From Antitrichia curtipendula (taxonomy: Eukaryota > Streptophyta > Bryopsida > Hypnales > Leucodontaceae): a stretch of DNA of 64,000 nt. Below, piece after piece: positions 1-64,000 of this stretch. Position 1 is the first letter of the stretch. Every line of letters begins with the position of its first letter. The stretch spans positions 26,988,696 through 27,052,695 of the forward strand of contig OX579638.1 in the NCBI GenBank assembly GCA_951230915.1, read 5' to 3'. A program made the translations under genes and the position numbers. The notes beneath the pieces were generated by a model. The model was not told where the DNA came from. It saw only the letters and a list, made by a program, of their open reading frames with translations, and did not search any database.

Positions 1-2662
1 TTCTCTTCTCAAGGAGCTTGGACTTAGTGATGACATGTTCAACCCTGTAAGCTCAGCGCTTCTCCTCTGTTTTTTTGTATCTGAAAGTGTCATTCTGAGG
101 TTTCTTGGTCTCAGGACTTTCATGTTCAGATCACTTATTCCATTACCTTCTCTGGTTATCTGACCGAATTGTATGCATGTTGGCCACTTAAAATTTCCAG
201 TACGGAATAATCGATGATGATATGAAGCAGGGTAAATTAGCTTTTGTTCACCACTAGCTTTTTGATGTCCATTTTGAGGTTTTCAGGAATGACTGCGATC
301 TGACTTTTGCACTGTTAATGTCAAGTTCCTTTGTGATTTTCATTTTGAACTGCATATTCATTATATTTCCTGAATTTAGACTTTTGATATTTCCTGTGAA
401 CAGGTGGCGGTGTTTCTTGGTCTTGGTGTTGTCCTCATCGGTGCCTGGGTTGGCTTTTGGGGAGTGCGAAAAATGGTCCTTGCGGAGGATGGAAATGTAG
501 ACGCTGGTGTAGCCAAATTTGTGAAATGGGCAATACGTGTCATTGGTGGTGTAATGCTTCTCCAGGTATCAGTTCACTCAATCCTCTGGAAGGCATCAAA
601 TCAGCTAATAAGATGTCCTTCAGTGATTACAGCAGCTCTTGTGGTCAGACTCTGTGGGGTTTACATTATCGCACCCCACAGCTTTTACATTTTTCTTACT
701 TCATCCTCTGCCGATCAAATTTTCTGAAGGATAATCAGAACTTCGTTCTTTGTTCTTCGTTTATGTATTATGTTGATTGCCTCCTTGGCATGCATGTCGA
801 CTGTTGGCAGAAATTCAGCTGACATATGTTGACATATTGTGTCTGCTGCAGTCCTCGTACGACATTGTGTTTTCAATATTGGCACTGTTATTCGGATCAT
901 CAGCAACATGGGCGTTGGGGAAATCCTTCAGCGTTCTGGAGAACCTTGAAGTTCCGGAAGCTTTACGGCATCAGTGGTCTGAGTGAGTATTCCGTGCCGT
1001 ATTTCCTGTTCACATGCGTGCAGTTTGATTTAAGAAGATTGATATTAACAATTTTGCCGTTGTACAGGTACTGGGAATCGGAAGGAATTTTTGCGTGGGC
1101 AAAGGAAAAACTGCTAAAGCTTTGGTCCAAGTAAGTGCCTTCACCAATCTTTATCAATGTGACATGGAGTACATATATTGTCCATGTGCAGGAGTTTTAG
1201 AATGAATATTCTACAGCAGGATGCCTTAAAAGGTGGTGATATTTCATCATCTTGGTATATTTTGTTGGTGAAACTTGAAAAGGGTTTGTAATGTAGAGGT
1301 AAAGACCGTGAATCCTTGCAGGCTTTTGGGCATGTGCCGAGCACTTAATTGGCGATGATATAGATGGCAGACTCGCTCAGTTCAAATGTAGTGGAAGTTT
1401 TGTCACTGACTTCTTGTGTTTGTGGGAGAACAGAAGGCCTATGATGCAAAGACAGGGTGCCTTCCGGCACACTTTGAAGCGAGGTGCCATCAACAAGCCA
1501 ATAACTAAAACTCAGGCAAATTCTCTGCAGAATCTTCCTGGCAAGGAGGCCCTGACAAGGTGGGAGCAAGTCAGTGCCCTTTCAAGAAGACATTTAACAG
1601 GTAATAGCCTTGAGATGAGATTTACTTTATCTGGGGAGCGCCAACTGCTTTGCAATTTGCATGCCTGCCTTCTGGACCTGGGCCCTTCTTGCACCGACCA
1701 AATAGCGCCAATTGGCTAACTGGAAATAGTTGCAGCTCAAGTAGTGTCCGCTAGCAAATTGGTGCTAGCTTGCAATGAATCTACTTTTATTTCCACCAAG
1801 TAACTCCCCGATTTTGGACAAGTAAACTAACCGTGGTCTATGCCAAATGGTTTGAAGTGCTAAAACCTCCTGATCTAAACCTCGCATAGCAGTTAGCTAA
1901 CTTTAACAGAACAACTCCCCATTATTTACCTTGCAAGTGTGGGCACTCAATAGGCTAGTGAACACTCTCACTAGCTTATTGGCCTTAGCACCCCAGTTTA
2001 GCTACTTGGCGCTTTTAGGTTGGTGCAGGCAGGGCCCAAGAGGATTTACGGTTTGACAGTTTGTCGGAAGTACTTTTCTGTTGTCTATCAGAGTACAGAA
2101 CATTCTCTTGTATTCAAATATTTTAGCGACGTACTCATGTTGTACTTGCTACGCTCTCTCATATTTTCCATCGGACTTGAGTTTTAGGACCGTAGAACAT
2201 GATAAAATTGTTTGGAGTATGTTTAAATTGCTAAAGATTCTCTAGCTGAATACAGAATATTCTTTCATACTCTGGTAAGCTTGGTTTTCTAGCTACCAGT
2301 ATAATTTTGACAAGATTCATCTGATGAATGCAGTTCCTAGAGCGTCACCGTCTCCACCTCGAACGGTGCATGAGTTTTACTCCACGTATCACAAGACTCC
2401 AGATCGTCAGCCTTTGATGAGCAACGATTACAAGGCCACGGACATGACTGAAGAGGCAGTGGGGGATCTGGTCAGATCTCGGGACTTTCGAGAATGGTGG
2501 GCCAATAACGTAGTCATCAACAACCGTGTTTTCATTGCTCCCAATGAACACCGGGAAGAGAGACCTGAAGAGGAAGTGGAGGCTACAGCTTCCTTGCCTG
2601 AGGAGGATTTGATTTTGACCAAGAATAACGATCATTCAAGAAGGTATCCAGGAAAAAGGTAA
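1..2662 (+). CDS. NEMP/PNET2-like nuclear envelope integral membrane protein (DUF2215), 3' part
   Basis: Spliced gene running in from the left edge. Exons read 1-46 (partial), 404-565, 852-982, 1068-1130, 1434-1600 and 2334-2662; every junction has GT-AG ends and the codon phases fit (0, 0, 2, 2, 1). The product contains a hydrophobic stretch VAVFLGLGVVLIGAWVGFW, the AEDGNVD...FVKWAIR loop and a second hydrophobic stretch after it. It has a basic Ser/Pro-rich linker and the C-terminal motif FYSTYHKTPDR followed by VGDLVRSRDFREWWANN. These are the hallmarks of plant NEMP/PNET2 proteins (TMEM194/DUF2215), multi-pass proteins of the inner nuclear envelope linked to nuclear shape and chromatin contact. 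About 300 residues are visible; the signal peptide and first membrane spans lie outside. The stop TAA overlaps a donor-like GGTAAAT at 2658, and an acceptor-like site at 2830-2831 would give an alternative tail (SWSLSDW...), so the last exon is not certain. Confidence 0.85.
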
Positions 2663-3509
2663 ATCCAAGCTTTTTGTATACTATTACTCACTGGGACGTC
2701 GTTTGAAGCCCTCGAGGAAGAGGGGGTAAGAACTTCCTGTTCGCGTTTTTGTTTATTTTGAAGAGACTATACAGTTTCATTTTCAGCTTCCTTTTTGATA
2801 AGCTGGAAGTTTTGTCTATTTTCAACTTTAGATCCTGGAGTCTCTCCGACTGGAGGCATTGTTCACAAACAGTGCAAAGCTGCACAACATCTGTATTTTC
2901 ATAATTACTTTAATCAGCACTTCTTTTGCACCTCTTGCTTAGCCGATGGTAAACATCTCCCGCAACATAGGCCGCTAAGGTATAATTCATCACAAGATAG
3001 ACTTGTACTGTATTGAGGTTCAGTTGACATACAATTTCTATTGTAAATGGAATATTTTGTGCATCATTGGCCTCATAGATATGATTGGGTCAGCAAGAGA
3101 TTTTCGATGAGGTGAACTTTTCGACGTATATACTTTGGATTTGCATTAGTGAACTGTGTGGGGCTTTGTCATTGGGTGCGGGTACCTACTTAACCATAAA
3201 ATAGGGGCAGGGTTACACTATGGAACTTACAGCATGCACACCTAGAAAGTACACTGGTCTCCTCTTTTGATGTATGTTTTGTTGTGATGGTCCGTTACAG
3301 AACAAGAACAATGTGACCAAGAACCATTGTGTTCTAGCCTCATTGACCATCATTTTGGGTGCTGCCATTTTCCAACTCGACATTAATGAAAAAATTTATA
3401 TTTATTTTTTAGAGATTTTGCAATCTTGCAATCACGTGTCTATTACAAGTTTTTAAACATTTTTGGACATTTTTGGAAAAATTCGAAATTATCGTCAATT
3501 TCTTAAGGG
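2663..3509. other. 3' flank of NEMP gene, no further gene seen
   Basis: Probably 3' UTR followed by spacer. A possible alternative last exon starts at 2832. No other coding signal or RNA gene was recognised. Confidence 0.5.
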
Positions 3510-3815
3510 AAAATGAAGATAATTCAGATTAAATACAAAATATACTCAAACCTTCACTATAGATGTATAATACAGTGTATAACATTGTAATATGAACCAG
3601 AGTTATTATATATAAAGTTCATATTGTTATAAAATATTGAAATTTAATATTTTTTATAAACTTCCAATTGGAATAGAAAGTGTAGTGGATAAGTTTCATT
3701 TCACTAGTTGGATTCAAATTCAATAAATACTACTTTTATGGCTTAAATTCACATCAAGAGTAAATAGTAATTTAGCAAGAAATGGCCCAAATACACTACA
3801 TAGGTGATCTGTGGA
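3510..3815 (+). repeat. Dispersed repeat, left flank shared with 53100-53417
   Basis: AT-rich stretch with diverged similarity to 53100-53417. Shared landmarks in the same order are ATACTCAAA, AAAGTTCATATTG(T/C)TATAAAATA, TTCCAATTGGAATA, AGAAATGCCCAAA and GTGGATTAA. Both copies run into a TTAA-ended element at the same point, so the element and its surroundings were copied together as one larger repeat. Confidence 0.6.
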
Positions 3816-4567
3816 TTAATCTCTAAAGTTTTTTTTTTATATTTTTATCAAAAATGCTCTAAAATTGCCATTTTTGATACATTTACTAAATTTTAGAAAT
3901 AAATAAATAAATTTGGAAACATGTACCTATAGGATCTTGTGGTATAGTAGTTTGAGAAGATGTAAAAAAATTTAAGATATTTCCACTATAGATTGTAAGA
4001 TATTTGCATTCAAAGTGACAAAAATTCTTTTTTGGCCCTACAAAAAATCAAGTAGCTACACTTTACAAGGTCACATTTGTATGAAAAAATGTCCAATCCA
4101 ATGTTTTCAATATTGTAATAAACAATCTATATCCTATGATTTATTTTTATTTTCTTCAATATTAAAAATTGAGTAAAATAAAGGACTTCAAAGTTTATTC
4201 TAGAGTAGAAAATCCATAATTGCTCGCAAACTAAAACTCTTTGTAACTTTCATCTCATTAATCAAAATGGAATGATTAAAAGCTTTCTACATTTATATAA
4301 ATGTAGAAAACCATTTGAAAAGAATTATTTAAAAGTGATTTTCAAAGATTTTTTTGTATTGCCCAGATTGCTTGTCGATTGTTAATTACATATTATACAA
4401 TAACTTTTTAACCATATAGTCAAAAGTTATAAGAATTGTTGGATCTTAAAGCTACTCATCCAACACATGTGTGAAAATTTCAAAGAACAAACTAAATTCC
4501 ATTCGTAGTAAGATGTTCAAAATTGCTATGTTGCCAAAAAACCGCAGTTTGGTCCTTTAAGGATTAA
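3816..4567 (+). mobile_element. TTAA-flanked inverted-repeat element, copy a (non-autonomous)
   Basis: Starts TTAATCTCTAAAG and ends CTTTAAGGATTAA, so the ends are inverted repeats with TTAA at both outer edges. The inside is AT-rich and has no long reading frame. It shares landmarks with copies at 8832, 40893 and 53418: a CTGCCATTTCT-like motif about 50 bp in, TAGGATCTT about 120 bp in, and a TTGCC...CATAACTTTTGCTC block near the far end. The TTAA target and C-rich ends resemble piggyBac-type elements by pattern only; no transposase is visible. Confidence 0.6.
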
Positions 4568-6964
4568 GCATCTTCCTCTTTAGAAAAATCAATAAGATCA
4601 TAATTAATGAGGGACTTTGTGTATTGCTACTTCAAGCAACATTGACTATCTACACAATCACTACATGTAAAAGGTCACTATCCTTGTAGTACTTTATAGA
4701 TCACAAGTTTTCACAATAGACTCCTAATTATTGAGAAGCTAACCACCTTCCCACATGGAATTTCATTTCCAGTCAATTGCAATGCCAATCACAGCACGTT
4801 GGCATGACAAAATCAAAACCTTCATTGAACCAACCCTTTGTCCCTTCCCCTTCATTTTTTGCGCCATCATTTTAGAACCTCCAAATAAAAGTAACACCCT
4901 CTTTCTTACCAACAACACAACCAAAGAACGTGCCCACAATCTCAAATATCAACTAAAAAGCACCAAAAAATTCTAGAGCTCCCCTACATTTGCAAATGCC
5001 CTATCAACATACACTACAAAATCCCGCTAGTGCCATGAAATTGGCAACACCACAAAAATCTAGCCAACATTACAAAATCCCACTACTATGTTCCAATACC
5101 TTTCTGTCTAGAACAACACTACAAAACTTTGTTTTTAGAATTTACCAAATGCCTCACAAAGTTTACTTCGTGGTCAAGCAATGTTAGATGTAGATACAAA
5201 AACAAAATTCAATGACACTTGATGCTCCATTCTTACCGAGTGTGGTTTTTAGTAGTTGAAATTGAAAATTTTTAAAATGGTTTCATAGGGCTAATGAACA
5301 GAAGACTACACTTCCACAACATTTGGCGACTAGAAAACAATAGTCATTTTACTATTGCAATCATTTCTTAGTCAAATTTTATTTTTGTGCAACTACAGTC
5401 ATTTTCTTGTCAAATTTAGGTTCTTGCAATTGTAAAACCAATATGGTAGATTCTATAAAACATAGACTTGTTCACATAGTTGACATCTATGATGAATATC
5501 AGATGGAGAATAGCTCACATGAATTCTCAATTTGAACTTTGTTACACTCTGATTATCCTACACTTTATTCAAATATGAGTGCTTAGGTTGCAACTAAAAT
5601 AATCTGTAAATAAGATTGGGTATTAATAACAATGGTTGCACTCATAGGACAATTATAGAGAACAATTAGTTGTTGTTTAACCAGTTGTGGCAAACAAGTT
5701 TTTCATCTAGTGTATAAATGGTAGTGATTCTAACTCCACCTTTGAGCTAGAACGTACACAATGGGTTCTAGTGGCTTATTAAAGAAATTATCCTATAGGT
5801 GTCTATGTCTGGTCCAATTCACGCCTTCCAAGCAATGGACGTTCTTTTATAATATCCTATAACCTAAAACAAACTCAAATCACACTAATTGTTAGAAATT
5901 CCAATTGATTTTGGCAAACAAGGCCAAGCACTGGATTTTTAGGAGTAAATTTAATTCATGATAAATACTAACCAATCCTAATCTATAGAGCCTACTTTGT
6001 CATTTCTAAAATGAGAAAATAGTCTAAAATTAAACTTTCCTAGCAAAAGATATCTAAGGATGAAGTTCTAACTCTAAACTAACCTAAAAAACTTCATCCA
6101 TCAATATCTCATGACATAATAATCTAAATTTTAATTCTATCACAATAACTATCTTGATATCTTTAAAACTTCCCACAATAAACTTCAAGAAATTTTCTAA
6201 TAATTATTTTTAGTAACTTCTAAAATTATCTTTATAACTATTTTTAGTATTTTTTTAATATTTATCCTAATATTATTTTTAATAATTTTAAAATCACCGC
6301 AATAATTTTTTGTAGTAATTTTGAAAATTACCTTAGTCAAATGAATTTGTTACCTTATTATTGATGACTTCATTTCTTGATAGAGGAAGTCTCTTTAGAG
6401 GAACTTCCTAGATAGAGGAAGCCGCTTTAGAGGAGCTTCCTAGATAAAGGAAGTTTCTTGAGACATAATAGATTGATCAAAGAAATTTCTTTAGAGGAGC
6501 TTTTTCTCACTCTCCCTTTTTCTCAAGGTTGTGAAGGCTGCAGAAACAACAACAATGGCATGAAAAACAACTCTTAGTTCAACTTCCAAACTTCAAGTCT
6601 TTAGAACTTTCTCATAGTTCAGCATTTATTCAATAATTTTGTTGTTTGTAAAAAACTCTCATAGTTCTTGACATTTATAATAACTTAAAATGAGACATCA
6701 ATCAATTCTCACACAAATATAGCACATATTTGAAAGTCAAAGCTTTGATGTCAGGATGATAACAAGTTAGATGCAAATGATTCTAGACTTTGAAAATTAA
6801 GCAAGGGACTATAGCTTTGTCGTACAGTAGGTTAGTACCAAATTCTAAGACAATAATCAAAAAGATTAATTAGTAACTGATTTTTGAAAATTAGGCAAGG
6901 AGCAATAGCTTCACTGTAAGTTAGTATTTAATTGTAGAACTTGGTACAAACTTCAAATTATAGA
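4568..6964. other. Gene-free AT-rich spacer
   Basis: No coding region, RNA gene or complete mobile element recognised. The longest open frames are short, lack homology cues and have AT-driven composition. A small tandem repeat lies at 6379-6462. Confidence 0.6.
6379..6462 (+). repeat. 32-bp tandem repeat, about 2.6 copies
   Basis: Units start at 6379, 6411 and 6443, each beginning GATAGAGGAAG (third unit GATAAAGGAAG) and containing CTTTAGAGGARCTTCC. Each unit is partly self-complementary (GGAAG...CTTCC). No function inferred. Confidence 0.8.
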
Positions 6965-7852
6965 TTAACCCTTTAGTGACCATGGTTGATTTGGAGGGTG
7001 GGCGTAGTTTTTCAAGAAAATGAATTTTGTGGCCACTCTAAAGATGTAATCTTAGATCAAACCGTACAAGGTATTTCCATAAGGGAGATTTGTCAACCTA
7101 ACAAAAAACCAAACTCATCTAATGGTACAAATTGCTATAAATAAGGTAGGAGGTCCATAAATCAACCTTTTAAAGGCTAAAATTGAATTTTGGAGAGGTG
7201 AAACATCTTTAAATATTTTTTAGTAAATTTTCTTCAAAAGACAAGTAGAATAGGCATCTAACCTAAGTCATTTCATATTTTTTTAACTTTTGTGAAATTA
7301 GTTACAAATTTTTGAAGTTCACAAAAAATGGTCATTTGTGGTCATCAAAATGAATACCCTTCTAAAATGTGCAGATTTGGTACATTGAAGAAAGTGAAAT
7401 GAACCTCTAAATCATGTTTGCTTCTAGAACCTTGTTGGAGTTTGAGTTGCTTTCCTTAATTCTCAAAAATCAATGACTTAAATGACCCTTTAGAACTTGC
7501 GCTATATAAACACCAATGCATAAGTTTACTTTGGGCATTCATGAGATTACAAAGCAACACTTATGCCTTGTTAAGACATCAAATTACAAAAAAATCTCAC
7601 AATTTGGTTGATATTTTTTTGTATTTTTGTTGAACACTTTCCATTTGAAGGTCCAGGCCATTTGAGTTTGCAACCTTATAGCTAATTCATCGATACTCCA
7701 ATTCTCTTGAAATTGGTCTTGTTTGAAGCGCACAAAGACATTCTAATTGCGTTCTTCTTTGAGATTTTTGTGATCAAATGTATTTTGAACAATATTAGAC
7801 CGAGAGTCCAAAAAACAACCAAAAAGTGGTCAACCGGTCACTAAAGGGTTAA
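6965..7852. mobile_element. TTAA-flanked inverted-repeat element, copy c (different interior)
   Basis: Left end TTAACCCTTTAGTGACC and right end GGTCACTAAAGGGTTAA form a perfect 17-bp inverted repeat including TTAA, continuing for another few bases (GGTTGA/TCAACC) with a small gap. The 888-bp interior is AT-rich, without a coding frame, and does not obviously match the interiors of the other TTAA-ended copies. It appears to be a sister subfamily sharing the CCCnTTAG-type tip. Confidence 0.75.
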
Positions 7853-8831
7853 GATGTGTTTGTAGTTCAAAGGCTCTAGGAAGATGCCACTAAATTGGGG
7901 AGTCTCACGCAAAGAACTAATATAGGGTCATGTGACTCTAAAAGCAAAATTTGAAAGACCAACCTTCCAAAACTCAAATTTAAAAGACTCAAAAGCAAGT
8001 GCTAAGGTTCCCAACTAATGGCATTGCCAAAATTTGGCTAGAAGATCCTAAGGTTTGAGTATGGACTTAAAAGACACTTAAGAAATTAAAGTTGGAAGAC
8101 CAAACCTCTCAAAACGCAATGAAAATCAAAATTTATAAGACCAAACCTTCTAAAATGCCAAACAAACTCAAATTTGGGGGACTAAACCTCTCAAAATTTC
8201 AAGATGCAAAAATAATCAACTTGAAGGGACCCCTGCATCCTTCAAAAAGTGTTTTTCTACTTGAAAATGTGAGTAAATGCTAACAAAAAAAGAAATAACA
8301 TAATTATAGTCAAATTGGCTTAAAATATCAACTTAACAAAGTATCAGTGGTATTGAAAACAAAAAGGGGGTACTGGAAAAAACAAAAGAGAGGTCTTATA
8401 TACTCGCCCATGGCCTCCTCCCTTATTTATTGGTGAATATTTTCCTAATTTACCTAGATATTTCTAAAACTAACCCTAATTAACCTTAAGGTATTTTTAA
8501 AACTAATTTTTGTTTAATCTTGGATTTTTCTAGAAGCAAACCTCACGTAGCCTTTTAGATCTTGTCCAAATCAAATCCTCAATTTTCACTTAGATATTTC
8601 TAAAACTACCTTTAGATTATTATTAATTACACTAAAAAAGTTAAACTTATTGTTGGACCCTCTCTATCTTTTAGGGAACAACTTGAAATCAAAAACCAAT
8701 TGCGCCATTGTGTTTAGAAGGACCAAATTAATCTAGTGGGTCCCCAATCTTGCTACTCACAAGTCATTTGGGCTTGTAGAAACCACAAACAATAAACAAT
8801 GATGCTAGTTTGTGAGCTTAAAAATGCGAGT
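7853..8831. other. Gene-free spacer
   Basis: AT-rich sequence with a weak local reiteration at 7930-8230 (variants of GACCAAACCTTCCAAAA and CTCAAATTT). No gene recognised. Its last 40 bases (GATGCTAGTTTGTGAGC) match 26093-26125, the likely empty-site relative of the element that follows. Confidence 0.5.
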
Positions 8832-9765
8832 TTAACCCTTAGAAGACCAAGACCCTTTTTTTGCCAAAAAACACTCAAAACTGCCATTTCTATAGCAAAG
8901 AATAAAAAAATTGAAAATTGTTTTTTTTGCAAATCTAATCGTAGGATCTTACATCTAAGTAAGATGAGAATGGGTGGAAATAATTTCTGAAGTTTTGACC
9001 GCATAGATTGCAAGATACCTATGTTTAAAAGTGGGAAAAAAACCTAAGTTTTTCATCACATTGTGGAACTAGATTATTTGACTTTGAACCTTCTTAACTA
9101 TAATTTTTTGCACTACACAGTTTTGAGCTTTAAATCTTTATGGTGGAAAATTGAGTATTTGAGTTGAGAATCTAAGAGAAAAAAGTTCAAAATTTTTAAA
9201 TTTTCATACTTAAAAAAATTGTTAAGTAGAAGTAGATTCAAGATAGAAGGAAAATCTAAATTATTAATATCTCTAAAATGGAGTTAAAATGCACTAATTG
9301 CAATGGTGAGATTTTTCTAGCAAGTAGAATTAACCATGTGGAACTCTCTTTTTTGAAAAATTATAAAACTTGCATTGAAAAATGAATTCCAAGCTATTTT
9401 TTTAAGAAGATGCTCTAATTGCCCCCAAAACAAGATTGTCCATAACTTTCTCATAACAAATTCAAATGGAAGGAATCAAAGATTTTAATGTAGACAGAAA
9501 TATAATCTAAGAGGAAAAAAATTAAAAATAATCCAAATTTTTGAATTTTATTTTTGTTGCCCCCTTTTTTTCCCCCTCTCTATTATTTTGAGCATAACTT
9601 TTGTTCCCAGGTTCTGATTAAAAAAACAATTGTATTCCCACGAAGCTAATAAATTTTTTATCTTCAAAAAGAGTTTTAAGAAATCAGGATAAAAAATGAG
9701 ATTGTAGGTACTTGCCCAAAATCCCACTTATCCATCAAAAGGACAAATGGTCCTTTAGGAGTTAA
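8832..9765 (+). mobile_element. TTAA-flanked inverted-repeat element, copy b
   Basis: Starts TTAACCCTTAGAAGACC and ends GGTCCTTTAGGAGTTAA. The interior has the family landmarks: AAACTGCCATTTCTAT, GTAGGATCTTACA, GACTTTGAACCTTCTTAAC, and a CATAACTTTTG block followed by TTGCCCAAAATCCC near the end. The sequences on either side continue into each other at 26093-26290, which lacks the element, so this copy inserted into an older repeat. 934 bp, no coding frame. Confidence 0.75.
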
Positions 9766-10317
9766 AAGCTGTGAGCGTATGCTTTGTGAGCCCAAAACAT
9801 TGACCAAAAATAATTTGAAATTTTTGAGACCAATAGAGTGAAAAGTGGAGACATTTCAAAATTTTATTATTAATAGTAAAATTTCAGCCCTATGACTGTG
9901 GACCTATGACTGTGGGACCGTGTCATCATGCACACCATGCTTGGCTTGGCATTCTAGCAAGCATTAGATGATTTTTGGGGTGTCTGGAGGGCCGTTTCGG
10001 GCCTGTTCCCGGTGCTGTTCCCCTGGCAGCAAAAGAACAGCCGCTGTTAGAAAAAAAAAATTCAAAAAATCTTAAAATAGAAAAACAAGATGAACAAATT
10101 TTTTTTTTTGAATTTTTGAATTTTTTTTTTGTATGACGTGGCAATCGCTGTGCCATGTCACGCAGCTGCTGCGGCACAGTTCTAGACAGCTTCAGACTCT
10201 TGGAACTCTGGGGAACTCGCAGCCCTCCACAGGGGTTGAAAAACATGTAATGCGACAATTTAAACCCACCTTGAGCCCCATTTTTTCTTCTTCTTGTAAT
10301 AATATTTGTTCAAGATT
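9766..10317. other. Old repeat continuation and A/T-tract spacer
   Basis: 9766-9920 continues the repeat related to 26130-26282 (GCTGTGAGCGTAT, GAGCCCA, CCTATGACTGTGG). 9960-10250 is more GC-rich with long A and T runs around 10050 and 10100. No gene supported. Confidence 0.5.
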
Positions 10318-10444
10318 AAGTTTTTAAAGATTCGAAATAAACCAATATTTTGGACAATTGATGGAAGGCTCATGTGGTAGGCACCATTTTGCAATGCATG
10401 CAAATTTTTAGAGCGTCTTAACTTCCAAAACCCTCAAGGGGCTT
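10318..10444 (+). repeat. 127-bp direct repeat flanking the LTR retrotransposon, left copy
   Basis: The 127 bases from AAGTTTTTAAAG to AAGGGGCTT match 17071-17197 with no difference that I can see. The left copy ends exactly where the 5' LTR begins. It is far longer than the 4-6 bp target duplication made by LTR-element integrases. Confidence 0.9.
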
Positions 10445-10814
10445 GATATCGGTGATTTCTGTACAACTAGGTTAAGTCTCACTGAGATGTCGTAGAAGAA
10501 TAGGCCCTCAAATTTAGAGCTTCAGGAGAGTGATGACTGATTAGGTTTGGAACCCTAACTGTCGGTTTGTTACAGGGAGGTTCGGAGGCGAGATTATTAG
10601 AGGCGGTTTCTACAGAATAAAAGAGGGAGAGTAGAGAGGCAGAAGGACCAATCATGTAACTGAGGTGAAGAAATAAAAGGAAAAGGGAAATAATTGAATG
10701 GGAGATACTGCGTCTTATACCAGAGAATTAGGCTTATTGATCTGTATGAGTTTCGGCGTTGATTGATCTGTGACTGGGTTTAGGATAGGTTATGATTTTT
10801 GTTATCTGATTTCA
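10444..10814 (+). repeat. 5' LTR (371 bp)
   Basis: Begins TGATATCGGTGATTTCTG and ends CTGATTTCA, and matches 16672-17042 throughout. A promoter would lie inside; the AATAAAAG stretches near 10616 and 10672 could serve as TATA-like or polyadenylation signals, but I cannot place R and U5 from sequence alone. Confidence 0.93.
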
Positions 10815-10817
10815 TAT

Positions 10818-10835
10818 TGGTTCCGTTGCCGGGAC
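10818..10835 (+). other. Primer binding site, complementary to tRNA-Glu 3' end
   Basis: TGGTTCCGTTGCCGGGAC, three bases after the 5' LTR. Its reverse complement GTCCCGGCAACGGAACCA is the 3' end of plant tRNA-Glu with CCA added, from established knowledge of that tRNA. Confidence 0.85.
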
Positions 10836-11060
10836 ACGAGAATTTGTTAAAGGGTGAGAGCCGTTTTAATTTGGGGTCTTGTGGTTGAAATTTTAGAAAG
10901 CTTGTTATGTAAGGATTTACTCCGGAATCAGCTAATTTTTGTGTCACAGTGACTAGAGAAAGTGGACAGCGAGCCTTCATAACCAAATTAGCTCAGATCC
11001 ACACGATTGTGTCTCGTTAATTCCGTTGGAGCAGGATAGTAAAATAGAAATCGTTGAAAT

Positions 11061-11318
11061 ATGTGTTACGTGGAAGCAAAAGAATGCTGGTGTCTGATTC
11101 GAGAGTTTGAAAATTTAACTTTACAGACAACAATGATCGCAACACAACCTGCTGAGAGAACAATTCAGAATACAGGATTAAGAACGACTATGTATGGAAT
11201 TCAAAACGCTCCAAGAAGTTATGTTAATGCAGTTGGGCGGTTTAATGAGATGAATCCATTGTTCTTTGCAGAATCTGGGTCTTTTGCAGTTCCGTCTTTT
11301 GTTTCGCAAGAATTGTGA
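11061..11318 (+). CDS. Small leader ORF of the LTR element, function unknown
   Basis: 85-codon open frame between the primer site and the RNase H ORF, starting with ATG. The product has no recognisable domain; the middle is Thr/Asn-rich and the end hydrophobic (PLFFAESGSFAVPSF). It may be chance, or a lineage-specific short protein. Conservation in other copies of the element would decide. Confidence 0.3.
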   Translation: MCYVEAKECWCLIREFENLTLQTTMIATQPAERTIQNTGLRTTMYGIQNAPRSYVNAVGRFNEMNPLFFAESGSFAVPSFVSQEL

Positions 11319-11419
11319 GGTTATAGTGTAGAGGTACAAGGCAATGGATAAGTTGGATGAGGATTAGAGTCCGCTTGAATATCCGGTCGACGCTCAAAAT
11401 ATGTTTCCCGCCGCGTGAC

Positions 11420-11812
11420 ATGAAATCCTGGAAACTTTATTTCGACGGTTCCTGCTCGAAGCAGTTCGGTTCGGGGGCTGGAGTAGTTTTGGAGAACCCG
11501 GAAGGAGTAAAAGAGACATATCATAGAAATCTGGGAAAGGGTCTAACGAGCAACCGGTCGGAATATGCTGCTCTCGTTGCTGGATTAGAGATAGCAAAAG
11601 ATAAGAATATACAGTGTGTTCAAGTGCGAGGTGATTCAAAGCTGATCTGTAATCAAGTCGCCGGAAATTGGGAAGTCAAGTCCCAAAATTTGGTATCCTA
11701 CTATCAAACAGTGAAAGAATTGACGCGAGGATTTGTATCAGTGGAAATAATGCATGTGCCTCGGCAACAAAATTTAGAGGCTGATGCAGCAGCTAAGAAT
11801 TCGAGTCATTAA
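11420..11812 (+). CDS. RNase HI-type protein encoded upstream of gag
   Basis: 130-residue ORF in its own frame, ATG at 11420 (MKSWKLYFDGSC). It shows the RNase HI fold signature in order: FDGS (first Asp), SNRSEYAALVAGLEIA (Glu), GDSKL (second Asp) and a final Asp in NLEADAAAKN. All four catalytic acids are present. The type resembles the archaeal/plant-like RNase H (aRNH) acquired by several LTR lineages such as Tat. There it usually sits within pol; here it is a separate ORF before gag. The pol-encoded RNase H of this element has lost key residues, so this protein probably removes RNA during reverse transcription. Confidence 0.85.
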   Translation: MKSWKLYFDGSCSKQFGSGAGVVLENPEGVKETYHRNLGKGLTSNRSEYAALVAGLEIAKDKNIQCVQVRGDSKLICNQVAGNWEVKSQNLVSYYQTVKELTRGFVSVEIMHVPRQQNLEADAAAKNSSH

Positions 11813-11917
11813 AATTATATGCAAGACACGTCCAGTCTTGGAGGGGCAGACTCAGTGACCGGATGGTTGAAAGAGCTTTTGTAGATTCAGATACGGAGTT
11901 CAAAGAAACAAGAGAAA

Positions 11918-14900
11918 TTGTTAGATAGATATCACAGTGTCCTTCCAGGAGGTGAAGATAGTAGGCGACTCAATCACGAAATTTCTTGTCTAAGTCGAAG
12001 AATAAGGTGGGAGGACATGGTGTCGATTCCAGTTTTTTCGGGAAGAGAGAAAGAGGATCCCGAACGATTTTTGAAACAATATAAACGGGCATGCATGGCT
12101 AATGGTGATCGTACAGAAAGTTCTTGGTTAGAACTATTACCAATTCACCTAGATGACACAGCTTCCTTCTGGTACGAGAGACAAGCAACAGCAACACGAG
12201 CGACGTGGATGGCACTTACTTCGGCACTCATAACTGAATTCCAGGAGCACGAGAGTTATCAGAGCTTGCTCGGAATATTAAGTTTGATGAAGCAAGGAGT
12301 AAACGAGACCGTTCGACAATTTAGTGAACGAGTTAGGGAATTGCAAGCTCGGATTCAACGAAGCTTGAGTTGCTCAATAGTGAGGAACGGGGAGGATCAA
12401 ACGAGAAGTTCAGAGGATATGGTCGCTAATTTGAGTAGCATCGACGCTCTAGTGCTACGTAGCTTTGTTAGTGGATTAAAGCCAGCGATTCAGGAGATCG
12501 TAGCATGGAAGGATCCAATGACGTTCGAATCTGCTCTGTCCTTGGCGCAACGTAAGGAACTGAATCTCAATAATATTGCACAAGCTCCGTTAGTCGTAGC
12601 AGCTGTATCTCCAGAGCTTACAGAAGTGACTCAAACTCCTGCTTATATACCTGCAAGTAAGGTAGAACAAGTTAAAAAGGAATCCGAGATATCGCAGTTG
12701 GTATCCGAAATGAGAGACTTAAAATTGTTCTTGTTGCAAGGACAGAACAGTAATCGATCCAAAAGTCCGGTAACTGACGGAAGAATGAATTCATCTCGTG
12801 TAGTACAATTCGTGACATGTCATGGTTGTGGCTTAAAAGGACATTACAAAAGTGATTGTCCTAATCAAGAGAAACCTCCGATCTCAAGTACCGTGAAGCT
12901 AGCAGAGGTTCATTTGGTACAAGTAGCAGACAATTCACAAGCAAATCAAGATGAATTAGAAGTAATGATGACAAAAAGAGGTCGGCCATCAAAAGAATCT
13001 ATGCAAGAGTCACTAGGAGAACATTGTGATAAAAGAAGCAAGACCAGCAAGGGAGTTCGCAAACCTCGGCGGAGAATTGGAATTGAGGACTTGCTGATAG
13101 GAAAAAATCAGTTAGAATATTCTATTTTAGATGATCTAGGGAAACAATCCGCAAATATAACTGTGGGACAGTTGATCGCAAAATGTCCTGCATTAAGGAG
13201 AGAACTCAGACAAGGAATTAGCGCCAGACGTCATCAGACCTCAGCCGATATTCATGTTGCGGAAAAAATTCATGGAGATTTAAAAGCGCCTCAAGTTGAA
13301 GCGACTATTCATGGTCGCGAGATAGATGGGTGTTTAATTGACGGAGGTGCGGCAGTGAATATTATGGCAAGTTGGTTCATGGAAGAATTAGAACTAAAGC
13401 CATCTAAGTCATCATCTATGCGGTTAAAGGTAGCTGATCAAAGGTGTGTGAAATCCCTTGGGCAAATTTGTCGAATTCCAATTACGGTTAATGGAGTTAC
13501 AGTGAAGGTGGATTTTTACGTGTTAAATATATCGTTACGAAATGGTGGTTACCCATTGATTTTGGGTAGACCTTGGCTGCGTCAAGTGAAAGCCGTAAAT
13601 TACTGGGAGAAAGGTAAGATGAGGATAGGGTCAGCCTTGAACAGGGTAAGCATACAGGTTGCACCTGACGGTGGCTCCGCATTGACCACCAATTCTGATA
13701 CAGCAGATTCTCCCGATGAATCCTCTTGGGAATCCGAACTCACATCCGACTCTAGTGATGATTCAGAGTCCGAAGCCGAATTGTACGCTGTAGACGTCCT
13801 GCCGCAGGTTATCAGTGACTCCATGGAGCACCTCGAAGATCATACAGTCAGCTTGTGTAAAGAAACCGAAATATTAAATATGTTGGAGTTCGGGCCTAGC
13901 TTGAGCGAAGCAGAACGCAAGGATTTAGAACAAGTGGTTATGGATTATGCTGATCTTTTTGTGACTAAACACGTAGAGCTGCCGGCTATTACTCTGGAGG
14001 AGCACAAAATTGAATTAGTACCGGAAGCGAGACCCGTCCGAGCGAAACAACGGAGGATGGCTCCCGAAAAGATGGCAGTGCTACGAGCGGAATTGGACCG
14101 GTTGCTAGAAGGAGGTTTTATAACAGAAGTCAGAAATACTGAGTGGGTCTCTCCTGTGGTAATTGTACCAAAAAAGGGAGGTAAGTGGAGAGTTTGTGTA
14201 AATTATAGGGCATTAAACCAATTTACTAAGAAAGACCGACAACCTTTGCCACATATTGACGAGCTGTTAGACGAAGTTGCTGGTCACGAGATGTACTCCA
14301 TTTGTGACGGATATTCGGGGTATCATCAAATTCGAATCCATACCGACAGTATTCTATACACAACCTTCACTACACCCTGGGGAACATTTGCTTGGCTGCG
14401 AATGCCTTTCGGCTTATGCAATGCAGGTGGCACCTTTCAGCGTGTCCAGCTTAAAATATTTGGACCGTATATAGGCAGATTTATCCGTGTATATCTCGAC
14501 GACTTTGCGGTGTATGGTGATAGAACGAAGCATGTGGAGCAAGTTAGAGCTGCGTTTCAACGATTGCGGGAGCACGGAAGCTCGTTGAGCCCTTCTAAAT
14601 GCAAACTGGGTTTTGAAGAAGGTCCTTTATTGGGTCATGTTGTGTTTAGGGGAGGTTTGAAGGTAGACCCGGGGAAAGTACAGCGTATTCTAGAAATGAA
14701 AGCACCAATTTCGAGAGAGCAAGTGTCAAAACTATGGGGAACAACCATTTATCATAACCGTTTTATACCTAATCTCGCAGGTGTGGGACGTCCTATAAGT
14801 TCATTGATTGCGAAAACTAAACCTTTTGTGTGGAGTGAAGAATGTAACCAAGCATTTGAATATGTGAAGTCACGGCTGGCTAACGGGCCTGTGGTTCGGA

Positions 14901-15889
14901 ATCCCGATTGGAGTGTGCAATTTATTATAAATCCTTCCGCTTCAGAGTATGCCGTTGCTGCAGTGTTGATGCAGAACGATAATTCGGGTCGAGTACATCC
15001 AGTGTATTATGCAAGTCGGCTAATGTCCCAGTGTGAGCTGAAATATTCACCATTAGAGAAGTTAGGTGTTGCATTATTATTTGCTTGTGTGAAATTTAAA
15101 CATTATTTGTTGGCCAGTCAATTTTCCATCATGGTGCAATGTGAAACGGAGGGGTTAAAGATGTTGATCCAACAAACAAACCCTGAAGGCAGGGCCGCAC
15201 GACTGATGGCTTCTCTTCAGCCATATGATTTAGTTATTAAAACTATGAAGGGGACCCGTGCAACTCATGCTTCTCTACTGTTGGAGCTCGGTCAGCCAAA
15301 CGTAGGAATCGAAGGAGTACTGTCCGATGACTTGGAGTGTTTTGTTTTGATGGAAGATGACGAGCGACCAGATTTCGGGTATACAGAGATAATAGCTTAT
15401 TTAAGAGACTTGGAGTTACCTGAAACTTTAACAGCTCGTCAGCGGCATGAAATACGAAGGAAAAGTCAACCATACACGTTGGTTGGTAATGAGTTATATC
15501 GGGCCGGGAAGGACGGCATTCTTAGGCGAGCTGTGAATCCCGAGGAAACCAAAGATATATTACGGCACTGTCATGGGGGCGTCTGCGGCGGACATTTTGC
15601 TGTTGACGTTACCTCTCGAAAGATATTACAAGCAGGTTATTATTGGCCGTGCATGTATGCAGATATCGCTCGTTATTGCAAAACATGCCCGCAATGCCAA
15701 GCATATGGGAGACGCCTCGTGTCATACACCGAATTGAATCCAATCTTCCCAACTGGAATTTTTGAAAAGTGGGGCGTTGACTTTATAGGTCCTCTTCCAG
15801 TGACTGCAAAGCACAATGAGTATGTGATAGTGGCTACCGATTATCTCTCAAAATGGTCGGAGGCAATGGCTGTAAAAAAAGAGCAATAA
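11918..15889 (+). CDS. Gag-protease-reverse transcriptase-RNase H-integrase (N-terminal part)
   Basis: One long frame of about 1323 codons; the first in-frame ATG is at 12017, so the start is uncertain. Gag occupies roughly the first 290 residues, with a CCHC zinc knuckle (CHGCGLKGHYKSDC) at about 301. An aspartic protease active site LIDGGAA lies near 475, with Gly in place of the usual Ser/Thr after Asp. RT spans about 700-900 with YLDD at about 859 instead of YIDD/YVDD. The tethered RNase H region reads INPSASEY where active enzymes have TDAS, and lacks the final Asp motif, so it looks inactive. The integrase HHCC zinc module is at about 1216 and the first catalytic Asp (GVDFIGP) at about 1287. 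The frame ends in TAA just after a run of seven A at 15874-15880. Confidence 0.92.
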   Translation: MLDRYHSVLPGGEDSRRLNHEISCLSRRIRWEDMVSIPVFSGREKEDPERFLKQYKRACMANGDRTESSWLELLPIHLDDTASFWYERQATATRATWMALTSALITEFQEHESYQSLLGILSLMKQGVNETVRQFSERVRELQARIQRSLSCSIVRNGEDQTRSSEDMVANLSSIDALVLRSFVSGLKPAIQEIVAWKDPMTFESALSLAQRKELNLNNIAQAPLVVAAVSPELTEVTQTPAYIPASKVEQVKKESEISQLVSEMRDLKLFLLQGQNSNRSKSPVTDGRMNSSRVVQFVTCHGCGLKGHYKSDCPNQEKPPISSTVKLAEVHLVQVADNSQANQDELEVMMTKRGRPSKESMQESLGEHCDKRSKTSKGVRKPRRRIGIEDLLIGKNQLEYSILDDLGKQSANITVGQLIAKCPALRRELRQGISARRHQTSADIHVAEKIHGDLKAPQVEATIHGREIDGCLIDGGAAVNIMASWFMEELELKPSKSSSMRLKVADQRCVKSLGQICRIPITVNGVTVKVDFYVLNISLRNGGYPLILGRPWLRQVKAVNYWEKGKMRIGSALNRVSIQVAPDGGSALTTNSDTADSPDESSWESELTSDSSDDSESEAELYAVDVLPQVISDSMEHLEDHTVSLCKETEILNMLEFGPSLSEAERKDLEQVVMDYADLFVTKHVELPAITLEEHKIELVPEARPVRAKQRRMAPEKMAVLRAELDRLLEGGFITEVRNTEWVSPVVIVPKKGGKWRVCVNYRALNQFTKKDRQPLPHIDELLDEVAGHEMYSICDGYSGYHQIRIHTDSILYTTFTTPWGTFAWLRMPFGLCNAGGTFQRVQLKIFGPYIGRFIRVYLDDFAVYGDRTKHVEQVRAAFQRLREHGSSLSPSKCKLGFEEGPLLGHVVFRGGLKVDPGKVQRILEMKAPISREQVSKLWGTTIYHNRFIPNLAGVGRPISSLIAKTKPFVWSEECNQAFEYVKSRLANGPVVRNPDWSVQFIINPSASEYAVAAVLMQNDNSGRVHPVYYASRLMSQCELKYSPLEKLGVALLFACVKFKHYLLASQFSIMVQCETEGLKMLIQQTNPEGRAARLMASLQPYDLVIKTMKGTRATHASLLLELGQPNVGIEGVLSDDLECFVLMEDDERPDFGYTEIIAYLRDLELPETLTARQRHEIRRKSQPYTLVGNELYRAGKDGILRRAVNPEETKDILRHCHGGVCGGHFAVDVTSRKILQAGYYWPCMYADIARYCKTCPQCQAYGRRLVSYTELNPIFPTGIFEKWGVDFIGPLPVTAKHNEYVIVATDYLSKWSEAMAVKKEQ

Positions 15890-16703
15890 GAAAGTTGCTG
15901 CCGAGTTCATTTTCAATCAAATTATTTGTCGTTACGGCTGTCCACTGGAAATTGTAACTGATCAAGGAACTCATTTTGTGAATGAGATGGTTTCAGAGCT
16001 TCTTAAGAAAATGTCAGTAAAGCATCGACGAGCGAGCCCATATTACCCACAAACGAACGGGTTGGTGGAGAAGACGAATGGAATATTAATTGGGATTATT
16101 AGTAAAGTCGTACTGGAGAAACGACGGGAGTGGGACCAACATGTGGCCGAAGCACTCTGGGCCTATCGGACAGCGTACAAAACATCGACGGGGTTCACTC
16201 CTTTTCAGCTAGCCTTCGGTATGGAAGCCGTAATGCCGGTGGAATTAGAACTAACATCGCTCAGGACCGCCATACAACATGGGCTTGGAGATGCAGGGTC
16301 ATTAGAAGCTCGAATTCATTCACTTGAGAAATTAGATGAGACTCGGCGCCAGGCACTCCAGAACTACGAGACCTTACAGCGAAGGAGAAAGATTGCTCAT
16401 GATACTCGGAGAAAAACGATCACGTTCGAACCTGGTGAGCTTGTCATGATGGTCGACCACTGGTTAGTTAAGCAACACGGACAGAAGTTTAAGCCAAAGT
16501 GGCTCGGTCCTTACGTAATACATCGTCGATATGACAATGGATCTTACAGCTTGAGTACTCCAGAAGGTGCAATTTTAAGAAAGACGTATAATGGATCCAA
16601 ACTTAAAAGATATTTCTACCGATCAGAACAGACTCTGTGCACTACAGGAGTTTCAGAGCCTGGGGAGGAGATGATATCGGTGATTTCTGTACAACTAGGT
16701 TAA
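15890..16703 (+). pseudogene. Integrase C-terminal part, out of frame with pol
   Basis: The integrase continues in another frame from about 15879: second catalytic Asp in VTDQGTHF near 15958, catalytic Glu in NGLVEKTNG near 16067, then a GPY/F-type module (KWLGPYVI). The break lies at the A7 run 15874-15880, where one base must be skipped to keep reading. It is either a homopolymer mutation or a programmed +1 shift; the mutation is simpler. The frame runs a few codons into the 3' LTR and stops at 16703. The ATG at 15978 is internal to the domain, so this is not an independent gene. Confidence 0.85.
16662..16671 (+). other. Polypurine tract
   Basis: GGGGAGGAGA immediately before the 3' LTR; the usual primer for plus-strand synthesis. 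Confidence 0.85.
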
Positions 16704-17042
16704 GTCTCACTGAGATGTCGTAGAAGAATAGGCCCTCAAATTTAGAGCTTCAGGAGAGTGATGACTGATTAGGTTTGGAACCCTAACTGTCGGTTTGTTA
16801 CAGGGAGGTTCGGAGGCGAGATTATTAGAGGCGGTTTCTACAGAATAAAAGAGGGAGAGTAGAGAGGCAGAAGGACCAATCATGTAACTGAGGTGAAGAA
16901 ATAAAAGGAAAAGGGAAATAATTGAATGGGAGATACTGCGTCTTATACCAGAGAATTAGGCTTATTGATCTGTATGAGTTTCGGCGTTGATTGATCTGTG
17001 ACTGGGTTTAGGATAGGTTATGATTTTTGTTATCTGATTTCA
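16672..17042 (+). repeat. 3' LTR (371 bp)
   Basis: Matches the 5' LTR base for base as far as I can compare. It is followed by TCTTGGTTCCGT, which repeats ten bases of the primer site, and then by GGTTATGATTTTT, a copy of 17016-17028 within the LTR, before the 127-bp flank repeat starts. Confidence 0.93.
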
Positions 17043-17070
17043 TCTTGGTTCCGTGGTTATGATTTTTTTT

Positions 17071-17197
17071 AAGTTTTTAAAGATTCGAAATAAACCAATA
17101 TTTTGGACAATTGATGGAAGGCTCATGTGGTAGGCACCATTTTGCAATGCATGCAAATTTTTAGAGCGTCTTAACTTCCAAAACCCTCAAGGGGCTT
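17071..17197 (+). repeat. 127-bp direct repeat, right copy
   Basis: Same sequence as 10318-10444. It continues without a break into CTCAATGCCC, so this copy is the one still joined to the original target, the first unit of the degenerate tandem array to its right. Confidence 0.9.
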
Positions 17198-18800
17198 CTC
17201 AATGCCCAAAGGTTTTTCTAGAGGTGATGGAGTTGCACTATACATTCACGCATAAAAAAAAGAATTGAATTTTTTTTGAAAAAAAAGTATTTTCAAAGTT
17301 CCAAACTCCACAAAGGCCAAAAGGATTATTGGGATGGCAAAGTTGTGGAAACAAGCAAACAAGCAAAATTAATTAATTAAATCTATTTATTTATTTTAAG
17401 AGTACCAAGCCCCAAACTTCACAAGGAATCTCTTGGTACCAGAAGGGATTTTCAAGGGTTTATAAAGTTGTGATAAAGGAAAAATAAATAAATAAAATAA
17501 TATTTTTCTTAAGAATCCCATATCCTAAACTGCACAAGAAGGTTCTTAATACTAAAAGGGGGTTTCAAGGAGTTACAAAGTTGTGATAAAGAGAAACTAA
17601 AGTAAAATTAAAAAATAAAATAAATTAAAAAATAAATCTCTTTAAAAAATATAGAATTCCAAATCTTAAAGTTTGCAAAGAATTTCTTAGTATTGAAAGG
17701 GTTTTCTCAAGATGATGAAGTTGTGGGAAAAATTAAACTAAATAAAACTCAAAAACTTAAATATTTTGGTATATTTTTTTTTAATTCAATAAATTTTAAG
17801 AATTCCAAACTCCAAATTCCTACAAAGGCATCTCTTGGTACCAAAAGGGATTTTTCAGGATGACAAAGTTGAGGAAAAAATTTAAAACATTTAATTTAAT
17901 TGCATTTAAATTTTTTATTTTTTATTTTATTTTTAAATGTTGAAAGTTCCCAAAGCCAAAATTCTCAAGGAGTTTCTTGGTACCAAGAGGCTTTTTTGGA
18001 AGTAACAAAGTTACAAAAAAAAATTTAACTTCAAAAAAAATCTAAATTTTTTTTTTTTCTCTAGTAGTTCCAAACTCCAAAATCTACAAGGAGTCTCTCG
18101 GAGCATTTTCTCAGGGTGATGAAGTCGCGGAATTTTTTTTAAGAAAATATTTATTATTATTATTATTATTACTATTATTATATTTTGTTAAAAAAATTTA
18201 AAATTTGAAAGTCCGAAACCCCAGATCCCATAAGCGGTCTTTCTATACCAAGAGGGTTTTCGTGGGATGATGAAGTCATGGAATTTATTATTATAATTAT
18301 TACTATAATTATTATTTTTAAAATAATTTTTTTAAAATAAAATTTAACAATTCCAAACCCAAAATCTTGCAAGGGATTTCTTGGTACTGAGAAAAGTATT
18401 AGGGGTGTCAAAGTCACAAAAAATTAATTAATTAGTTTTTAATTTTTTTTGTTGAGAGCCTCAAACCACATAGCTTCCATAGGTTCTTTGGGTACCAAGG
18501 GGGATTTATGGAGGTAATGAAGTTGCGAAAAAAAATTGAAAAAAAAAAAAATTCTAATATTTTTGAGTCCCAAATCCTAGACTCTCCAAGGGACCTTTAG
18601 ATATTGAGAGGGGATTCTAAAGGTGCTGGAGTCGTGAAAAAATTATTATTATTATAAAAGTAGAAAAAAAAATTAAAAATGTTTTGAGAGCTCTAAATCC
18701 TAGATCCTTCAAGGGGCCTCTTGTAGAGTTGTGGGTGACAAAGTCACAACAAAGAGAAAAAAATTGAAATTTTTTTTATTTTTTTTACAAGCCCAATCCC
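17160..18800 (+). repeat. Degenerate tandem array, about 13 units of 105-160 bp
   Basis: Each unit repeats the scheme: TTCCAAACYCCA(A)ATYCTACAAGG, then TTCTTGGTACCAAAAGGG, then TTTTCAAGGRTGACAAAGTTGTGG, followed by a poly-A/AT-rich stretch. Units begin near 17175, 17300, 17405, 17515, 17650, 17808, 17944, 18066, 18208, 18350, 18457, 18570 and 18690. The conserved half is about 80 bp; the A/T half varies in length. It is an old satellite-like array; no coding frame survives. Confidence 0.8.
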
Positions 18801-18875
18801 AAGAAATATATACCTCACAAATTTTGAGACTCATAGGCTCTTAAACTCTCGAGTTCCCACTTTAAAGCTTACAAA

Positions 18876-19107
18876 CACTACAAGAGAAAGGGGTGTTTTA
18901 AATATAGTCCTAGAGATAACATTTTAAGTAATGACCTTTTTAGAAGATTTTCAGTAAGAATTTACAAGATATTTGTGTCTTTCTAGTAGAATTTTACTAG
19001 AAAGACACAAATATCTTGTAAATTCTTACTGAAAATCTTCTAAAAAGGTCATTACCTAAAATGTTATCTCTAGGACTATATTTAAAACACCCTTTTCTCT
19101 TGTAGTG
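18876..19107. mobile_element. CACTA-like foldback (MITE-type) element
   Basis: 232-bp nearly perfect palindrome: arms of about 110 bp starting CACTACAAGAGAA and ending TTCTCTTGTAGTG. Three bases AAA flank both sides, the 3-bp target duplication expected for CACTA elements. The tip is the known plant CACTA end CACTACAAGAAA with slight change. Arms differ at only a few places (for example GTAATGACC on both sides of TTTAAGT/ACCTAAA). No coding capacity. Confidence 0.9.
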
Positions 19108-20484
19108 AAAAAAGCACTCCAGAATGGTAAATCCAATTGGAATTTGCATTTTTCAAAGAAACTAACTAGCCAGGAGTGTTTGGAAAGTTTGAGGTAGCAA
19201 GGAAAGATTCCTCATTTGCGCCATTTGGCCATTGCAAACTCTTGGTACACCGGTCAATATGTTGTCAAGTTGTAAATTCTTCCTGAATTCAATGCAATTG
19301 TTGGTTCTAGTAATTATTGATGTCGAAAAGCCTCCAAACTTGATGGGGTGCTTTATTAGCACAATTACACCTATCCTAATTTTTAAAAGATGACTTTACA
19401 AGAAGTCAACCACCTTTAAACATGTTTCTAATTTTCTAGAAATTATCCATGTTGAGATAAAATCCTACTAAAATTTGGAAAAATCCAAAACTTTAAGGTA
19501 AATTCTAGAAAGTTTCCAAAACCACAGTGAAAATTTATATTCTATTTTGTACTATTTACAGGATGGTTAAGTTTAATTATTTCCTTTTAATTTCTACCCA
19601 AAGAGGAAATCATTTGGATACCAAGGAATTCAGACAAACCAATTATGTTATTCATCTCCTTGCATGGTTTTAAGCTAAAAGCACCTCTCTTAATGCTCCA
19701 TTCACCTCTTCTACCATATCGTTTGCATTTCTACTCACTTTAACCAAAAGTTACCTACAAGATTTAAATAATTATTTTTAATTTTTGCAAATTGGATGGT
19801 GTCCTCAATTGGATGGTGTCCACTACATAAACTCTCTAGGCCTAACAAGAACCTTTCGTTATTAATTTCATTTAGCCAAATTGTCACATCTAGGACTAGC
19901 TAATCCTTTGATTCTAAATTCTCTCGTAAATGACTAATTAACCTTTCAAACTCTTAACTAGACATTAGAAGTAAGTGTGGGCGCAAGATTACCCAACCTT
20001 GGTAATCGGGCGAACACCGACTAGGTTCTATGCCTTAATCCACCTTTTGAATATATGGGGGTGTTGTGAGCGCGGTCCACTGTGCCTTCGAAGCAATGGA
20101 TCTTTTTGTGCTAACGCTTTCTAAGTGTCGTGGATGGCAGCGAATACTACTAGAAATGCATGGGTAACTAACAAGATGACTGTGATGATCAACGGTGATG
20201 GTAATTCCTAACTCCCTAACTGTCTATCCTATGTATAGGGTTGGCTGGGTAGTTGGCGTCATTTCTAACGTCCCTAACTACATGAGCGGGGAACCCTTAC
20301 GTTCCTTCCATGAGTGTCGAAGACTATCTTTTGAGGGTTGACACTTCTCTCGGAATTTCTAACTCTACGGCAAATCCCAAGCTTAATTTTTACTCTAGTT
20401 TCCAACTTCTAATTGTAACTCTAGATTTTTGACTCTATGGTTAGATTTGCTTACCTTTGGGTTTTTTTTATTCCTGAGTAAATT

Positions 20485-20715
20485 AGCTCTAAATTCTACC
20501 CCTAAATTAACTCTAGGCTTTTACTCCTAATTTTAACCCTAAAGTTTTTACTCCTAAATTTAACTCTAAAATTTACTCCTAAATTTAACTCCTAAATTTA
20601 CTCCTAAATTTAACTCCAAAATTTACTCCTAAATTTAACTCTAAGTTTTTATTTCTAAATTTAATTCTAAATTTTACTCCCCACACTAACTCTAAATTTT
20701 AACTTCTATTTCTAA
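20485..20715 (+). repeat. Simple minisatellite of (ACTCCTAAATTTA) type
   Basis: Reiterated variants of ACTCCTAAATTTAACTCTAA over about 230 bp, with a repeat rhythm of 12-25 bp. No coding frame. Confidence 0.75.
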
Positions 20716-21621
20716 TTTTTTACCTTTTCTTATCACGGCTTACTATTCACGTGGAAAGGGCTAATTAAGGTGATCAATGCTAATGAGGAGAAAACACCAA
20801 GTATGGATTCAAGAACTCACCTCGTCACTTTTGGTGTCGGAAATACGCTCGTCCGCATTCGTGCGTACATTTCCATACTCCATGGTGGCCCTTGGGTGGT
20901 GGGACCTTTTCCAATTTCACCACTTATGTTTCGAAAATTAGGACCCATGCAATCTAACCCTTTTCTTTCCCTTCCTCTTTCCTTCTCTCTCCTTTTCTTT
21001 CCCTTTCTCTCTTTCTACACTAACATTATTCTACCTAAGCTTTGATGGGTGTCTTACAATTATAGATTCAAACCCCAAGAAGGTTTAATGTCCCTCCTAC
21101 TCTCTTACACGACCTTGTCTTTGTGTCATCCTAATCTTACCTCCTAATGGTCACTATGAATTCTCGAGATTTCCCTCCTAACACCTATTTAGCTAAGCCT
21201 AGGGCACTATTTATCGTCTCTCTCCCCTTCTCCTATTTAATTCTATGACCCACTAACCTTCCTCCATTGTGTGTAGGTGTGATTTTGGTGAGAGTTGAAA
21301 GTTGTTTGATGCAGGTATGGAGGTGCTACTTATCCTTTCCTCCCTCTTCCCTTTTTGATTTTAGACCCTAATCCCTACTTAGCAATAGGTCAGCCCCCCA
21401 TTATCCTTTGTTTTGTTTATCTTGTCTTTGTTTTGTCCTAGTGTGAGAGAAACCAAAAATCAAGAAAACAGGAGTCCAGAAATGGGGACCGAGCTAGGGC
21501 CCCAACTGCCTGCCGGACCAAGCCTGGCCTCCCGGTTGGCTGGCTAGCTGCTGGGAGGTCGGGTTTAATAAAATAAATAAATTATTTATTTATTTGTTTT
21601 CCGTTGATTTTCTGATGACGT

Positions 21622-21748
21622 GACCTGGTCTGTTTGGTTCTTGACTTGATCTGGTCTGTTCTGGCTCTCGACTTGATCTGGTCTGTTTGGTTCTTGACTG
21701 ATCTGGTCTGTTTGGTTCTCGACTGATCTGGTCTGTACTGGCTCTGGA
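21622..21748 (+). repeat. Tandem repeat of GATCTGGTCTGTTTGGTTCT type
   Basis: Five units of 31-36 bp, each with TGATCTGGTCTGT followed by TTGGTTCT or TCTGGCTCT and TTGACT or CGACT. Confidence 0.8.
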
Positions 21749-22094
21749 CCTTGACTACTTAAGGGAAAACTGGATTTTTGGCAAACTGGATTTTTGGTGA
21801 ACTAAGGGAAAATAGGACTTGAGGGAAATAGCACTTGGGAAAAATAAGACTTGGAGAACAACTAGACTCACTAAAATCTTGGAGAGCAACTAAACTTACT
21901 AGAAAACTTGGGGGACAACTAGATACACTAAACTTGGGGAACACGGAGACTCACTAAATACTTGAAGAACCACTAGACTAAGAGAACTTTGGGATTAGCT
22001 AAACTTCACTAAATGCAAAGGAACCTACATATCTTGGAAGCTAAACTCTGGAGGTTTCCACAAAGGTCTTGGAAACTAGACTTTGGAACTAAAC

Positions 22095-22470
22095 ACGGGG
22101 AAGTGCAAAGCTTTGCCGTTAAGTTGGTTTTAACACCAACTTTAGGACTTCTTGACACCTCGGGGGTTCAAAGCTCCGCTGTCTATACTTTTAACACATG
22201 CTTTAGGACTTCAACTTTGTCACTAGTTCAAAGCTTCGCCGTTTCCAAAGGGGGTCCACACAATGGGAGAGACTTTAGAAGAGGGAAAAAACTAAACCTT
22301 TAAAGAAAAAACACACACATGGTCAAAGCTTCGCCGTCCCGGAGGGGGGTCCACTCAACAAAGGGAAGATTAGAAGAGGGTTGGGATAACTTTAGAAAAC
22401 ATGCACAAAGGAGGTTCAAAGCTTTGCCGTCCCGGAGTGGGGTCCACTCAATAAAGAGAAGGTTAGAAGA
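22095..22470 (+). repeat. Reiterated CAAAGCTTYGCCGT box
   Basis: Box CAAAGCTTTGCCGT or CAAAGCTTCGCCGT near 22108, 22220, 22323 and 22417, plus a variant at 22170. The last two are followed by CCCGGAGNGGGGTCCACTCAA and an AAGAGGG tail. Spacing is about 50-110 bp. It looks like a decayed tandem array; function unknown. Confidence 0.65.
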
Positions 22471-25400
22471 GGGTGTAAGATAAACACAAAGAGAAAACAC
22501 ACAAGTTAGACCACGTAGCAACACAAAGCTCACACGCTAAAGGCCCCCCAAAGCGGCATTGCCAAGGTACGGTGGGGGGTGACTTTAGGATTAGTGCAAG
22601 ATACAAAGAAGACTCTTAAAACTTCACAAGTTAGACCACAACACATACAAGAGAGAGAGAGAGGCTCTCCACTTACAACAAGGTACCAAAAACTTCACAA
22701 AAGAGTACACAAAGCAAGGTAAAAGGACCCCCAAGGACCTTCAAAGCTTGAAAATAAGCAACAATGGAGCCAAAAGTGCTCCAAAAACACCGTAGAGGTT
22801 TCTTGGCTAAAACGCCAAAAATCCCAACATAAGTTGGACCCACGGACCCAAAACAAGATTTGGGGGTGTTCTTGAGAGAAAAATGGGGACCTTAAATAGG
22901 TTTCCAAGGCCCCACCCCTTCCTCAAGAGTTTTAAAGTAACCTTATCAACTTGGATTTTCATCCTCATCTTCAAAGATTTTCATCCTAATCCCTAAAAAA
23001 CTACTTTTACCTATCTACGCTGGACCAACCTCCTAACTTTTGGAGATTTACTCCAATTGTCAAACGGATTGCGCCATTGGCTCCAGATCGCCGCGTTTAG
23101 TCCAAGAGCCCTTCACCCCCCATACTGAGGACAAAAAACCATCGTAGGCTAATTTAGTTTAAAAACTAAACCGTGGTAAAATCCTAGATCTTGGGGGTCT
23201 CCTATTTTGAGAAATGTAAATAGCCTAGGGTCTCCGGTAGGTGTGAGGGAGCCGGAAAAGACTCTTGGTTGACTTCGTTTCGCCATCGTATGGTCCCGGG
23301 ATGCCGGTCAATGCGTCGGGGACCCCGCCACGTGATTAATTCTCGAGGAATCTTGCCGGTTCAGGTACTTGCTGCTATCGGAATGTTGCGAAACTTCATG
23401 GAGCGCATTATTAACATAAAACAAGCTAATATAATTTTTAGTGAGATTTTCTAGCAACCTGGGTAATTTCCATGAAATTCCCGTTGGAGGTTACCAGGGT
23501 TGACCACCCACAAAAGGTTCTTCTGCAAGTCGGAAGATGACGGGATTTTTCACATGACCTCTCAGGGGGTCACATGGAAGATGTGCAGGTGCGTTTCCGT
23601 ACTTGGCACAATTGGTCAGTGGAGATGAATTGGCCATCTTCTTGAGTTTATCGATGGTGCGGGAATCTTTTGCAGATAGAAGAATCTTGGCAAATCGATT
23701 TCGTCGTTGGATTCCTGGCATGCGATTCACCTTATGATACCATCCTTGGGCTGTAGATTCCTCCACGGGCCCGGTCTTGTGTCGGTTGCTCTTGCATGCT
23801 AATAATCGGGGTTTGGGGAATTTCTAAACCTAACTCTAGGACCCGACCTAGTGGCCTTGTTGTGGATCCCTCGGACTGACTTAGCCATGAATTGTCACAT
23901 TCATGGTGGGGTTTAGCCCTTTTGGGCCTATGTGACTTGAACCCTACAAATCTAACCGTTTCGTTCTTTCTACCTATTTTTGGGCCCGGTTTGGTGGGAT
24001 TCTAAGTCTAAACACAAATCTAGACCAAATACTATAATGGGTATGTTACAACCCTATTTTGGTCCTACACTCTTTTTATGGCTTTTTGTATATTTTTCTT
24101 AACTTTAAATTGCAAATTTCCAAAAAAATAATTCTACGAGTCCCAAGTGACAAATTGGGAACTCACAGTAAGGAAATAGAATGTTTCAAACACTCCGTAC
24201 TTCTATTAAGACCCTTCACTATATTGATAGAGATTTCTACCAAATATCACTCAAACTCTCTTTTTACAAATTTTCTTCAAGAATATGACTAAAAAAAGCA
24301 AAAATGCAAAAAAAACCCCTCGGGATTAGACACAATTAGCACAAAGATGATAAGAATCTGAGGATAATTTGTCTTCATCCATGACGTGAATTCTTTTGAC
24401 TTGTACACACTCTAGAAATCTATCAATCAAATCAATTTCATATCCTTGTCTAGCTTTAATTGCCCTATTTGCTCTTCTATGCATGGTTGCAATATTTCCT
24501 CTACAAAATCAGTGCATATTTCTGCATTTGACTAATGATTAATTGGATGTGTAACTTTCTCACATCTAATTCGCCCAACATTTTGTGGAGGTAAGCATCT
24601 TGTTGTGTCCCTATAAAGACAACTTGGAATGGGAGTAGATTTCAATTAGAATGAAGCATTTTGACAAAAAATGATAGGGGTCATACAAATTTTCATGATA
24701 CGATGAGTATAGATGTGGATAGATAGTATGGATGATAAACTGGACATGGTTAAAAAAATTTGTGATGAAGGGTGGTTGACTAAAATTGTGCCACAATATT
24801 AGTAGTATATATATGAAAAATAAAAAATGTAAATGTAAGACATTGACCACAAGTGGAAAAAATTGTCACATTGCACAAATAGGGAGATTTACCTTTGTAG
24901 GTTCACCAAATTGAAAACTGTACAATATGAAGATAGAGTTTATAGTCCATTTAACTTTAATCTTTGAAGCCATATAAGTTGAGCACACTCATATTGTATG
25001 GAATGTTCATGGGATAGTTTGAGTGGGGATTTTAAAGTGCTCAATGATAAACTTGTTATTAAAAACCACCACTTGATCAATGGCACTTGAATTGAATTGA
25101 TTGTTGTTGGTTTCATGGTGTATATCCTATACATGTATGTAGTAGAGAAAGAAAAATTTGTGAAGTGGAGAAAAGATGGAAAAAATTGGACACTTAAATT
25201 TTATGTATAAAATATCCCTACTTTAAAAATCACAAGAATGAACTTACATAAAAACTATAGGGTATCAAAAATATGACCCTTTTAACCATTAAGTAAAAAT
25301 ATTTTCATTTTAAATACAATAATTAAGGTAAATAGCCCCACATTAGTTAGACAGTTACCCCTTTAACTAATGTATATACTTTAAATTCCAAGGAGTGATC

Positions 25401-26092
25401 TTCCCTCATAAGATTGTGGTAATGGTTGGGTGGTTGATGCAAATGAGAGGATCTAATAGATGTTAGAATTGGGTGATTGGCGGCATAAGGTTATTTTACT
25501 TCATTGTCAACTTATGCTCATACTCAGAATTTAAGTATGTAAGTCAATGTGTAGGAAATTTTTAGACCTCCCCTAGTTCATTTCTTCCTTCTACTGAGTT
25601 CTACAAGAATGGACCAAGTTTTTTTCAATGGTCATCAATTCCATCCTCCTAACTTCAAAGTCTACTAGTTTATTTCCTTCAATATTATTTTCTCACTAGA
25701 TTTTTCAATCACAGTTTTTCAACTACTATGGATGATACAAAGACAATTATTTGTCTCTTGTAATCTACTCTATGGACAAGTATATATTTTGATCCTTTAA
25801 CTTTCTAAGAAAAGGCCCCTTCTATTGAAATTAAGTGAATTCCTATTTGATTTGTGTAGACAAATAATTGTGGCGGTATAAATAAGCCTTGACAATGTGC
25901 GCAACTCTCTATGCCATCTTCAACCCTATCTCTATTTAGTCTTTAGGTTTCTTTCTTGTAACCCATGTAACTTTCTTATAGCTTCAATTTTAAGTTGCTT
26001 CTAATAAATGCATGTGACCAATTCAAACTAGCTCTAAAAAGCTCTCCTACCATTTTGTTGAAGTAAATGAATTTGTCTTGCTTGAATTTGCA

Positions 26093-26290
26093 ACGATGCT
26101 AGTTTGTGAGCCTAAAATGGAGAGCTTATAAGCTGTGAGCGTATTTTTAGCGAGCCCAGACAATTATGTATTAAAATATTGGTGAATTATTTAAAAATAT
26201 TGGAAAATGCAATTTTTATATTTTTATATTGCTAAATATAGTAAGATGTCAGTCCTATTACTGTGGCCCTATGACCGTGGCGTCCCCATT
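26093..26290 (+). repeat. Older repeat, empty-site relative of the locus around 8800/9766
   Basis: GATGCTAGTTTGTGAGC followed by GAGAGCTTATAAGCTGTGAGCGTAT matches the left flank (8795-8831) joined directly to the right flank (9766 on) of copy b, without that element. Similarity continues to CCTATGACCGTGG at 26265. Confidence 0.65.
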
Positions 26291-26799
26291 TTCCAGCAAC
26301 CTCTACACTTTAGAGCCCATTTTCTCGGGTAAATTGTCAACAACCCCTCCCCCAGTGAATCCCATTTCTTACGAATGTGTAGGCCTATATTTCTTTTGGT
26401 ACCATAGTAAGAAGCAAAACCATTTGTTTTCTCCATACTGACACAACAAATGGGATGCAAGAGTGTGATGAATTCCAAAAGTCCATTGTCTAATCCTGAC
26501 AATACATTACGGTCTTCATTAAAACATATGAATGTTCCAATTCACGTAGTTTAGGGTCACAAAGTTAGTCCTACTATATCCCTATCCTTCTCTTCCTTCT
26601 TTTGCCTTCATGGAACTTACATGTTCTAGACCACAAGTTCACATACACGACATAGTAGATAAATAATGCTCAAACACAATCTATTAATCTCTGGAATCCG
26701 TTTACACATGTAGGGCTTCTTGGCTCTTAGAAACTATGCGTTTGCATAACGAGACCAATGTCCAGAAATACATCCAATGCTACTTAGAAAAATATAAAG

Positions 26800-29700
26800 C
26801 TATAATGGACAAAACGTACATTTGAGTGATACTTGGACATAAAATTTGAATACTATCAGCTGCGTAAAATCATCCCGGCTCTCAAGAACTATCATGACTT
26901 CATCCATGCTCAAGCTTGGTGCATGAATGAACTTTTCTGTCTTGTAGTCCGCCTTGCATAGATAACAAAAAATGTAGTACAAGTGCTTGCAGTTTATATA
27001 CTTTCTTCGTTTCCCAATGGATGCTAAGGCCATACTACTAAAGTACAAGCAAGTGCAAGATGGAAAATTGCACAAAATTATGCGGTATACCTTATGGTCA
27101 TGTTCAGTACCAGATTGCAAAGTGATGACAGTTCCAAGGCCTGGATATGGAAGAATGTTCACTCCAAAAATAGTTTCTGTCACATTTCTTGCACTTTTCC
27201 ATTGGTTACGATGATCTTCAGTGGGCGCTTTTTCGTTCCTTCGAATAGACTTTCCATTGCGAATGGATGGAGGTTAATCCGCATGAGGCGGCCTTGGATG
27301 AGTCCACACTACAACTTCAAATAGTTTTGACGATGTGAACAAACGCCGCGGAGACAAGCATAGCCGTTGTTGAAGGTGGAATCCCGCCTCTTCAAACATA
27401 ATGATCTCATTAGAAGTTAAATTAGTTCCAATTGCCACTAGCCATACATCTGGAATTTTGGGTCAACTAAGCACATAAGGTCTTTTTGGACCCATCACAC
27501 AACGCTTAATATCATCTGGACAAAACCAGAATTCATTTGTTTCCACCCTTGTACCTTTGAACTCTCGCTTTTGGCCTTTATATATGGGAGCTGCTATTGC
27601 TTTAGAGCCCCTGACTATAAACATTGTGTACTTGACCTTTGTTTGCAACTGAATTGCATGGCATTTCCTCCTAGACTTCACAGAAATGCGAGCAATGTGC
27701 CATTCAGACATGTCACAATCTATTTCAAACACATGCTTCACATGAGGCATAACGGGGGTGGTATTCGGAAAATTTGAATTGGGTGCTTCTATACACTCAT
27801 TTTGAACTTGCGGGTGCGAAAAATTTACCTTGTCTGGGCGATGAGAATCACCTTTAGAACCAATGGATAGGTCCAATTTCTGCTTTGATGACCCAAAGAC
27901 TTCTTCTCCTTCCAAGTGCGGTATGCGAGTGCAATATTCTTCAACACCAGACATGCTACACAAAGCATCTGTGATTTTTTTACCATCCATGGATGCAACT
28001 GCTCTCTTGAGCTTCAAATCGTGACAAGATGGTCCCGCCATTCAAATATACTCGGTAATTTGTCATTTGCATGAAAGCGCGGACCCAATCATCACATGTA
28101 GCAACATACAAGTCCGTGCTACGTTTACCAAATGCCTGCAACCACTTATTGTGCACGATTTCCGACAAATTACAAGATGGCATATCAGCCAATTCTTCCA
28201 ATGATAGATCCTGCAATATACAATATGTATTACATAATAGAATATTGAGAGAAAAAAAATACTTGAACATGTTTAGGGTTGAAAACTATAGACAAAAATT
28301 TATAAACTTACCATTTCCATAAACCCGCCCCATTGCCGATATCTGAAGTGCCAGAATGCTAATCACAACTCTAATTCCCTCAAAGATTCCTCTATTGATG
28401 CACCAGAGGAGTACCACCATGTTTTTATCTGTAAGTACATGTTTTTTGCTTCTGCTAGGGTCTTGGCGTCTTTGTAGTCTCTACAAAGCTTCATGTGCTG
28501 ACTTTGGAACTCTCTTCTAATGAGTCTTTCAGTGTGCTGCTTCAATGACGTTGCCCAGTGGAAAAGGCAAGTACATTCCCAGTCAATCATCTTCACAGTT
28601 GGATCACCTAATCCATATACAATGCGAACAGCGTTCCAATTTGCTTGAGCATTGTCCGCCATAAACCCTTTGAAGTTTGGATAAGGTATACCATTCTTCT
28701 CCATAACCTTGTTTAGGCATTTCCACATTATGACTTGACCCTCAGTGTCTTTAGTTTGCATATCGCATATTGCTATTGTCATAACCTTGCAGAATATTGA
28801 ATCATATACATGACATGCTATAGTTGTCCAATCTTTAACACGCTTGGCGTAATCAAATATGATCCAATAATTTTCTAGATCCCTCCCTGCTTGCATTTGC
28901 CTTACCAAATCAACACCGCTTCTAGGACCATCAACCAACATCTTGAAAACGTAAACTTTGTCCTTTCCATGTCCTGGAAATACACTGCCGTGGATGAACT
29001 CTATCTTTGCTTGTTTCTTCATTGCTAGAATACGGTCTATTTCTCCCCCCCTTGCTTGAGTTCTTGAATGAGGCAATAATATTCCGCACGTTTGGAGAGC
29101 TCAGGACCTGAAATTTGTCCATAACATCATCCAGCGCCTTCCCTCGCAACATCTCTTTGGGACCATCGCCGGCATGAACAAGAAATGTGTCTAGGAATTC
29201 CTTGCTAGCAGCCAAAGCTATGGCGGATACTTTTGCAGTAGGGGTCTTCTCCACTTCACGAGCAATGAGATTTGTTATGGTAGTCAAAGAATCCCTACAC
29301 AAACCATCTGCCACAGGGTGTTTGTGATTGCTAAGATGAATGCAAGCCCAGGACATATCCGGTCCACTAAAAACATAATAAATCTTTCCGTCACAAAAAT
29401 CAATACAAGTAGGACTTTCTTTACAGACCTTGCAAACTAATGACAAATCTTTTGGAGGAATGTCTCCAACATTGAATGGAGAAATGGTATTACCAAACCA
29501 CTCAGTCTCATTTCTCTTGGAGCATCTTTTCAAATAGTTGCATGCATTGTTCATACATATTAAATGTCCAACACAATTGGACGTCTTGAACTTCAGATCT
29601 AAGTCATTGTGAATGTTCGAGGTTATTGTATGACACCATGTGTGACCATGTATTGTTTGTCCATTCCACTCATATTCTTAGAAGATACTTAAGAGGCCGA

Positions 29701-30650
29701 TGATCGAGAAGGTAGCAACTCAAATAAAATATCACCATCAAAATGAGATGGAAGAAATTGGACCTTCTCGTACTGAATAGATTCAAAGTCTATATGTGCT
29801 ACTTTGTTCCTACACCCCTTGACATTTGATAACTTCTTCAGACTGTGTATTATACTTGGAAATTGACGGTCTAGTGGATACAATGAAGGGCGTGACAATG
29901 AAGAACTATCCGGACTACTATGGAGGCCAAAGGTAGATTGTGGAGTGCTTGCACTCGTTGACGCATGTACCATCATACGTGCCTTTGATGAAAAACGACC
30001 TTGTGCAACCACCTCTCCCTTTGAGTCACTAGATAACTCTACTACTAGATTTAAGAGTTGTTGGGTTGGTGCACCCACATTGTTACAACCTCTTGAATCC
30101 TTTGATGCCAAAGGACTATTAGGTTCGATTTTAACATCTCTAAGAGATGTAAATTGAACAACAGAAGCATCAGATTGTGGTATCAATATTTCAGTCAATC
30201 CTACCATGTGATCTATAGACAAACCAAATGCCCTATAGCGACCTTTAGATAGAATCCAGTAATGACCATTCTCACTTCTAGTCTTGTCCATCAACACTGA
30301 TTCGAGCAAAGTTCCACTCTCAGACATAACTTCCTCTTCAACATAAATGGAAGAAGGAATGAAGCCATATTAGACATGAAGTAGATGCACTGGAAGTTCA
30401 GCAATACCATCTGCATTCACTCGAAGACGTAGGGGCACCTCATGACCGTCTGCTCGGATAGTGACCATTTTGCAATACCAAGAGAATTTCTCGAAGCCAA
30501 GAAATATGTGCGGTGATGAGACTTTCACATGAAGTGAATTAGAACGGAAAATATAAAGGAAGCGCCAATTGCATAAATGTAGATGAAGAGGAAAAGTGCA
30601 CAGCCATTTATTGAGTCTAGTAATGAATGCACTAACTAAATGAATATTCT
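26800..30650 (-). pseudogene. MULE-like DNA transposase, decayed
   Basis: Read right to left. 30650-29689: an N-terminal region with FLGFEKFSWYCKM. 29650-28931: a zinc-binding head (CVGHLICMNNACNYLKRC) and helix-rich part. 29060-28320: a DDE-type core with IFDYAKRVKDWTT, MTIAICDMQTKDTE, FKGFMADNAQANW and CLFHW. 28211-27463: continuation after an apparent intron (donor GTAAGT at 28312). 27183-26800: a SWIM-type zinc finger, C-T-C...C-K-H. This order fits Mutator-like transposases. It is broken by an in-frame TAA near 30372, a TGA at about 28360 inside LEL*LAFWHF, and frameshifts near 29690, 29060 and 28030. The frames are otherwise long, so the damage is recent. No terminal repeats located. 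Confidence 0.65.
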
Positions 30651-32390
30651 ATTTTCAATATTTTATATATATATATATAAGGCCACATTAAGCGCCACTG
30701 CTGGCATAACGAAAACAATCTGATTTCAAAAAATGCAAGATGGCCTAAACACTGACATATATTGTCGTCTTCCCAAATGTAGTGTAATTACAAAATAATT
30801 CAATCTTAGTCAGGAATCTCGAAAAGCTTTACACTGCAGACATAATGAATACCAAAAGATAGTAGTACTCTCCACTAATAAACCTATATAGAACAAGAAA
30901 TCATTGTGGCAGTTAGTAAAGGCTATATAGTGACTATACTTAATTCTATTTATCAATAGCATTAAGTGTAAATCCGTTTATACGCCTAGCAACTATACAC
31001 AAATCAGCTACAATATGCAATGATACAGAACCAACGGAACAAAGACAAAACCCCTATATTGAAGATCTAGAAGAAGCATCAACCATGTCACCAATGTTGC
31101 CATCACAACCAACTAGTCTATGGATGCAATCTCACTCAACCAAAAAATCACTTCAAATATGCTTAGCAAATTGCTTGCTTGTACTTTGAGACTCCATACA
31201 CATAATGCTGAGTTGTGATATTGGCACCTTGTGATCAGAAATTTGAAGATGTCGAGCGAAATCCAGTGAGTCTAGGATGAATGAATGAAGAACCATTGTA
31301 TTAACGATGCCATAAATTTAATTATTGCAGATAGAGGCTATTTGGAGGGTTAAGGTCACAGTGGTGCTACAATAATTGTTGGGTACCATTAAACCGATCA
31401 GAATAATAATTTGCCGTTACAATGAAACTGTCGAAGGAATAGAATTGGCTAAAATTCCCCCACGTAGCCGGATTCGAGAATCAAGAATCTCTTAACTGGA
31501 CTTATAGTGCCACCGTAGATTGACAGATATAAAATATAATCCAGCCACCCATGCACACATTTCTCCATCATGTGCTTTCAATGTTGAGGGCAGTGGTAAC
31601 AATTGTACCTCAATTTTGCAAATCATCTACCAATTTTAAAAATGTAGATTTAGATAAATATAAAAACCTTTGTGTGGAAAAATAGTTAGAAGAATATAGC
31701 ATTTATCAGTTTGTAGCAATAACAGTCTAGAGGTATTCACCGAAAATCACTTTGGCTATTATTGATCTAGCGTATCGCATATGAACTGATATCATCTTTA
31801 AGTGAATCCTAAATACACGTACAAGTAATCCAGTGGTAAGGTAGAAGGCTCGAGTGTAATTCGGGACATAGCCTTCACTGATGTACAAACAATGTACATT
31901 TCAAGGGTGGACGATGTAGGAGGTCTCTGCTAGTCAAAATTGAAATTTTCATAACTAATTTTAAAATGCTCAAAGAAATGTAAGACGACTTTGGGAAGAT
32001 GCCGAATCCACTTCTCTTTCAAGGAGAATCTATTGAATAATATCTCTGGAATATTTCAGTCTTTTCCAAAATTCAGTTTCAGCTTGTAGGTGTTTGGTTT
32101 CTTGACCTAATACCTTATTCAACCGGTATTCACTGAAACTAAAGGCCTATACAGACTGTGCTCGGTTCTACTCCTACGCGGCAATCCCTGTTTGTGCAAC
32201 GTGATCTTCGAACTGCAGGCAGCATTTGCGAAAGTCCCCGTCCGTGCTTTCGGAACATCGGACACCAAGCCCCAGCTACTTGTGACACTGGGCTTCTCCT
32301 TCTGAAATGCAAGGAGTGGGTAGACGTACTCCATTTTAATAAGAACCTTCCGTGTTTAGTTCTCCAGAATAGTTTGAAGGCGGAAGTCGC
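30651..32390. other. Gene-free spacer
   Basis: Contains a short (TA)n run at 30663-30680 and mostly unique-looking AT-rich sequence. 32140-32390 becomes GC-richer and may be the 5' untranslated region of the possible exon that follows. Confidence 0.45.
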
Positions 32391-32463
32391 CATGGCTATA
32401 AGGTCTCAGGCGCGGCGCGGGCAGTTGACAAGCGTGGATGTCCCCCCCTCGAAATATGTTGAG
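32391..32463 (+). CDS. Possible first coding exon of an unknown gene
   Basis: ATG at 32391 in good context (CGCCATGG) opens a short frame (MAIRSQARRGQLTSVDV...) that meets a donor-like GAG|GTAATT at 32463/32464; without splicing it stops after 28 codons. The region is GC-rich compared with its surroundings. No family recognised and no continuation found to the right of the giant hAT element, so support is weak. Confidence 0.25.
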
Positions 32464-32552
32464 GTAATTGATTTCTGAAACTTGCAACCTATGTTGTGTC
32501 GATGCCGTGAGACTTCAATGACTAGATTGCTGTGCTATCTTTACAAACACCG

Positions 32553-32560
32553 CTCAGTAG
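32553..32560 (+). repeat. 8-bp target site duplication, left (CTCAGTAG)
   Basis: Identical to 58946-58953; the bases abut the CAGGG tip exactly. Confidence 0.88.
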
Positions 32561-32756
32561 CAGGGTTGTTCTGCGTGACCTGGCGACATCGCGACAGACA
32601 GACATCACGCGACATCCAGGAGACCCTCCGCGACGTCACATAAAGTCAAATTTACCTTTGACCTTTCAAAAAATTACCCCCTTTTTACCTAAGCTACGTG
32701 GATGCCATGTGGCGTCCGCGTGGTACATTTTAGGGGCGCATGCGGGTGTGACGTGG

Positions 32757-32945
32757 ACGGGCGACTTCGGGTACACAGCGACCGCGGGTAGGGGCGACTT
32801 CGTGTTAGGGCGACCTCAGGTAGGGCGACCTCAAGTAGGGCGACTTCGTGTAAGGGCGACCGCAGGTAGGAGAACGCAGGTGTAGGCGACCTCGGGTAGG
32901 AGAACACAAGTATGGGAGAATGCGGGTAAGGGAGACCGCGGCTGA
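32757..32945 (-). repeat. Left subterminal motif array (GGCGAC orientation)
   Basis: About eight copies of GGGCGAC(C/T)(T/G)C followed by RGGT, spaced 12-22 bp, beginning about 200 bp inside the left tip. The orientation is opposite to that of the right array at 58443-58735, as expected of subterminal transposase-binding repeats. Confidence 0.8.
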
Positions 32946-32949
32946 GGCG

Positions 32950-33147
32950 AACGCTCGGACCCGCGGTCGCCTCCTTTTGGACCCGAAGTCGCCCTATTCG
33001 ACCTGAAGTCGCCCCTCCTAGACCCGCGGTCGCCCATATTGGACCCGAAGTCGCCCCCTCCTGGACCCGCGGTCTCCCAAGCTGGACCCAAAGTCGCCCA
33101 GAACACATGCTCAAAGAAGCGTACCCGTGCTCGCCCACCTATATATC
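32950..33147 (+). promoter_or_regulatory. Promoter of the RING-H2 gene: GTCGCC array plus TATA box
   Basis: Seven copies of GGACCCGCGGTCGCC or GGACCCGAAGTCGCC type in the direction of transcription, alternating between the CGCG and CGAA versions at about 24-bp intervals. A TATATAT box follows at 33140-33146, inside CGCCCACCTATATATCC. Transcription would start near 33170, which puts the coding ATG at 33308 after a short leader. A small out-of-frame upstream ATG lies at 33219. Confidence 0.75.
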
Positions 33148-33307
33148 CATGCGCCCGTACGGTCTTCTTCACCTTCATTCTCCACTTTGGCTCTCTGTCT
33201 TGTATCCTTTATTGGCTGCATGCGTGATCCCTGTGTTGAATGTTTACTTCTTACTTTTCATTCATCCCAGCTTGTGTTATCGCAAGTTCTCGACGTACAG
33301 AGATTCC

Positions 33308-35779
33308 ATGGCTACCGGAGGCAACAGTGAGGGGTCACTTCCTCTTCCTCAGACAACGCGCACTCTTGGTTGCTTGAGCAAGGCTGCCAAAGACAGGACT
33401 CGGAAGCGCAAGGGCACCATTTATAAGAAGCGGTTACATGTATTGAATAGTGAAAATCACATTGCTTTTAAAGGGTGGAACGAGGAGCCACAGCCATGGA
33501 CAATGCAGACCTGCGAAGACTACATCGAATGGTGTCACATCAGCAAGATGTTTCCGGCGTGGCGCCATTATCACAACCGTCACACTAACAAGGCAAATAT
33601 GAAGCATTGTGAAAATGCAGACTTCACTCAAAGGTGTATAGAATTGTGGCAGGCTATTTATAAAACTCCCAACGTAGACAGGAATGAAGTACCTCTCTTC
33701 ATCGCTAGAGGAGCATATGCTGAGGTGGCCCTACAAAAGGTCGATTGGAGCACAGTCAAGGAAACTACATACGTGGCACGTCCAACAAGCGGATCAATAC
33801 CAAGAGGTGTTATGGCTTTTCCAGACGGGGGACTTGGGCCTACTCGAAGTGCTCCTAGAAACAGAATAGCTACTGAAGTTCACAATGATGATTCCAATGA
33901 AGATCCTGATTCTGACGGTACGCGGAAGCCAAACATAGGACAAGACAAAGAAGACACTGTGGGCCCCGCCAAAGTTCAGATTGAAAATGATAAGGATCGT
34001 TCAGCGTCACAAGGTCAAAGAGTGAAAAACCTCCCGAAGGTGCGACGTTCAACCACGCGAATTGGGCCAGGATCAACTTCAACAGCAGGTCCGCATCCAC
34101 CGTTGCCAGCACAAGATGCCAACAACGTCTTCGAATTTGGTCCAAGCGATGACATGCCCATGGGAGCAGTTGTTCGTGCTTCCATCCCTCAATCTAGAGT
34201 GACTCGAACTGACAACGCTATGACTCTAGCTAAGGCTCTCGACCTCCTAAAGACCAAGGACATTAACATTGCTTTGCTGCAAAGCAATGTCAGGAAGTTG
34301 CAATCTCAGTGTGCACACAAAAATCGTCTCCTCTCTCAACAATCTATAGAATTACAACGCCTCAGAGACAAAATACAAGACACTTTTACTTTGTCGGACA
34401 TGGATGATGCCTTTCTTGAGCCGGATTCACATCATTTGGACAAGGTTGTAGGCGACCTCACCGATGATTTGCTTCACCATTCTCCTGTTGCCAAGCGTGC
34501 CAAGCATTCTTCAATGACTCCAAATGCGCTTCTTACGGCAATTCTGGAAGATACTACCAAAAATGATCTCCAGGAGACCCAAGATTCACTCTCGTTTCCT
34601 GTGATTCCTCATTCCGTACAGTCACAATTGAGATTGGATCTCGAAAAAGAAAATAGAATGCTTCGAGATCAATTGTCACAGTTGGGGGCCACATACTATC
34701 ATTGGAAGGTCGCGTGTATCCTCTCAGTGGACAGAGCACAACAAGTTGCAAAGGAATTGGAGAAAATTTCAAGAAACTTCGTTGCACAAGAGCCTAAACG
34801 AGAGTGCGGTCTCACGTCATGGGCATTGATGGAGGACATGTTCCCCACTAACATGGACTTGGCGGAAAAGACCGACACTGATTGGACAGAAAATGGTTGG
34901 GACCACAAAAAACAAATGTCCAGCCATATCGAAGTGGAGGAAAAAAAGCTACTGTGGCCACATCCTGCACCCTTTGTTTTGGACCACACCAAATGTCCCA
35001 TATGTCTAGAGCAATTTGGTCCCGAAGGTGGCTGGGCACTTGGATCATGTACACATGTGTACCATCCTCAATGTCTCATCACGCACTGTTTGATTAAACG
35101 TCGTTGCGTTTTGTGTTCAGTACCATTCCATGATCGTTTGTACACCATGTTCAACTTGACGACTAACATGCCTCCTTCTTGGGAACACAGCAGTGATACC
35201 ACAGAAGACACCAGAATGTGGGGACGAGACTTGCTCTGGAGCTGGAGACAAGGAAACCATGATTTGGAAAAGGGAGTTGCTAGTTCCCAATCGAATTGGG
35301 AAACAGATCTGGAAGAAATTGCCAGAGTTGGAGTCAAGTTGATGGGAAAAGGGCCACAAGGCGAAGGGAGGAGGGCATTCTTCTACCAGTGCCTTGGTGG
35401 ATATTTCAATAAGACCTCCGGAACCTTCAATTGGGGTCCTCATCCACAACGACACCGTTGGAATTTTCAAGGACTGAGGGTGGCCAATCAAGATGCAACG
35501 GCCTCCATAGATGAATTGGACAGCATGTCTTACTTAGACTCTGTATACGGGCCTTATTACCAAACTCAAGCCCTCGACTATCTGTTGGAAGAACACTCTC
35601 CAAAGATCACAAAGACCCTCGAAGCTCTAAAGAATTCCAAAGTCCTGGATTCCATTTTGAAGGCGGACGGACCAGCTTCACGAACTCGTGCCAAGCGTAA
35701 GCTTGATGTTGGGGAGTCATCCACCTACGAACGTGGCGAAGGAAGTGGTTCTCAAAACGACACAAATGTTATCATCTAA
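33308..35779 (+). CDS. Novel N-domain, coiled-coil, RING-H2 protein (hAT cargo)
   Basis: Fully open 823-codon frame, intronless; the ATG at 33308 is chosen for its CCATGG context and position after the TATA box. Residues about 30-160 form a domain shared with the genes at 40546 and 47644: a basic start, FKGWNEEPQPWTM, EWCHISKMFP, then NEVPLFI and VDWSTVK. After it come an acidic Ser/Asp linker and heptad-rich helices at about 300-360 and 440-490. At 563-603 is a RING-H2 finger (C-x2-C...C-T-H-x2-H-x2-C...C-x2-C), suggesting E3 ubiquitin ligase activity. The C-terminal 220 residues contain a Trp-rich region (RRAFFYQCLGGYFNK, GTFNWGPHP) of unknown type. It may modify host or transposition proteins; that is inference. 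It is the only cargo gene without a stop codon or insertion. Confidence 0.82.
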   Translation: MATGGNSEGSLPLPQTTRTLGCLSKAAKDRTRKRKGTIYKKRLHVLNSENHIAFKGWNEEPQPWTMQTCEDYIEWCHISKMFPAWRHYHNRHTNKANMKHCENADFTQRCIELWQAIYKTPNVDRNEVPLFIARGAYAEVALQKVDWSTVKETTYVARPTSGSIPRGVMAFPDGGLGPTRSAPRNRIATEVHNDDSNEDPDSDGTRKPNIGQDKEDTVGPAKVQIENDKDRSASQGQRVKNLPKVRRSTTRIGPGSTSTAGPHPPLPAQDANNVFEFGPSDDMPMGAVVRASIPQSRVTRTDNAMTLAKALDLLKTKDINIALLQSNVRKLQSQCAHKNRLLSQQSIELQRLRDKIQDTFTLSDMDDAFLEPDSHHLDKVVGDLTDDLLHHSPVAKRAKHSSMTPNALLTAILEDTTKNDLQETQDSLSFPVIPHSVQSQLRLDLEKENRMLRDQLSQLGATYYHWKVACILSVDRAQQVAKELEKISRNFVAQEPKRECGLTSWALMEDMFPTNMDLAEKTDTDWTENGWDHKKQMSSHIEVEEKKLLWPHPAPFVLDHTKCPICLEQFGPEGGWALGSCTHVYHPQCLITHCLIKRRCVLCSVPFHDRLYTMFNLTTNMPPSWEHSSDTTEDTRMWGRDLLWSWRQGNHDLEKGVASSQSNWETDLEEIARVGVKLMGKGPQGEGRRAFFYQCLGGYFNKTSGTFNWGPHPQRHRWNFQGLRVANQDATASIDELDSMSYLDSVYGPYYQTQALDYLLEEHSPKITKTLEALKNSKVLDSILKADGPASRTRAKRKLDVGESSTYERGEGSGSQNDTNVII

Positions 35780-36299
35780 ACATTTTTGTTCTTTGTTTAC
35801 GTGAACATCTTTTTGCATAATAGTATACGTGTTGTAAGGCCCCTAGCATATGGTCATACTATATCTACACTAGCAATGGCAAGCAGTGTTTAGTAGTTTT
35901 GTTTTTCTTCTTCGATTCCACTTCTGTGGCTTCGTTTTCTAATTTATACTTATGTACTGCAATTTTATATTGCTTTGGTTTTCAATATATACTACCTTGC
36001 CTTTCTTGTTTAAAAATGAGGCCATCCATACAAAATTTGGAAATCATCATCAATATTTAATTCTAAACCGATGCAACCCAAACTATTTTCTGCTTCACTT
36101 ATTCAAGTACATTGTTCAAAAATTTGTGATTCATCATTCTAGCCAATTGCCAGTTCAATGTGCCTAAAATTGAAATTGTACACTTCTCTACCTTGTATTG
36201 ATGGTGAAGTAATGTCGTCCAACATTTATAGAAAAAAAAACGTACGTCTTGTAACTTCTGCAATTCAATGAATAAGTAGGAAAACGGGTTCACAATACA
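35780..36299. other. Spacer after the RING-H2 gene
   Basis: AT-rich 3' flank of the gene; nothing else recognised. Confidence 0.5.
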
Positions 36300-37747
36300 T
36301 ATAAAAAAATTGAACCACAGATCTCTTGCTAGAACAATCTCACCAATGAAATTATTATATTTCAATTCCATCTTAGAGCTTTTAACACATTAGTTCTTCC
36401 TTCAATCTTGAACTTACTTCTTCTTAACAGCTTCTTAACAAGTGAAAATGAAGTGTTTTTTTTTTTTTAATTTACTAAACTCTGAATTCAATTCTTCAAC
36501 ATAAAAAAATAGTAGATTCAAAATCAGTATTGCCCAAATTCTAAGTTACTCCCTAAAGTCCCATTGTCCCCTTGGGGGACAAATGGGATTTCGGGCAGGA
36601 ACGTACAGGCTGAATTTTTGTTCTGATTTTTTAAAACTTTTTTTGAAGAAAGAAAAATTGATTATCTTCGTGGGAATATAATTTTTATTTCAGTTGGTGC
36701 CCGGGAGCAAAAATTATACCACAAAAAGCCCCAAACCAAACTCGTCGGGCAGCACCAAAAAAATCACAGGAAGTCAAAAAAAAATTTAATTTTTTTTTTT
36801 CCTAAAATATTAAATTTCTATATACGTGTGAAGCTTTGATTCATTCTATTTGGACAAGTATTGAATTAGTTATGGACAATCCTGTTTTTTGGGCAATCTA
36901 AGCATTTTCTTGGAAAAATAATTTTTAGGATTCATTTTTGAATGCAATTTTTAGAATTTTGAAAAAAAAAACATTAGATAAGGTTGTTCTTTCTTGCTAG
37001 AACAATCTCACCGTTGGAATTATTGTGTTTCAATACAACCTTGGAGCTATTAATGATTTAGTTTTTTATTCAATCTTGGACCTACATCTACTTAACAATT
37101 TTTTAAAGAATGAAAATCGAGTGTTTATTTTTTGAAATTTTTTTCATAAGTTCTCAACACAATTCTTCAATACAAAAATTTTAAACTTGGAGTCCATAGA
37201 GTAAATTTTTGTTCCAAATGGCGACCAAAGTCAGCTGAAATTGGAAAAAAAGCATTCAAAAACATGACTGTCCAACTACAAAATGCTGATGTCTTCTAAT
37301 CCGTACGGTCAAATTTGATGAAATTTTTATCACATGATCTTAGACAAATGAAGTACAAGATCCTACGGTTTAATTTTTTTTTAAATTTTTTTTGGTTTCT
37401 TGGATGAACGCAGCAGAAATGACAGTTTTCAGTGGTTTAGGGCCAGAAAATAGCTTTGGGACTTTAGGGGTTAAGATGATTCAAAGCCAAAAAATATATT
37501 CAAGCAAGGTATAAAAAAAATCGCTTACTTCACTTTAAATGTAAATATCTTACAATGAACATGGTAAAATATTTTTCAATTTCTTCTACACATTTATATA
37601 CTAGTCTAGTAAAAGATCTTACGGTATGATTACTTAGATATGCCGGAACAAAAAATTAAAGTTGTCAACACCTTCGCCACCTTGCAATAGAAGTGATACT
37701 TTTGAGTGGTCTTTTTGAAAATAAGGCCTTTGGACTTCAGCGGTTAA
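36300..37747 (-). mobile_element. TTAA-flanked element, copy e, interrupted by copy d
   Basis: Runs leftward from TTAA at 37744-37747 (tip read on the minus strand TTAACCGCTGAAGTCC). It is interrupted at 37474-36546 by copy d and continues from 36545 leftward with the family landmarks (TTCAAGATTGAAGGA, GGTGAGATTGTTCTAGCAAG). The interruption lies exactly where uninterrupted copies have TTAA (9095-9098 in copy b, TTTAACTT in the copy at 53418), so copy d used that TTAA as target. Confidence 0.7.
36546..37474 (-). mobile_element. TTAA-flanked element, copy d, nested in copy e
   Basis: Minus-strand start TTAACCCCTAAAGTCCC at 37474, other end TTACTCCCTAAAGTCCC at 36546: a clear inverted repeat of about 13 bp. 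An inner hairpin (CCATTGTCCCC...GGGGGACAAATGG) lies next to the 36546 end. Interior landmarks are TGTCATTTCT and GTAGGATCTTG. 929 bp, non-coding. Confidence 0.78.
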
Positions 37748-39100
37748 CTTAAGTTTTCTAGCAATACTAAGTTATAAGGTTTGAATCCAAATAATAAAGA
37801 ACTGAACTTAGAGCAACGTGTAGGAAAATGAAATTAATTTGTGCAATTTTTTTTTAATGCTCAAAATTATTTTTAAGTTGAAGTCCATACAAGCTTGAAA
37901 TTTTTTTTAATACTTATATTAGCAAGATAGAATTAAAACTCACTAATTCCTAAGGTAGCAAGCCAAAAAATGATTGTCCAAAAACCAAGATCCTCCATAT
38001 CTTTCACATCATTTAATATCAAAATAAAATTAATCAAAACTTTTCATGTAGCAAAGAATATAATGTATGAGAAAATCTATTTGAAACAAGAAAGAAAATT
38101 TAGGTCAATTATATCTATTACTCTATTAGTGTCTAGTCTCATTGGTTTTTAAACTCTTTGGCATAAGTCTTACTTCTTTAGGACTTATTCAAATTAAAAA
38201 TATGTATTCCTAAGAAGATGATATGTTCATATATTCTTCAAGAAAGTTCCAAGATATATTTACAAAATTAAAGGCACATGTATTTGGAGTTTTGCACAGA
38301 ATCCTTTTTATCCATCAAGAGACTAAACGTTCTTTTATGGGTTATCATTCTTTATTTTTTAATTTGGAAATTTTCAAATAAAAGAGCAAAAGACAAGTTA
38401 GACCAATTCATAAGCTTTTCCTTCCTTCAAGGTCCGCAAAATAAAACTCCTTATTTTAACTTTCATCGGTGTCATTTGGAATTCTGCAGTTCAAGTTTTC
38501 GGTAATCCGTACCAACTACCAAGCCATGAATGTAAACAATCTAAAAAAAATAATTAATTTTTTTTGGTAATTTTTTTATTCGCTCTCCAATTTCACAGCA
38601 AATCTTTGAAAATCTGCTCTAACGTCTACAATATTTTTGGAGACATGAAACAAGCTTTCACAATTACATTATGGGGGGTGCGGTGCCATCATTCCTATAA
38701 TATTCATGCTGTAATTTCAAATTATTGTATCAATAGAGCATGAAAGAATTATCAGAAATACCAAACTAAACTTCATAGTCCTTCAAGGATTACAATTCAT
38801 ATCTATAAAAGTTATCTTCATTTTGTTATCAAAATTCTTTTTTAACACAAACATTACAACTCAAGTTTCATAGATCCTTTGAAATTTAGAGCTCTACACT
38901 TCTCATAAAATGTCTTCACCCCCATATGGGGCAACATGCCAATTAAGAAGTTTTCATACACACGCCATAAAAAAGAAATATAAACACTTTTGAATGAGAA
39001 AATATTATATTTATTTATTTACTCAAGGTAACTGATAGTCTAACATCCCAAACAAGGGTGGGCAAAATGTAAAATTCCCACTCTGCTCCTATGTGTACCA
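37748..39100. other. Gene-free spacer inside the hAT element
   Basis: AT-rich; no coding region recognised. It separates the RING-H2 gene from the minus-strand paralogue. Confidence 0.5.
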
Positions 39101-40546
39101 CTAAGTGCTAAAAACAAAGTCGCTTTCAATGGGACCCGGCCCCATTGCGTCCACCTCTGCCTCTGTTTTTCCTATGGTACTCATCTGAAACTTCCGCCAT
39201 TCTTTGAGAAAATAAAGTTCAGATTCCAAATGGCGTAGCGATTCTTGTACCGCCATTGCATTCATGGAGTGTAGCTTCACCAATGAACGAAGCCTTGCCA
39301 CTTCTTCAGCACTGGTACTTGGCTCATGTTCAACAGCGGCGATGCAATATTCTTTTTCTTTTTTCTTTATTGCTACATCGAGGTCTCGCCTTTCATTCTC
39401 GTAAATCCAACGTTCACGTTCCAGGAGATCGCGCTTTGATTGCCATACCACATACTCGTCCATGTAGTGCACCCTTCCACTTTCACGCTGCCTGAAATAA
39501 AAATCACGATTTTTTTCCAAATCCTTCAAGTACTTGTCGTTTTCTTGGATGCTTTTTGTTACTCCCTCCAACTGCTTCTTCAAATCATCTACGACAACGG
39601 GACCCACTTGTACTGAGAGTTCATTCTCATTTAATTGACGGAGTTCATTCATCTTCTCACGCAAAGCAGATCTTACACTTGCCGCCTTGACACTCAACAA
39701 CTCTATGTCGTCTTCCGAATCGCTTCCATCAACGCTGCGGTTCCGCTTTAGAACAACATGTTCCACTTCCATAGGCCCTGCATCTTCCATGCCTTGCACA
39801 TCAACGTGGGATTCTGTGATGGGCTCGTCAACCTTTATTTTTCCCTTCCTATCTATTTCCAAACCCAAAGCCTTGTTCATGACTTCCATGAGAAAATCGT
39901 CATCATCACTGTGGAAAGAATATCCATCGTATTCATGGGTGTGTTCATCTTCGCTAGAAGTCGCCGACCACACTACATTTTCATCAGAAATGAAAAACTT
40001 CCCAGGCTTTGCCGATGTCACCGATTCCTTCACATCCGGCGCTACATCTGCCCAAGGAATACTTGATTCTCCTGGATGGGTCCCGATTGGAAGATCCTTA
40101 ATGCTTGACCAATCCACCTCTTTCTTCAATACAACTTCAACATACACCATTCCTGCAAGAAAGAAAGAAAAATTGTCGTTTCGATACGTTTGTAGGCCTT
40201 TATAGAGTTCCTTCCACACCTCGCAGCATCTTTCTTAGAAGGCTCTGTTCTTGCAATATGCAAGATTTACCTTGTTCGACTTCAAGTAGAACTTGTGACG
40301 ATACAACGGAAATAACTTGTCGATGTGGCACCAATCCACATATTTCTGAACCGTCTTATAAGTCCAAGGCGTGGGTTCATCTCTCCAACCCTTGAAAGCC
40401 TTAATCTTCGGATGGATCAAGATGGCCTTGCGCTTCTTGTGGATTTTTCCTTTCTTTTTTCGATCCTTGCCTCGAAGCGCCTTGGACTCTTTTCCAGCTT
40501 CTGATCTCGGTACAACAGGTGGCGAAGGTTGGGCCTCCTCTTCCAT
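39101..40546 (-). CDS. Second paralogue of the novel N-domain/coiled-coil family, one in-frame stop
   Basis: About 481 codons. Start ATG at 40546 (MEEEAQPSP), the first ATG in frame after a well-formed TATA box at about 40711. The shared N-domain lies at about 35-150: KIKAFKGWRDEPTPWTYKT, WCHIDKLFP, then SFFLAGMVYVEVVL and VDWSSIK. An acidic stretch follows, then long charged helices (predicted coiled coil) to the end; there is no RING finger. A TAA at 40237-40235 falls inside the N-domain (RAF*ERCCEVWKELY), where the paralogues have Thr or Val, and the frame continues unchanged on both sides. So it is a young pseudogene unless the stop is read through. The neighbouring kinase-like gene is on the same strand with its own promoter. 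Confidence 0.75.
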
Positions 40547-40627
40547 CGCAATACACAGGAATATTCCTTCCCCTGATGCCAAAATGATCAAAATACGCCC
40601 TCCAAAACTCTGACCCCTAGCTCACGA

Positions 40628-40880
40628 GCAAGCACTCAGCCACTTCAAGGCGGATGAGAGACAATGCGCAAAGCCAGGAGTGGAGAACGCGGGTGATGGG
40701 CGACCTCTTATATACCCGATGTCGCCTGGGGCGCGTATGGAGGGCGACTGCGGGTCCGAAGGCAGGTGAGGGCGACTGCGGGTACCAGGCGACCGCGTGT
40801 CCAGGGCGACCGCGTGTCCAAGCGACTGCGTGTCCAGGGCGACCGCGTGTTCAGACGACCTCGTGTCCAGGGCGACCGCA
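40628..40880 (-). promoter_or_regulatory. Promoter of the second paralogue: GTCGCC array, TATA box, conserved leader
   Basis: On the minus strand: repeated GACACGCGGTCGCC-type motifs (40880-40740), then GGGTATATAAGAGGTCGCCC with the TATA box at 40708-40715. A leader block follows that is closely similar to those at 43510-43600 and 47465-47550 (TTCTCCACT, GCGCA(T/C)TG, TCATCCGCCT, GCTGA(G/A)TGC). The motif orientation relative to transcription is the same as at the other promoters of this element. Confidence 0.78.
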
Positions 40881-40892
40881 GTGGCCCCTTGT

Positions 40893-41480
40893 TTAACTTA
40901 AAGTCTCAACAACATTTTTCCATCAAAATTTGCTCGAAACTGCCATTTCTATTGCATTCACTTAAGGAAGTAGGAAAAATATATCTTTTTAGAATCCAAA
41001 CGTAGGATCTTCTACTACACTTATTTCACATCATGTGGTAAAAATTTTGTGATTTTTGACCTTACGGATTGAAGATTTGAAGGTTATTAGCATTCAAGGT
41101 CAAAGAAATTTTTTTTTTTCAAGAAAATGCTTTCATTGTCTGGAAAAAAAAAGAATCTCCAGAACTTTCACATCAATAATCTAAATGGAATGAATCAAAG
41201 ATTCCCATTTAGACAAACATATAATGCATAAGAAAAAAAAAAATGATTTCAACTTTTTGTAGATTTTTGTGGGCTACTCGGTCTTGCCCGATTTAAGGTT
41301 ATTATAGCATAACTTTTGCTCCCGAGCACCGATTGAAGTAAAAATTATATTTCTATAGAGATAATAAGTTGCTCTATCTTATGAGACAATTTCAAAAAGT
41401 TTCACCAAAAATTGAGCTCATAGAAGCTTGCCCAAACTTTCAAGAGTCCCCCAAGGGGACTTCCGAAACTTTAGGGGTCA
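40893..41480 (+). mobile_element. TTAA-flanked element, copy g, diverged or shortened
   Basis: Starts TTAACTTAAAGTCTC right behind the promoter array, with the family landmarks CTGCCATTTCTATT, CGTAGGATCTTCTA, CATAACTTTTGCTCC, and a C-rich hairpin GAGTCCCCCAAGGGGAC near 41450. It ends ACTTTAGGGGTCA at about 41480. About 590 bp, so shorter inside than copies b and d. Confidence 0.65.
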
Positions 41481-41846
41481 TAGGATAAAGTCCGATTATT
41501 TATAAAAGACATTACGAGAAGGCATCTTTTGGATGAAAATCTTTTGAGCCTCAAATTTAGTTTCTGTTTCCTAAACTCTATGGCACAATAGTTTGGAAGC
41601 AAATGTGGCCAAGTACATCTGAACCAACAATTCTATGAAGTTTGAACACCAAAATCCAAATTCAGCATTCAATATATGGAAGTAACGGAACAGGGTGGTC
41701 TGCATTCAACATACTTGTTTTTTTGGAAGACATTACGCATGGTATAAAAACTTTTTGTATATTGACATTGCTATTACAAAATGAAAGGCGCACAATGTGG
41801 CCAACAATTTGAAGCCGACTTGATAACATCAGTTCCTATAGTCCTA
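41481..41846. other. Spacer
   Basis: AT-rich sequence between the TTAA-ended element and the kinase-like gene; nothing recognised. Confidence 0.5.
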
Positions 41847-43430
41847 CTACAAAATTGAGTCACGGAAAACTACTTCCGGGGGCTTCATGTACCACGGTTT
41901 ATCCATGAGCAACTTTGTAACCTCAATACATGTCGGTCTCTTCTTTGGATCAGGGTTAGTGAGTTCACCCAACTTGATGGCAAAGTACATGGATCCCTCG
42001 CGCCTCTTAAAAAAGTCCGTATCGTATTCGACCATATTAAGAAGATTCATCCATTCGGTCAACTTTCCAATAGAATACGAGTCTGATTGCACTGTATATT
42101 TATATTGTGATTGCATAATCTCTAGGCTCGTACTGGAATTTCGTGGACCAAACGTATAAAACAACTCCGGAGCCACCCACCAACGGCTTTGTAAGGATTG
42201 CTGCTTCTTCTCCTCAGAATCATATCCATAATGTGAAGGAGCTCCTTCATCAAAACGACTTGAAATTCCGAAATCACAAATCCCGATGTTGATTACTTCA
42301 TCCGAATAATCGGGGAAATGCAGCAGTATATTTTGAGGGTTTAGGTAATTGTGTAGCACCAAAGACTCGTGCATGAGATGTGTCACATACACTAAAGCCC
42401 ACGCCAACTTTGCCTTGTGCCTTCGGAACAAGCTAAAATGTTTTTGATTGTCCTCTGTAAGTTTCCACACCCGCTTCATTTCATGCTAGTCAACGTTCTC
42501 TGATACCTTCTCATCCAATCTTCGCATTTCAAGCCATGTACCACCATTCCACCACAATGTGTACGCTTCCATAGTTTTGGCGTGAATACCAAAAAACTTA
42601 ATAATGCCAGGATGGTTTACGGGGCATGCCAAGGCCTCTACGGATCGTTGCTCCCTCGCTTCACGCATGTTCTTTGACTTTGGCACTTTCCCAGCAAAAG
42701 CAACGTATGGCGGGATTGTTTGCATCCCTTCAATGTGCACCTTGCGCACCATTCCATACCCACCTTGACGGTCAAATCCAGTGAGGGCAATTACTTTTGC
42801 CTGAGGAGAGATCCATGTGACAGTGGAGCCAGCCTCTCGTGCAAAACCCGCCTTCAATGCGTCCGTTTTCCACTTCATACCCCTCACATGATTCTTCGAA
42901 AGTTTCTTCACAACTTCATGCCACCACGCCATCTTTTCACGGAATTCCTTGGCTTCATCATCTCCTGCAAATCCCGGCACTTCCGGTCGCATCTGTAGCA
43001 TTATTTCCTTGGTGTTGAATATGCATGTCTTTACAGTGTTTTCAATCCACAATTCGTATTGGGAAAAGTACGTCTCCTCCACGTCTCCAAAATCTTGCGA
43101 TGCTCTGCACTTGCTTAAAATTCTTGCCTCCAAATCAGCAGTCAATTTGAAGATGCCATGGGATGGGTCCCTTAGGTAATTGGCCTCCAAGAACTGTGTA
43201 GTTTTTCCCGCATACCAGGACAGGCAACCCTCAAATGCATAGTTTGCATAATTGGAAGGAGGATAGGTTGAATCCTTGTCATGTGCCGTTATGATTTTCT
43301 TCTTCCTCTTCGTTTGCCCTTCACTCCCTGTTGCCTCACTAACAGGTATCTGCAGAGCAAACAATGCCGCATCATCTAAATCAAAAATGGATTTCCGTGT
43401 TGAGCTGCTGCCTTTCTGTGGATTAGCCAT
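41847..43430 (-). CDS. Kinase-like protein with degenerate catalytic loop (hAT cargo), one in-frame stop
   Basis: About 527 codons from ATG at 43430 (MANPQKG). Residues 1-200 form an unknown N-terminal region. The kinase-like domain follows: a glycine-rich loop GGYGMVRKV, a Lys in VAFAGKV, the segment NHPGIIKFFG, a catalytic-loop position reading HNYLNPQN where active kinases have HRDLKPEN, an intact DFG (ICDFGISS), WWVAPELF in place of the APE segment, and DSYSIGKL for helix F. Loss of the HRD Asp suggests a pseudokinase or an unusual mechanism. A TAG at 42488-42486 (NVD*HEMK) separates the N and C lobes in the same frame, so this copy cannot give a full protein without readthrough. The promoter is shared in type with the N-domain genes. 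Confidence 0.75.
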
Positions 43431-43504
43431 TGTGGTCGGAAAAAATACTCACGTTGCTTTCTTCAAGTTCGTAGTTGAGAGAAGCAAAAACTCCCCCCCT
43501 CGTA

Positions 43505-43808
43505 CCAACTCACACCCCCTGGCCCACGAGCACGCATTCAGCCACTTCGAGGCGGATGAAAGGCAGTGCGCAAGGCCGGAAGTGGAGAATGCGGGTTGGG
43601 GCGACTTCTTAAGTACTCGCAGTCGCCCTGGGGCGATTGCGAGTTCCAGGAAAGGGCGACCGCAGGTTCCAGGAAAGGGTGACCGCTGAACTTGGGCGAC
43701 CGCGGAACCAAGGCGACCGCGGGTCCTTGCCGACCGCGGAACTTGGGCGACCGTGGGTTCAGGCGACCGCGGAACCTGGCCGACCGCGGGTCTTGGGCGA
43801 CCGCGGGT
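43505..43808 (-). promoter_or_regulatory. Promoter of the kinase-like gene: GTCGCC array, TATA-like box, conserved leader
   Basis: Minus strand: about eight copies of CCGCGGTCGCC or CCGCGGTCGGC type (43805-43660), then GCGAGTACTTAAGAAGTCGCC, where TACTTAAG at about 43608-43616 takes the TATA position. A leader close to that at 40628-40700 follows (CATTCTCCACTTCCGGCC, TTTCATCCGCCTCGAAGTGGCTGA in part). Confidence 0.75.
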
Positions 43809-43829
43809 TTTCTCCCCGTCTTGTTGTTT

Positions 43830-44439
43830 TGAATTAGTACTTAAGAAGTTATGGACAATCTTCCTATTTTGGTGAACTTCCACCATTCTTGAAAAAGAAA
43901 CTAATTAAATTCATGTTTGAATGCAAAGATCACAATTTATACTAAAAAATATATAGACATAGTTCATGAATCTTGCTAGAACAATCTTGCGATTATTGTT
44001 TTCCATTTCCATCTTAGAACTCTTCAAATTTTAGTTTTGCCTTCCATCTTGACCCTGCTTGTATGTAACAATTACTTTCGAAAAGTGAAAACCAAATGTT
44101 TTTAAGTTGAATTTTAGTTCCTAATTTCTCAATCCACGACTTCATTATAAAAAATTTAGAAACAAAAATTGGTGGTGGCAAAATACTAAATTAAGAAGAT
44201 TCAAACAAATGTAGTTAATGAAGATCCCCAAACAAATGATTTCTTCACTTCAAATTCAAATATCTTCCAATCTACGTGGTAAAGGGTTTTGAAATTTCTT
44301 CTACACATTATTATACTAGTCTATTACAATAGTCTACAGCCAAAAATGCCAAAAATTTCTAAAGTTTACAATTCATGGCTAAAAAATGGCATTCTTCATG
44401 CTTCTTGAGGAAAAAATGGCCTTCGATCCTCTGGATTAA
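43830..44439 (-). mobile_element. TTAA-flanked element, copy f, truncated
   Basis: Minus-strand start TTAATCCAGAGGATCGAAGG at 44439, then the family landmarks leftward (AGACTAGTATAATAATGTG, TTGGAAGATATTTG, TTCTTAATTTAG, GCAAGATTC). It ends near 43830 beside the promoter array with GTTATGGACAATC. It preserves the TTAA (at about 44193) that copy d used as target in copy e. Confidence 0.6.
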
Positions 44440-45234
44440 ATTCAAATCCCATGGACTTACATAAAATTGTATCAAAAAATATTGTCGTTGCAATATTTTA
44501 ATTCGATTTCAAACATATGTACGGAATATGCATACGCACATCTTCCATATTAAAAAATGACTCCCTATAGTAACAATTATATGACATACAAAGGGTGCAA
44601 TGTGAGGTGCCATATGACTAAACTTTGTGAAATACATATCTCTATGTTGATTAACTAGATTTTGCCAACATAAATCCATAATTGTATTGTCTTGTTGAAA
44701 TTTATAAAATTATTTACCTTATGAGGGCCAAGTATAACAATCTTAGCATGATAAAGAAATACCTATTTTACAAACTTTGACACCGCCCCTACCCCCCCAA
44801 TATAGAAATCTTTGCATAAAGAATTGTAAAACTTTCCAAGAACAGCAAGAAGTACTCATTGAGGAGAAGATATAAATCAAATGATTCCTACATATGTCCA
44901 CAACCAAATTAAAATATTTCAACAACAATGACTTTATTGAATTATAAATATAAATCCATGAGTATAAAATAAAAAATTTATAGAAAAGGAAATTTTATTG
45001 TTGAAAACACAAATTTAGTATGTTACACACCAATTAGGAAAAATGCAATTTTATTTAGGCTTACTAAAAAATACCAATTATGATCCACCTTGCTACAAAA
45101 TTCTTTGTATGGCTCAACGAGGTTGTTTATAGGATTACTGTATTTGATTGTGCATTTCTACCATGTGTCACATATTTAGAAAATCTCTTTACTTGTTCCT
45201 AATCATCTCTTCCAAATTGAACTTCCGTTCCCTA
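44440..45234. other. Gene-free spacer
   Basis: AT-rich; no coding region recognised. Confidence 0.5.
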
Positions 45235-46160
45235 CCCGCGGTCAACCAAGACGAGGTCGCCCCAATCCCGCGGGCGCCCCAAACCCGAAGTCTCCTACAT
45301 TCCTTCATTTGGGCAGAAAGGGACTCTCCCTACTCAAGTTCTACAATGATCCGAGTTCTCCAATGATCCCCCATTTGGGAAGGAAGAAACGGTCTATCCC
45401 CACCCGAGGTCACCCAAGACCCGAAGTCTCCTCCATTCATTCAATGGCTCCCACACCCACCCGAGCTCTTCCAAGACAAGAGGTCGCCCAAAGCAAGAGG
45501 TCCCCCAAGACAAGAGGTCGCCCTCTATCTGCGGTCGCCTAGACCCGAAATCGCTCCTTCAACGCAAAATTCGACCAATTTTGAGACATGAAGTAAACCC
45601 ACACCCACCCGAGGTCGCCCAGGACAAGAGGTCGCCCTCTATCTGCGGTCGCCTAGACCCGAAATCGCTCCTTCAACACAACATTCGACCAATTTTGAGA
45701 CATGAAGTAAACCCACACCCACCCGAGGTCGCCCAGGACAAGAGGTCGCCCTCTACCTGCGATCGCCTAGACCCGAAATCGCTCCTTCAACACAACATTC
45801 GACCAATTTTGAGACATGAAGTAAACCCACACCCACCCGAGGTCGCCCAGGACAAGAGGTCGCCCTCTACCTGCGGTCGCCTAGACCCGAAATCGCTCCT
45901 TCAACACAACACTCGACCAATTTTGAGACATGAAGTAAACCCACACCCACCCGAGGTCGCCCAGGACAAGAGGTCGCCCTGTACCTGCGGTCGCCTAGAC
46001 CCGAAATCGCTCCTTCAACGCAACATTCGACCAATTTTGAGACATGAAGTAAACCCACACGCACCCGAGGTCGCCCAGGACAAGAGGTCGCCCTGTACCT
46101 GCGGTCGCCTAGACCCGAAATCGCTCCTTCAATACAACATTCGACCAATTTTGAGACCAA
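45235..46160 (+). repeat. GTCGCC-motif array with a 114-bp tandem repeat
   Basis: 45235-45470 holds irregular copies of CCCGAGGTC and CCCGAAGTC motifs. From about 45500 a 114-bp unit repeats 5.7 times, with unit starts at 45581, 45695, 45809, 45923 and 46037. Each unit has GAGGTCGCCC, GAGGTCGCC, GCGGTCGCC and GAAATCGCTCC plus the spacer TTCGACCAATTTTGAGAC. Because 114 is divisible by 3 the array is open over about 260 codons (38-residue repeats), most likely a side effect of the period. No TATA box or known gene follows; it may be a promoter array whose gene was lost. Confidence 0.8.
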
Positions 46161-46257
46161 GACAAAATAATGACTCAAGATTAAATATAAATCATAATAG
46201 CTCAAAGATGAAATCAAAATACAATAATCCAATTGTAAAAATAATTGTAGCAACAAA

Positions 46258-46370
46258 ATTAAATCCTTTGACAACTCGATTTGTTGAAATTGCATTCCAA
46301 AATGATAGCATAAATCCTTTGACAAGTCGATTTGTTGAAATTGCATTCCAAAATGATAGCATAAATCCCT
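46258..46370 (+). repeat. 54-bp tandem duplication
   Basis: TAAATCCTTTGACAA(C/G)TCGATTTG and the following bases up to GATAGCA occur twice, 54 bp apart, with one difference seen. Confidence 0.85.
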
Positions 46371-46394
46371 AAAGGACAGTTGTCCATTAAACAC

Positions 46395-46970
46395 CTAATT
46401 GAAAGGCCTAAGGCATGTACAAGTGAATAGCAAAGTAATACAATGTCAATAGTGAATTATAATTTGGTGCAATGTAAAAGGTCTTCTCAAACCCTAGACC
46501 CTAGATCCTAGATCCTAGACCCTAATACCAAGTTTATTAATTTTGTATGCCATGCCTAGAGTTATGTAATCCCACTTCTTTTGCTTCTTTATGAAGAAGT
46601 CACCTAAATATATAGAAGTGACATCCATGTTTTATTTTTCATTGTGAATTTTTTTCAATTCAACGGCCTTTCCCTTTATATGTAATTTTGAATAAAATGA
46701 AGTAAATGGTACATGACTAACATGAATGGTGGAGGAGAAAGTAATAAAATGAGGAATGGATTTATTAAACCTCCATCCATTAGACCCCACATGGCCTATC
46801 TTCCACATTTTGGTGATGAAAAATCTTAGTGGTCTTGTAGAACCTTACTAAATTTTTAATTGTGGTAGTTGACATGTTTTCCTCAAAATTCATTTCAAAG
46901 TGTACCATGAGCTTCCAAAATTAGATTTAGGAAGTGAAAGATTTTGATCTCTCTACCCGTGGTCACCATG
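46395..46970. other. Spacer upstream of the third paralogue
   Basis: Contains a short CCCTAGATCCTAGA reiteration at 46488-46525 (telomere-like only in part). No gene. Confidence 0.5.
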
Positions 46971-47550
46971 CCTTGGATTCCATGAATTTCAAGCTTGAAT
47001 TTCCCTCCTTTCTGGACAAGAGGTCGCCCCACCCGCGGTCGCCCCTGCCTTGGATTCCATGAATTTCAAACTTGAATTTCCCTCCTTCTTGGACAAGAGG
47101 TCGCCCCACCCGTGGTCGCCCCCACCTTGGATTCTGGGAATTTGAAACTTGAATTTCCCTCCTTCCTGGACCCGAGGTCGCCCTACCTGAGGTCGCCCCT
47201 AACTTGGATTCTGTGAATTTGAAACTTGAATTTTCCCTCCCTCCTGGATCCGCAGTCGTCTCACCCGCGGTCGCCCAGGCCTTGAAGTTCATGAAATTCA
47301 AAGCTTGAATTTCTTCCCTTCTGAATCCGCAGTCGCCCTGAACCCACGGTCGCCCTGAACCCGCGGTCGCCCTGGACCCGCGGTCGGCCTGGACCCGCGG
47401 TCGCCCTGTCTTGCGTACGCGCCCGGATCCGTACTCGCCCAGGGCGACTTCGGGTACATAAGAGGTCGCCCCCTCCCATTCTCGTCACTTTCAATTCCAG
47501 CGCTACGCACTGTCTTTCATCCGTCTCAGAGCGGCTGAATGCGTGCTCGT
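46971..47550 (+). promoter_or_regulatory. Promoter of the third paralogue: 77-bp repeats with GTCGCC motifs, TATA-like box, leader
   Basis: Four to five tandem units of about 77 bp (starts near 46973, 47050, 47126, 47203 and 47280). Each has CCTTGGATTC, GAATTTSAAACTTGAATTT and two GTCGCC motifs. They are followed by a dense run CGCGGTCGCCCTGGACC, then GGGCGACTTCGGGTACATAAG with TACATAAG at 47455-47462 as TATA-like box. The leader 47465-47550 matches those of the genes at 40546 and 43430 (CTGTCTTTCATCCGTCTC, GGCTGAATGCGTGCTCGTG). Confidence 0.78.
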
Positions 47551-47643
47551 GTTTTGGGATTTTGGGGCTTGTAATTGCTACCAAATTTGCGTCACCGAAC
47601 TATCCTTTTTTTGGTGGAGTTCCCAAGGTTGAAATCATCCACG

Positions 47644-48816
47644 ATGGACGCTAACACGAAAAAGATTAAGAAGAAAGGAGATAGCCAACATAGAAACCGT
47701 CGCATCTTTCTTAATCCAGGGGCTGTGGCATTTCAAGGTTGGGATCGAATCAACGGAGATTGGACGATGGTGATTTGCAAGAAGTTTGTGGAGTGGTGCC
47801 ATATTGACAAGCTATTCCCTTTTCATCGACACAAATTGCATCTAAAGATGAATGCTGCAAATCTACATTACTGCAAGGATGTCGCATTTGTGCAACATTG
47901 TATCGAAGTGCATCGACATTTGTACAACACACGAACAGTGGTCAGGAGCGAGGTCCCGTTGTTCATTTGTCAAATGGTGTATGCAGAGCTAGTCTTGGCG
48001 CGAACGGTAGATTGGACTACCGTCAAGGCATCGAAGCTTATCACCATTCCAAGAGCCAAAGACATTCCGAGGGCGGGTCCCTCCGCTAATCCATGGGACG
48101 GGCTAGGAAAGAAGAAGTTGATCCAAACAGGGGTGGCGGATGAAGAATACGTGTGGTCAACTCATGCGAGTTCAGCTAGCAAAGAAAGCTCGGATGAAGA
48201 ACTTACCTCGGGCGCTCCTATGGATGCAATGGAAGTAATCCCATTGGATGTTACCCCACTTCAGGTTCATCATCCCGAAAACGATGAAGTATTGCAACAT
48301 GTGTTTGCATGCATCCAAATAGAAGCACTTGATAGACTGGATGGAGAGATCGAAACAGAGGAGGAGGAGGTGGTGCCGCCTTTGTTGGCATTGCCTTGGG
48401 TGGAAGAAGTACCGGCAATGGAAGAACACGTTGAAGGTTCCTATCGTCGAGATACCACGAAAGCCAAAAAACAGTTTTACAAAGAGAAACTTCATCAGCT
48501 TCTTGAAGATTTGGCAAGGACAGAGGAAGCATGTCAAAATTACAAAAAGAAGACTGTGGAAACTTTTGATGGTGAATATGTGTCCACCCTCCAAGCAAAA
48601 ATTGAAAGTGGGCAAATCTGTTTGGCCGTGCAAGCTAGAGAGATAGCAGACCTGGAGGCATTTTACCGGGAATTTTCCGGTGGTCCAGACGGAGGGCCTA
48701 GCGCTGGCGGCAGTGAGGAAGCCAAGGCTCGGCTTTCCAAAATTATAGAAGATTGTGTCGCAGCACAGGATAAGCAATTCCCATGTTATACTCCCAAAAA
48801 CCACTCTAAAGCATAA
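47644..48816 (+). CDS. Third paralogue of the novel N-domain/coiled-coil family, 3' end displaced by an insertion
   Basis: Open frame of 390 codons from ATG 47644. The N-domain at about 20-140 has VAFQGWDRINGDWTM, EWCHIDKLFP, EVPLFICQMVYAELVL and VDWTTVK. An acidic region follows, then a coiled coil at about 270-350. The last authentic codon is about 48771; after that the frame runs into the inserted 3.4-kb element and ends 15 codons later. The original C-terminal part lies beyond the insertion at 52168-52575. No RING finger is seen in either part. It is expressed, if at all, from the array promoter at 46971-47550. Function unknown; the conserved WCHI...FP core may bind DNA or a partner, but nothing in the sequence proves it. 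Confidence 0.8.
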   Translation: MDANTKKIKKKGDSQHRNRRIFLNPGAVAFQGWDRINGDWTMVICKKFVEWCHIDKLFPFHRHKLHLKMNAANLHYCKDVAFVQHCIEVHRHLYNTRTVVRSEVPLFICQMVYAELVLARTVDWTTVKASKLITIPRAKDIPRAGPSANPWDGLGKKKLIQTGVADEEYVWSTHASSASKESSDEELTSGAPMDAMEVIPLDVTPLQVHHPENDEVLQHVFACIQIEALDRLDGEIETEEEEVVPPLLALPWVEEVPAMEEHVEGSYRRDTTKAKKQFYKEKLHQLLEDLARTEEACQNYKKKTVETFDGEYVSTLQAKIESGQICLAVQAREIADLEAFYREFSGGPDGGPSAGGSEEAKARLSKIIEDCVAAQDKQFPCYTPKNHSKA

Positions 48817-48819
48817 CAA

Positions 48820-48892
48820 AGTGACTCTAAAGATCGAACCCACGAGATTCTGTGAAGTATCTAGCCTTATTAACGAACTAAGCCAAGTCAGT
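48820..48892 (-). tRNA. tRNA-like relic inside the insertion
   Basis: 73 bases on the minus strand with an acceptor stem pairing 6 of 7 (ACTGACT/AGTCACT), a D-stem GCTT/AGGC, an A-box-like TTAGTTCGTTAATAAGG and a B-box-like GGGTTCGATC. The anticodon loop CTTCACA would give TCA, but the stem is imperfect and the T-stem is mostly wobble or mismatched. Probably a decayed tRNA-derived piece (as in SINEs) rather than a working tRNA. Confidence 0.35.
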
Positions 48893-49938
48893 AGTAATAT
48901 CCATCTTTTCCGGTCCTCTTTCTATGACCGGAAGTTCAAACACCCAAAAAACAAAGGACCGGATTCTTTCTATCTTCCGATTCCAGCTAGTCTTCTGGTT
49001 ATTGAATCCAACACAACCCAAGGACCCTATCTCTTTCGGTCCGGGTATCCGTCTAGGCCAATCCGCTCTAGACAACTCACAACCATTTCCTCTCCTATCC
49101 GGTTTGGTTTTACCTCTGTTTAGCCATCAGAGGGTTCGCCGCTTGCTTTTGAGAGTGGTAGGCCCACCACACCTTCCGTGACTTATAGTGGCTGAAGACC
49201 CACTTTCCAAATCTCTTCCTTCCTAGGCTAGTACGGATCCGGTTTGGTCCTTCACAGCAATCCAGATTGCAATCCGGTCCACTGGTCACACAAAGACCCC
49301 CCGTACGATCCTCTCAAAACTACAACGACCCTGATGTCATCCTATTCCGTGCGAAGCTAAGGCGGTTACAAGTGCACCCGTCCATTCCAACATCAACTAG
49401 AATTCTTCCGTTTACTGTTAAGATGGTGAGACCTCACAGGAGATCGGACACTCAACCGGATTTCTCACCCAGGAGTTCTAGCGCGACTAAGGACTCCCTC
49501 CCTATCCGCCTAGCCTAACAACGGCTTTCTCACCCGGAATCTCAAACTCTAGACGCGCTGAGGCACTGAAGTTCACTCCCAACTCTATCCTATCCGCTCA
49601 CATGCACTTAGAACCAAGAAAACACCAAGGGGAGAAATCCCATCGCATCCGCTCGCGCCTTCCGAACTCCCTCACGCACAATCCTGCCAAGACATGGGAG
49701 ATCGTGCAACAAAGAAGCACAAGGAGAAAACACAAAGAAAGATACAGAGGGAAAGACTCCCAGTCCTCAGCACAAGGACTGAATTATATACACTTGGAGA
49801 ACTTCCAAAAATAATAAAAGGCAAAAAGAGCCGTTAAAAGTCAACCTAAATCCGGATCCTAACTTTCGGTCCTTCTAACACTACCGGATCGGATTACTTA
49901 ATCCGGATTCGTTCCTATCCTATCCTTCCTAACTTATT

Positions 49939-51579
49939 CTACATCGCTACCCCGCGCCCCAACGAAGGACTCTTGGGCTCCGCCTCCAATTGCTCGAAGA
50001 CTTCTTCCAAGTTCCTATTCCGCTCTCCGGCCATCGGATCTGGCATGTCAGAACCGGGAGAGTCTTCGATGTTGATCGGCGCGGTCTGGAAAGGCTGACT
50101 CGGCTTTGACTGCGGAGTCTGGTCCCTTCCTTCCCTTGGGTCTGGCACTTCCGGAAACGATTCCGGCATGGAGATGTCCGATAGGTGGACCCTCATCGAT
50201 CCGGTCAGCTTCTGTGTACACTCCTCCATCCGGTCCGCCACTCCTCGTGCTAAGACCAAATTCTTCTCCACCTGCTCGGAGAAGTCAGTCAGGATCCGGA
50301 CTATCCGGGTACCGGATAGTTTCTTCTCCTCCAAGACCTTCTCGTCGAAGAGTCTGGCCCTGACTGCCATGCTTCCGGTCTCTCCGAAAGTCGCCTTTAC
50401 CGATTCCGCCACCTTTTTCGTCTCGTCCGCCATTATCCAGGTGGCGGCCATATCTTCCTTGAAGGTGGCCACTTCCGCCTTCAACATGTCGACCTCCTCT
50501 TGAAGTCGACGGATCTCTGCTTCCTGCTTCCGGATCTCGACCGGATTGGTGATGCACTCCGCTACCTTCCCTGGCAACTTGCTATCCGGTGTTGCCTGCA
50601 CCAACTTTTTGATCTGGATTAGGGCGATTCTCTTCGCCTCCCAGTCCAGGCGGATGTCGACGAGGATCTTCACCAACTTCTCGAACGGGTCGACCGGTCA
50701 CTTCTTCAAACAGCCTACCTTCTCCCCTTCCGGTGTCTTCTCCTTTCCGGTTTTATCACCGAGTGGAGATCCTCTTCCGGTCGGAGACGTCGTCTTGTGC
50801 CGCTTGGGCTGCCTCTCCGCCTCTTCTTCATCTTCTTCTTCTTCGGTCTCGGATCCGGTTTCCTCTTCCTCCTCGTCCGTTTTCGATTCTCCGTATTTCA
50901 GGAGATTTTCCTGGGCCTTCCACTCCTTCTCTTCCGAGTCTAAAAGGAGCTGGTGTTGCTCATAGAGGTGGAAGAGGTAGGGACACACGGGTGTCGGCCT
51001 ACTCCTTCCGACCCTCGTCGCCAACTGGACCACCAGATCGAACATGATCCGGGCCCAGTCCGCTTTCCGGTCACCGCTCAGGGCACCGAAAATAGTGTTG
51101 CCGAGGGTGATTGTCACCCTTGTCGGCTTCTCCGGATGGAGGATCGGGATCAGGAACTGTAACAGTTTTCGGTGCCGGTCGTCGATGCAGTCTTCCACCG
51201 CGTATCCGTCCTTGGGGTTGACCGCTCCTCGGAACTTGCCCCGGACGTACTCGTCCTTCCGGTTTGCCATCCCGTGGCCTCCTGCCCGGAACTTATAAAC
51301 CTCCCTCCAGATCTCTTCCGTCCATTGATGTGGAACACAGCGGATCGTGTTGTTGAACTGGTTCGTCCACTTCCCCTGGATCTCCTTCACCATCCGCTTG
51401 TCCTTGAAACCCCAAGGTTTGTCGAGCAAACCCTGGCACCCCATCCGGTTGAGATCCAACCGGAGCATCTCCATCTCCTCCTCTGTCAAAGGGAGAACCG
51501 GAACGACCTTCCGGAGTTTGGCCGGAGCCGATGACGTGGATGGGCCTGGTCTGTTCCGCCTAAGCTGCGGCATGGACAC
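49939..51579 (-). CDS. Unknown two-part protein of the insertion, one in-frame stop
   Basis: Part one, 51579-50698: 293 residues with a globular region (WTNQFNNTIRCVPHQW, GNTIFGALSGDRKADWARI, PICPYLFHLY-like PVCPYLFHLYEQH) and a long Glu-rich tail with a basic KRHK segment. Part two, 50700-49939: continues in the same frame after a single TGA (LKK*PVDPFEKL) with about 250 residues that are mostly coiled coil, then a Pro/Ser/Asp-rich tail. The protein resembles repeated hypothetical proteins of plant mobile elements, possibly a Gag-like structural protein, but I cannot assign a family. No zinc knuckle, RT or transposase motif is visible. Codon use is CG-rich, unlike the cargo genes. Confidence 0.6.
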
Positions 51580-52167
51580 AGACTAGATCTAAGACAGTCC
51601 TTTCCGATTCTACCTCACACAGTCCTAGCCGCACGTCCCGTTCTCACGTTCTCTCTCCGATCTCAACCGGAAACCTGCACAGCGATCGGTACGCAACCGG
51701 AAACCTACCCTGCAACACACCTCTAACACTCGCACACTCTCGTACACACGCGAACACTCACACAGCGCCGAAACACGAGGAGCGCGACAAAACACTCTCA
51801 CCAAACGGAGTTTGGAAAAAGGAGTGCGACTGAGGAGGTGCTGGCTTTTTATAGTCTCTCCTGACCTAAAAGCCGTCATGATGACGTTTACCGGTCCGGT
51901 CCCACCAATCCGGTCTAACCCTAATCCGGTCCACTAACCCTAATCCGGTCCACTGCTACTTCCGGCCAAGGATCCGATTCCAATCCGGTTCCTGGGTGTC
52001 ACCACTAGGATTGGATTTGTTCGAACTACTCCACTATTTCAATGTCTTTCCTAATTTTCCGTCCTCTGCTGTTTCTAGACAAAACCTATATACTAATCGA
52101 TAGTTTCCGTTCCGTTTTCTAGATAAACAACTGAAAACCAAAAATTCGGACTGCGACAGATTGCAGG

Positions 52168-52575
52168 ATGGAAGAAGATCGGTACATTACTGCAAAGAGA
52201 AGTGTGGAGGAAGGACGGTCAAGGATAATTCACCTGACCGAAATCGGGGATCAGGCCCCTCTTGATCGTGTCTCCGAATTTGATGCCTAAGATGTAGATA
52301 AGCTATATGGGACACCGCAAGCAGAAGTAGCCGACTTGAAGAAGAAGTTAGCTACTTGTCTCTCGTTGGAAGAGAATTTGCAACGAAGCGTGCATCAGTT
52401 GAGCCAACACATTGATTTATCCAAATCGTGGAGAAAAGCTTGGAGGCAAGGTTACTTTAAGAGCTTTGGGCAACGTAACATCGCATATCTGAAGAGGGTA
52501 GAGAACGAGGTGATGGTCGAGCTGGAATCCGAGAAAAAGAAAAGAGAAGAGAAGGACAAGAAGGATATTGCATGA
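52168..52575 (+). pseudogene. Displaced C-terminal part of the third paralogue
   Basis: Open frame beginning MEEDRYITAKRSVEEG, broken once by TAA at about 52288 (SEFDA*DVDKLYG), then helix-rich and ending in a Lys/Glu tail (KKKREEKDKKDIA). It lies directly after the right CAGGAT duplication and has the charged coiled-coil look of the family C-terminus. Joining across the insertion at CAGGAT would not keep frame, so a small indel or a lost splice site must also be involved. Confidence 0.5.
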
Positions 52576-53099
52576 TTTTGATTAGTTGCAATTGTTGTAG
52601 GACTATATGCTTTTGTAAACATGTATATATACCCGCGGATTATGTATTTGATATTCATGATTTAATGCAAATTTGTCCATTTCAAATCTTGATTTTCTAT
52701 TGTTGAGGGCTCTTGGATATAAGGCTCTAGGAAATAGGGCTCTTGTACATTAGAGGTTGGAGAAAAATCACATCAGGATTTAAATTACAAAATTTGTGGA
52801 CTACAATTTCATTACACATAAATTGATTGTAGTTCAACATGTTATGCCATTTAAAACCGACCATCTTTAAAGAGGCCACTTCTTCAAGTAGAACACGGGA
52901 AAAAAAAATTAAAAGATATCAAATTGGTTTAAAATTTGAACATGGTTATGATCAAACATTGTAATCTTCCAACTCATAAGTGATGTTGTTATGTTTTGTT
53001 TTGCCCTTACACGTGGAGCATGTGTCTTTCTTTTTAGAATTTGAAATTACTATGCATTTTTTAGGAAATAATGAAGAAATTCCATATGTCATACAGAAT
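52576..53099. other. Spacer
   Basis: AT-rich, nothing recognised. Confidence 0.5.
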
Positions 53100-53417
53100 A
53101 TACTCAAAATATCTTACATTTTCACCATAGAATTATATTATGATTAATAACATCATTATGTACATCGAAGTTGACGTGCCATGCTAAAATGGGAGACATA
53201 ACTAACCATACTTATAGGCCCAAAGTTCATATTGCTATAAAATAGTAAAAATTAGCATTATTTCAAATATTCCAATTGGAATAAAAAAATGTATGTAACA
53301 AGTGTGCCAAGCATTAGGTAGACTCAAGATCAAGAAATGCCATTTGAATTCATGAAATTTACAGCAGTAAAAAACTACAAGAAATGCCCAAAAATCACTT
53401 TAAGGGTGATTTGTGGA
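53100..53417 (+). repeat. Dispersed repeat, left flank shared with 3510-3815
   Basis: Diverged copy of the sequence before copy a; see the shared TTCCAATTGGAATA and AGAAATGCCCAAA landmarks. It shows that copies a and h are parts of a larger repeat. Confidence 0.6.
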
Positions 53418-54235
53418 TTAACCCCTAAAGCCCTGAGGTCTTTTTTCCATCAAAACACACTTAAAACTGCCACTTCTATTGCAAAGAGCAAAAAACTATA
53501 AAAATTGTTTTTTTTTTGCATATCTAACTGTAGGATCTTATACTAGACTAGTATAAGAATGTATGCAAGAAATTTCAGAAACTTTGACCACATAGATTGC
53601 AAGATATTTGCATTCAAAGTGAAGAAAACAAGTTTTTTTGCACCTTGCTTGACTAGATTTATGGGCTTTGAACCTATTTAACTTAAATTTTTGTATTGCT
53701 GATTTTGATTTTCTAAGATTATATGTTGAATAATTCAGTTGAGAATCTAGGAAAAAAAATTCAAGAAAGAAACACTAAATTTTCACTCATTAAAAAATTG
53801 TTAAATAGAAGTAGGTTCAAGATTGAAGGAATAACTAAATTGTTAATAGCTTGAAGGCAAAATTGAAATACCATAATCCGAACGGTGAGATTGTTCTAGC
53901 AAGCAAATTCAACCTTGTCTAACATTTATTTTCTGAAAATTGAAAAAAATTCCATTAAAAAATGAATCCTAAAAGTTATTTTTTCAAGAAGATGCTTAGA
54001 TTGCCCGAAAAGCTAAGATTGTCCATAACTTTTTCATTATTAGTCCAAATAGAATGAATCAAAGCTTCAAATGTACACAAAAAGACATAGATTTTGAAAA
54101 AAATATTTAAGAAATTTATTTTGACTTTTTGTGATTTTTTTGTGTTGCCCGCCAAACTCTATTTTTGGCATAACTTTTTCTCCCGGGCACCATTTGAAAT
54201 AAAAATTATATATCCACAAAGCTCCACAAGCGGCC
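53418..54235 (+). mobile_element. TTAA-flanked element, copy h
   Basis: Starts TTAACCCCTAAAGCCC with landmarks AAACTGCCACTTCTATT, GTAGGATCTTATACTAGACTAG, a preserved TTTAACTT target position at about 53680, GGTGAGATTGTTCTAGCAAG and CATAACTTTTTCTCC. The far end is lost near 54235, where the transposase promoter region begins. Confidence 0.7.
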
Positions 54236-54289
54236 CTAAAAAGAAAAAAAAAATTGCACACATGCTTACCCATGGACCATGGTCGCATT

Positions 54290-54448
54290 CTACTGGAGTC
54301 GCGGTCGCCCCAAAAAAAGACGTGCAGTCGCCTGGCGGGCACCCGAAGTCGCCCTTCATGGGACCCGCGGTCGCCCCCTCAGCCTGTACCCGAGGTCGCC
54401 TCTGTACCCGAGGTCGCCCTCACCCACAACCCCTCTTGGACTATAAAG
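54290..54448 (+). promoter_or_regulatory. Promoter of the hAT transposase: GTCGCC array plus TATA box
   Basis: Six motifs in the transcription direction (GCGGTCGCCCC, GCAGTCGCC, CCGAAGTCGCCC, CGCGGTCGCCCC, CGAGGTCGCC twice), then GGACTATAAAGCC with TATAAAG at 54442-54448. The ATG at 54676 follows after about 200 bases. The motif is the same as at the cargo promoters and both element ends. Confidence 0.75.
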
Positions 54449-54675
54449 CCTGAAGGGCAACCATTGCCTCTCATCTTGCTCCGGTGATAAAGCTCTTGTC
54501 TTGAATCCTCTAAAGAGGCTTCCTGGGGACGTTTAGGTTCTTCGGAGGGCAACAACCTAGCTTTGAGAGGTTCATAGGACCACTCTTGGCGGGTGGCTTT
54601 GTCATTACTTCTTTTGATTGGTCCGGTTTTTTCGATAAAGTAATTTTTCTGTGAGACCCATTGCGGATCTACAAG

Positions 54676-57600
54676 ATGGCTGGCCGAGGTGGTGGGAGGA
54701 CAACGCCTGCTAACGATACACGTAGGGCCACAAAGGAGTGCAACCCTTGGCTCATAACGTGCACTGAAGGTGATGCCTCCTTGTATCCAAAGAAATGCAG
54801 ATTCTGTGGGTGGAGCACAGTATTTGTACGGAAGAGGGCATTGACTCACTTTGGATTTGGTGCCACACGTAGACAGGATCTCTGTCAACGTATCCCTCCA
54901 AACGTATTGGAAAAATTTAGGAACTGTATGGGGGTTGTTCCAAAATTCATGAGCTACGAAGAAATGTACGATGCGCTGATTGCACTCAATGCAGATGATG
55001 GTGTTGTTGGGCCCCTTATTGGGCCTGAAGTGGAGGTGGATTTTGAAGGGTCCGGGGACCCTAGTCGTACGAATGAACCATCGACTCCTAATCCAGACTC
55101 AGTAGATTCTACTCCAGCGATAGTGGAGAGAAGGAGGAATGTGCCTTCCATTTCCCGTCAAAGAAGTATGGATGAAGCACTGCAATTGGCCCTTCGACAG
55201 AAGTTAGATAAAATGTGGGCTTCCTTTTTTTATGAAGCCAACATAGCCTTTAACGTCGTGCGACATCTTGCGTTTATGAATGCAGTGAAGGAAACCGCTA
55301 TAGCTGGATTTGTGTATCAACCGCCATCATACAATGCAGTGCGCACGAAAATGATAGATGTGAAAAAGGCAGCTGTAGAGAACATGGTCTCCCAGCGGAC
55401 GAGGAACTCTATTGACCAGTATGGAGCGACTATTTGTTCAGATGGATGGTCTGATACCAATACTCGTCCTTTGTTGAATATGATGCTCGTATGTCCTGCT
55501 GGGGATGTTTTTTTGGGCTCGGTGGATAGCACAGGGGTGAGGAAGGACATTGCCTACACCACGGATATTATGGCACAATACATAGACCAGGTTGGACCAT
55601 TAAACATTGTTCAACTATGTACAGACAATGCCGCAGTAATGACAGGGGCCATGACAAGGTTGCAAGAAATGTACCCTCACATGTATAAACAAGGGTGTGC
55701 AGCACACATTTTGGATTTACTTTTGGAAGACTAGGGAAAAGAAAAGAAGGTGACTGAATTGGTGGAGGACTGTAGGAAAATTTGCACGTTCATCAAAAAA
55801 TATCAGCTCACTTTGGCTCTGTTTCGGAAATATTCATTGAACAAGGTGTTGAGACTCCCTGCCTTAACGCGGTTTGCTTGCAACTTCCTCATGGTAGATC
55901 GTCTCGTGGATTGCAAGGAGGCGTTGCACAACGTGATTTTGGATGAGACGTATGCGCCTTTTGAGATGAGTTTGTTTCAGCGGAAGAATGGACACATAGT
56001 TCAAGGACGAGCCGTGCGTGCAAGACAAAACATTCTTTCAGAAGCGTTCTGGGTGAAATGTGAGAATTTTCTGCACATGGTACAGCCTGTGCTCGTTGCT
56101 CTTCGAGTGTTTGATGGAAAGATCCCGGCAATGCCCAAAGCTTTGATGGTGATGCAGAGCTTGAAAGAGCACGTGTACTCTTTGAGGAATGAGCCTTTTT
56201 TTCTAGACCCCGCGATTGCAGACAAGTACAAGAAGCAGTTTGACGCTCGTTGGAAATTGATGCTCACAGATTTGCACTATGCAGGTGCACTATTGAACCC
56301 ATATTTGCTTGATATAGCAACCATTCAAAACAATGGCGAGGCCAAATCTGCCTTGAATCGAGTCATACGAAAACTCAGCGAGCCATTGGGAGTGTCACCC
56401 ATGGAGGCAATGAGTGAGCTTGTGGAATTCAAAGAAAAAACAGGTCCATTTGACCCTTTGATGGAGGCTCCTGATATCACTCAAGGTACACTACTGCCCC
56501 ATCAGTGGTGGAACCATGTGGGTGGTAATGCTCTCCCGAAAATTGCAAAGAGAATTCTATCTTTGACATGCTCAGCATCTTCATGCGAAAGGAATTGGAG
56601 CATGTATTTGTTTGTACACAGTAAAGTGCGAAATCGCCTGGCCACATCCAAGGCGGAGGCATTGGTGTATATTTACGCCAATAGCAAGCTCGAACGTGAG
56701 AAACGTGGACACAATCCTGCCCTTTTTTACGATAAGTACCTAATGGATAGAGATATTGAGGAAGAGAACGAGGAGGCATTGTCTTCGGGTGACAAAGATG
56801 ACGTGGTTTCTAGAGTTGGTTGGGCTGCCGATAATCGTATGGAGGAAGAAGAGCGCTTGCATGAAAATCCTTGGGTTGGAATGATGCCTGCTGCTGTTGA
56901 CCTCCCGCCAAGACGACGTTACGGCCACACTTTTACGGATGGTAATGATGAGAACAATTCTGGTGAAGAGGAGCCCCTACGTACACCAGAACGGAATCGC
57001 GTCTTTGCATGGGATGAAGCTCCAACCGCATATTCACCGCTACCGAGGGAAAGAACTTTTGATGACAACAACGAAGGCGTACAAAATCCAGTGCCTGCAC
57101 CAGAAGAGCCTGCAAGATCTCCAGTACTAGCACATCCGTCTTCAACCATGCCAATAAATCTCCGGAGCGCTGCACGAGTTATTGTGGAAAGTGAAAGAGA
57201 AGAAGAGGCAGTACACATTGATGAGGTTGTACGTGAAGGGTGCCCAATTCCTGTAGTAGTGAATGCGCGTACCACCCGAATAACAGAAACGGTGGAGTAC
57301 GATTCAGATGTGCCTCTACAAGCTATTCTGAATTTGAATCGTAATGCACCCTTAAATCGAGGAGCAAGTCAGAGCGTGGCTACGGTCACAAGGTCTATTC
57401 CAACCCATCTGCCAAGGCCGCCGGTGCATCGAGGTCCACCACGGACCATTGATGAGGAAGTCCATGCCTCAGCTCCGCAACCCACTCAACCTTCATCAAC
57501 GTTAGCCCCAGGGGCATCATCATTGGGCACGCGTAGACACAACAATGGAGGAAGGAAGCGTATTAGGAGGGTTCACGAGGTGGTCCATAGAAATCCTAAA

Positions 57601-57951
57601 CGTCCAAATCAAGTTGTCCAACGGTTTAGTATGGGGGCGGAATGTTCCAATCAAAATGTCGGTCAATCAAGTGGAGGAGGGCGACACCATACACCCAACA
57701 CTGATGGAACCACGGACGTGTCGAGGCGCACGAAACGACTGGTGCAAACAGAGGGCGTTGCCGGTGTAGATACTGAAGTGCGGAATCTAAATTCAGAGGT
57801 AGAACGAGAGGTACGAAACGTACCAGTGCCAAGAGAAGAAGATGAGAACGAGAGCTCGACTGACAATGAGAATAGGGACGAGTCGCATGAAGATACAGAC
57901 CCCAACACCGATGAAGTGTCAAATGATGACAACTTTGATCCTAGTGAATAG
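54676..57951 (+). CDS. hAT transposase (DUF659, hATC), one in-frame stop
   Basis: About 1091 codons in one frame from ATG 54676. The N-terminal zinc finger (KKCRFCGWSTVFVRKRALTH) is BED-like. The DUF659 region at about 230-350 has CSDGWSDTNTRPLLN with the first catalytic Asp, LCTDNAAVM with the second, and C-x2-H in GCAAHILDLLLED. After a stop TAG at 55732-55734 the frame goes on with the rest of the core. The hATC dimerisation region (SASSCERNWSMY, KVRNRLATSKAEALVYIY) holds the catalytic Glu. A 380-residue acidic, disordered tail with an Arg/Lys patch follows and is longer than in typical hAT proteins. All catalytic residues are kept; only the TAG after LLLED breaks it, where related proteins often have Trp or Ile. 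It would cut at the CAGGG ends and probably bind the GTCGCC arrays (inference). Confidence 0.88.
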
Positions 57952-58442
57952 ATGTGGAGATAGTATAGTACTATTGTAAGGATTCAACATACGTTTTTTT
58001 GTATCGGAAATTTGTAGATGAAGATTATAATAGATTAATAGTTTATGTGTGACTTTTTTGTACATCCTCATATTAAAGTATGTGAGGCTGAGAAACATAT
58101 AGGAAGCTTTGAATTTTTTTGGAGTGTGTAGACTTTCACAAGCATTGGAATGGTGACCATAACAAAGTAGTAGGAAGTGCAATGCAATTACAACTTCATT
58201 TGTATACCCCGGACCTAACCCATATATATATGAGTTATTAATATAATTATAATAATTATTGTGGACTTGTATTGGATTTTGTGCATTCGTTCAAATGAGA
58301 GGAATTGAATTCTACATTTCATGAGGTATATTATTCAAAATTGCAAATTGTATAAGCCGTTATGAATAAGCGGCCAATGTAATGCTTTTTAAGCATGTAG
58401 TTTTAAGAAGATTTTAATAGATGTCATGTTCAATTACAGCAG
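57952..58442. other. 3' flank of the transposase gene
   Basis: AT-rich; no gene. Ends at the right motif array. Confidence 0.5.
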
Positions 58443-58735
58443 AGGCCACCCGCGGTCGCCGCCTGAATCCCCCCCAACCGCTGTTGCCTTTGGAACCGAA
58501 GTCGCCCCACACACGCAGCCGCAGTCGCCCACACACTGGGTACCCGCAGTCGCCCAGACACTAGAAACCCGAAGTCGCCCAACCCATCCTCCACCCGCGG
58601 TCGCCCATAGACATTGGATCCGAAGTCGCCCATACAGACCCGAAGTCGCCCCACTTATAGAAGCCGTAGTCGCCCTGGTTCTTGGACCCGCGGTCGCCCT
58701 GCCCCGATCCGCACTCGCCCTAACCTGCAGTCACC
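58443..58735 (+). repeat. Right subterminal motif array (GTCGCC orientation)
   Basis: About twelve copies of CCCGCGGTCGCC, CCCGAAGTCGCC or CCGCAGTCGCC spaced 18-25 bp, ending about 210 bp inside the right tip. It mirrors the GGCGAC array behind the left tip. No TATA box or gene follows, so here it serves the end rather than a promoter. Confidence 0.8.
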
Positions 58736-58945
58736 CAAGCTGACGTGGTTCTGTCTTTCCACGTCACTGCGGACAACCAGACACGTAGAACAAATCCATT
58801 TACCATGGGGTAAAAAACTTCCAAACCCTAAATTTTTTTGCGACGCATTTGTCGCCTATATTTGACACATGTCATACACGACACGCGACGCGACACGTCT
58901 AATACGTCACCGAAACCCAGAAACCCGTCCGACAAGACAACCCTG

Positions 58946-58953
58946 CTCAGTAG
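58946..58953 (+). repeat. 8-bp target site duplication, right (CTCAGTAG)
   Basis: Exact copy of 32553-32560, directly after CAACCCTG. Confidence 0.88.
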
Positions 58954-60594
58954 AGGATGCTCTATCACCTCTTAGGGTCCAGTTGGCTCACTATCTACTT
59001 GCCCCCAGAAGCTAAATGAAGTCGTGGGGCCCAAATGCCGCTTCTTGCGACCGTGGATTTTCAATCGGACCTTATTCGTGTAGAAATTTTTAAATTCGTC
59101 GCTCCCGCTGTCGTGTAGAGAGGAGCGCGCTTAGGGAACACACGAGGTGTCTGGCTGCAGGTTGTGAGTGTAGATGAAAGTTAAGTAACAAAACTTGAAT
59201 CTTCACTTAATCTTTTCTTCAATCTTCGCTTGATCTTCACTTCAATCTTCCGTTGACCTATCCTGTGGTGGTTCTATAGGGCCAAAGGTAAAGGTGTATT
59301 ATAAGAAACAAGGCCTCGGACGGGTAAAATGGGACAGCCAAACCACGAGTTGGCCGTCCGAAAGATTGGCTCCTAAAATCAAACCCACGGTGACCAGGAA
59401 GCGCCTTTCACCGGTGGGAACAACAAATAAGATCGACCATGTGGGCCATTAACCCCACTTCGTCGCCACAAACACAAAAAGGAGCGCTTACTGGATAACC
59501 ACGGCTCGCAACAAGTTTACAATGCAGAAATTGAATTGCAACTAGCCTCCAAATCCGGCTAGGAATAACAGAAATGAAAACGAACCACAAGCCACAACAC
59601 ACTGGAGACCTTCAAAGCTCTTCAAATCTTCATCTTCAAGTCTTTAAGCCTTCACATCTTCAAAAATATTTTCAAAACTCTAAAAGAACTCCAACTTCAC
59701 CCTCAAACTACCTAAATTCCACTCAAAAAGAAAAGGCAGCAGACCTTCCTATGCTTCCATACTCATAACTTTTGCATTTCTTCTTCAAATTAAAAGATTG
59801 ATAGCTTTTCTGAGAGCTAACAAATTTTCCTATCACTCCTACAACTTTCAAGTCACTCCAAAACTCTGTCCAACTTCTATGACCTCTCAAAGTTTCGGTC
59901 CATATATGGTAAAAACAAGAGACTCTCTCACCTTCTCACACTCACAACTCACTCATAAATGCTCCAAATTGAATGAATGATAGCTTTATAGAAAGCTAAC
60001 AACATGTACTACACTCCATCAAAGTTTCATTCTAAACAAAAGACCTGTCTGTTTTCTATGGTCGGTCGAAGTCTCAGCCCCTCTTCATAGGAGGCAGCAG
60101 ACCTCCCTCCACTCAAACAAGCACAAATCTCAACTCACAACTTCAAATAAAGCAAGAGAGAACAATTTGGAAAGCTAACAATATGATAAACAACTCCTCC
60201 AATTTTCATTACCAAATTCCAAAAACCCAATACACCATGAGCTTCCAAACACTCGGTTCCCCCAAAACAACATTGGGAGAGAAGATGAATAGTGTCCATC
60301 TTTTCCTCCCCTTTTCCAACACCTTTTGCCCCACCTAAACAAGTGTACATCAGCCCTTAACTCCCTCCTAAAGTCAACTTACACCTAATGGCCTTCATAT
60401 TTGGCCCCACATCTAAATCTTTATCTTTAACTTAGAAGGAAAATCACTTCAAAGTCCAAACTATTTCCATTCTTTCCTTCTACAACTATAACCAAACAAA
60501 ATAGTTTCAACAAAATACTTCAAATATAGATTGAAGTACTAACATTAAACCAATGCCTATTAGAGGTAAAAAAATAGAATTCCAAGACTATTTT
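58954..60594. other. Gene-free flank with a diverged repeat
   Basis: No coding region. From about 59795 to 60210 a unit of about 180 bp recurs about three times, marked by GATAGCTTTNNNGARAGCTAACAA at 59798, 59980 and (shorter) 60165, with CTATGACC or CTATGGTC and TCTCA between. GCAGCAGACCT also appears at 59739 and 60093. Confidence 0.5.
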
Positions 60595-61053
60595 TTACTC
60601 CATCTGCAAGAACTTGAGAATGCGCTTGATAGTCGCAGCGATGTAATCAACACGACCCGCCTTCGTTAAAGGATTCACTGGCCCTTCTAACCAACGATGG
60701 TGACCACGACTTCCTTCAGTAGGCTTCATCATACAGTAATATTGATCAACGTTGAGACCTTCAAAACATCCTTCAAATGTCACATCTCGACTGCCAGGCT
60801 CAACACATCCAACCTGCAACAAAATCACCAGTGCCCGAGCGTCACGTTGAAGATTCCCGTGCCATCGCCGCTCCACACAAGGTTGCTTTGGCGGACGAGA
60901 AGGCCCAGCTTCTTCTTGTAGACGCTCATGCGGCGGCGCAAGACTTAGTGGCAGAAGAGGTTGATCCGGTAGTTGTGACAATGAAAATTCAAATCCAGAC
61001 TCCGATTCTACTTCTTCCTCTTGGGACTCTGAAAAAACCCTCCAGTTCGACAT
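60595..61053 (-). CDS. Hypothetical protein of about 152 residues
   Basis: Single open frame from ATG 61053 (MSNWRVFSES). It has an acidic Ser/Glu-rich N-terminus, a Pro-rich linker and a globular-looking C-terminal half (VERRWHGNLQRDARALVILL, EGCFEGLNVDQYYCM, YIAATIKRILKFL). A TATA-like CTATTTAAAAGG lies at 61119-61130, about 70 bases upstream on the same strand. I recognise no family. It may be a real small gene or part of an unknown mobile element. Confidence 0.45.
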   Translation of the reverse strand: MSNWRVFSESQEEEVESESGFEFSLSQLPDQPLLPLSLAPPHERLQEEAGPSRPPKQPCVERRWHGNLQRDARALVILLQVGCVEPGSRDVTFEGCFEGLNVDQYYCMMKPTEGSRGHHRWLEGPVNPLTKAGRVDYIAATIKRILKFLQME

Positions 61054-61115
61054 TCTGACTATAAAGTGGAAAATTAATATCACTAATGGACTTCAATGAA
61101 ACTCTAAAGCAAAGC

Positions 61116-61130
61116 CGTCCTTTTAAATAG
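61116..61130 (-). promoter_or_regulatory. TATA-like box before the 60595-61053 ORF
   Basis: Minus strand CTATTTAAAAGGACG, at a normal distance for a short leader. Confidence 0.4.
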
Positions 61131-61270
61131 ATAACATGAACCTCCACGAAACGTCATCTTGAAGTTATTCAACAAAATAGCGTCACCATGAAGCTACTCA
61201 ACAATACATATTATAATATGTTTTTATACTATGAACAAATTTACAACATGACACCGCATGGCTGCTGCAC

Positions 61271-62268
61271 TTGCTGTTGAATTTTTTTTGATCCTGAAAG
61301 CTTACACCTTTGGGATGGCTCTTGGTGGCGAGAGAGACTTTGTCCCCCCCAAGGGTTTGGAGAACAGAATTTTTTTTGTCTCCTTGGATTCATCAGACTA
61401 GCACATGCTTATTGTGATGTTCATCTCGAACTTGGTCACCGGATGAACTCGAGCTCATTCGAGCAGAAATTTTAGGTTTCGTTTTTGACTCATTTGCTGT
61501 TGAATTTTTTTTGATCCTGAAAGCTTATGCCTTCGGGATGGCTCTCAATGGCAGCTGGTGAGAGAGGCTTTGTCTTCACCAAAGTCTGGAGAACAGAATT
61601 TTTTTTGTCTCCTTGGATTCGTCAAACCAGCGCATGCTGTCGTGATGTTCATCTCGGACTTGGTCACCGGGATGAACCTGAGCTCATTCGTGTAGAAATT
61701 TTAGGTTTCGTTTCTAACTGATTTGTTGGTGATTTTTTTTTTATCCCGAAAGCTTATGCCATCGGGATGGCTCTTAGTGGCGAGAAAGCCTTTGTCCTCA
61801 CCAAGGTCTGGAGATCAAAAAAAAATTTGTCTCCTTGGACTCGTCAGACCAGTGCATGCTTGTCGTGATGTTCATCTCAGACTTGGTCACCGGGATGAAT
61901 CCGAGCTCATTTGTGTAGAGATTTTAGGTTTTGTTTCTCCCTCACTTGTAGTTGAATTTTTTGATCCCAAAAGCTTACGCCTTCGGGATGGCTCTCGATG
62001 GTAAGAGAGCTTTTGTCCTCACCAAGGTTTGGTAATCAGAATTTTTTTTGTCTCCTTGGATTTGTCAAACCAGAGCATGCTTGTCTTGATGTTCATCTCG
62101 GATTTGGTCACCGGATGAACCCGAGCTCATCTGAGTAGAAATTTTAGGTTTTGTTTCTCCCTCACTTGTTGTTGATTTTTTTTTTATCCCGAAAGCTTAC
62201 GCCTTTGGGATTGCTCTCGGTGGCGAGAGAGCCTTTGTCCTCACTAGGGTCTGGAGAACAAAACTTTT
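61271..62268 (+). repeat. 222-bp tandem repeat, about 4.5 copies
   Basis: Units start near 61276, 61498, 61725, 61949 and 62167, each with GTTGAATTTTTTTTGATCC, GAAAGCTTAYGCC, GGGATGGCTCT, GTCTCCTTGGA, GTGATGTTCATCTC and GTCACCGG. Units differ by up to roughly 10-15 percent. Open stretches inside are not consistent between units, so it is not evidently coding. It lies directly before the broken gene below and may be in its 5' part or intron. Confidence 0.88.
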
Positions 62269-62411
62269 GGTCTTTGTGTTCGGTGATGTACTACTTTTTG
62301 CCTCAAAGAGTTAGTTGTTATATATTTCTTAGGTTTGTACTTCTTTTAATTCTTCTTATACATGAACATGTATTTAATTTGAAATAACCTACTATTGTCT
62401 TCTCTCTTCAG

Positions 62412-63837
62412 GATGAAACTATTGTAGCAGACTAACAGGCAGTAGTTTGGAGACAAAGTCATTGTCTCCTGTGGGTTTAGAGGATAATTCACAGTCTGGT
62501 ATTCATTTTGAGGAGGATGTAGACAATTCTATATCTGAGGGCAACGACAAAGGTGGAAAAGAGTTATTGGAGGATGACATACGGAAGACTCAGAAATTGG
62601 ACTTCGTGTCGAGCATTTCCAGTTTGTGTCTTCAGCCTATATCCCTGTCCCGAATTAAAATACCCCTTTGCATATTGGTGCCAATGCCAATGGTAAGACC
62701 AACTCTGAGATGTGATTTAACAAAATTGGAGCAAGAATTTGTCCATGGATATGATGAAGGTGCACGAGTGTTTTACGCTTCAATTTTGGATGAACAAGGT
62801 GAGCCAGGAGTTTTCACTGAGTTAGAGAAGGTAGAGTGGGGACCTTTGTGGAACTTAGTAAATAACTCATTCAATATAGAGCTCAACGCTCAAACAGAGT
62901 TGAGGCATTTAGTGGACATAAAGTTCTATATATGTAATGGAAATCATTGTCGACTTGCTTGGATGAACCACATTACCAGACTTCATACCAAGGAATTGGA
63001 GTGGCATATTTCGGTGGCAACTATCATCCTTGATACAAAAGGTTGAATAGGCCTTACCATGCAGTTGATGCATGACATCAATAAGTAAGTAATTTATTTG
63101 GTTTTGGTGTTTTACTTTATTTGCATACATTAACCTTCAATGTCATTTCTGGGAATTGTTTTTTATATGTTGACACATTTGAATTCAATTTTCTTGTGAA
63201 TAGGCAGACTGAGAACTCCCATGTGAAAACAAATTTGGTTCACATGCTCTATCGAGTCCAGAAGTATGGTTCTATGCCAATTGACAAGTTTAATGAACTA
63301 CTAAGCCCAGAGGATGTCAAGACTTGTCAGTAGAGTACGCGAAAGACATGGTATTCCATGCTGCTTGAGGTGTTCACATCCTTCATTTTTCAAGTAAGTA
63401 TATAATTCTCTTTCTAGTGTCGTGCACAAATGACATTTTTTTTTTTGGATTAATTGGAAATTGCTAAGTTGTATTCCTAATTGCTGTGATCTTTAAATGT
63501 TTTTTTAGCAAGAGATTGTTGCAGCTTCTGATACTGCTGTGAGGAAATATCATGAAGACACCCTTTTAGAGGACGTCACAAGTGTTGGGGTGGCAGCCGC
63601 TATGAGATCAAGTTCAAAAGAGGCAACTGATAAATTGTACAAGAAACTTTCAGAGATTGTAGCTGTTGCGAATCCTGCCTTAGGACACAAATGGCTTCAG
63701 GAGGTACTAATTCCACATATTGTACATGAATATATTCAGGTCTTTGTATATCTAAGGGTTTTGGTGTCTTGATTTCACAGACTGAAAGGCATTGGAGTTT
63801 GTATGCGGTACAAGAACTCACTTTGGACAAGTTGCAG
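62412..63837 (+). pseudogene. Multi-exon gene with ParB-like GNH motif, broken
   Basis: Exon A about 62412-63085: acidic N-part, then RPTLRCDLTKLEQEF, GYDEGARVFYASILDEQ, WGPLWNLVNNSFN and FYICNGNHCRLAW, where the last resembles the DGNHR motif of ParB/sulfiredoxin-type folds with Arg replaced by Cys. A TGA at 63045 (TKG*IGL, likely CGA before) interrupts it; the frame then continues to a donor GTAAGT at 63086. Exon B starts after AG at 63203 and carries an in-frame TAG at 63331 before the donor at 63395. Exon C is 63510-63701. Exon D starts at 63781 (ACTGAAAGGCATTGG) and is cut by a TTAA-ended element at 63838. The protein resembles repeated genes in non-flowering plants; function unknown. 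Confidence 0.5.
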
Positions 63838-64000
63838 TTAACCCCTAAAGGACCAAACACCGTTTTTTGACAACATAGCGTTTTGGGGCAGCTCACCACG
63901 AATGGAATTTTTATTTTTTTTCTTTGAAATTTTCACACAAGATGTGCCAGAGGAGTATCTTTAGGGCCCAACAATTTTCATAACTTTTGACCACATGGTT
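63838..64000 (-). mobile_element. TTAA-flanked element, copy i, running out of the window
   Basis: TTAACCCCTAAAGGACC followed by sequence that matches the reverse complement of the end of copy a (4400-4567): ACCAAAC(A/T)..CGTTTTTTG, ACGAATGGAATTT, TTTGAAATTTTCACACA, CAACAATT(T/C)..ATAACTTTTGAC. It is therefore inserted in inverse orientation, with its other end outside the window. Confidence 0.75.

Follow-up and report, generated by a model that had tools for sequence, protein, structure and literature searches.

Members of the hAT superfamily (Ac, Tol2, Gulliver) share 8-bp target-site duplications, CAGGG-type tips, a transposase with DUF659 and hAT dimerisation domains, subterminal repeats such as those of Ac/Ds, and gene-less non-autonomous relatives. 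The only gene that they usually carry is the one for their own transposition. VANDAL elements, by comparison, have a Mutator-type transposase. According to excerpts of PMC5735166, the VANDALs of Arabidopsis carry motif arrays in non-coding regions, also upstream of the transposase gene, and the motif is family-specific. The typical length of a hAT element is given as about 5 kb, with a range of 110 bp to 7.1 kb, in part of PMC6710886. Larger hATs in fungi are described in sections of PMC9594970 and PMC6710886: ToxhAT (14 kb) and a histone-H3-carrying hAT (9.5 kb), with a captured effector and a captured histone gene, respectively. The first of these sources, in the same sections, also describes the fungal Starships, which have a DUF3435 tyrosine recombinase and varied cargo.

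We analysed a 64,000-nucleotide stretch of the Antitrichia curtipendula genome (the window), which contains an element that has all the hAT characteristics above but belongs to a five-gene family about 23 kb in length. Its transposase domains are of hAT and not of Mutator type, which separates it from the VANDAL/VANC system; several element genes and short tandem motif arrays in non-coding regions are common to both (PMC5735166, in part). Like ToxhAT and the histone-H3 hAT, as far as those sources describe them, it is a large hAT with genes beside the transposase, but its extra genes are recurrent, partly paralogous and similar in their promoters. A sequence-only reading of the locus had likened it to the giant cargo-carrying elements of fungi. 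That likeness holds for size only. Starships, too, are large mobile units with accessory genes, but the enzyme here is hAT and the recurrent gene set is largely constant; DUF3435 was absent from the ten longer ORFs scanned (nine in the element). In the open-access literature searched, we found no report of a hAT of such size with such genes. A review (PMC6431247) does not mention hATs, and PMC13317346 mentions neither hAT nor moss or bryophyte.

The extent and ends of the element were as follows:

32553..32560, no strand: left target-site duplication, CTCAGTAG
32561..32569, plus strand: left tip, CAGGGTTGT (from tip sequence and genome-wide left-end matches)
32561..58945, no strand: whole hAT element, 26,385 bp in the window copy, about 23.0 kb minus a nested insertion
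58937..58945, minus strand: right tip, CAGGGTTGT inverted (from tip sequence and genome-wide right-end matches)
58946..58953, no strand: right target-site duplication, CTCAGTAG

The sequence-only reading had proposed one element with a perfect 8-bp duplication, inverted tips, further end similarity and mirror-image motif arrays just inside the tips. We found the duplication CTCAGTAG at both ends, CAGGGTTGT on the left with its reverse complement on the right (one occurrence of each 9-mer in the window), and mirror-image arrays of (C)CCGNGGTCGCC inside both tips. The end similarity beyond the tips was detectable but modest (local score of 58; the highest among 300 shuffles was 50), with the shared array motifs contributing to the score. 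As a bare pattern, the 8+9-bp duplication/tip signature is not decisive. The window contained two such structures, the other one AT-rich and located at 3955/9412, and the mean number of 8+7 signatures in 30 shuffles of the window was 4.7, which extrapolates to about 0.3 per 64 kb for 8+9. This background rate favours the idea that the two ends come from different smaller elements that are neighbours by chance. The decisive evidence is that on ends genome-wide.

The search of the species' own 400-Mb genome yielded 336 left-end and 335 right-end candidates, and the best 40 of each were scored. With the window itself set aside, these matches were 95–99% identical. The 40 left-end matches started no more than 2 bp from the tip or extended beyond it; the 40 right-end matches finished within 1 bp of the tip or extended beyond it. 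The CAGGGTTGT tips were kept in copies whose ends were read, some with one change. Among the best 40+40 ends there were 20 left/right pairs at most 60 kb apart, against 0.15 expected by chance, and ten pairs were spaced 22.7–27.5 kb. The 8-bp flanks were identical in 15 of the 20 pairs, and four pairs were without matching duplications. The pair at C6:829542 looks like a mispairing, with a nearer transposase in between. An additional copy at C6:24539179 had both ends recognisable and differing flanks. Two empty sites were recovered: the joined flanks of a 22,750-bp copy at C2:27166970 matched L015 (40/40), and those of C8:6723052 matched the window at 49284-49323 (37/40). Seven other copies read in tiles were collinear with the window, mostly at 96–98%, as far as the tiles resolve. 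Separate ends near 33 or 54 kb, named by the sequence-only reading as contrary evidence, did not occur in the tiled copies; alignment was continuous across 33 kb in all seven (one with a small deletion there) and across 54 kb in all five with tiles that far. The end pairs, their duplications, the empty sites and the collinear copies refute the chance-neighbour explanation, whose probability we put at close to nil, and the proposal of a single element is upheld.

Segmental duplication or assembly artefacts, instead of transposition, might also multiply copies, and one pair of loci fits this: C9:25378701 and C10:24005674 have both flanks alike save one base, and represent one insertion duplicated or sited in a repeat. 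The remaining 13 loci with perfect duplications, however, all had different flanks, and the empty sites and the private mutations of each copy compared also contradict this explanation, which is exceedingly improbable. The window element belongs to a recently amplified hAT family in its own genome.

The genes of the element and the nested insertion were located as follows:

33308..35779, plus strand: RING-H2-type protein, 823 aa, with a conserved N-terminal domain and a coiled coil; open in the window copy
39101..40546, minus strand: paralogue 1, with a related N-terminal domain and no RING match; in-frame TAA at 40235-40237
41847..43430, minus strand: kinase-like gene of 527 codons, with a TAG inside the frame at 42486-42488 and Tyr in place of the catalytic-loop Asp
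47644..48755, plus strand: paralogue 2, first part
48756..52158, no strand: nested LTR-type insertion, TG..CA, with its own antisense ORFs and a 5-bp duplication GATTG at 48751-48755 and 52159-52163
52159..52574, plus strand: paralogue 2, last part; one more stop in the window copy
54676..57951, plus strand: hAT transposase, 1,091 codons, with a long C-terminal tail; TAG at 55732-55734 in the window copy

The two halves of the transposase matched DUF659 (E 7e-31) and Dimer_Tnp_hAT (E 2e-7). The frames in the window contained DGW, CTDN, CAAH and CERNW, which we take to be the catalytic or conserved hAT motifs and which were invariant or nearly so in A2. A hAT transposase with all catalytic residues had been placed about 1 kb from the right end; the distance (994 bp) and the motifs agree with this, but the frame is broken by the TAG. 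The right end lay 969–1,035 bp downstream of the transposase in 27 of the 40 scored transposase matches (window included, among the scored right ends).

The LTR-type insertion (3.4 kb) splits paralogue 2 and was missing in all five comparable copies. It is younger than the element and no part of it, so the length of about 26.4 kb given in the sequence-only reading applies to the window copy, but the element proper is about 23 kb. The ORFs at 49.9–51.6 kb were rejected as cargo, being sited within this insertion. AT-rich internal segments were rejected as recent insertions, being common to the tiled copies that reach them. Pieces related to these segments were also observed outside the element, at 3.6–4.0 and 8.9–9.8 kb.

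All five genes were present in one order (RING, coiled-coil paralogue, kinase, second paralogue, transposase) in five of the seven tiled copies. The other two were incompletely resolved: C7:6490018 showed RING, paralogue 1 and kinase only, within 30 kb, and C2:41057278 showed four genes in tiles (paralogue 2 partially), its transposase coming from separate transposase matching. Among other copies examined, 16 of 17 had RING, 13 of 14 the kinase and 15 of 16 the transposase. The sole exception for each is a 9,032-bp member that has perfect duplications, lacks all five genes and keeps its terminal arrays. The RING, paralogue and kinase genes had been described as cargo. Their joint movement is borne out by the independent copies, duplications and empty sites, and hAT mobility of the five genes together is virtually certain, but the recurrence of RING, kinase and transposase suggests that the genes are not incidental. 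All five have the look of fixed components of the element and not of cargo picked up by chance.

Relatives numbered 23 for RING, 45 for the transposase and 24 for the kinase; pattern-based scans found no relatives of the three in viral contigs. When the 23 members of the RING family were scanned against Pfam, eight RING-type families came up, along with weak matches of one member each to TMF_DNA_bd and ATG16. On contig L001, a distant RING gene (37% identity) lay between arrays of another motif (GACGTCCGCGCCCC-type), with ACAACCCTG about 0.5 kb downstream.

Host genes could have been captured by a hAT and carried as passengers of no use to it, like those of ToxhAT or Pack-type elements. RING and kinase domains are also used by host genomes, a gene-less member exists, and capture by hATs is known in fungi (PMC9594970 and PMC6710886, in part). 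Against passive carriage are the uniform gene content and gene order of the five fully resolved copies, the mutual paralogy of three of the genes (RING, paralogue 1 and paralogue 2), the mutually homologous promoters of the kinase and both paralogues, which carry the tip motif, and the distant RING gene, which again adjoins such a tip type. In addition, 15 of the 23 RING relatives matched at least 94% of the query. We consider passive carriage improbable, and it is likely that the accessory genes perform element functions.

The window copy is decayed: transposase, kinase and both paralogues are broken, and RING alone is open. The paralogue-1 TAA, the kinase TAG and the Asp-to-Tyr change were each absent from the seven other copies compared. 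Frame breaks fell at differing places among copies. Stops were private to one copy each among those compared for RING, kinase and paralogue 1 (n = 8), the first part of paralogue 2 (n = 6) and the transposase (n = 5), which indicates that the ancestor was open. In 11 further regions, some transposase stops were common to two or three copies. No copy with all five genes open was seen among those examined; the nearest was C2:33273770, with four accessory genes without a stop and an interrupted transposase, and C6:1196297 (L067) had an uninterrupted transposase frame. Taken together, the comparisons show that a five-gene, roughly 23-kb element, whose genes were open in the ancestor of the compared copies, moved whole to many sites with 8-bp duplications.

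Decay of the copies was mainly C-to-T at CpG and CHG. Naive dN/dS within the family was 0.44–0.56 and was rejected as proof of selection, the context-corrected null explaining most of it. Against the mutation-spectrum null, omega was 0.70–0.97, with p < 0.05 for the transposase only (p = 0.045, uncorrected). No significant selection was detected on the accessory genes within the family, a point in favour of passive carriage.

Of the 89 GTCGCC/GGCGAC sites in the window, 84 lay within the element, arranged as follows:

32757..32950, minus strand: left terminal array, GTCGCC pointing toward the tip
32957..33099, plus strand: RING promoter array, its motif oriented toward the gene, with a TATA-like box near 33139
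40680..40883, minus strand: paralogue-1 promoter array; TATA box with inverted motif copies on its flanks
43590..43809, minus strand: kinase promoter array, homologous to the arrays of both paralogues
45245..46157, plus strand: 114-bp tandem repeats carrying the GTCGCC motif; unit number varies among copies
46955..47480, plus strand: paralogue-2 promoter array
54282..54418, plus strand: transposase promoter array, its motif oriented toward the gene, with a TATA box near 54441
58445..58735, plus strand: right terminal array, its motif oriented toward the tip

All five genes had an array upstream at a similar distance, in gene orientation and adjoining a TATA-like box. Each gene had 3–10 gene-oriented sites within 450 bp upstream in every copy in which the gene start was found, versus 0.07 in the flanks (both strands). 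The arrays might be merely transposase-binding subterminal repeats, of the kind that hAT elements have, spread internally by duplication and without a promoter role. In agreement with this, the gene-less member has, besides its terminal arrays, internal arrays without an adjoining gene. The consistent placement before each of the five genes argues against it, as does the similar layout with a different motif on L001, and we regard the absence of a promoter role as unlikely. The arrays probably bind an element protein, and it is rather likely that they are shared binding sites.

Very probably, the window element is a single member of a hAT family that is of autonomous type and has several genes. 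Recognition by the transposase would involve the CAGGGTTGT tips together with the subterminal GTCGCC arrays. Arrays of this motif, TATA-adjacent and gene-oriented, may unite the five promoters into an element-wide regulon, whose controller would be a DNA-binding protein encoded by the element: the transposase, or else one of the proteins in the RING/paralogue family. The accessory proteins (RING, both paralogues and kinase) would aid expression, silencing escape or transposition, and would not stem from host genes acquired by chance. VANC-like anti-silencing as their specific purpose is an attractive but tentative suggestion. It was assessed indirectly through CpG protection of the arrays. The observed/expected CpG ratio of the arrays was 0.9–1.2, as opposed to 0.53–0.57 for an AT-rich stretch and for the flanks, and 0.65–0.76 for two coding regions. 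This high density was rejected as proof of protection: array CpGs decayed as fast as the rest (72 of 950 cells, compared with 208 of 2,820 for coding sequence), giving no support. Similarly conjectural is the idea of a DNA transposon that resembles a small genome in its organisation, in which one element factor and one cis-motif serving five genes and both ends would co-ordinate expression, silencing escape and transposition. If true, this would be an independently evolved hAT counterpart of the VANC motif-array system, each family having its own code (GTCGCC here, GACGTCCGCGCCCC-type in L001).

In size and gene content the family goes several-fold beyond the hAT elements reported so far, and its many closely related copies make the outcome of transposition directly visible. 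It suggests that plant cut-and-paste elements can carry a stable multi-gene programme, beyond a transposase or random captured fragments. With its motif arrays, the family lends itself to testing whether an element protein and its own promoter code have co-evolved, a question that bears on the means by which transposons evade silencing. In plant annotations, RING and kinase genes like these may be element genes.

The sequence-only reading had placed a single hAT transposon in the window. The 8-bp duplication that it claimed, CTCAGTAG, was present at 32553–32560 and 58946–58953, as were the tips, CAGGGTTGT, at 32561 and, inverted, at 58937–58945. Each 9-mer tip occurred once in the window, and inward of the tips the two ends showed only modest likeness. 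A scan of the 64 kb found two structures with an 8-bp duplication and 9-bp inverted tips, one of them in AT-rich DNA; the expected number was ~0.3 (extrapolated from 4.7 for the 8 + 7 bp version). By itself, the signature was weak evidence for an element, and the element was therefore tested through copies elsewhere in the genome.

We searched the 400.2-Mb assembly (303 contigs; window at C6:26988696–27052695) with both ends, the left query being 208 bp (the outermost 200 bp of the element plus 8 bp of flanking DNA). The best 40 of 336 first-look candidates were scored for the left end and the best 40 of 335 for the right. Excluding the window, scored matches were 95–99% identical and stopped at the tips or extended a few bases beyond. 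Pairing these best ends by contig, strand, and order, at most 60 kb apart, yielded 20 pairs, against 0.15 with random right ends. One pair spanned 9,032 bp, ten spanned 22,750–27,525 bp (including the window copy, 26,385 bp) and nine spanned 36–57 kb.

Paired ends with 8-bp duplications had been proposed as a genome-wide check, and 15 of the 20 pairs had the same 8-mer on either side (the window, C8:19129496, C3:5194252 and 12 among the 17 other pairs retrieved). At C8:6723052, the flanks matched at all but one base when shifted by one position. Flanks were mismatched in four pairs (C9:6316878, C3:20632741, C3:20510815 and C6:829542), the last probably being a mispairing because a nearer transposase sits between the ends. 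A further copy, C6:24539179, had both ends and differing flanks. Copies C9:25378701 and C10:24005674 (23.6 and 36.3 kb; regions L036/L037 and L046/L047) shared the duplication and, with a single base of difference, both flanks, and were counted as one insertion, either duplicated later or carried by another repeat. Two left ends ~3 kb apart in opposite orientation (C3:50014641 and C3:50017832) are possibly an aberrant transposition product.

The end pairs, the duplications and two empty sites therefore establish that units of at least 23 kb transposed. Joining the flanks of the 22,750-bp copy gave a sequence that matched the first empty site (L015) 40/40. At the second, the joined flanks of C8:6723052 matched, 37/40, an insertion inside the window itself:

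48756–52158, LTR-type insertion with TG..CA ends, a 5-bp duplication (GATTG) and two antisense ORFs

Seven other copies, read as 10-kb tiles, were collinear with the window within what the tiles resolve, mostly at 96–98%. The claim that the genes moved together was borne out by independent copies, their duplications and the two empty sites. Five of the seven tiled copies carried all five genes in the same order (the 823-aa RING protein, paralogue 1, kinase, paralogue 2 and transposase). Tiles of C2:41057278 held four genes (paralogue 2 in part), its transposase being found by the genome transposase search, and those of C7:6490018 held RING, paralogue 1 and kinase only. Among the other copies examined, RING was present in 16 of 17 (seven tiled, nine probed with 300 bp), the kinase in 13 of 14 (seven tiled and six others, one with a deletion and one where the probe fell short of the whole gene), and the transposase in 15 of 16 (four tiled and 11 further fetched regions, two covered in part and one belonging to the tiled copy C6:1196297). 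Among the best 40 of 550 transposase candidates, window included, 27 had a scored right end 969–1,035 bp downstream and 20 had a scored left end no more than 60 kb away.

The only exception in these tallies was the 9,032-bp member (L075, C6:3419790–3428880), which lacked all five genes and whose listed ORFs did not exceed 133 aa. Its 8-bp duplications were perfect, its ends were 88–95% identical, and motif arrays lay at each end as well as in its central part. It is a non-autonomous relative.

The window copy was damaged. Its transposase and paralogue 1 each had one stop (in-frame in the transposase), and its kinase had one stop and had lost the catalytic-loop Asp (HNY, where 17 of the 18 relatives in the alignment and 7/7 other copies have HND). 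In the kinase-family alignment, most relatives had HND for HRD, and CDWG; the YTLWWNG motif was invariant. Paralogue 2 was split by the 3,403-bp LTR-type insertion, with a further stop downstream; the insertion site was uninterrupted in 5/5 comparable copies. The insertion was TCCGG-rich with no internal LTR pair visible, and another giant hAT copy had inserted into an LTR unit of this family.

The comparison covered eight copies for RING, paralogue 1 and the kinase, six for paralogue 2 and five for the transposase; no stop was present in more than one of them, and frames broke at differing places, so all five genes were open in the ancestor. In the 11 further transposase regions, some stops were common to two or three copies, and one frame was full-length and uninterrupted (L067, copy C6:1196297). 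Copies diverged from the majority sequence by 0.9–1.3%, consistent with one fairly recent burst.

In non-coding parts, C-to-T changes affected 22% of CpG, 21% of CHG and 5% of other cytosines, the mark that would be expected from CG and CHG methylation of silenced copies. Naive dN/dS was 0.44–0.56 for all genes; as a sign of within-family selection, this was rejected, since taking the mutation spectrum as the null raised the ratios to 0.70–0.97, with only the transposase at p = 0.045 (uncorrected). Within-family selection was thus not demonstrated. Between families, zinc-ligand cysteines were nearly invariant in aligned RING relatives.

The GTCGCC core of the array consensus, (ACCC)GNGGTCGCC, occurred 84 times in the element and five times in the other 37.6 kb of the window. 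Terminal arrays were oriented to the tips, and gene arrays to the gene, adjoining a TATA-like box. Every copy with a gene start found had 3–10 gene-oriented sites within 450 bp upstream, against 0.07 in the flanks (both strands). Oppositely oriented sites numbered 0–1, except for four upstream of RING in two copies, where that stretch extends into the terminal array. Kinase, paralogue 1 and paralogue 2 promoters were homologous, and the homology took in two inverted motif copies flanking the TATA-like box.

Upstream of a distant RING gene (37% identical) on contig L001 lay an array of a different motif, with a shorter one downstream and then ACAACCCTG; the contig covers one end of its element, the other lying off it. 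The layout thus recurs while the motif changes, as PMC5735166 reports for VANC targets. CpG decay affected 72/950 cells in arrays, 208/2,820 in coding, 74/814 in other non-coding parts and 13/184 near tips. Array CpGs decaying like others counts against an anti-silencing reading, in a test that is weak because silencing of the copies could have been continuous. L001 is a contig of the cyanobacterial MAG AVDCRST_MAG81 (AVDCRST being a project label that denotes desert soil crust), probably as contamination; P0026, a transposase relative whose name assigns it to a Bacilli bacterium MAG, is probably likewise. The source of L001 and the C-to-T pattern together suggest a land plant, probably a moss, as the host.

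Elsewhere in the window, 10316–17197 held a retroelement, Ty3-type by reading of its ORFs, with near-identical repeats in swapped order (10316–10444 = 17069–17197; 10444–10826 = 16672–17054), as though the element were permuted or had a 129-bp duplication on either side. A 232-bp stretch (18876–19107) was 97% identical to its own reverse complement, and a ~222-bp tandem repeat (61268–62268, 4.5 copies) contained hairpin-like CCCGAAAGCTTACGCCTTCGGG. Three adjacent minus-strand open frames of 226–248 codons (28363–30369) could be remnants of a further decayed element.

PMC6710886 gives a hAT length range of 110 bp to 7.1 kb and, as that paper's own case, 9.5 kb. ToxhAT is 14 kb (PMC9594970), and no comparable hAT element was found in the literature searched. 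This is a multi-gene hAT family whose genes are jointly mobile, and we infer that it has regulatory and accessory functions.
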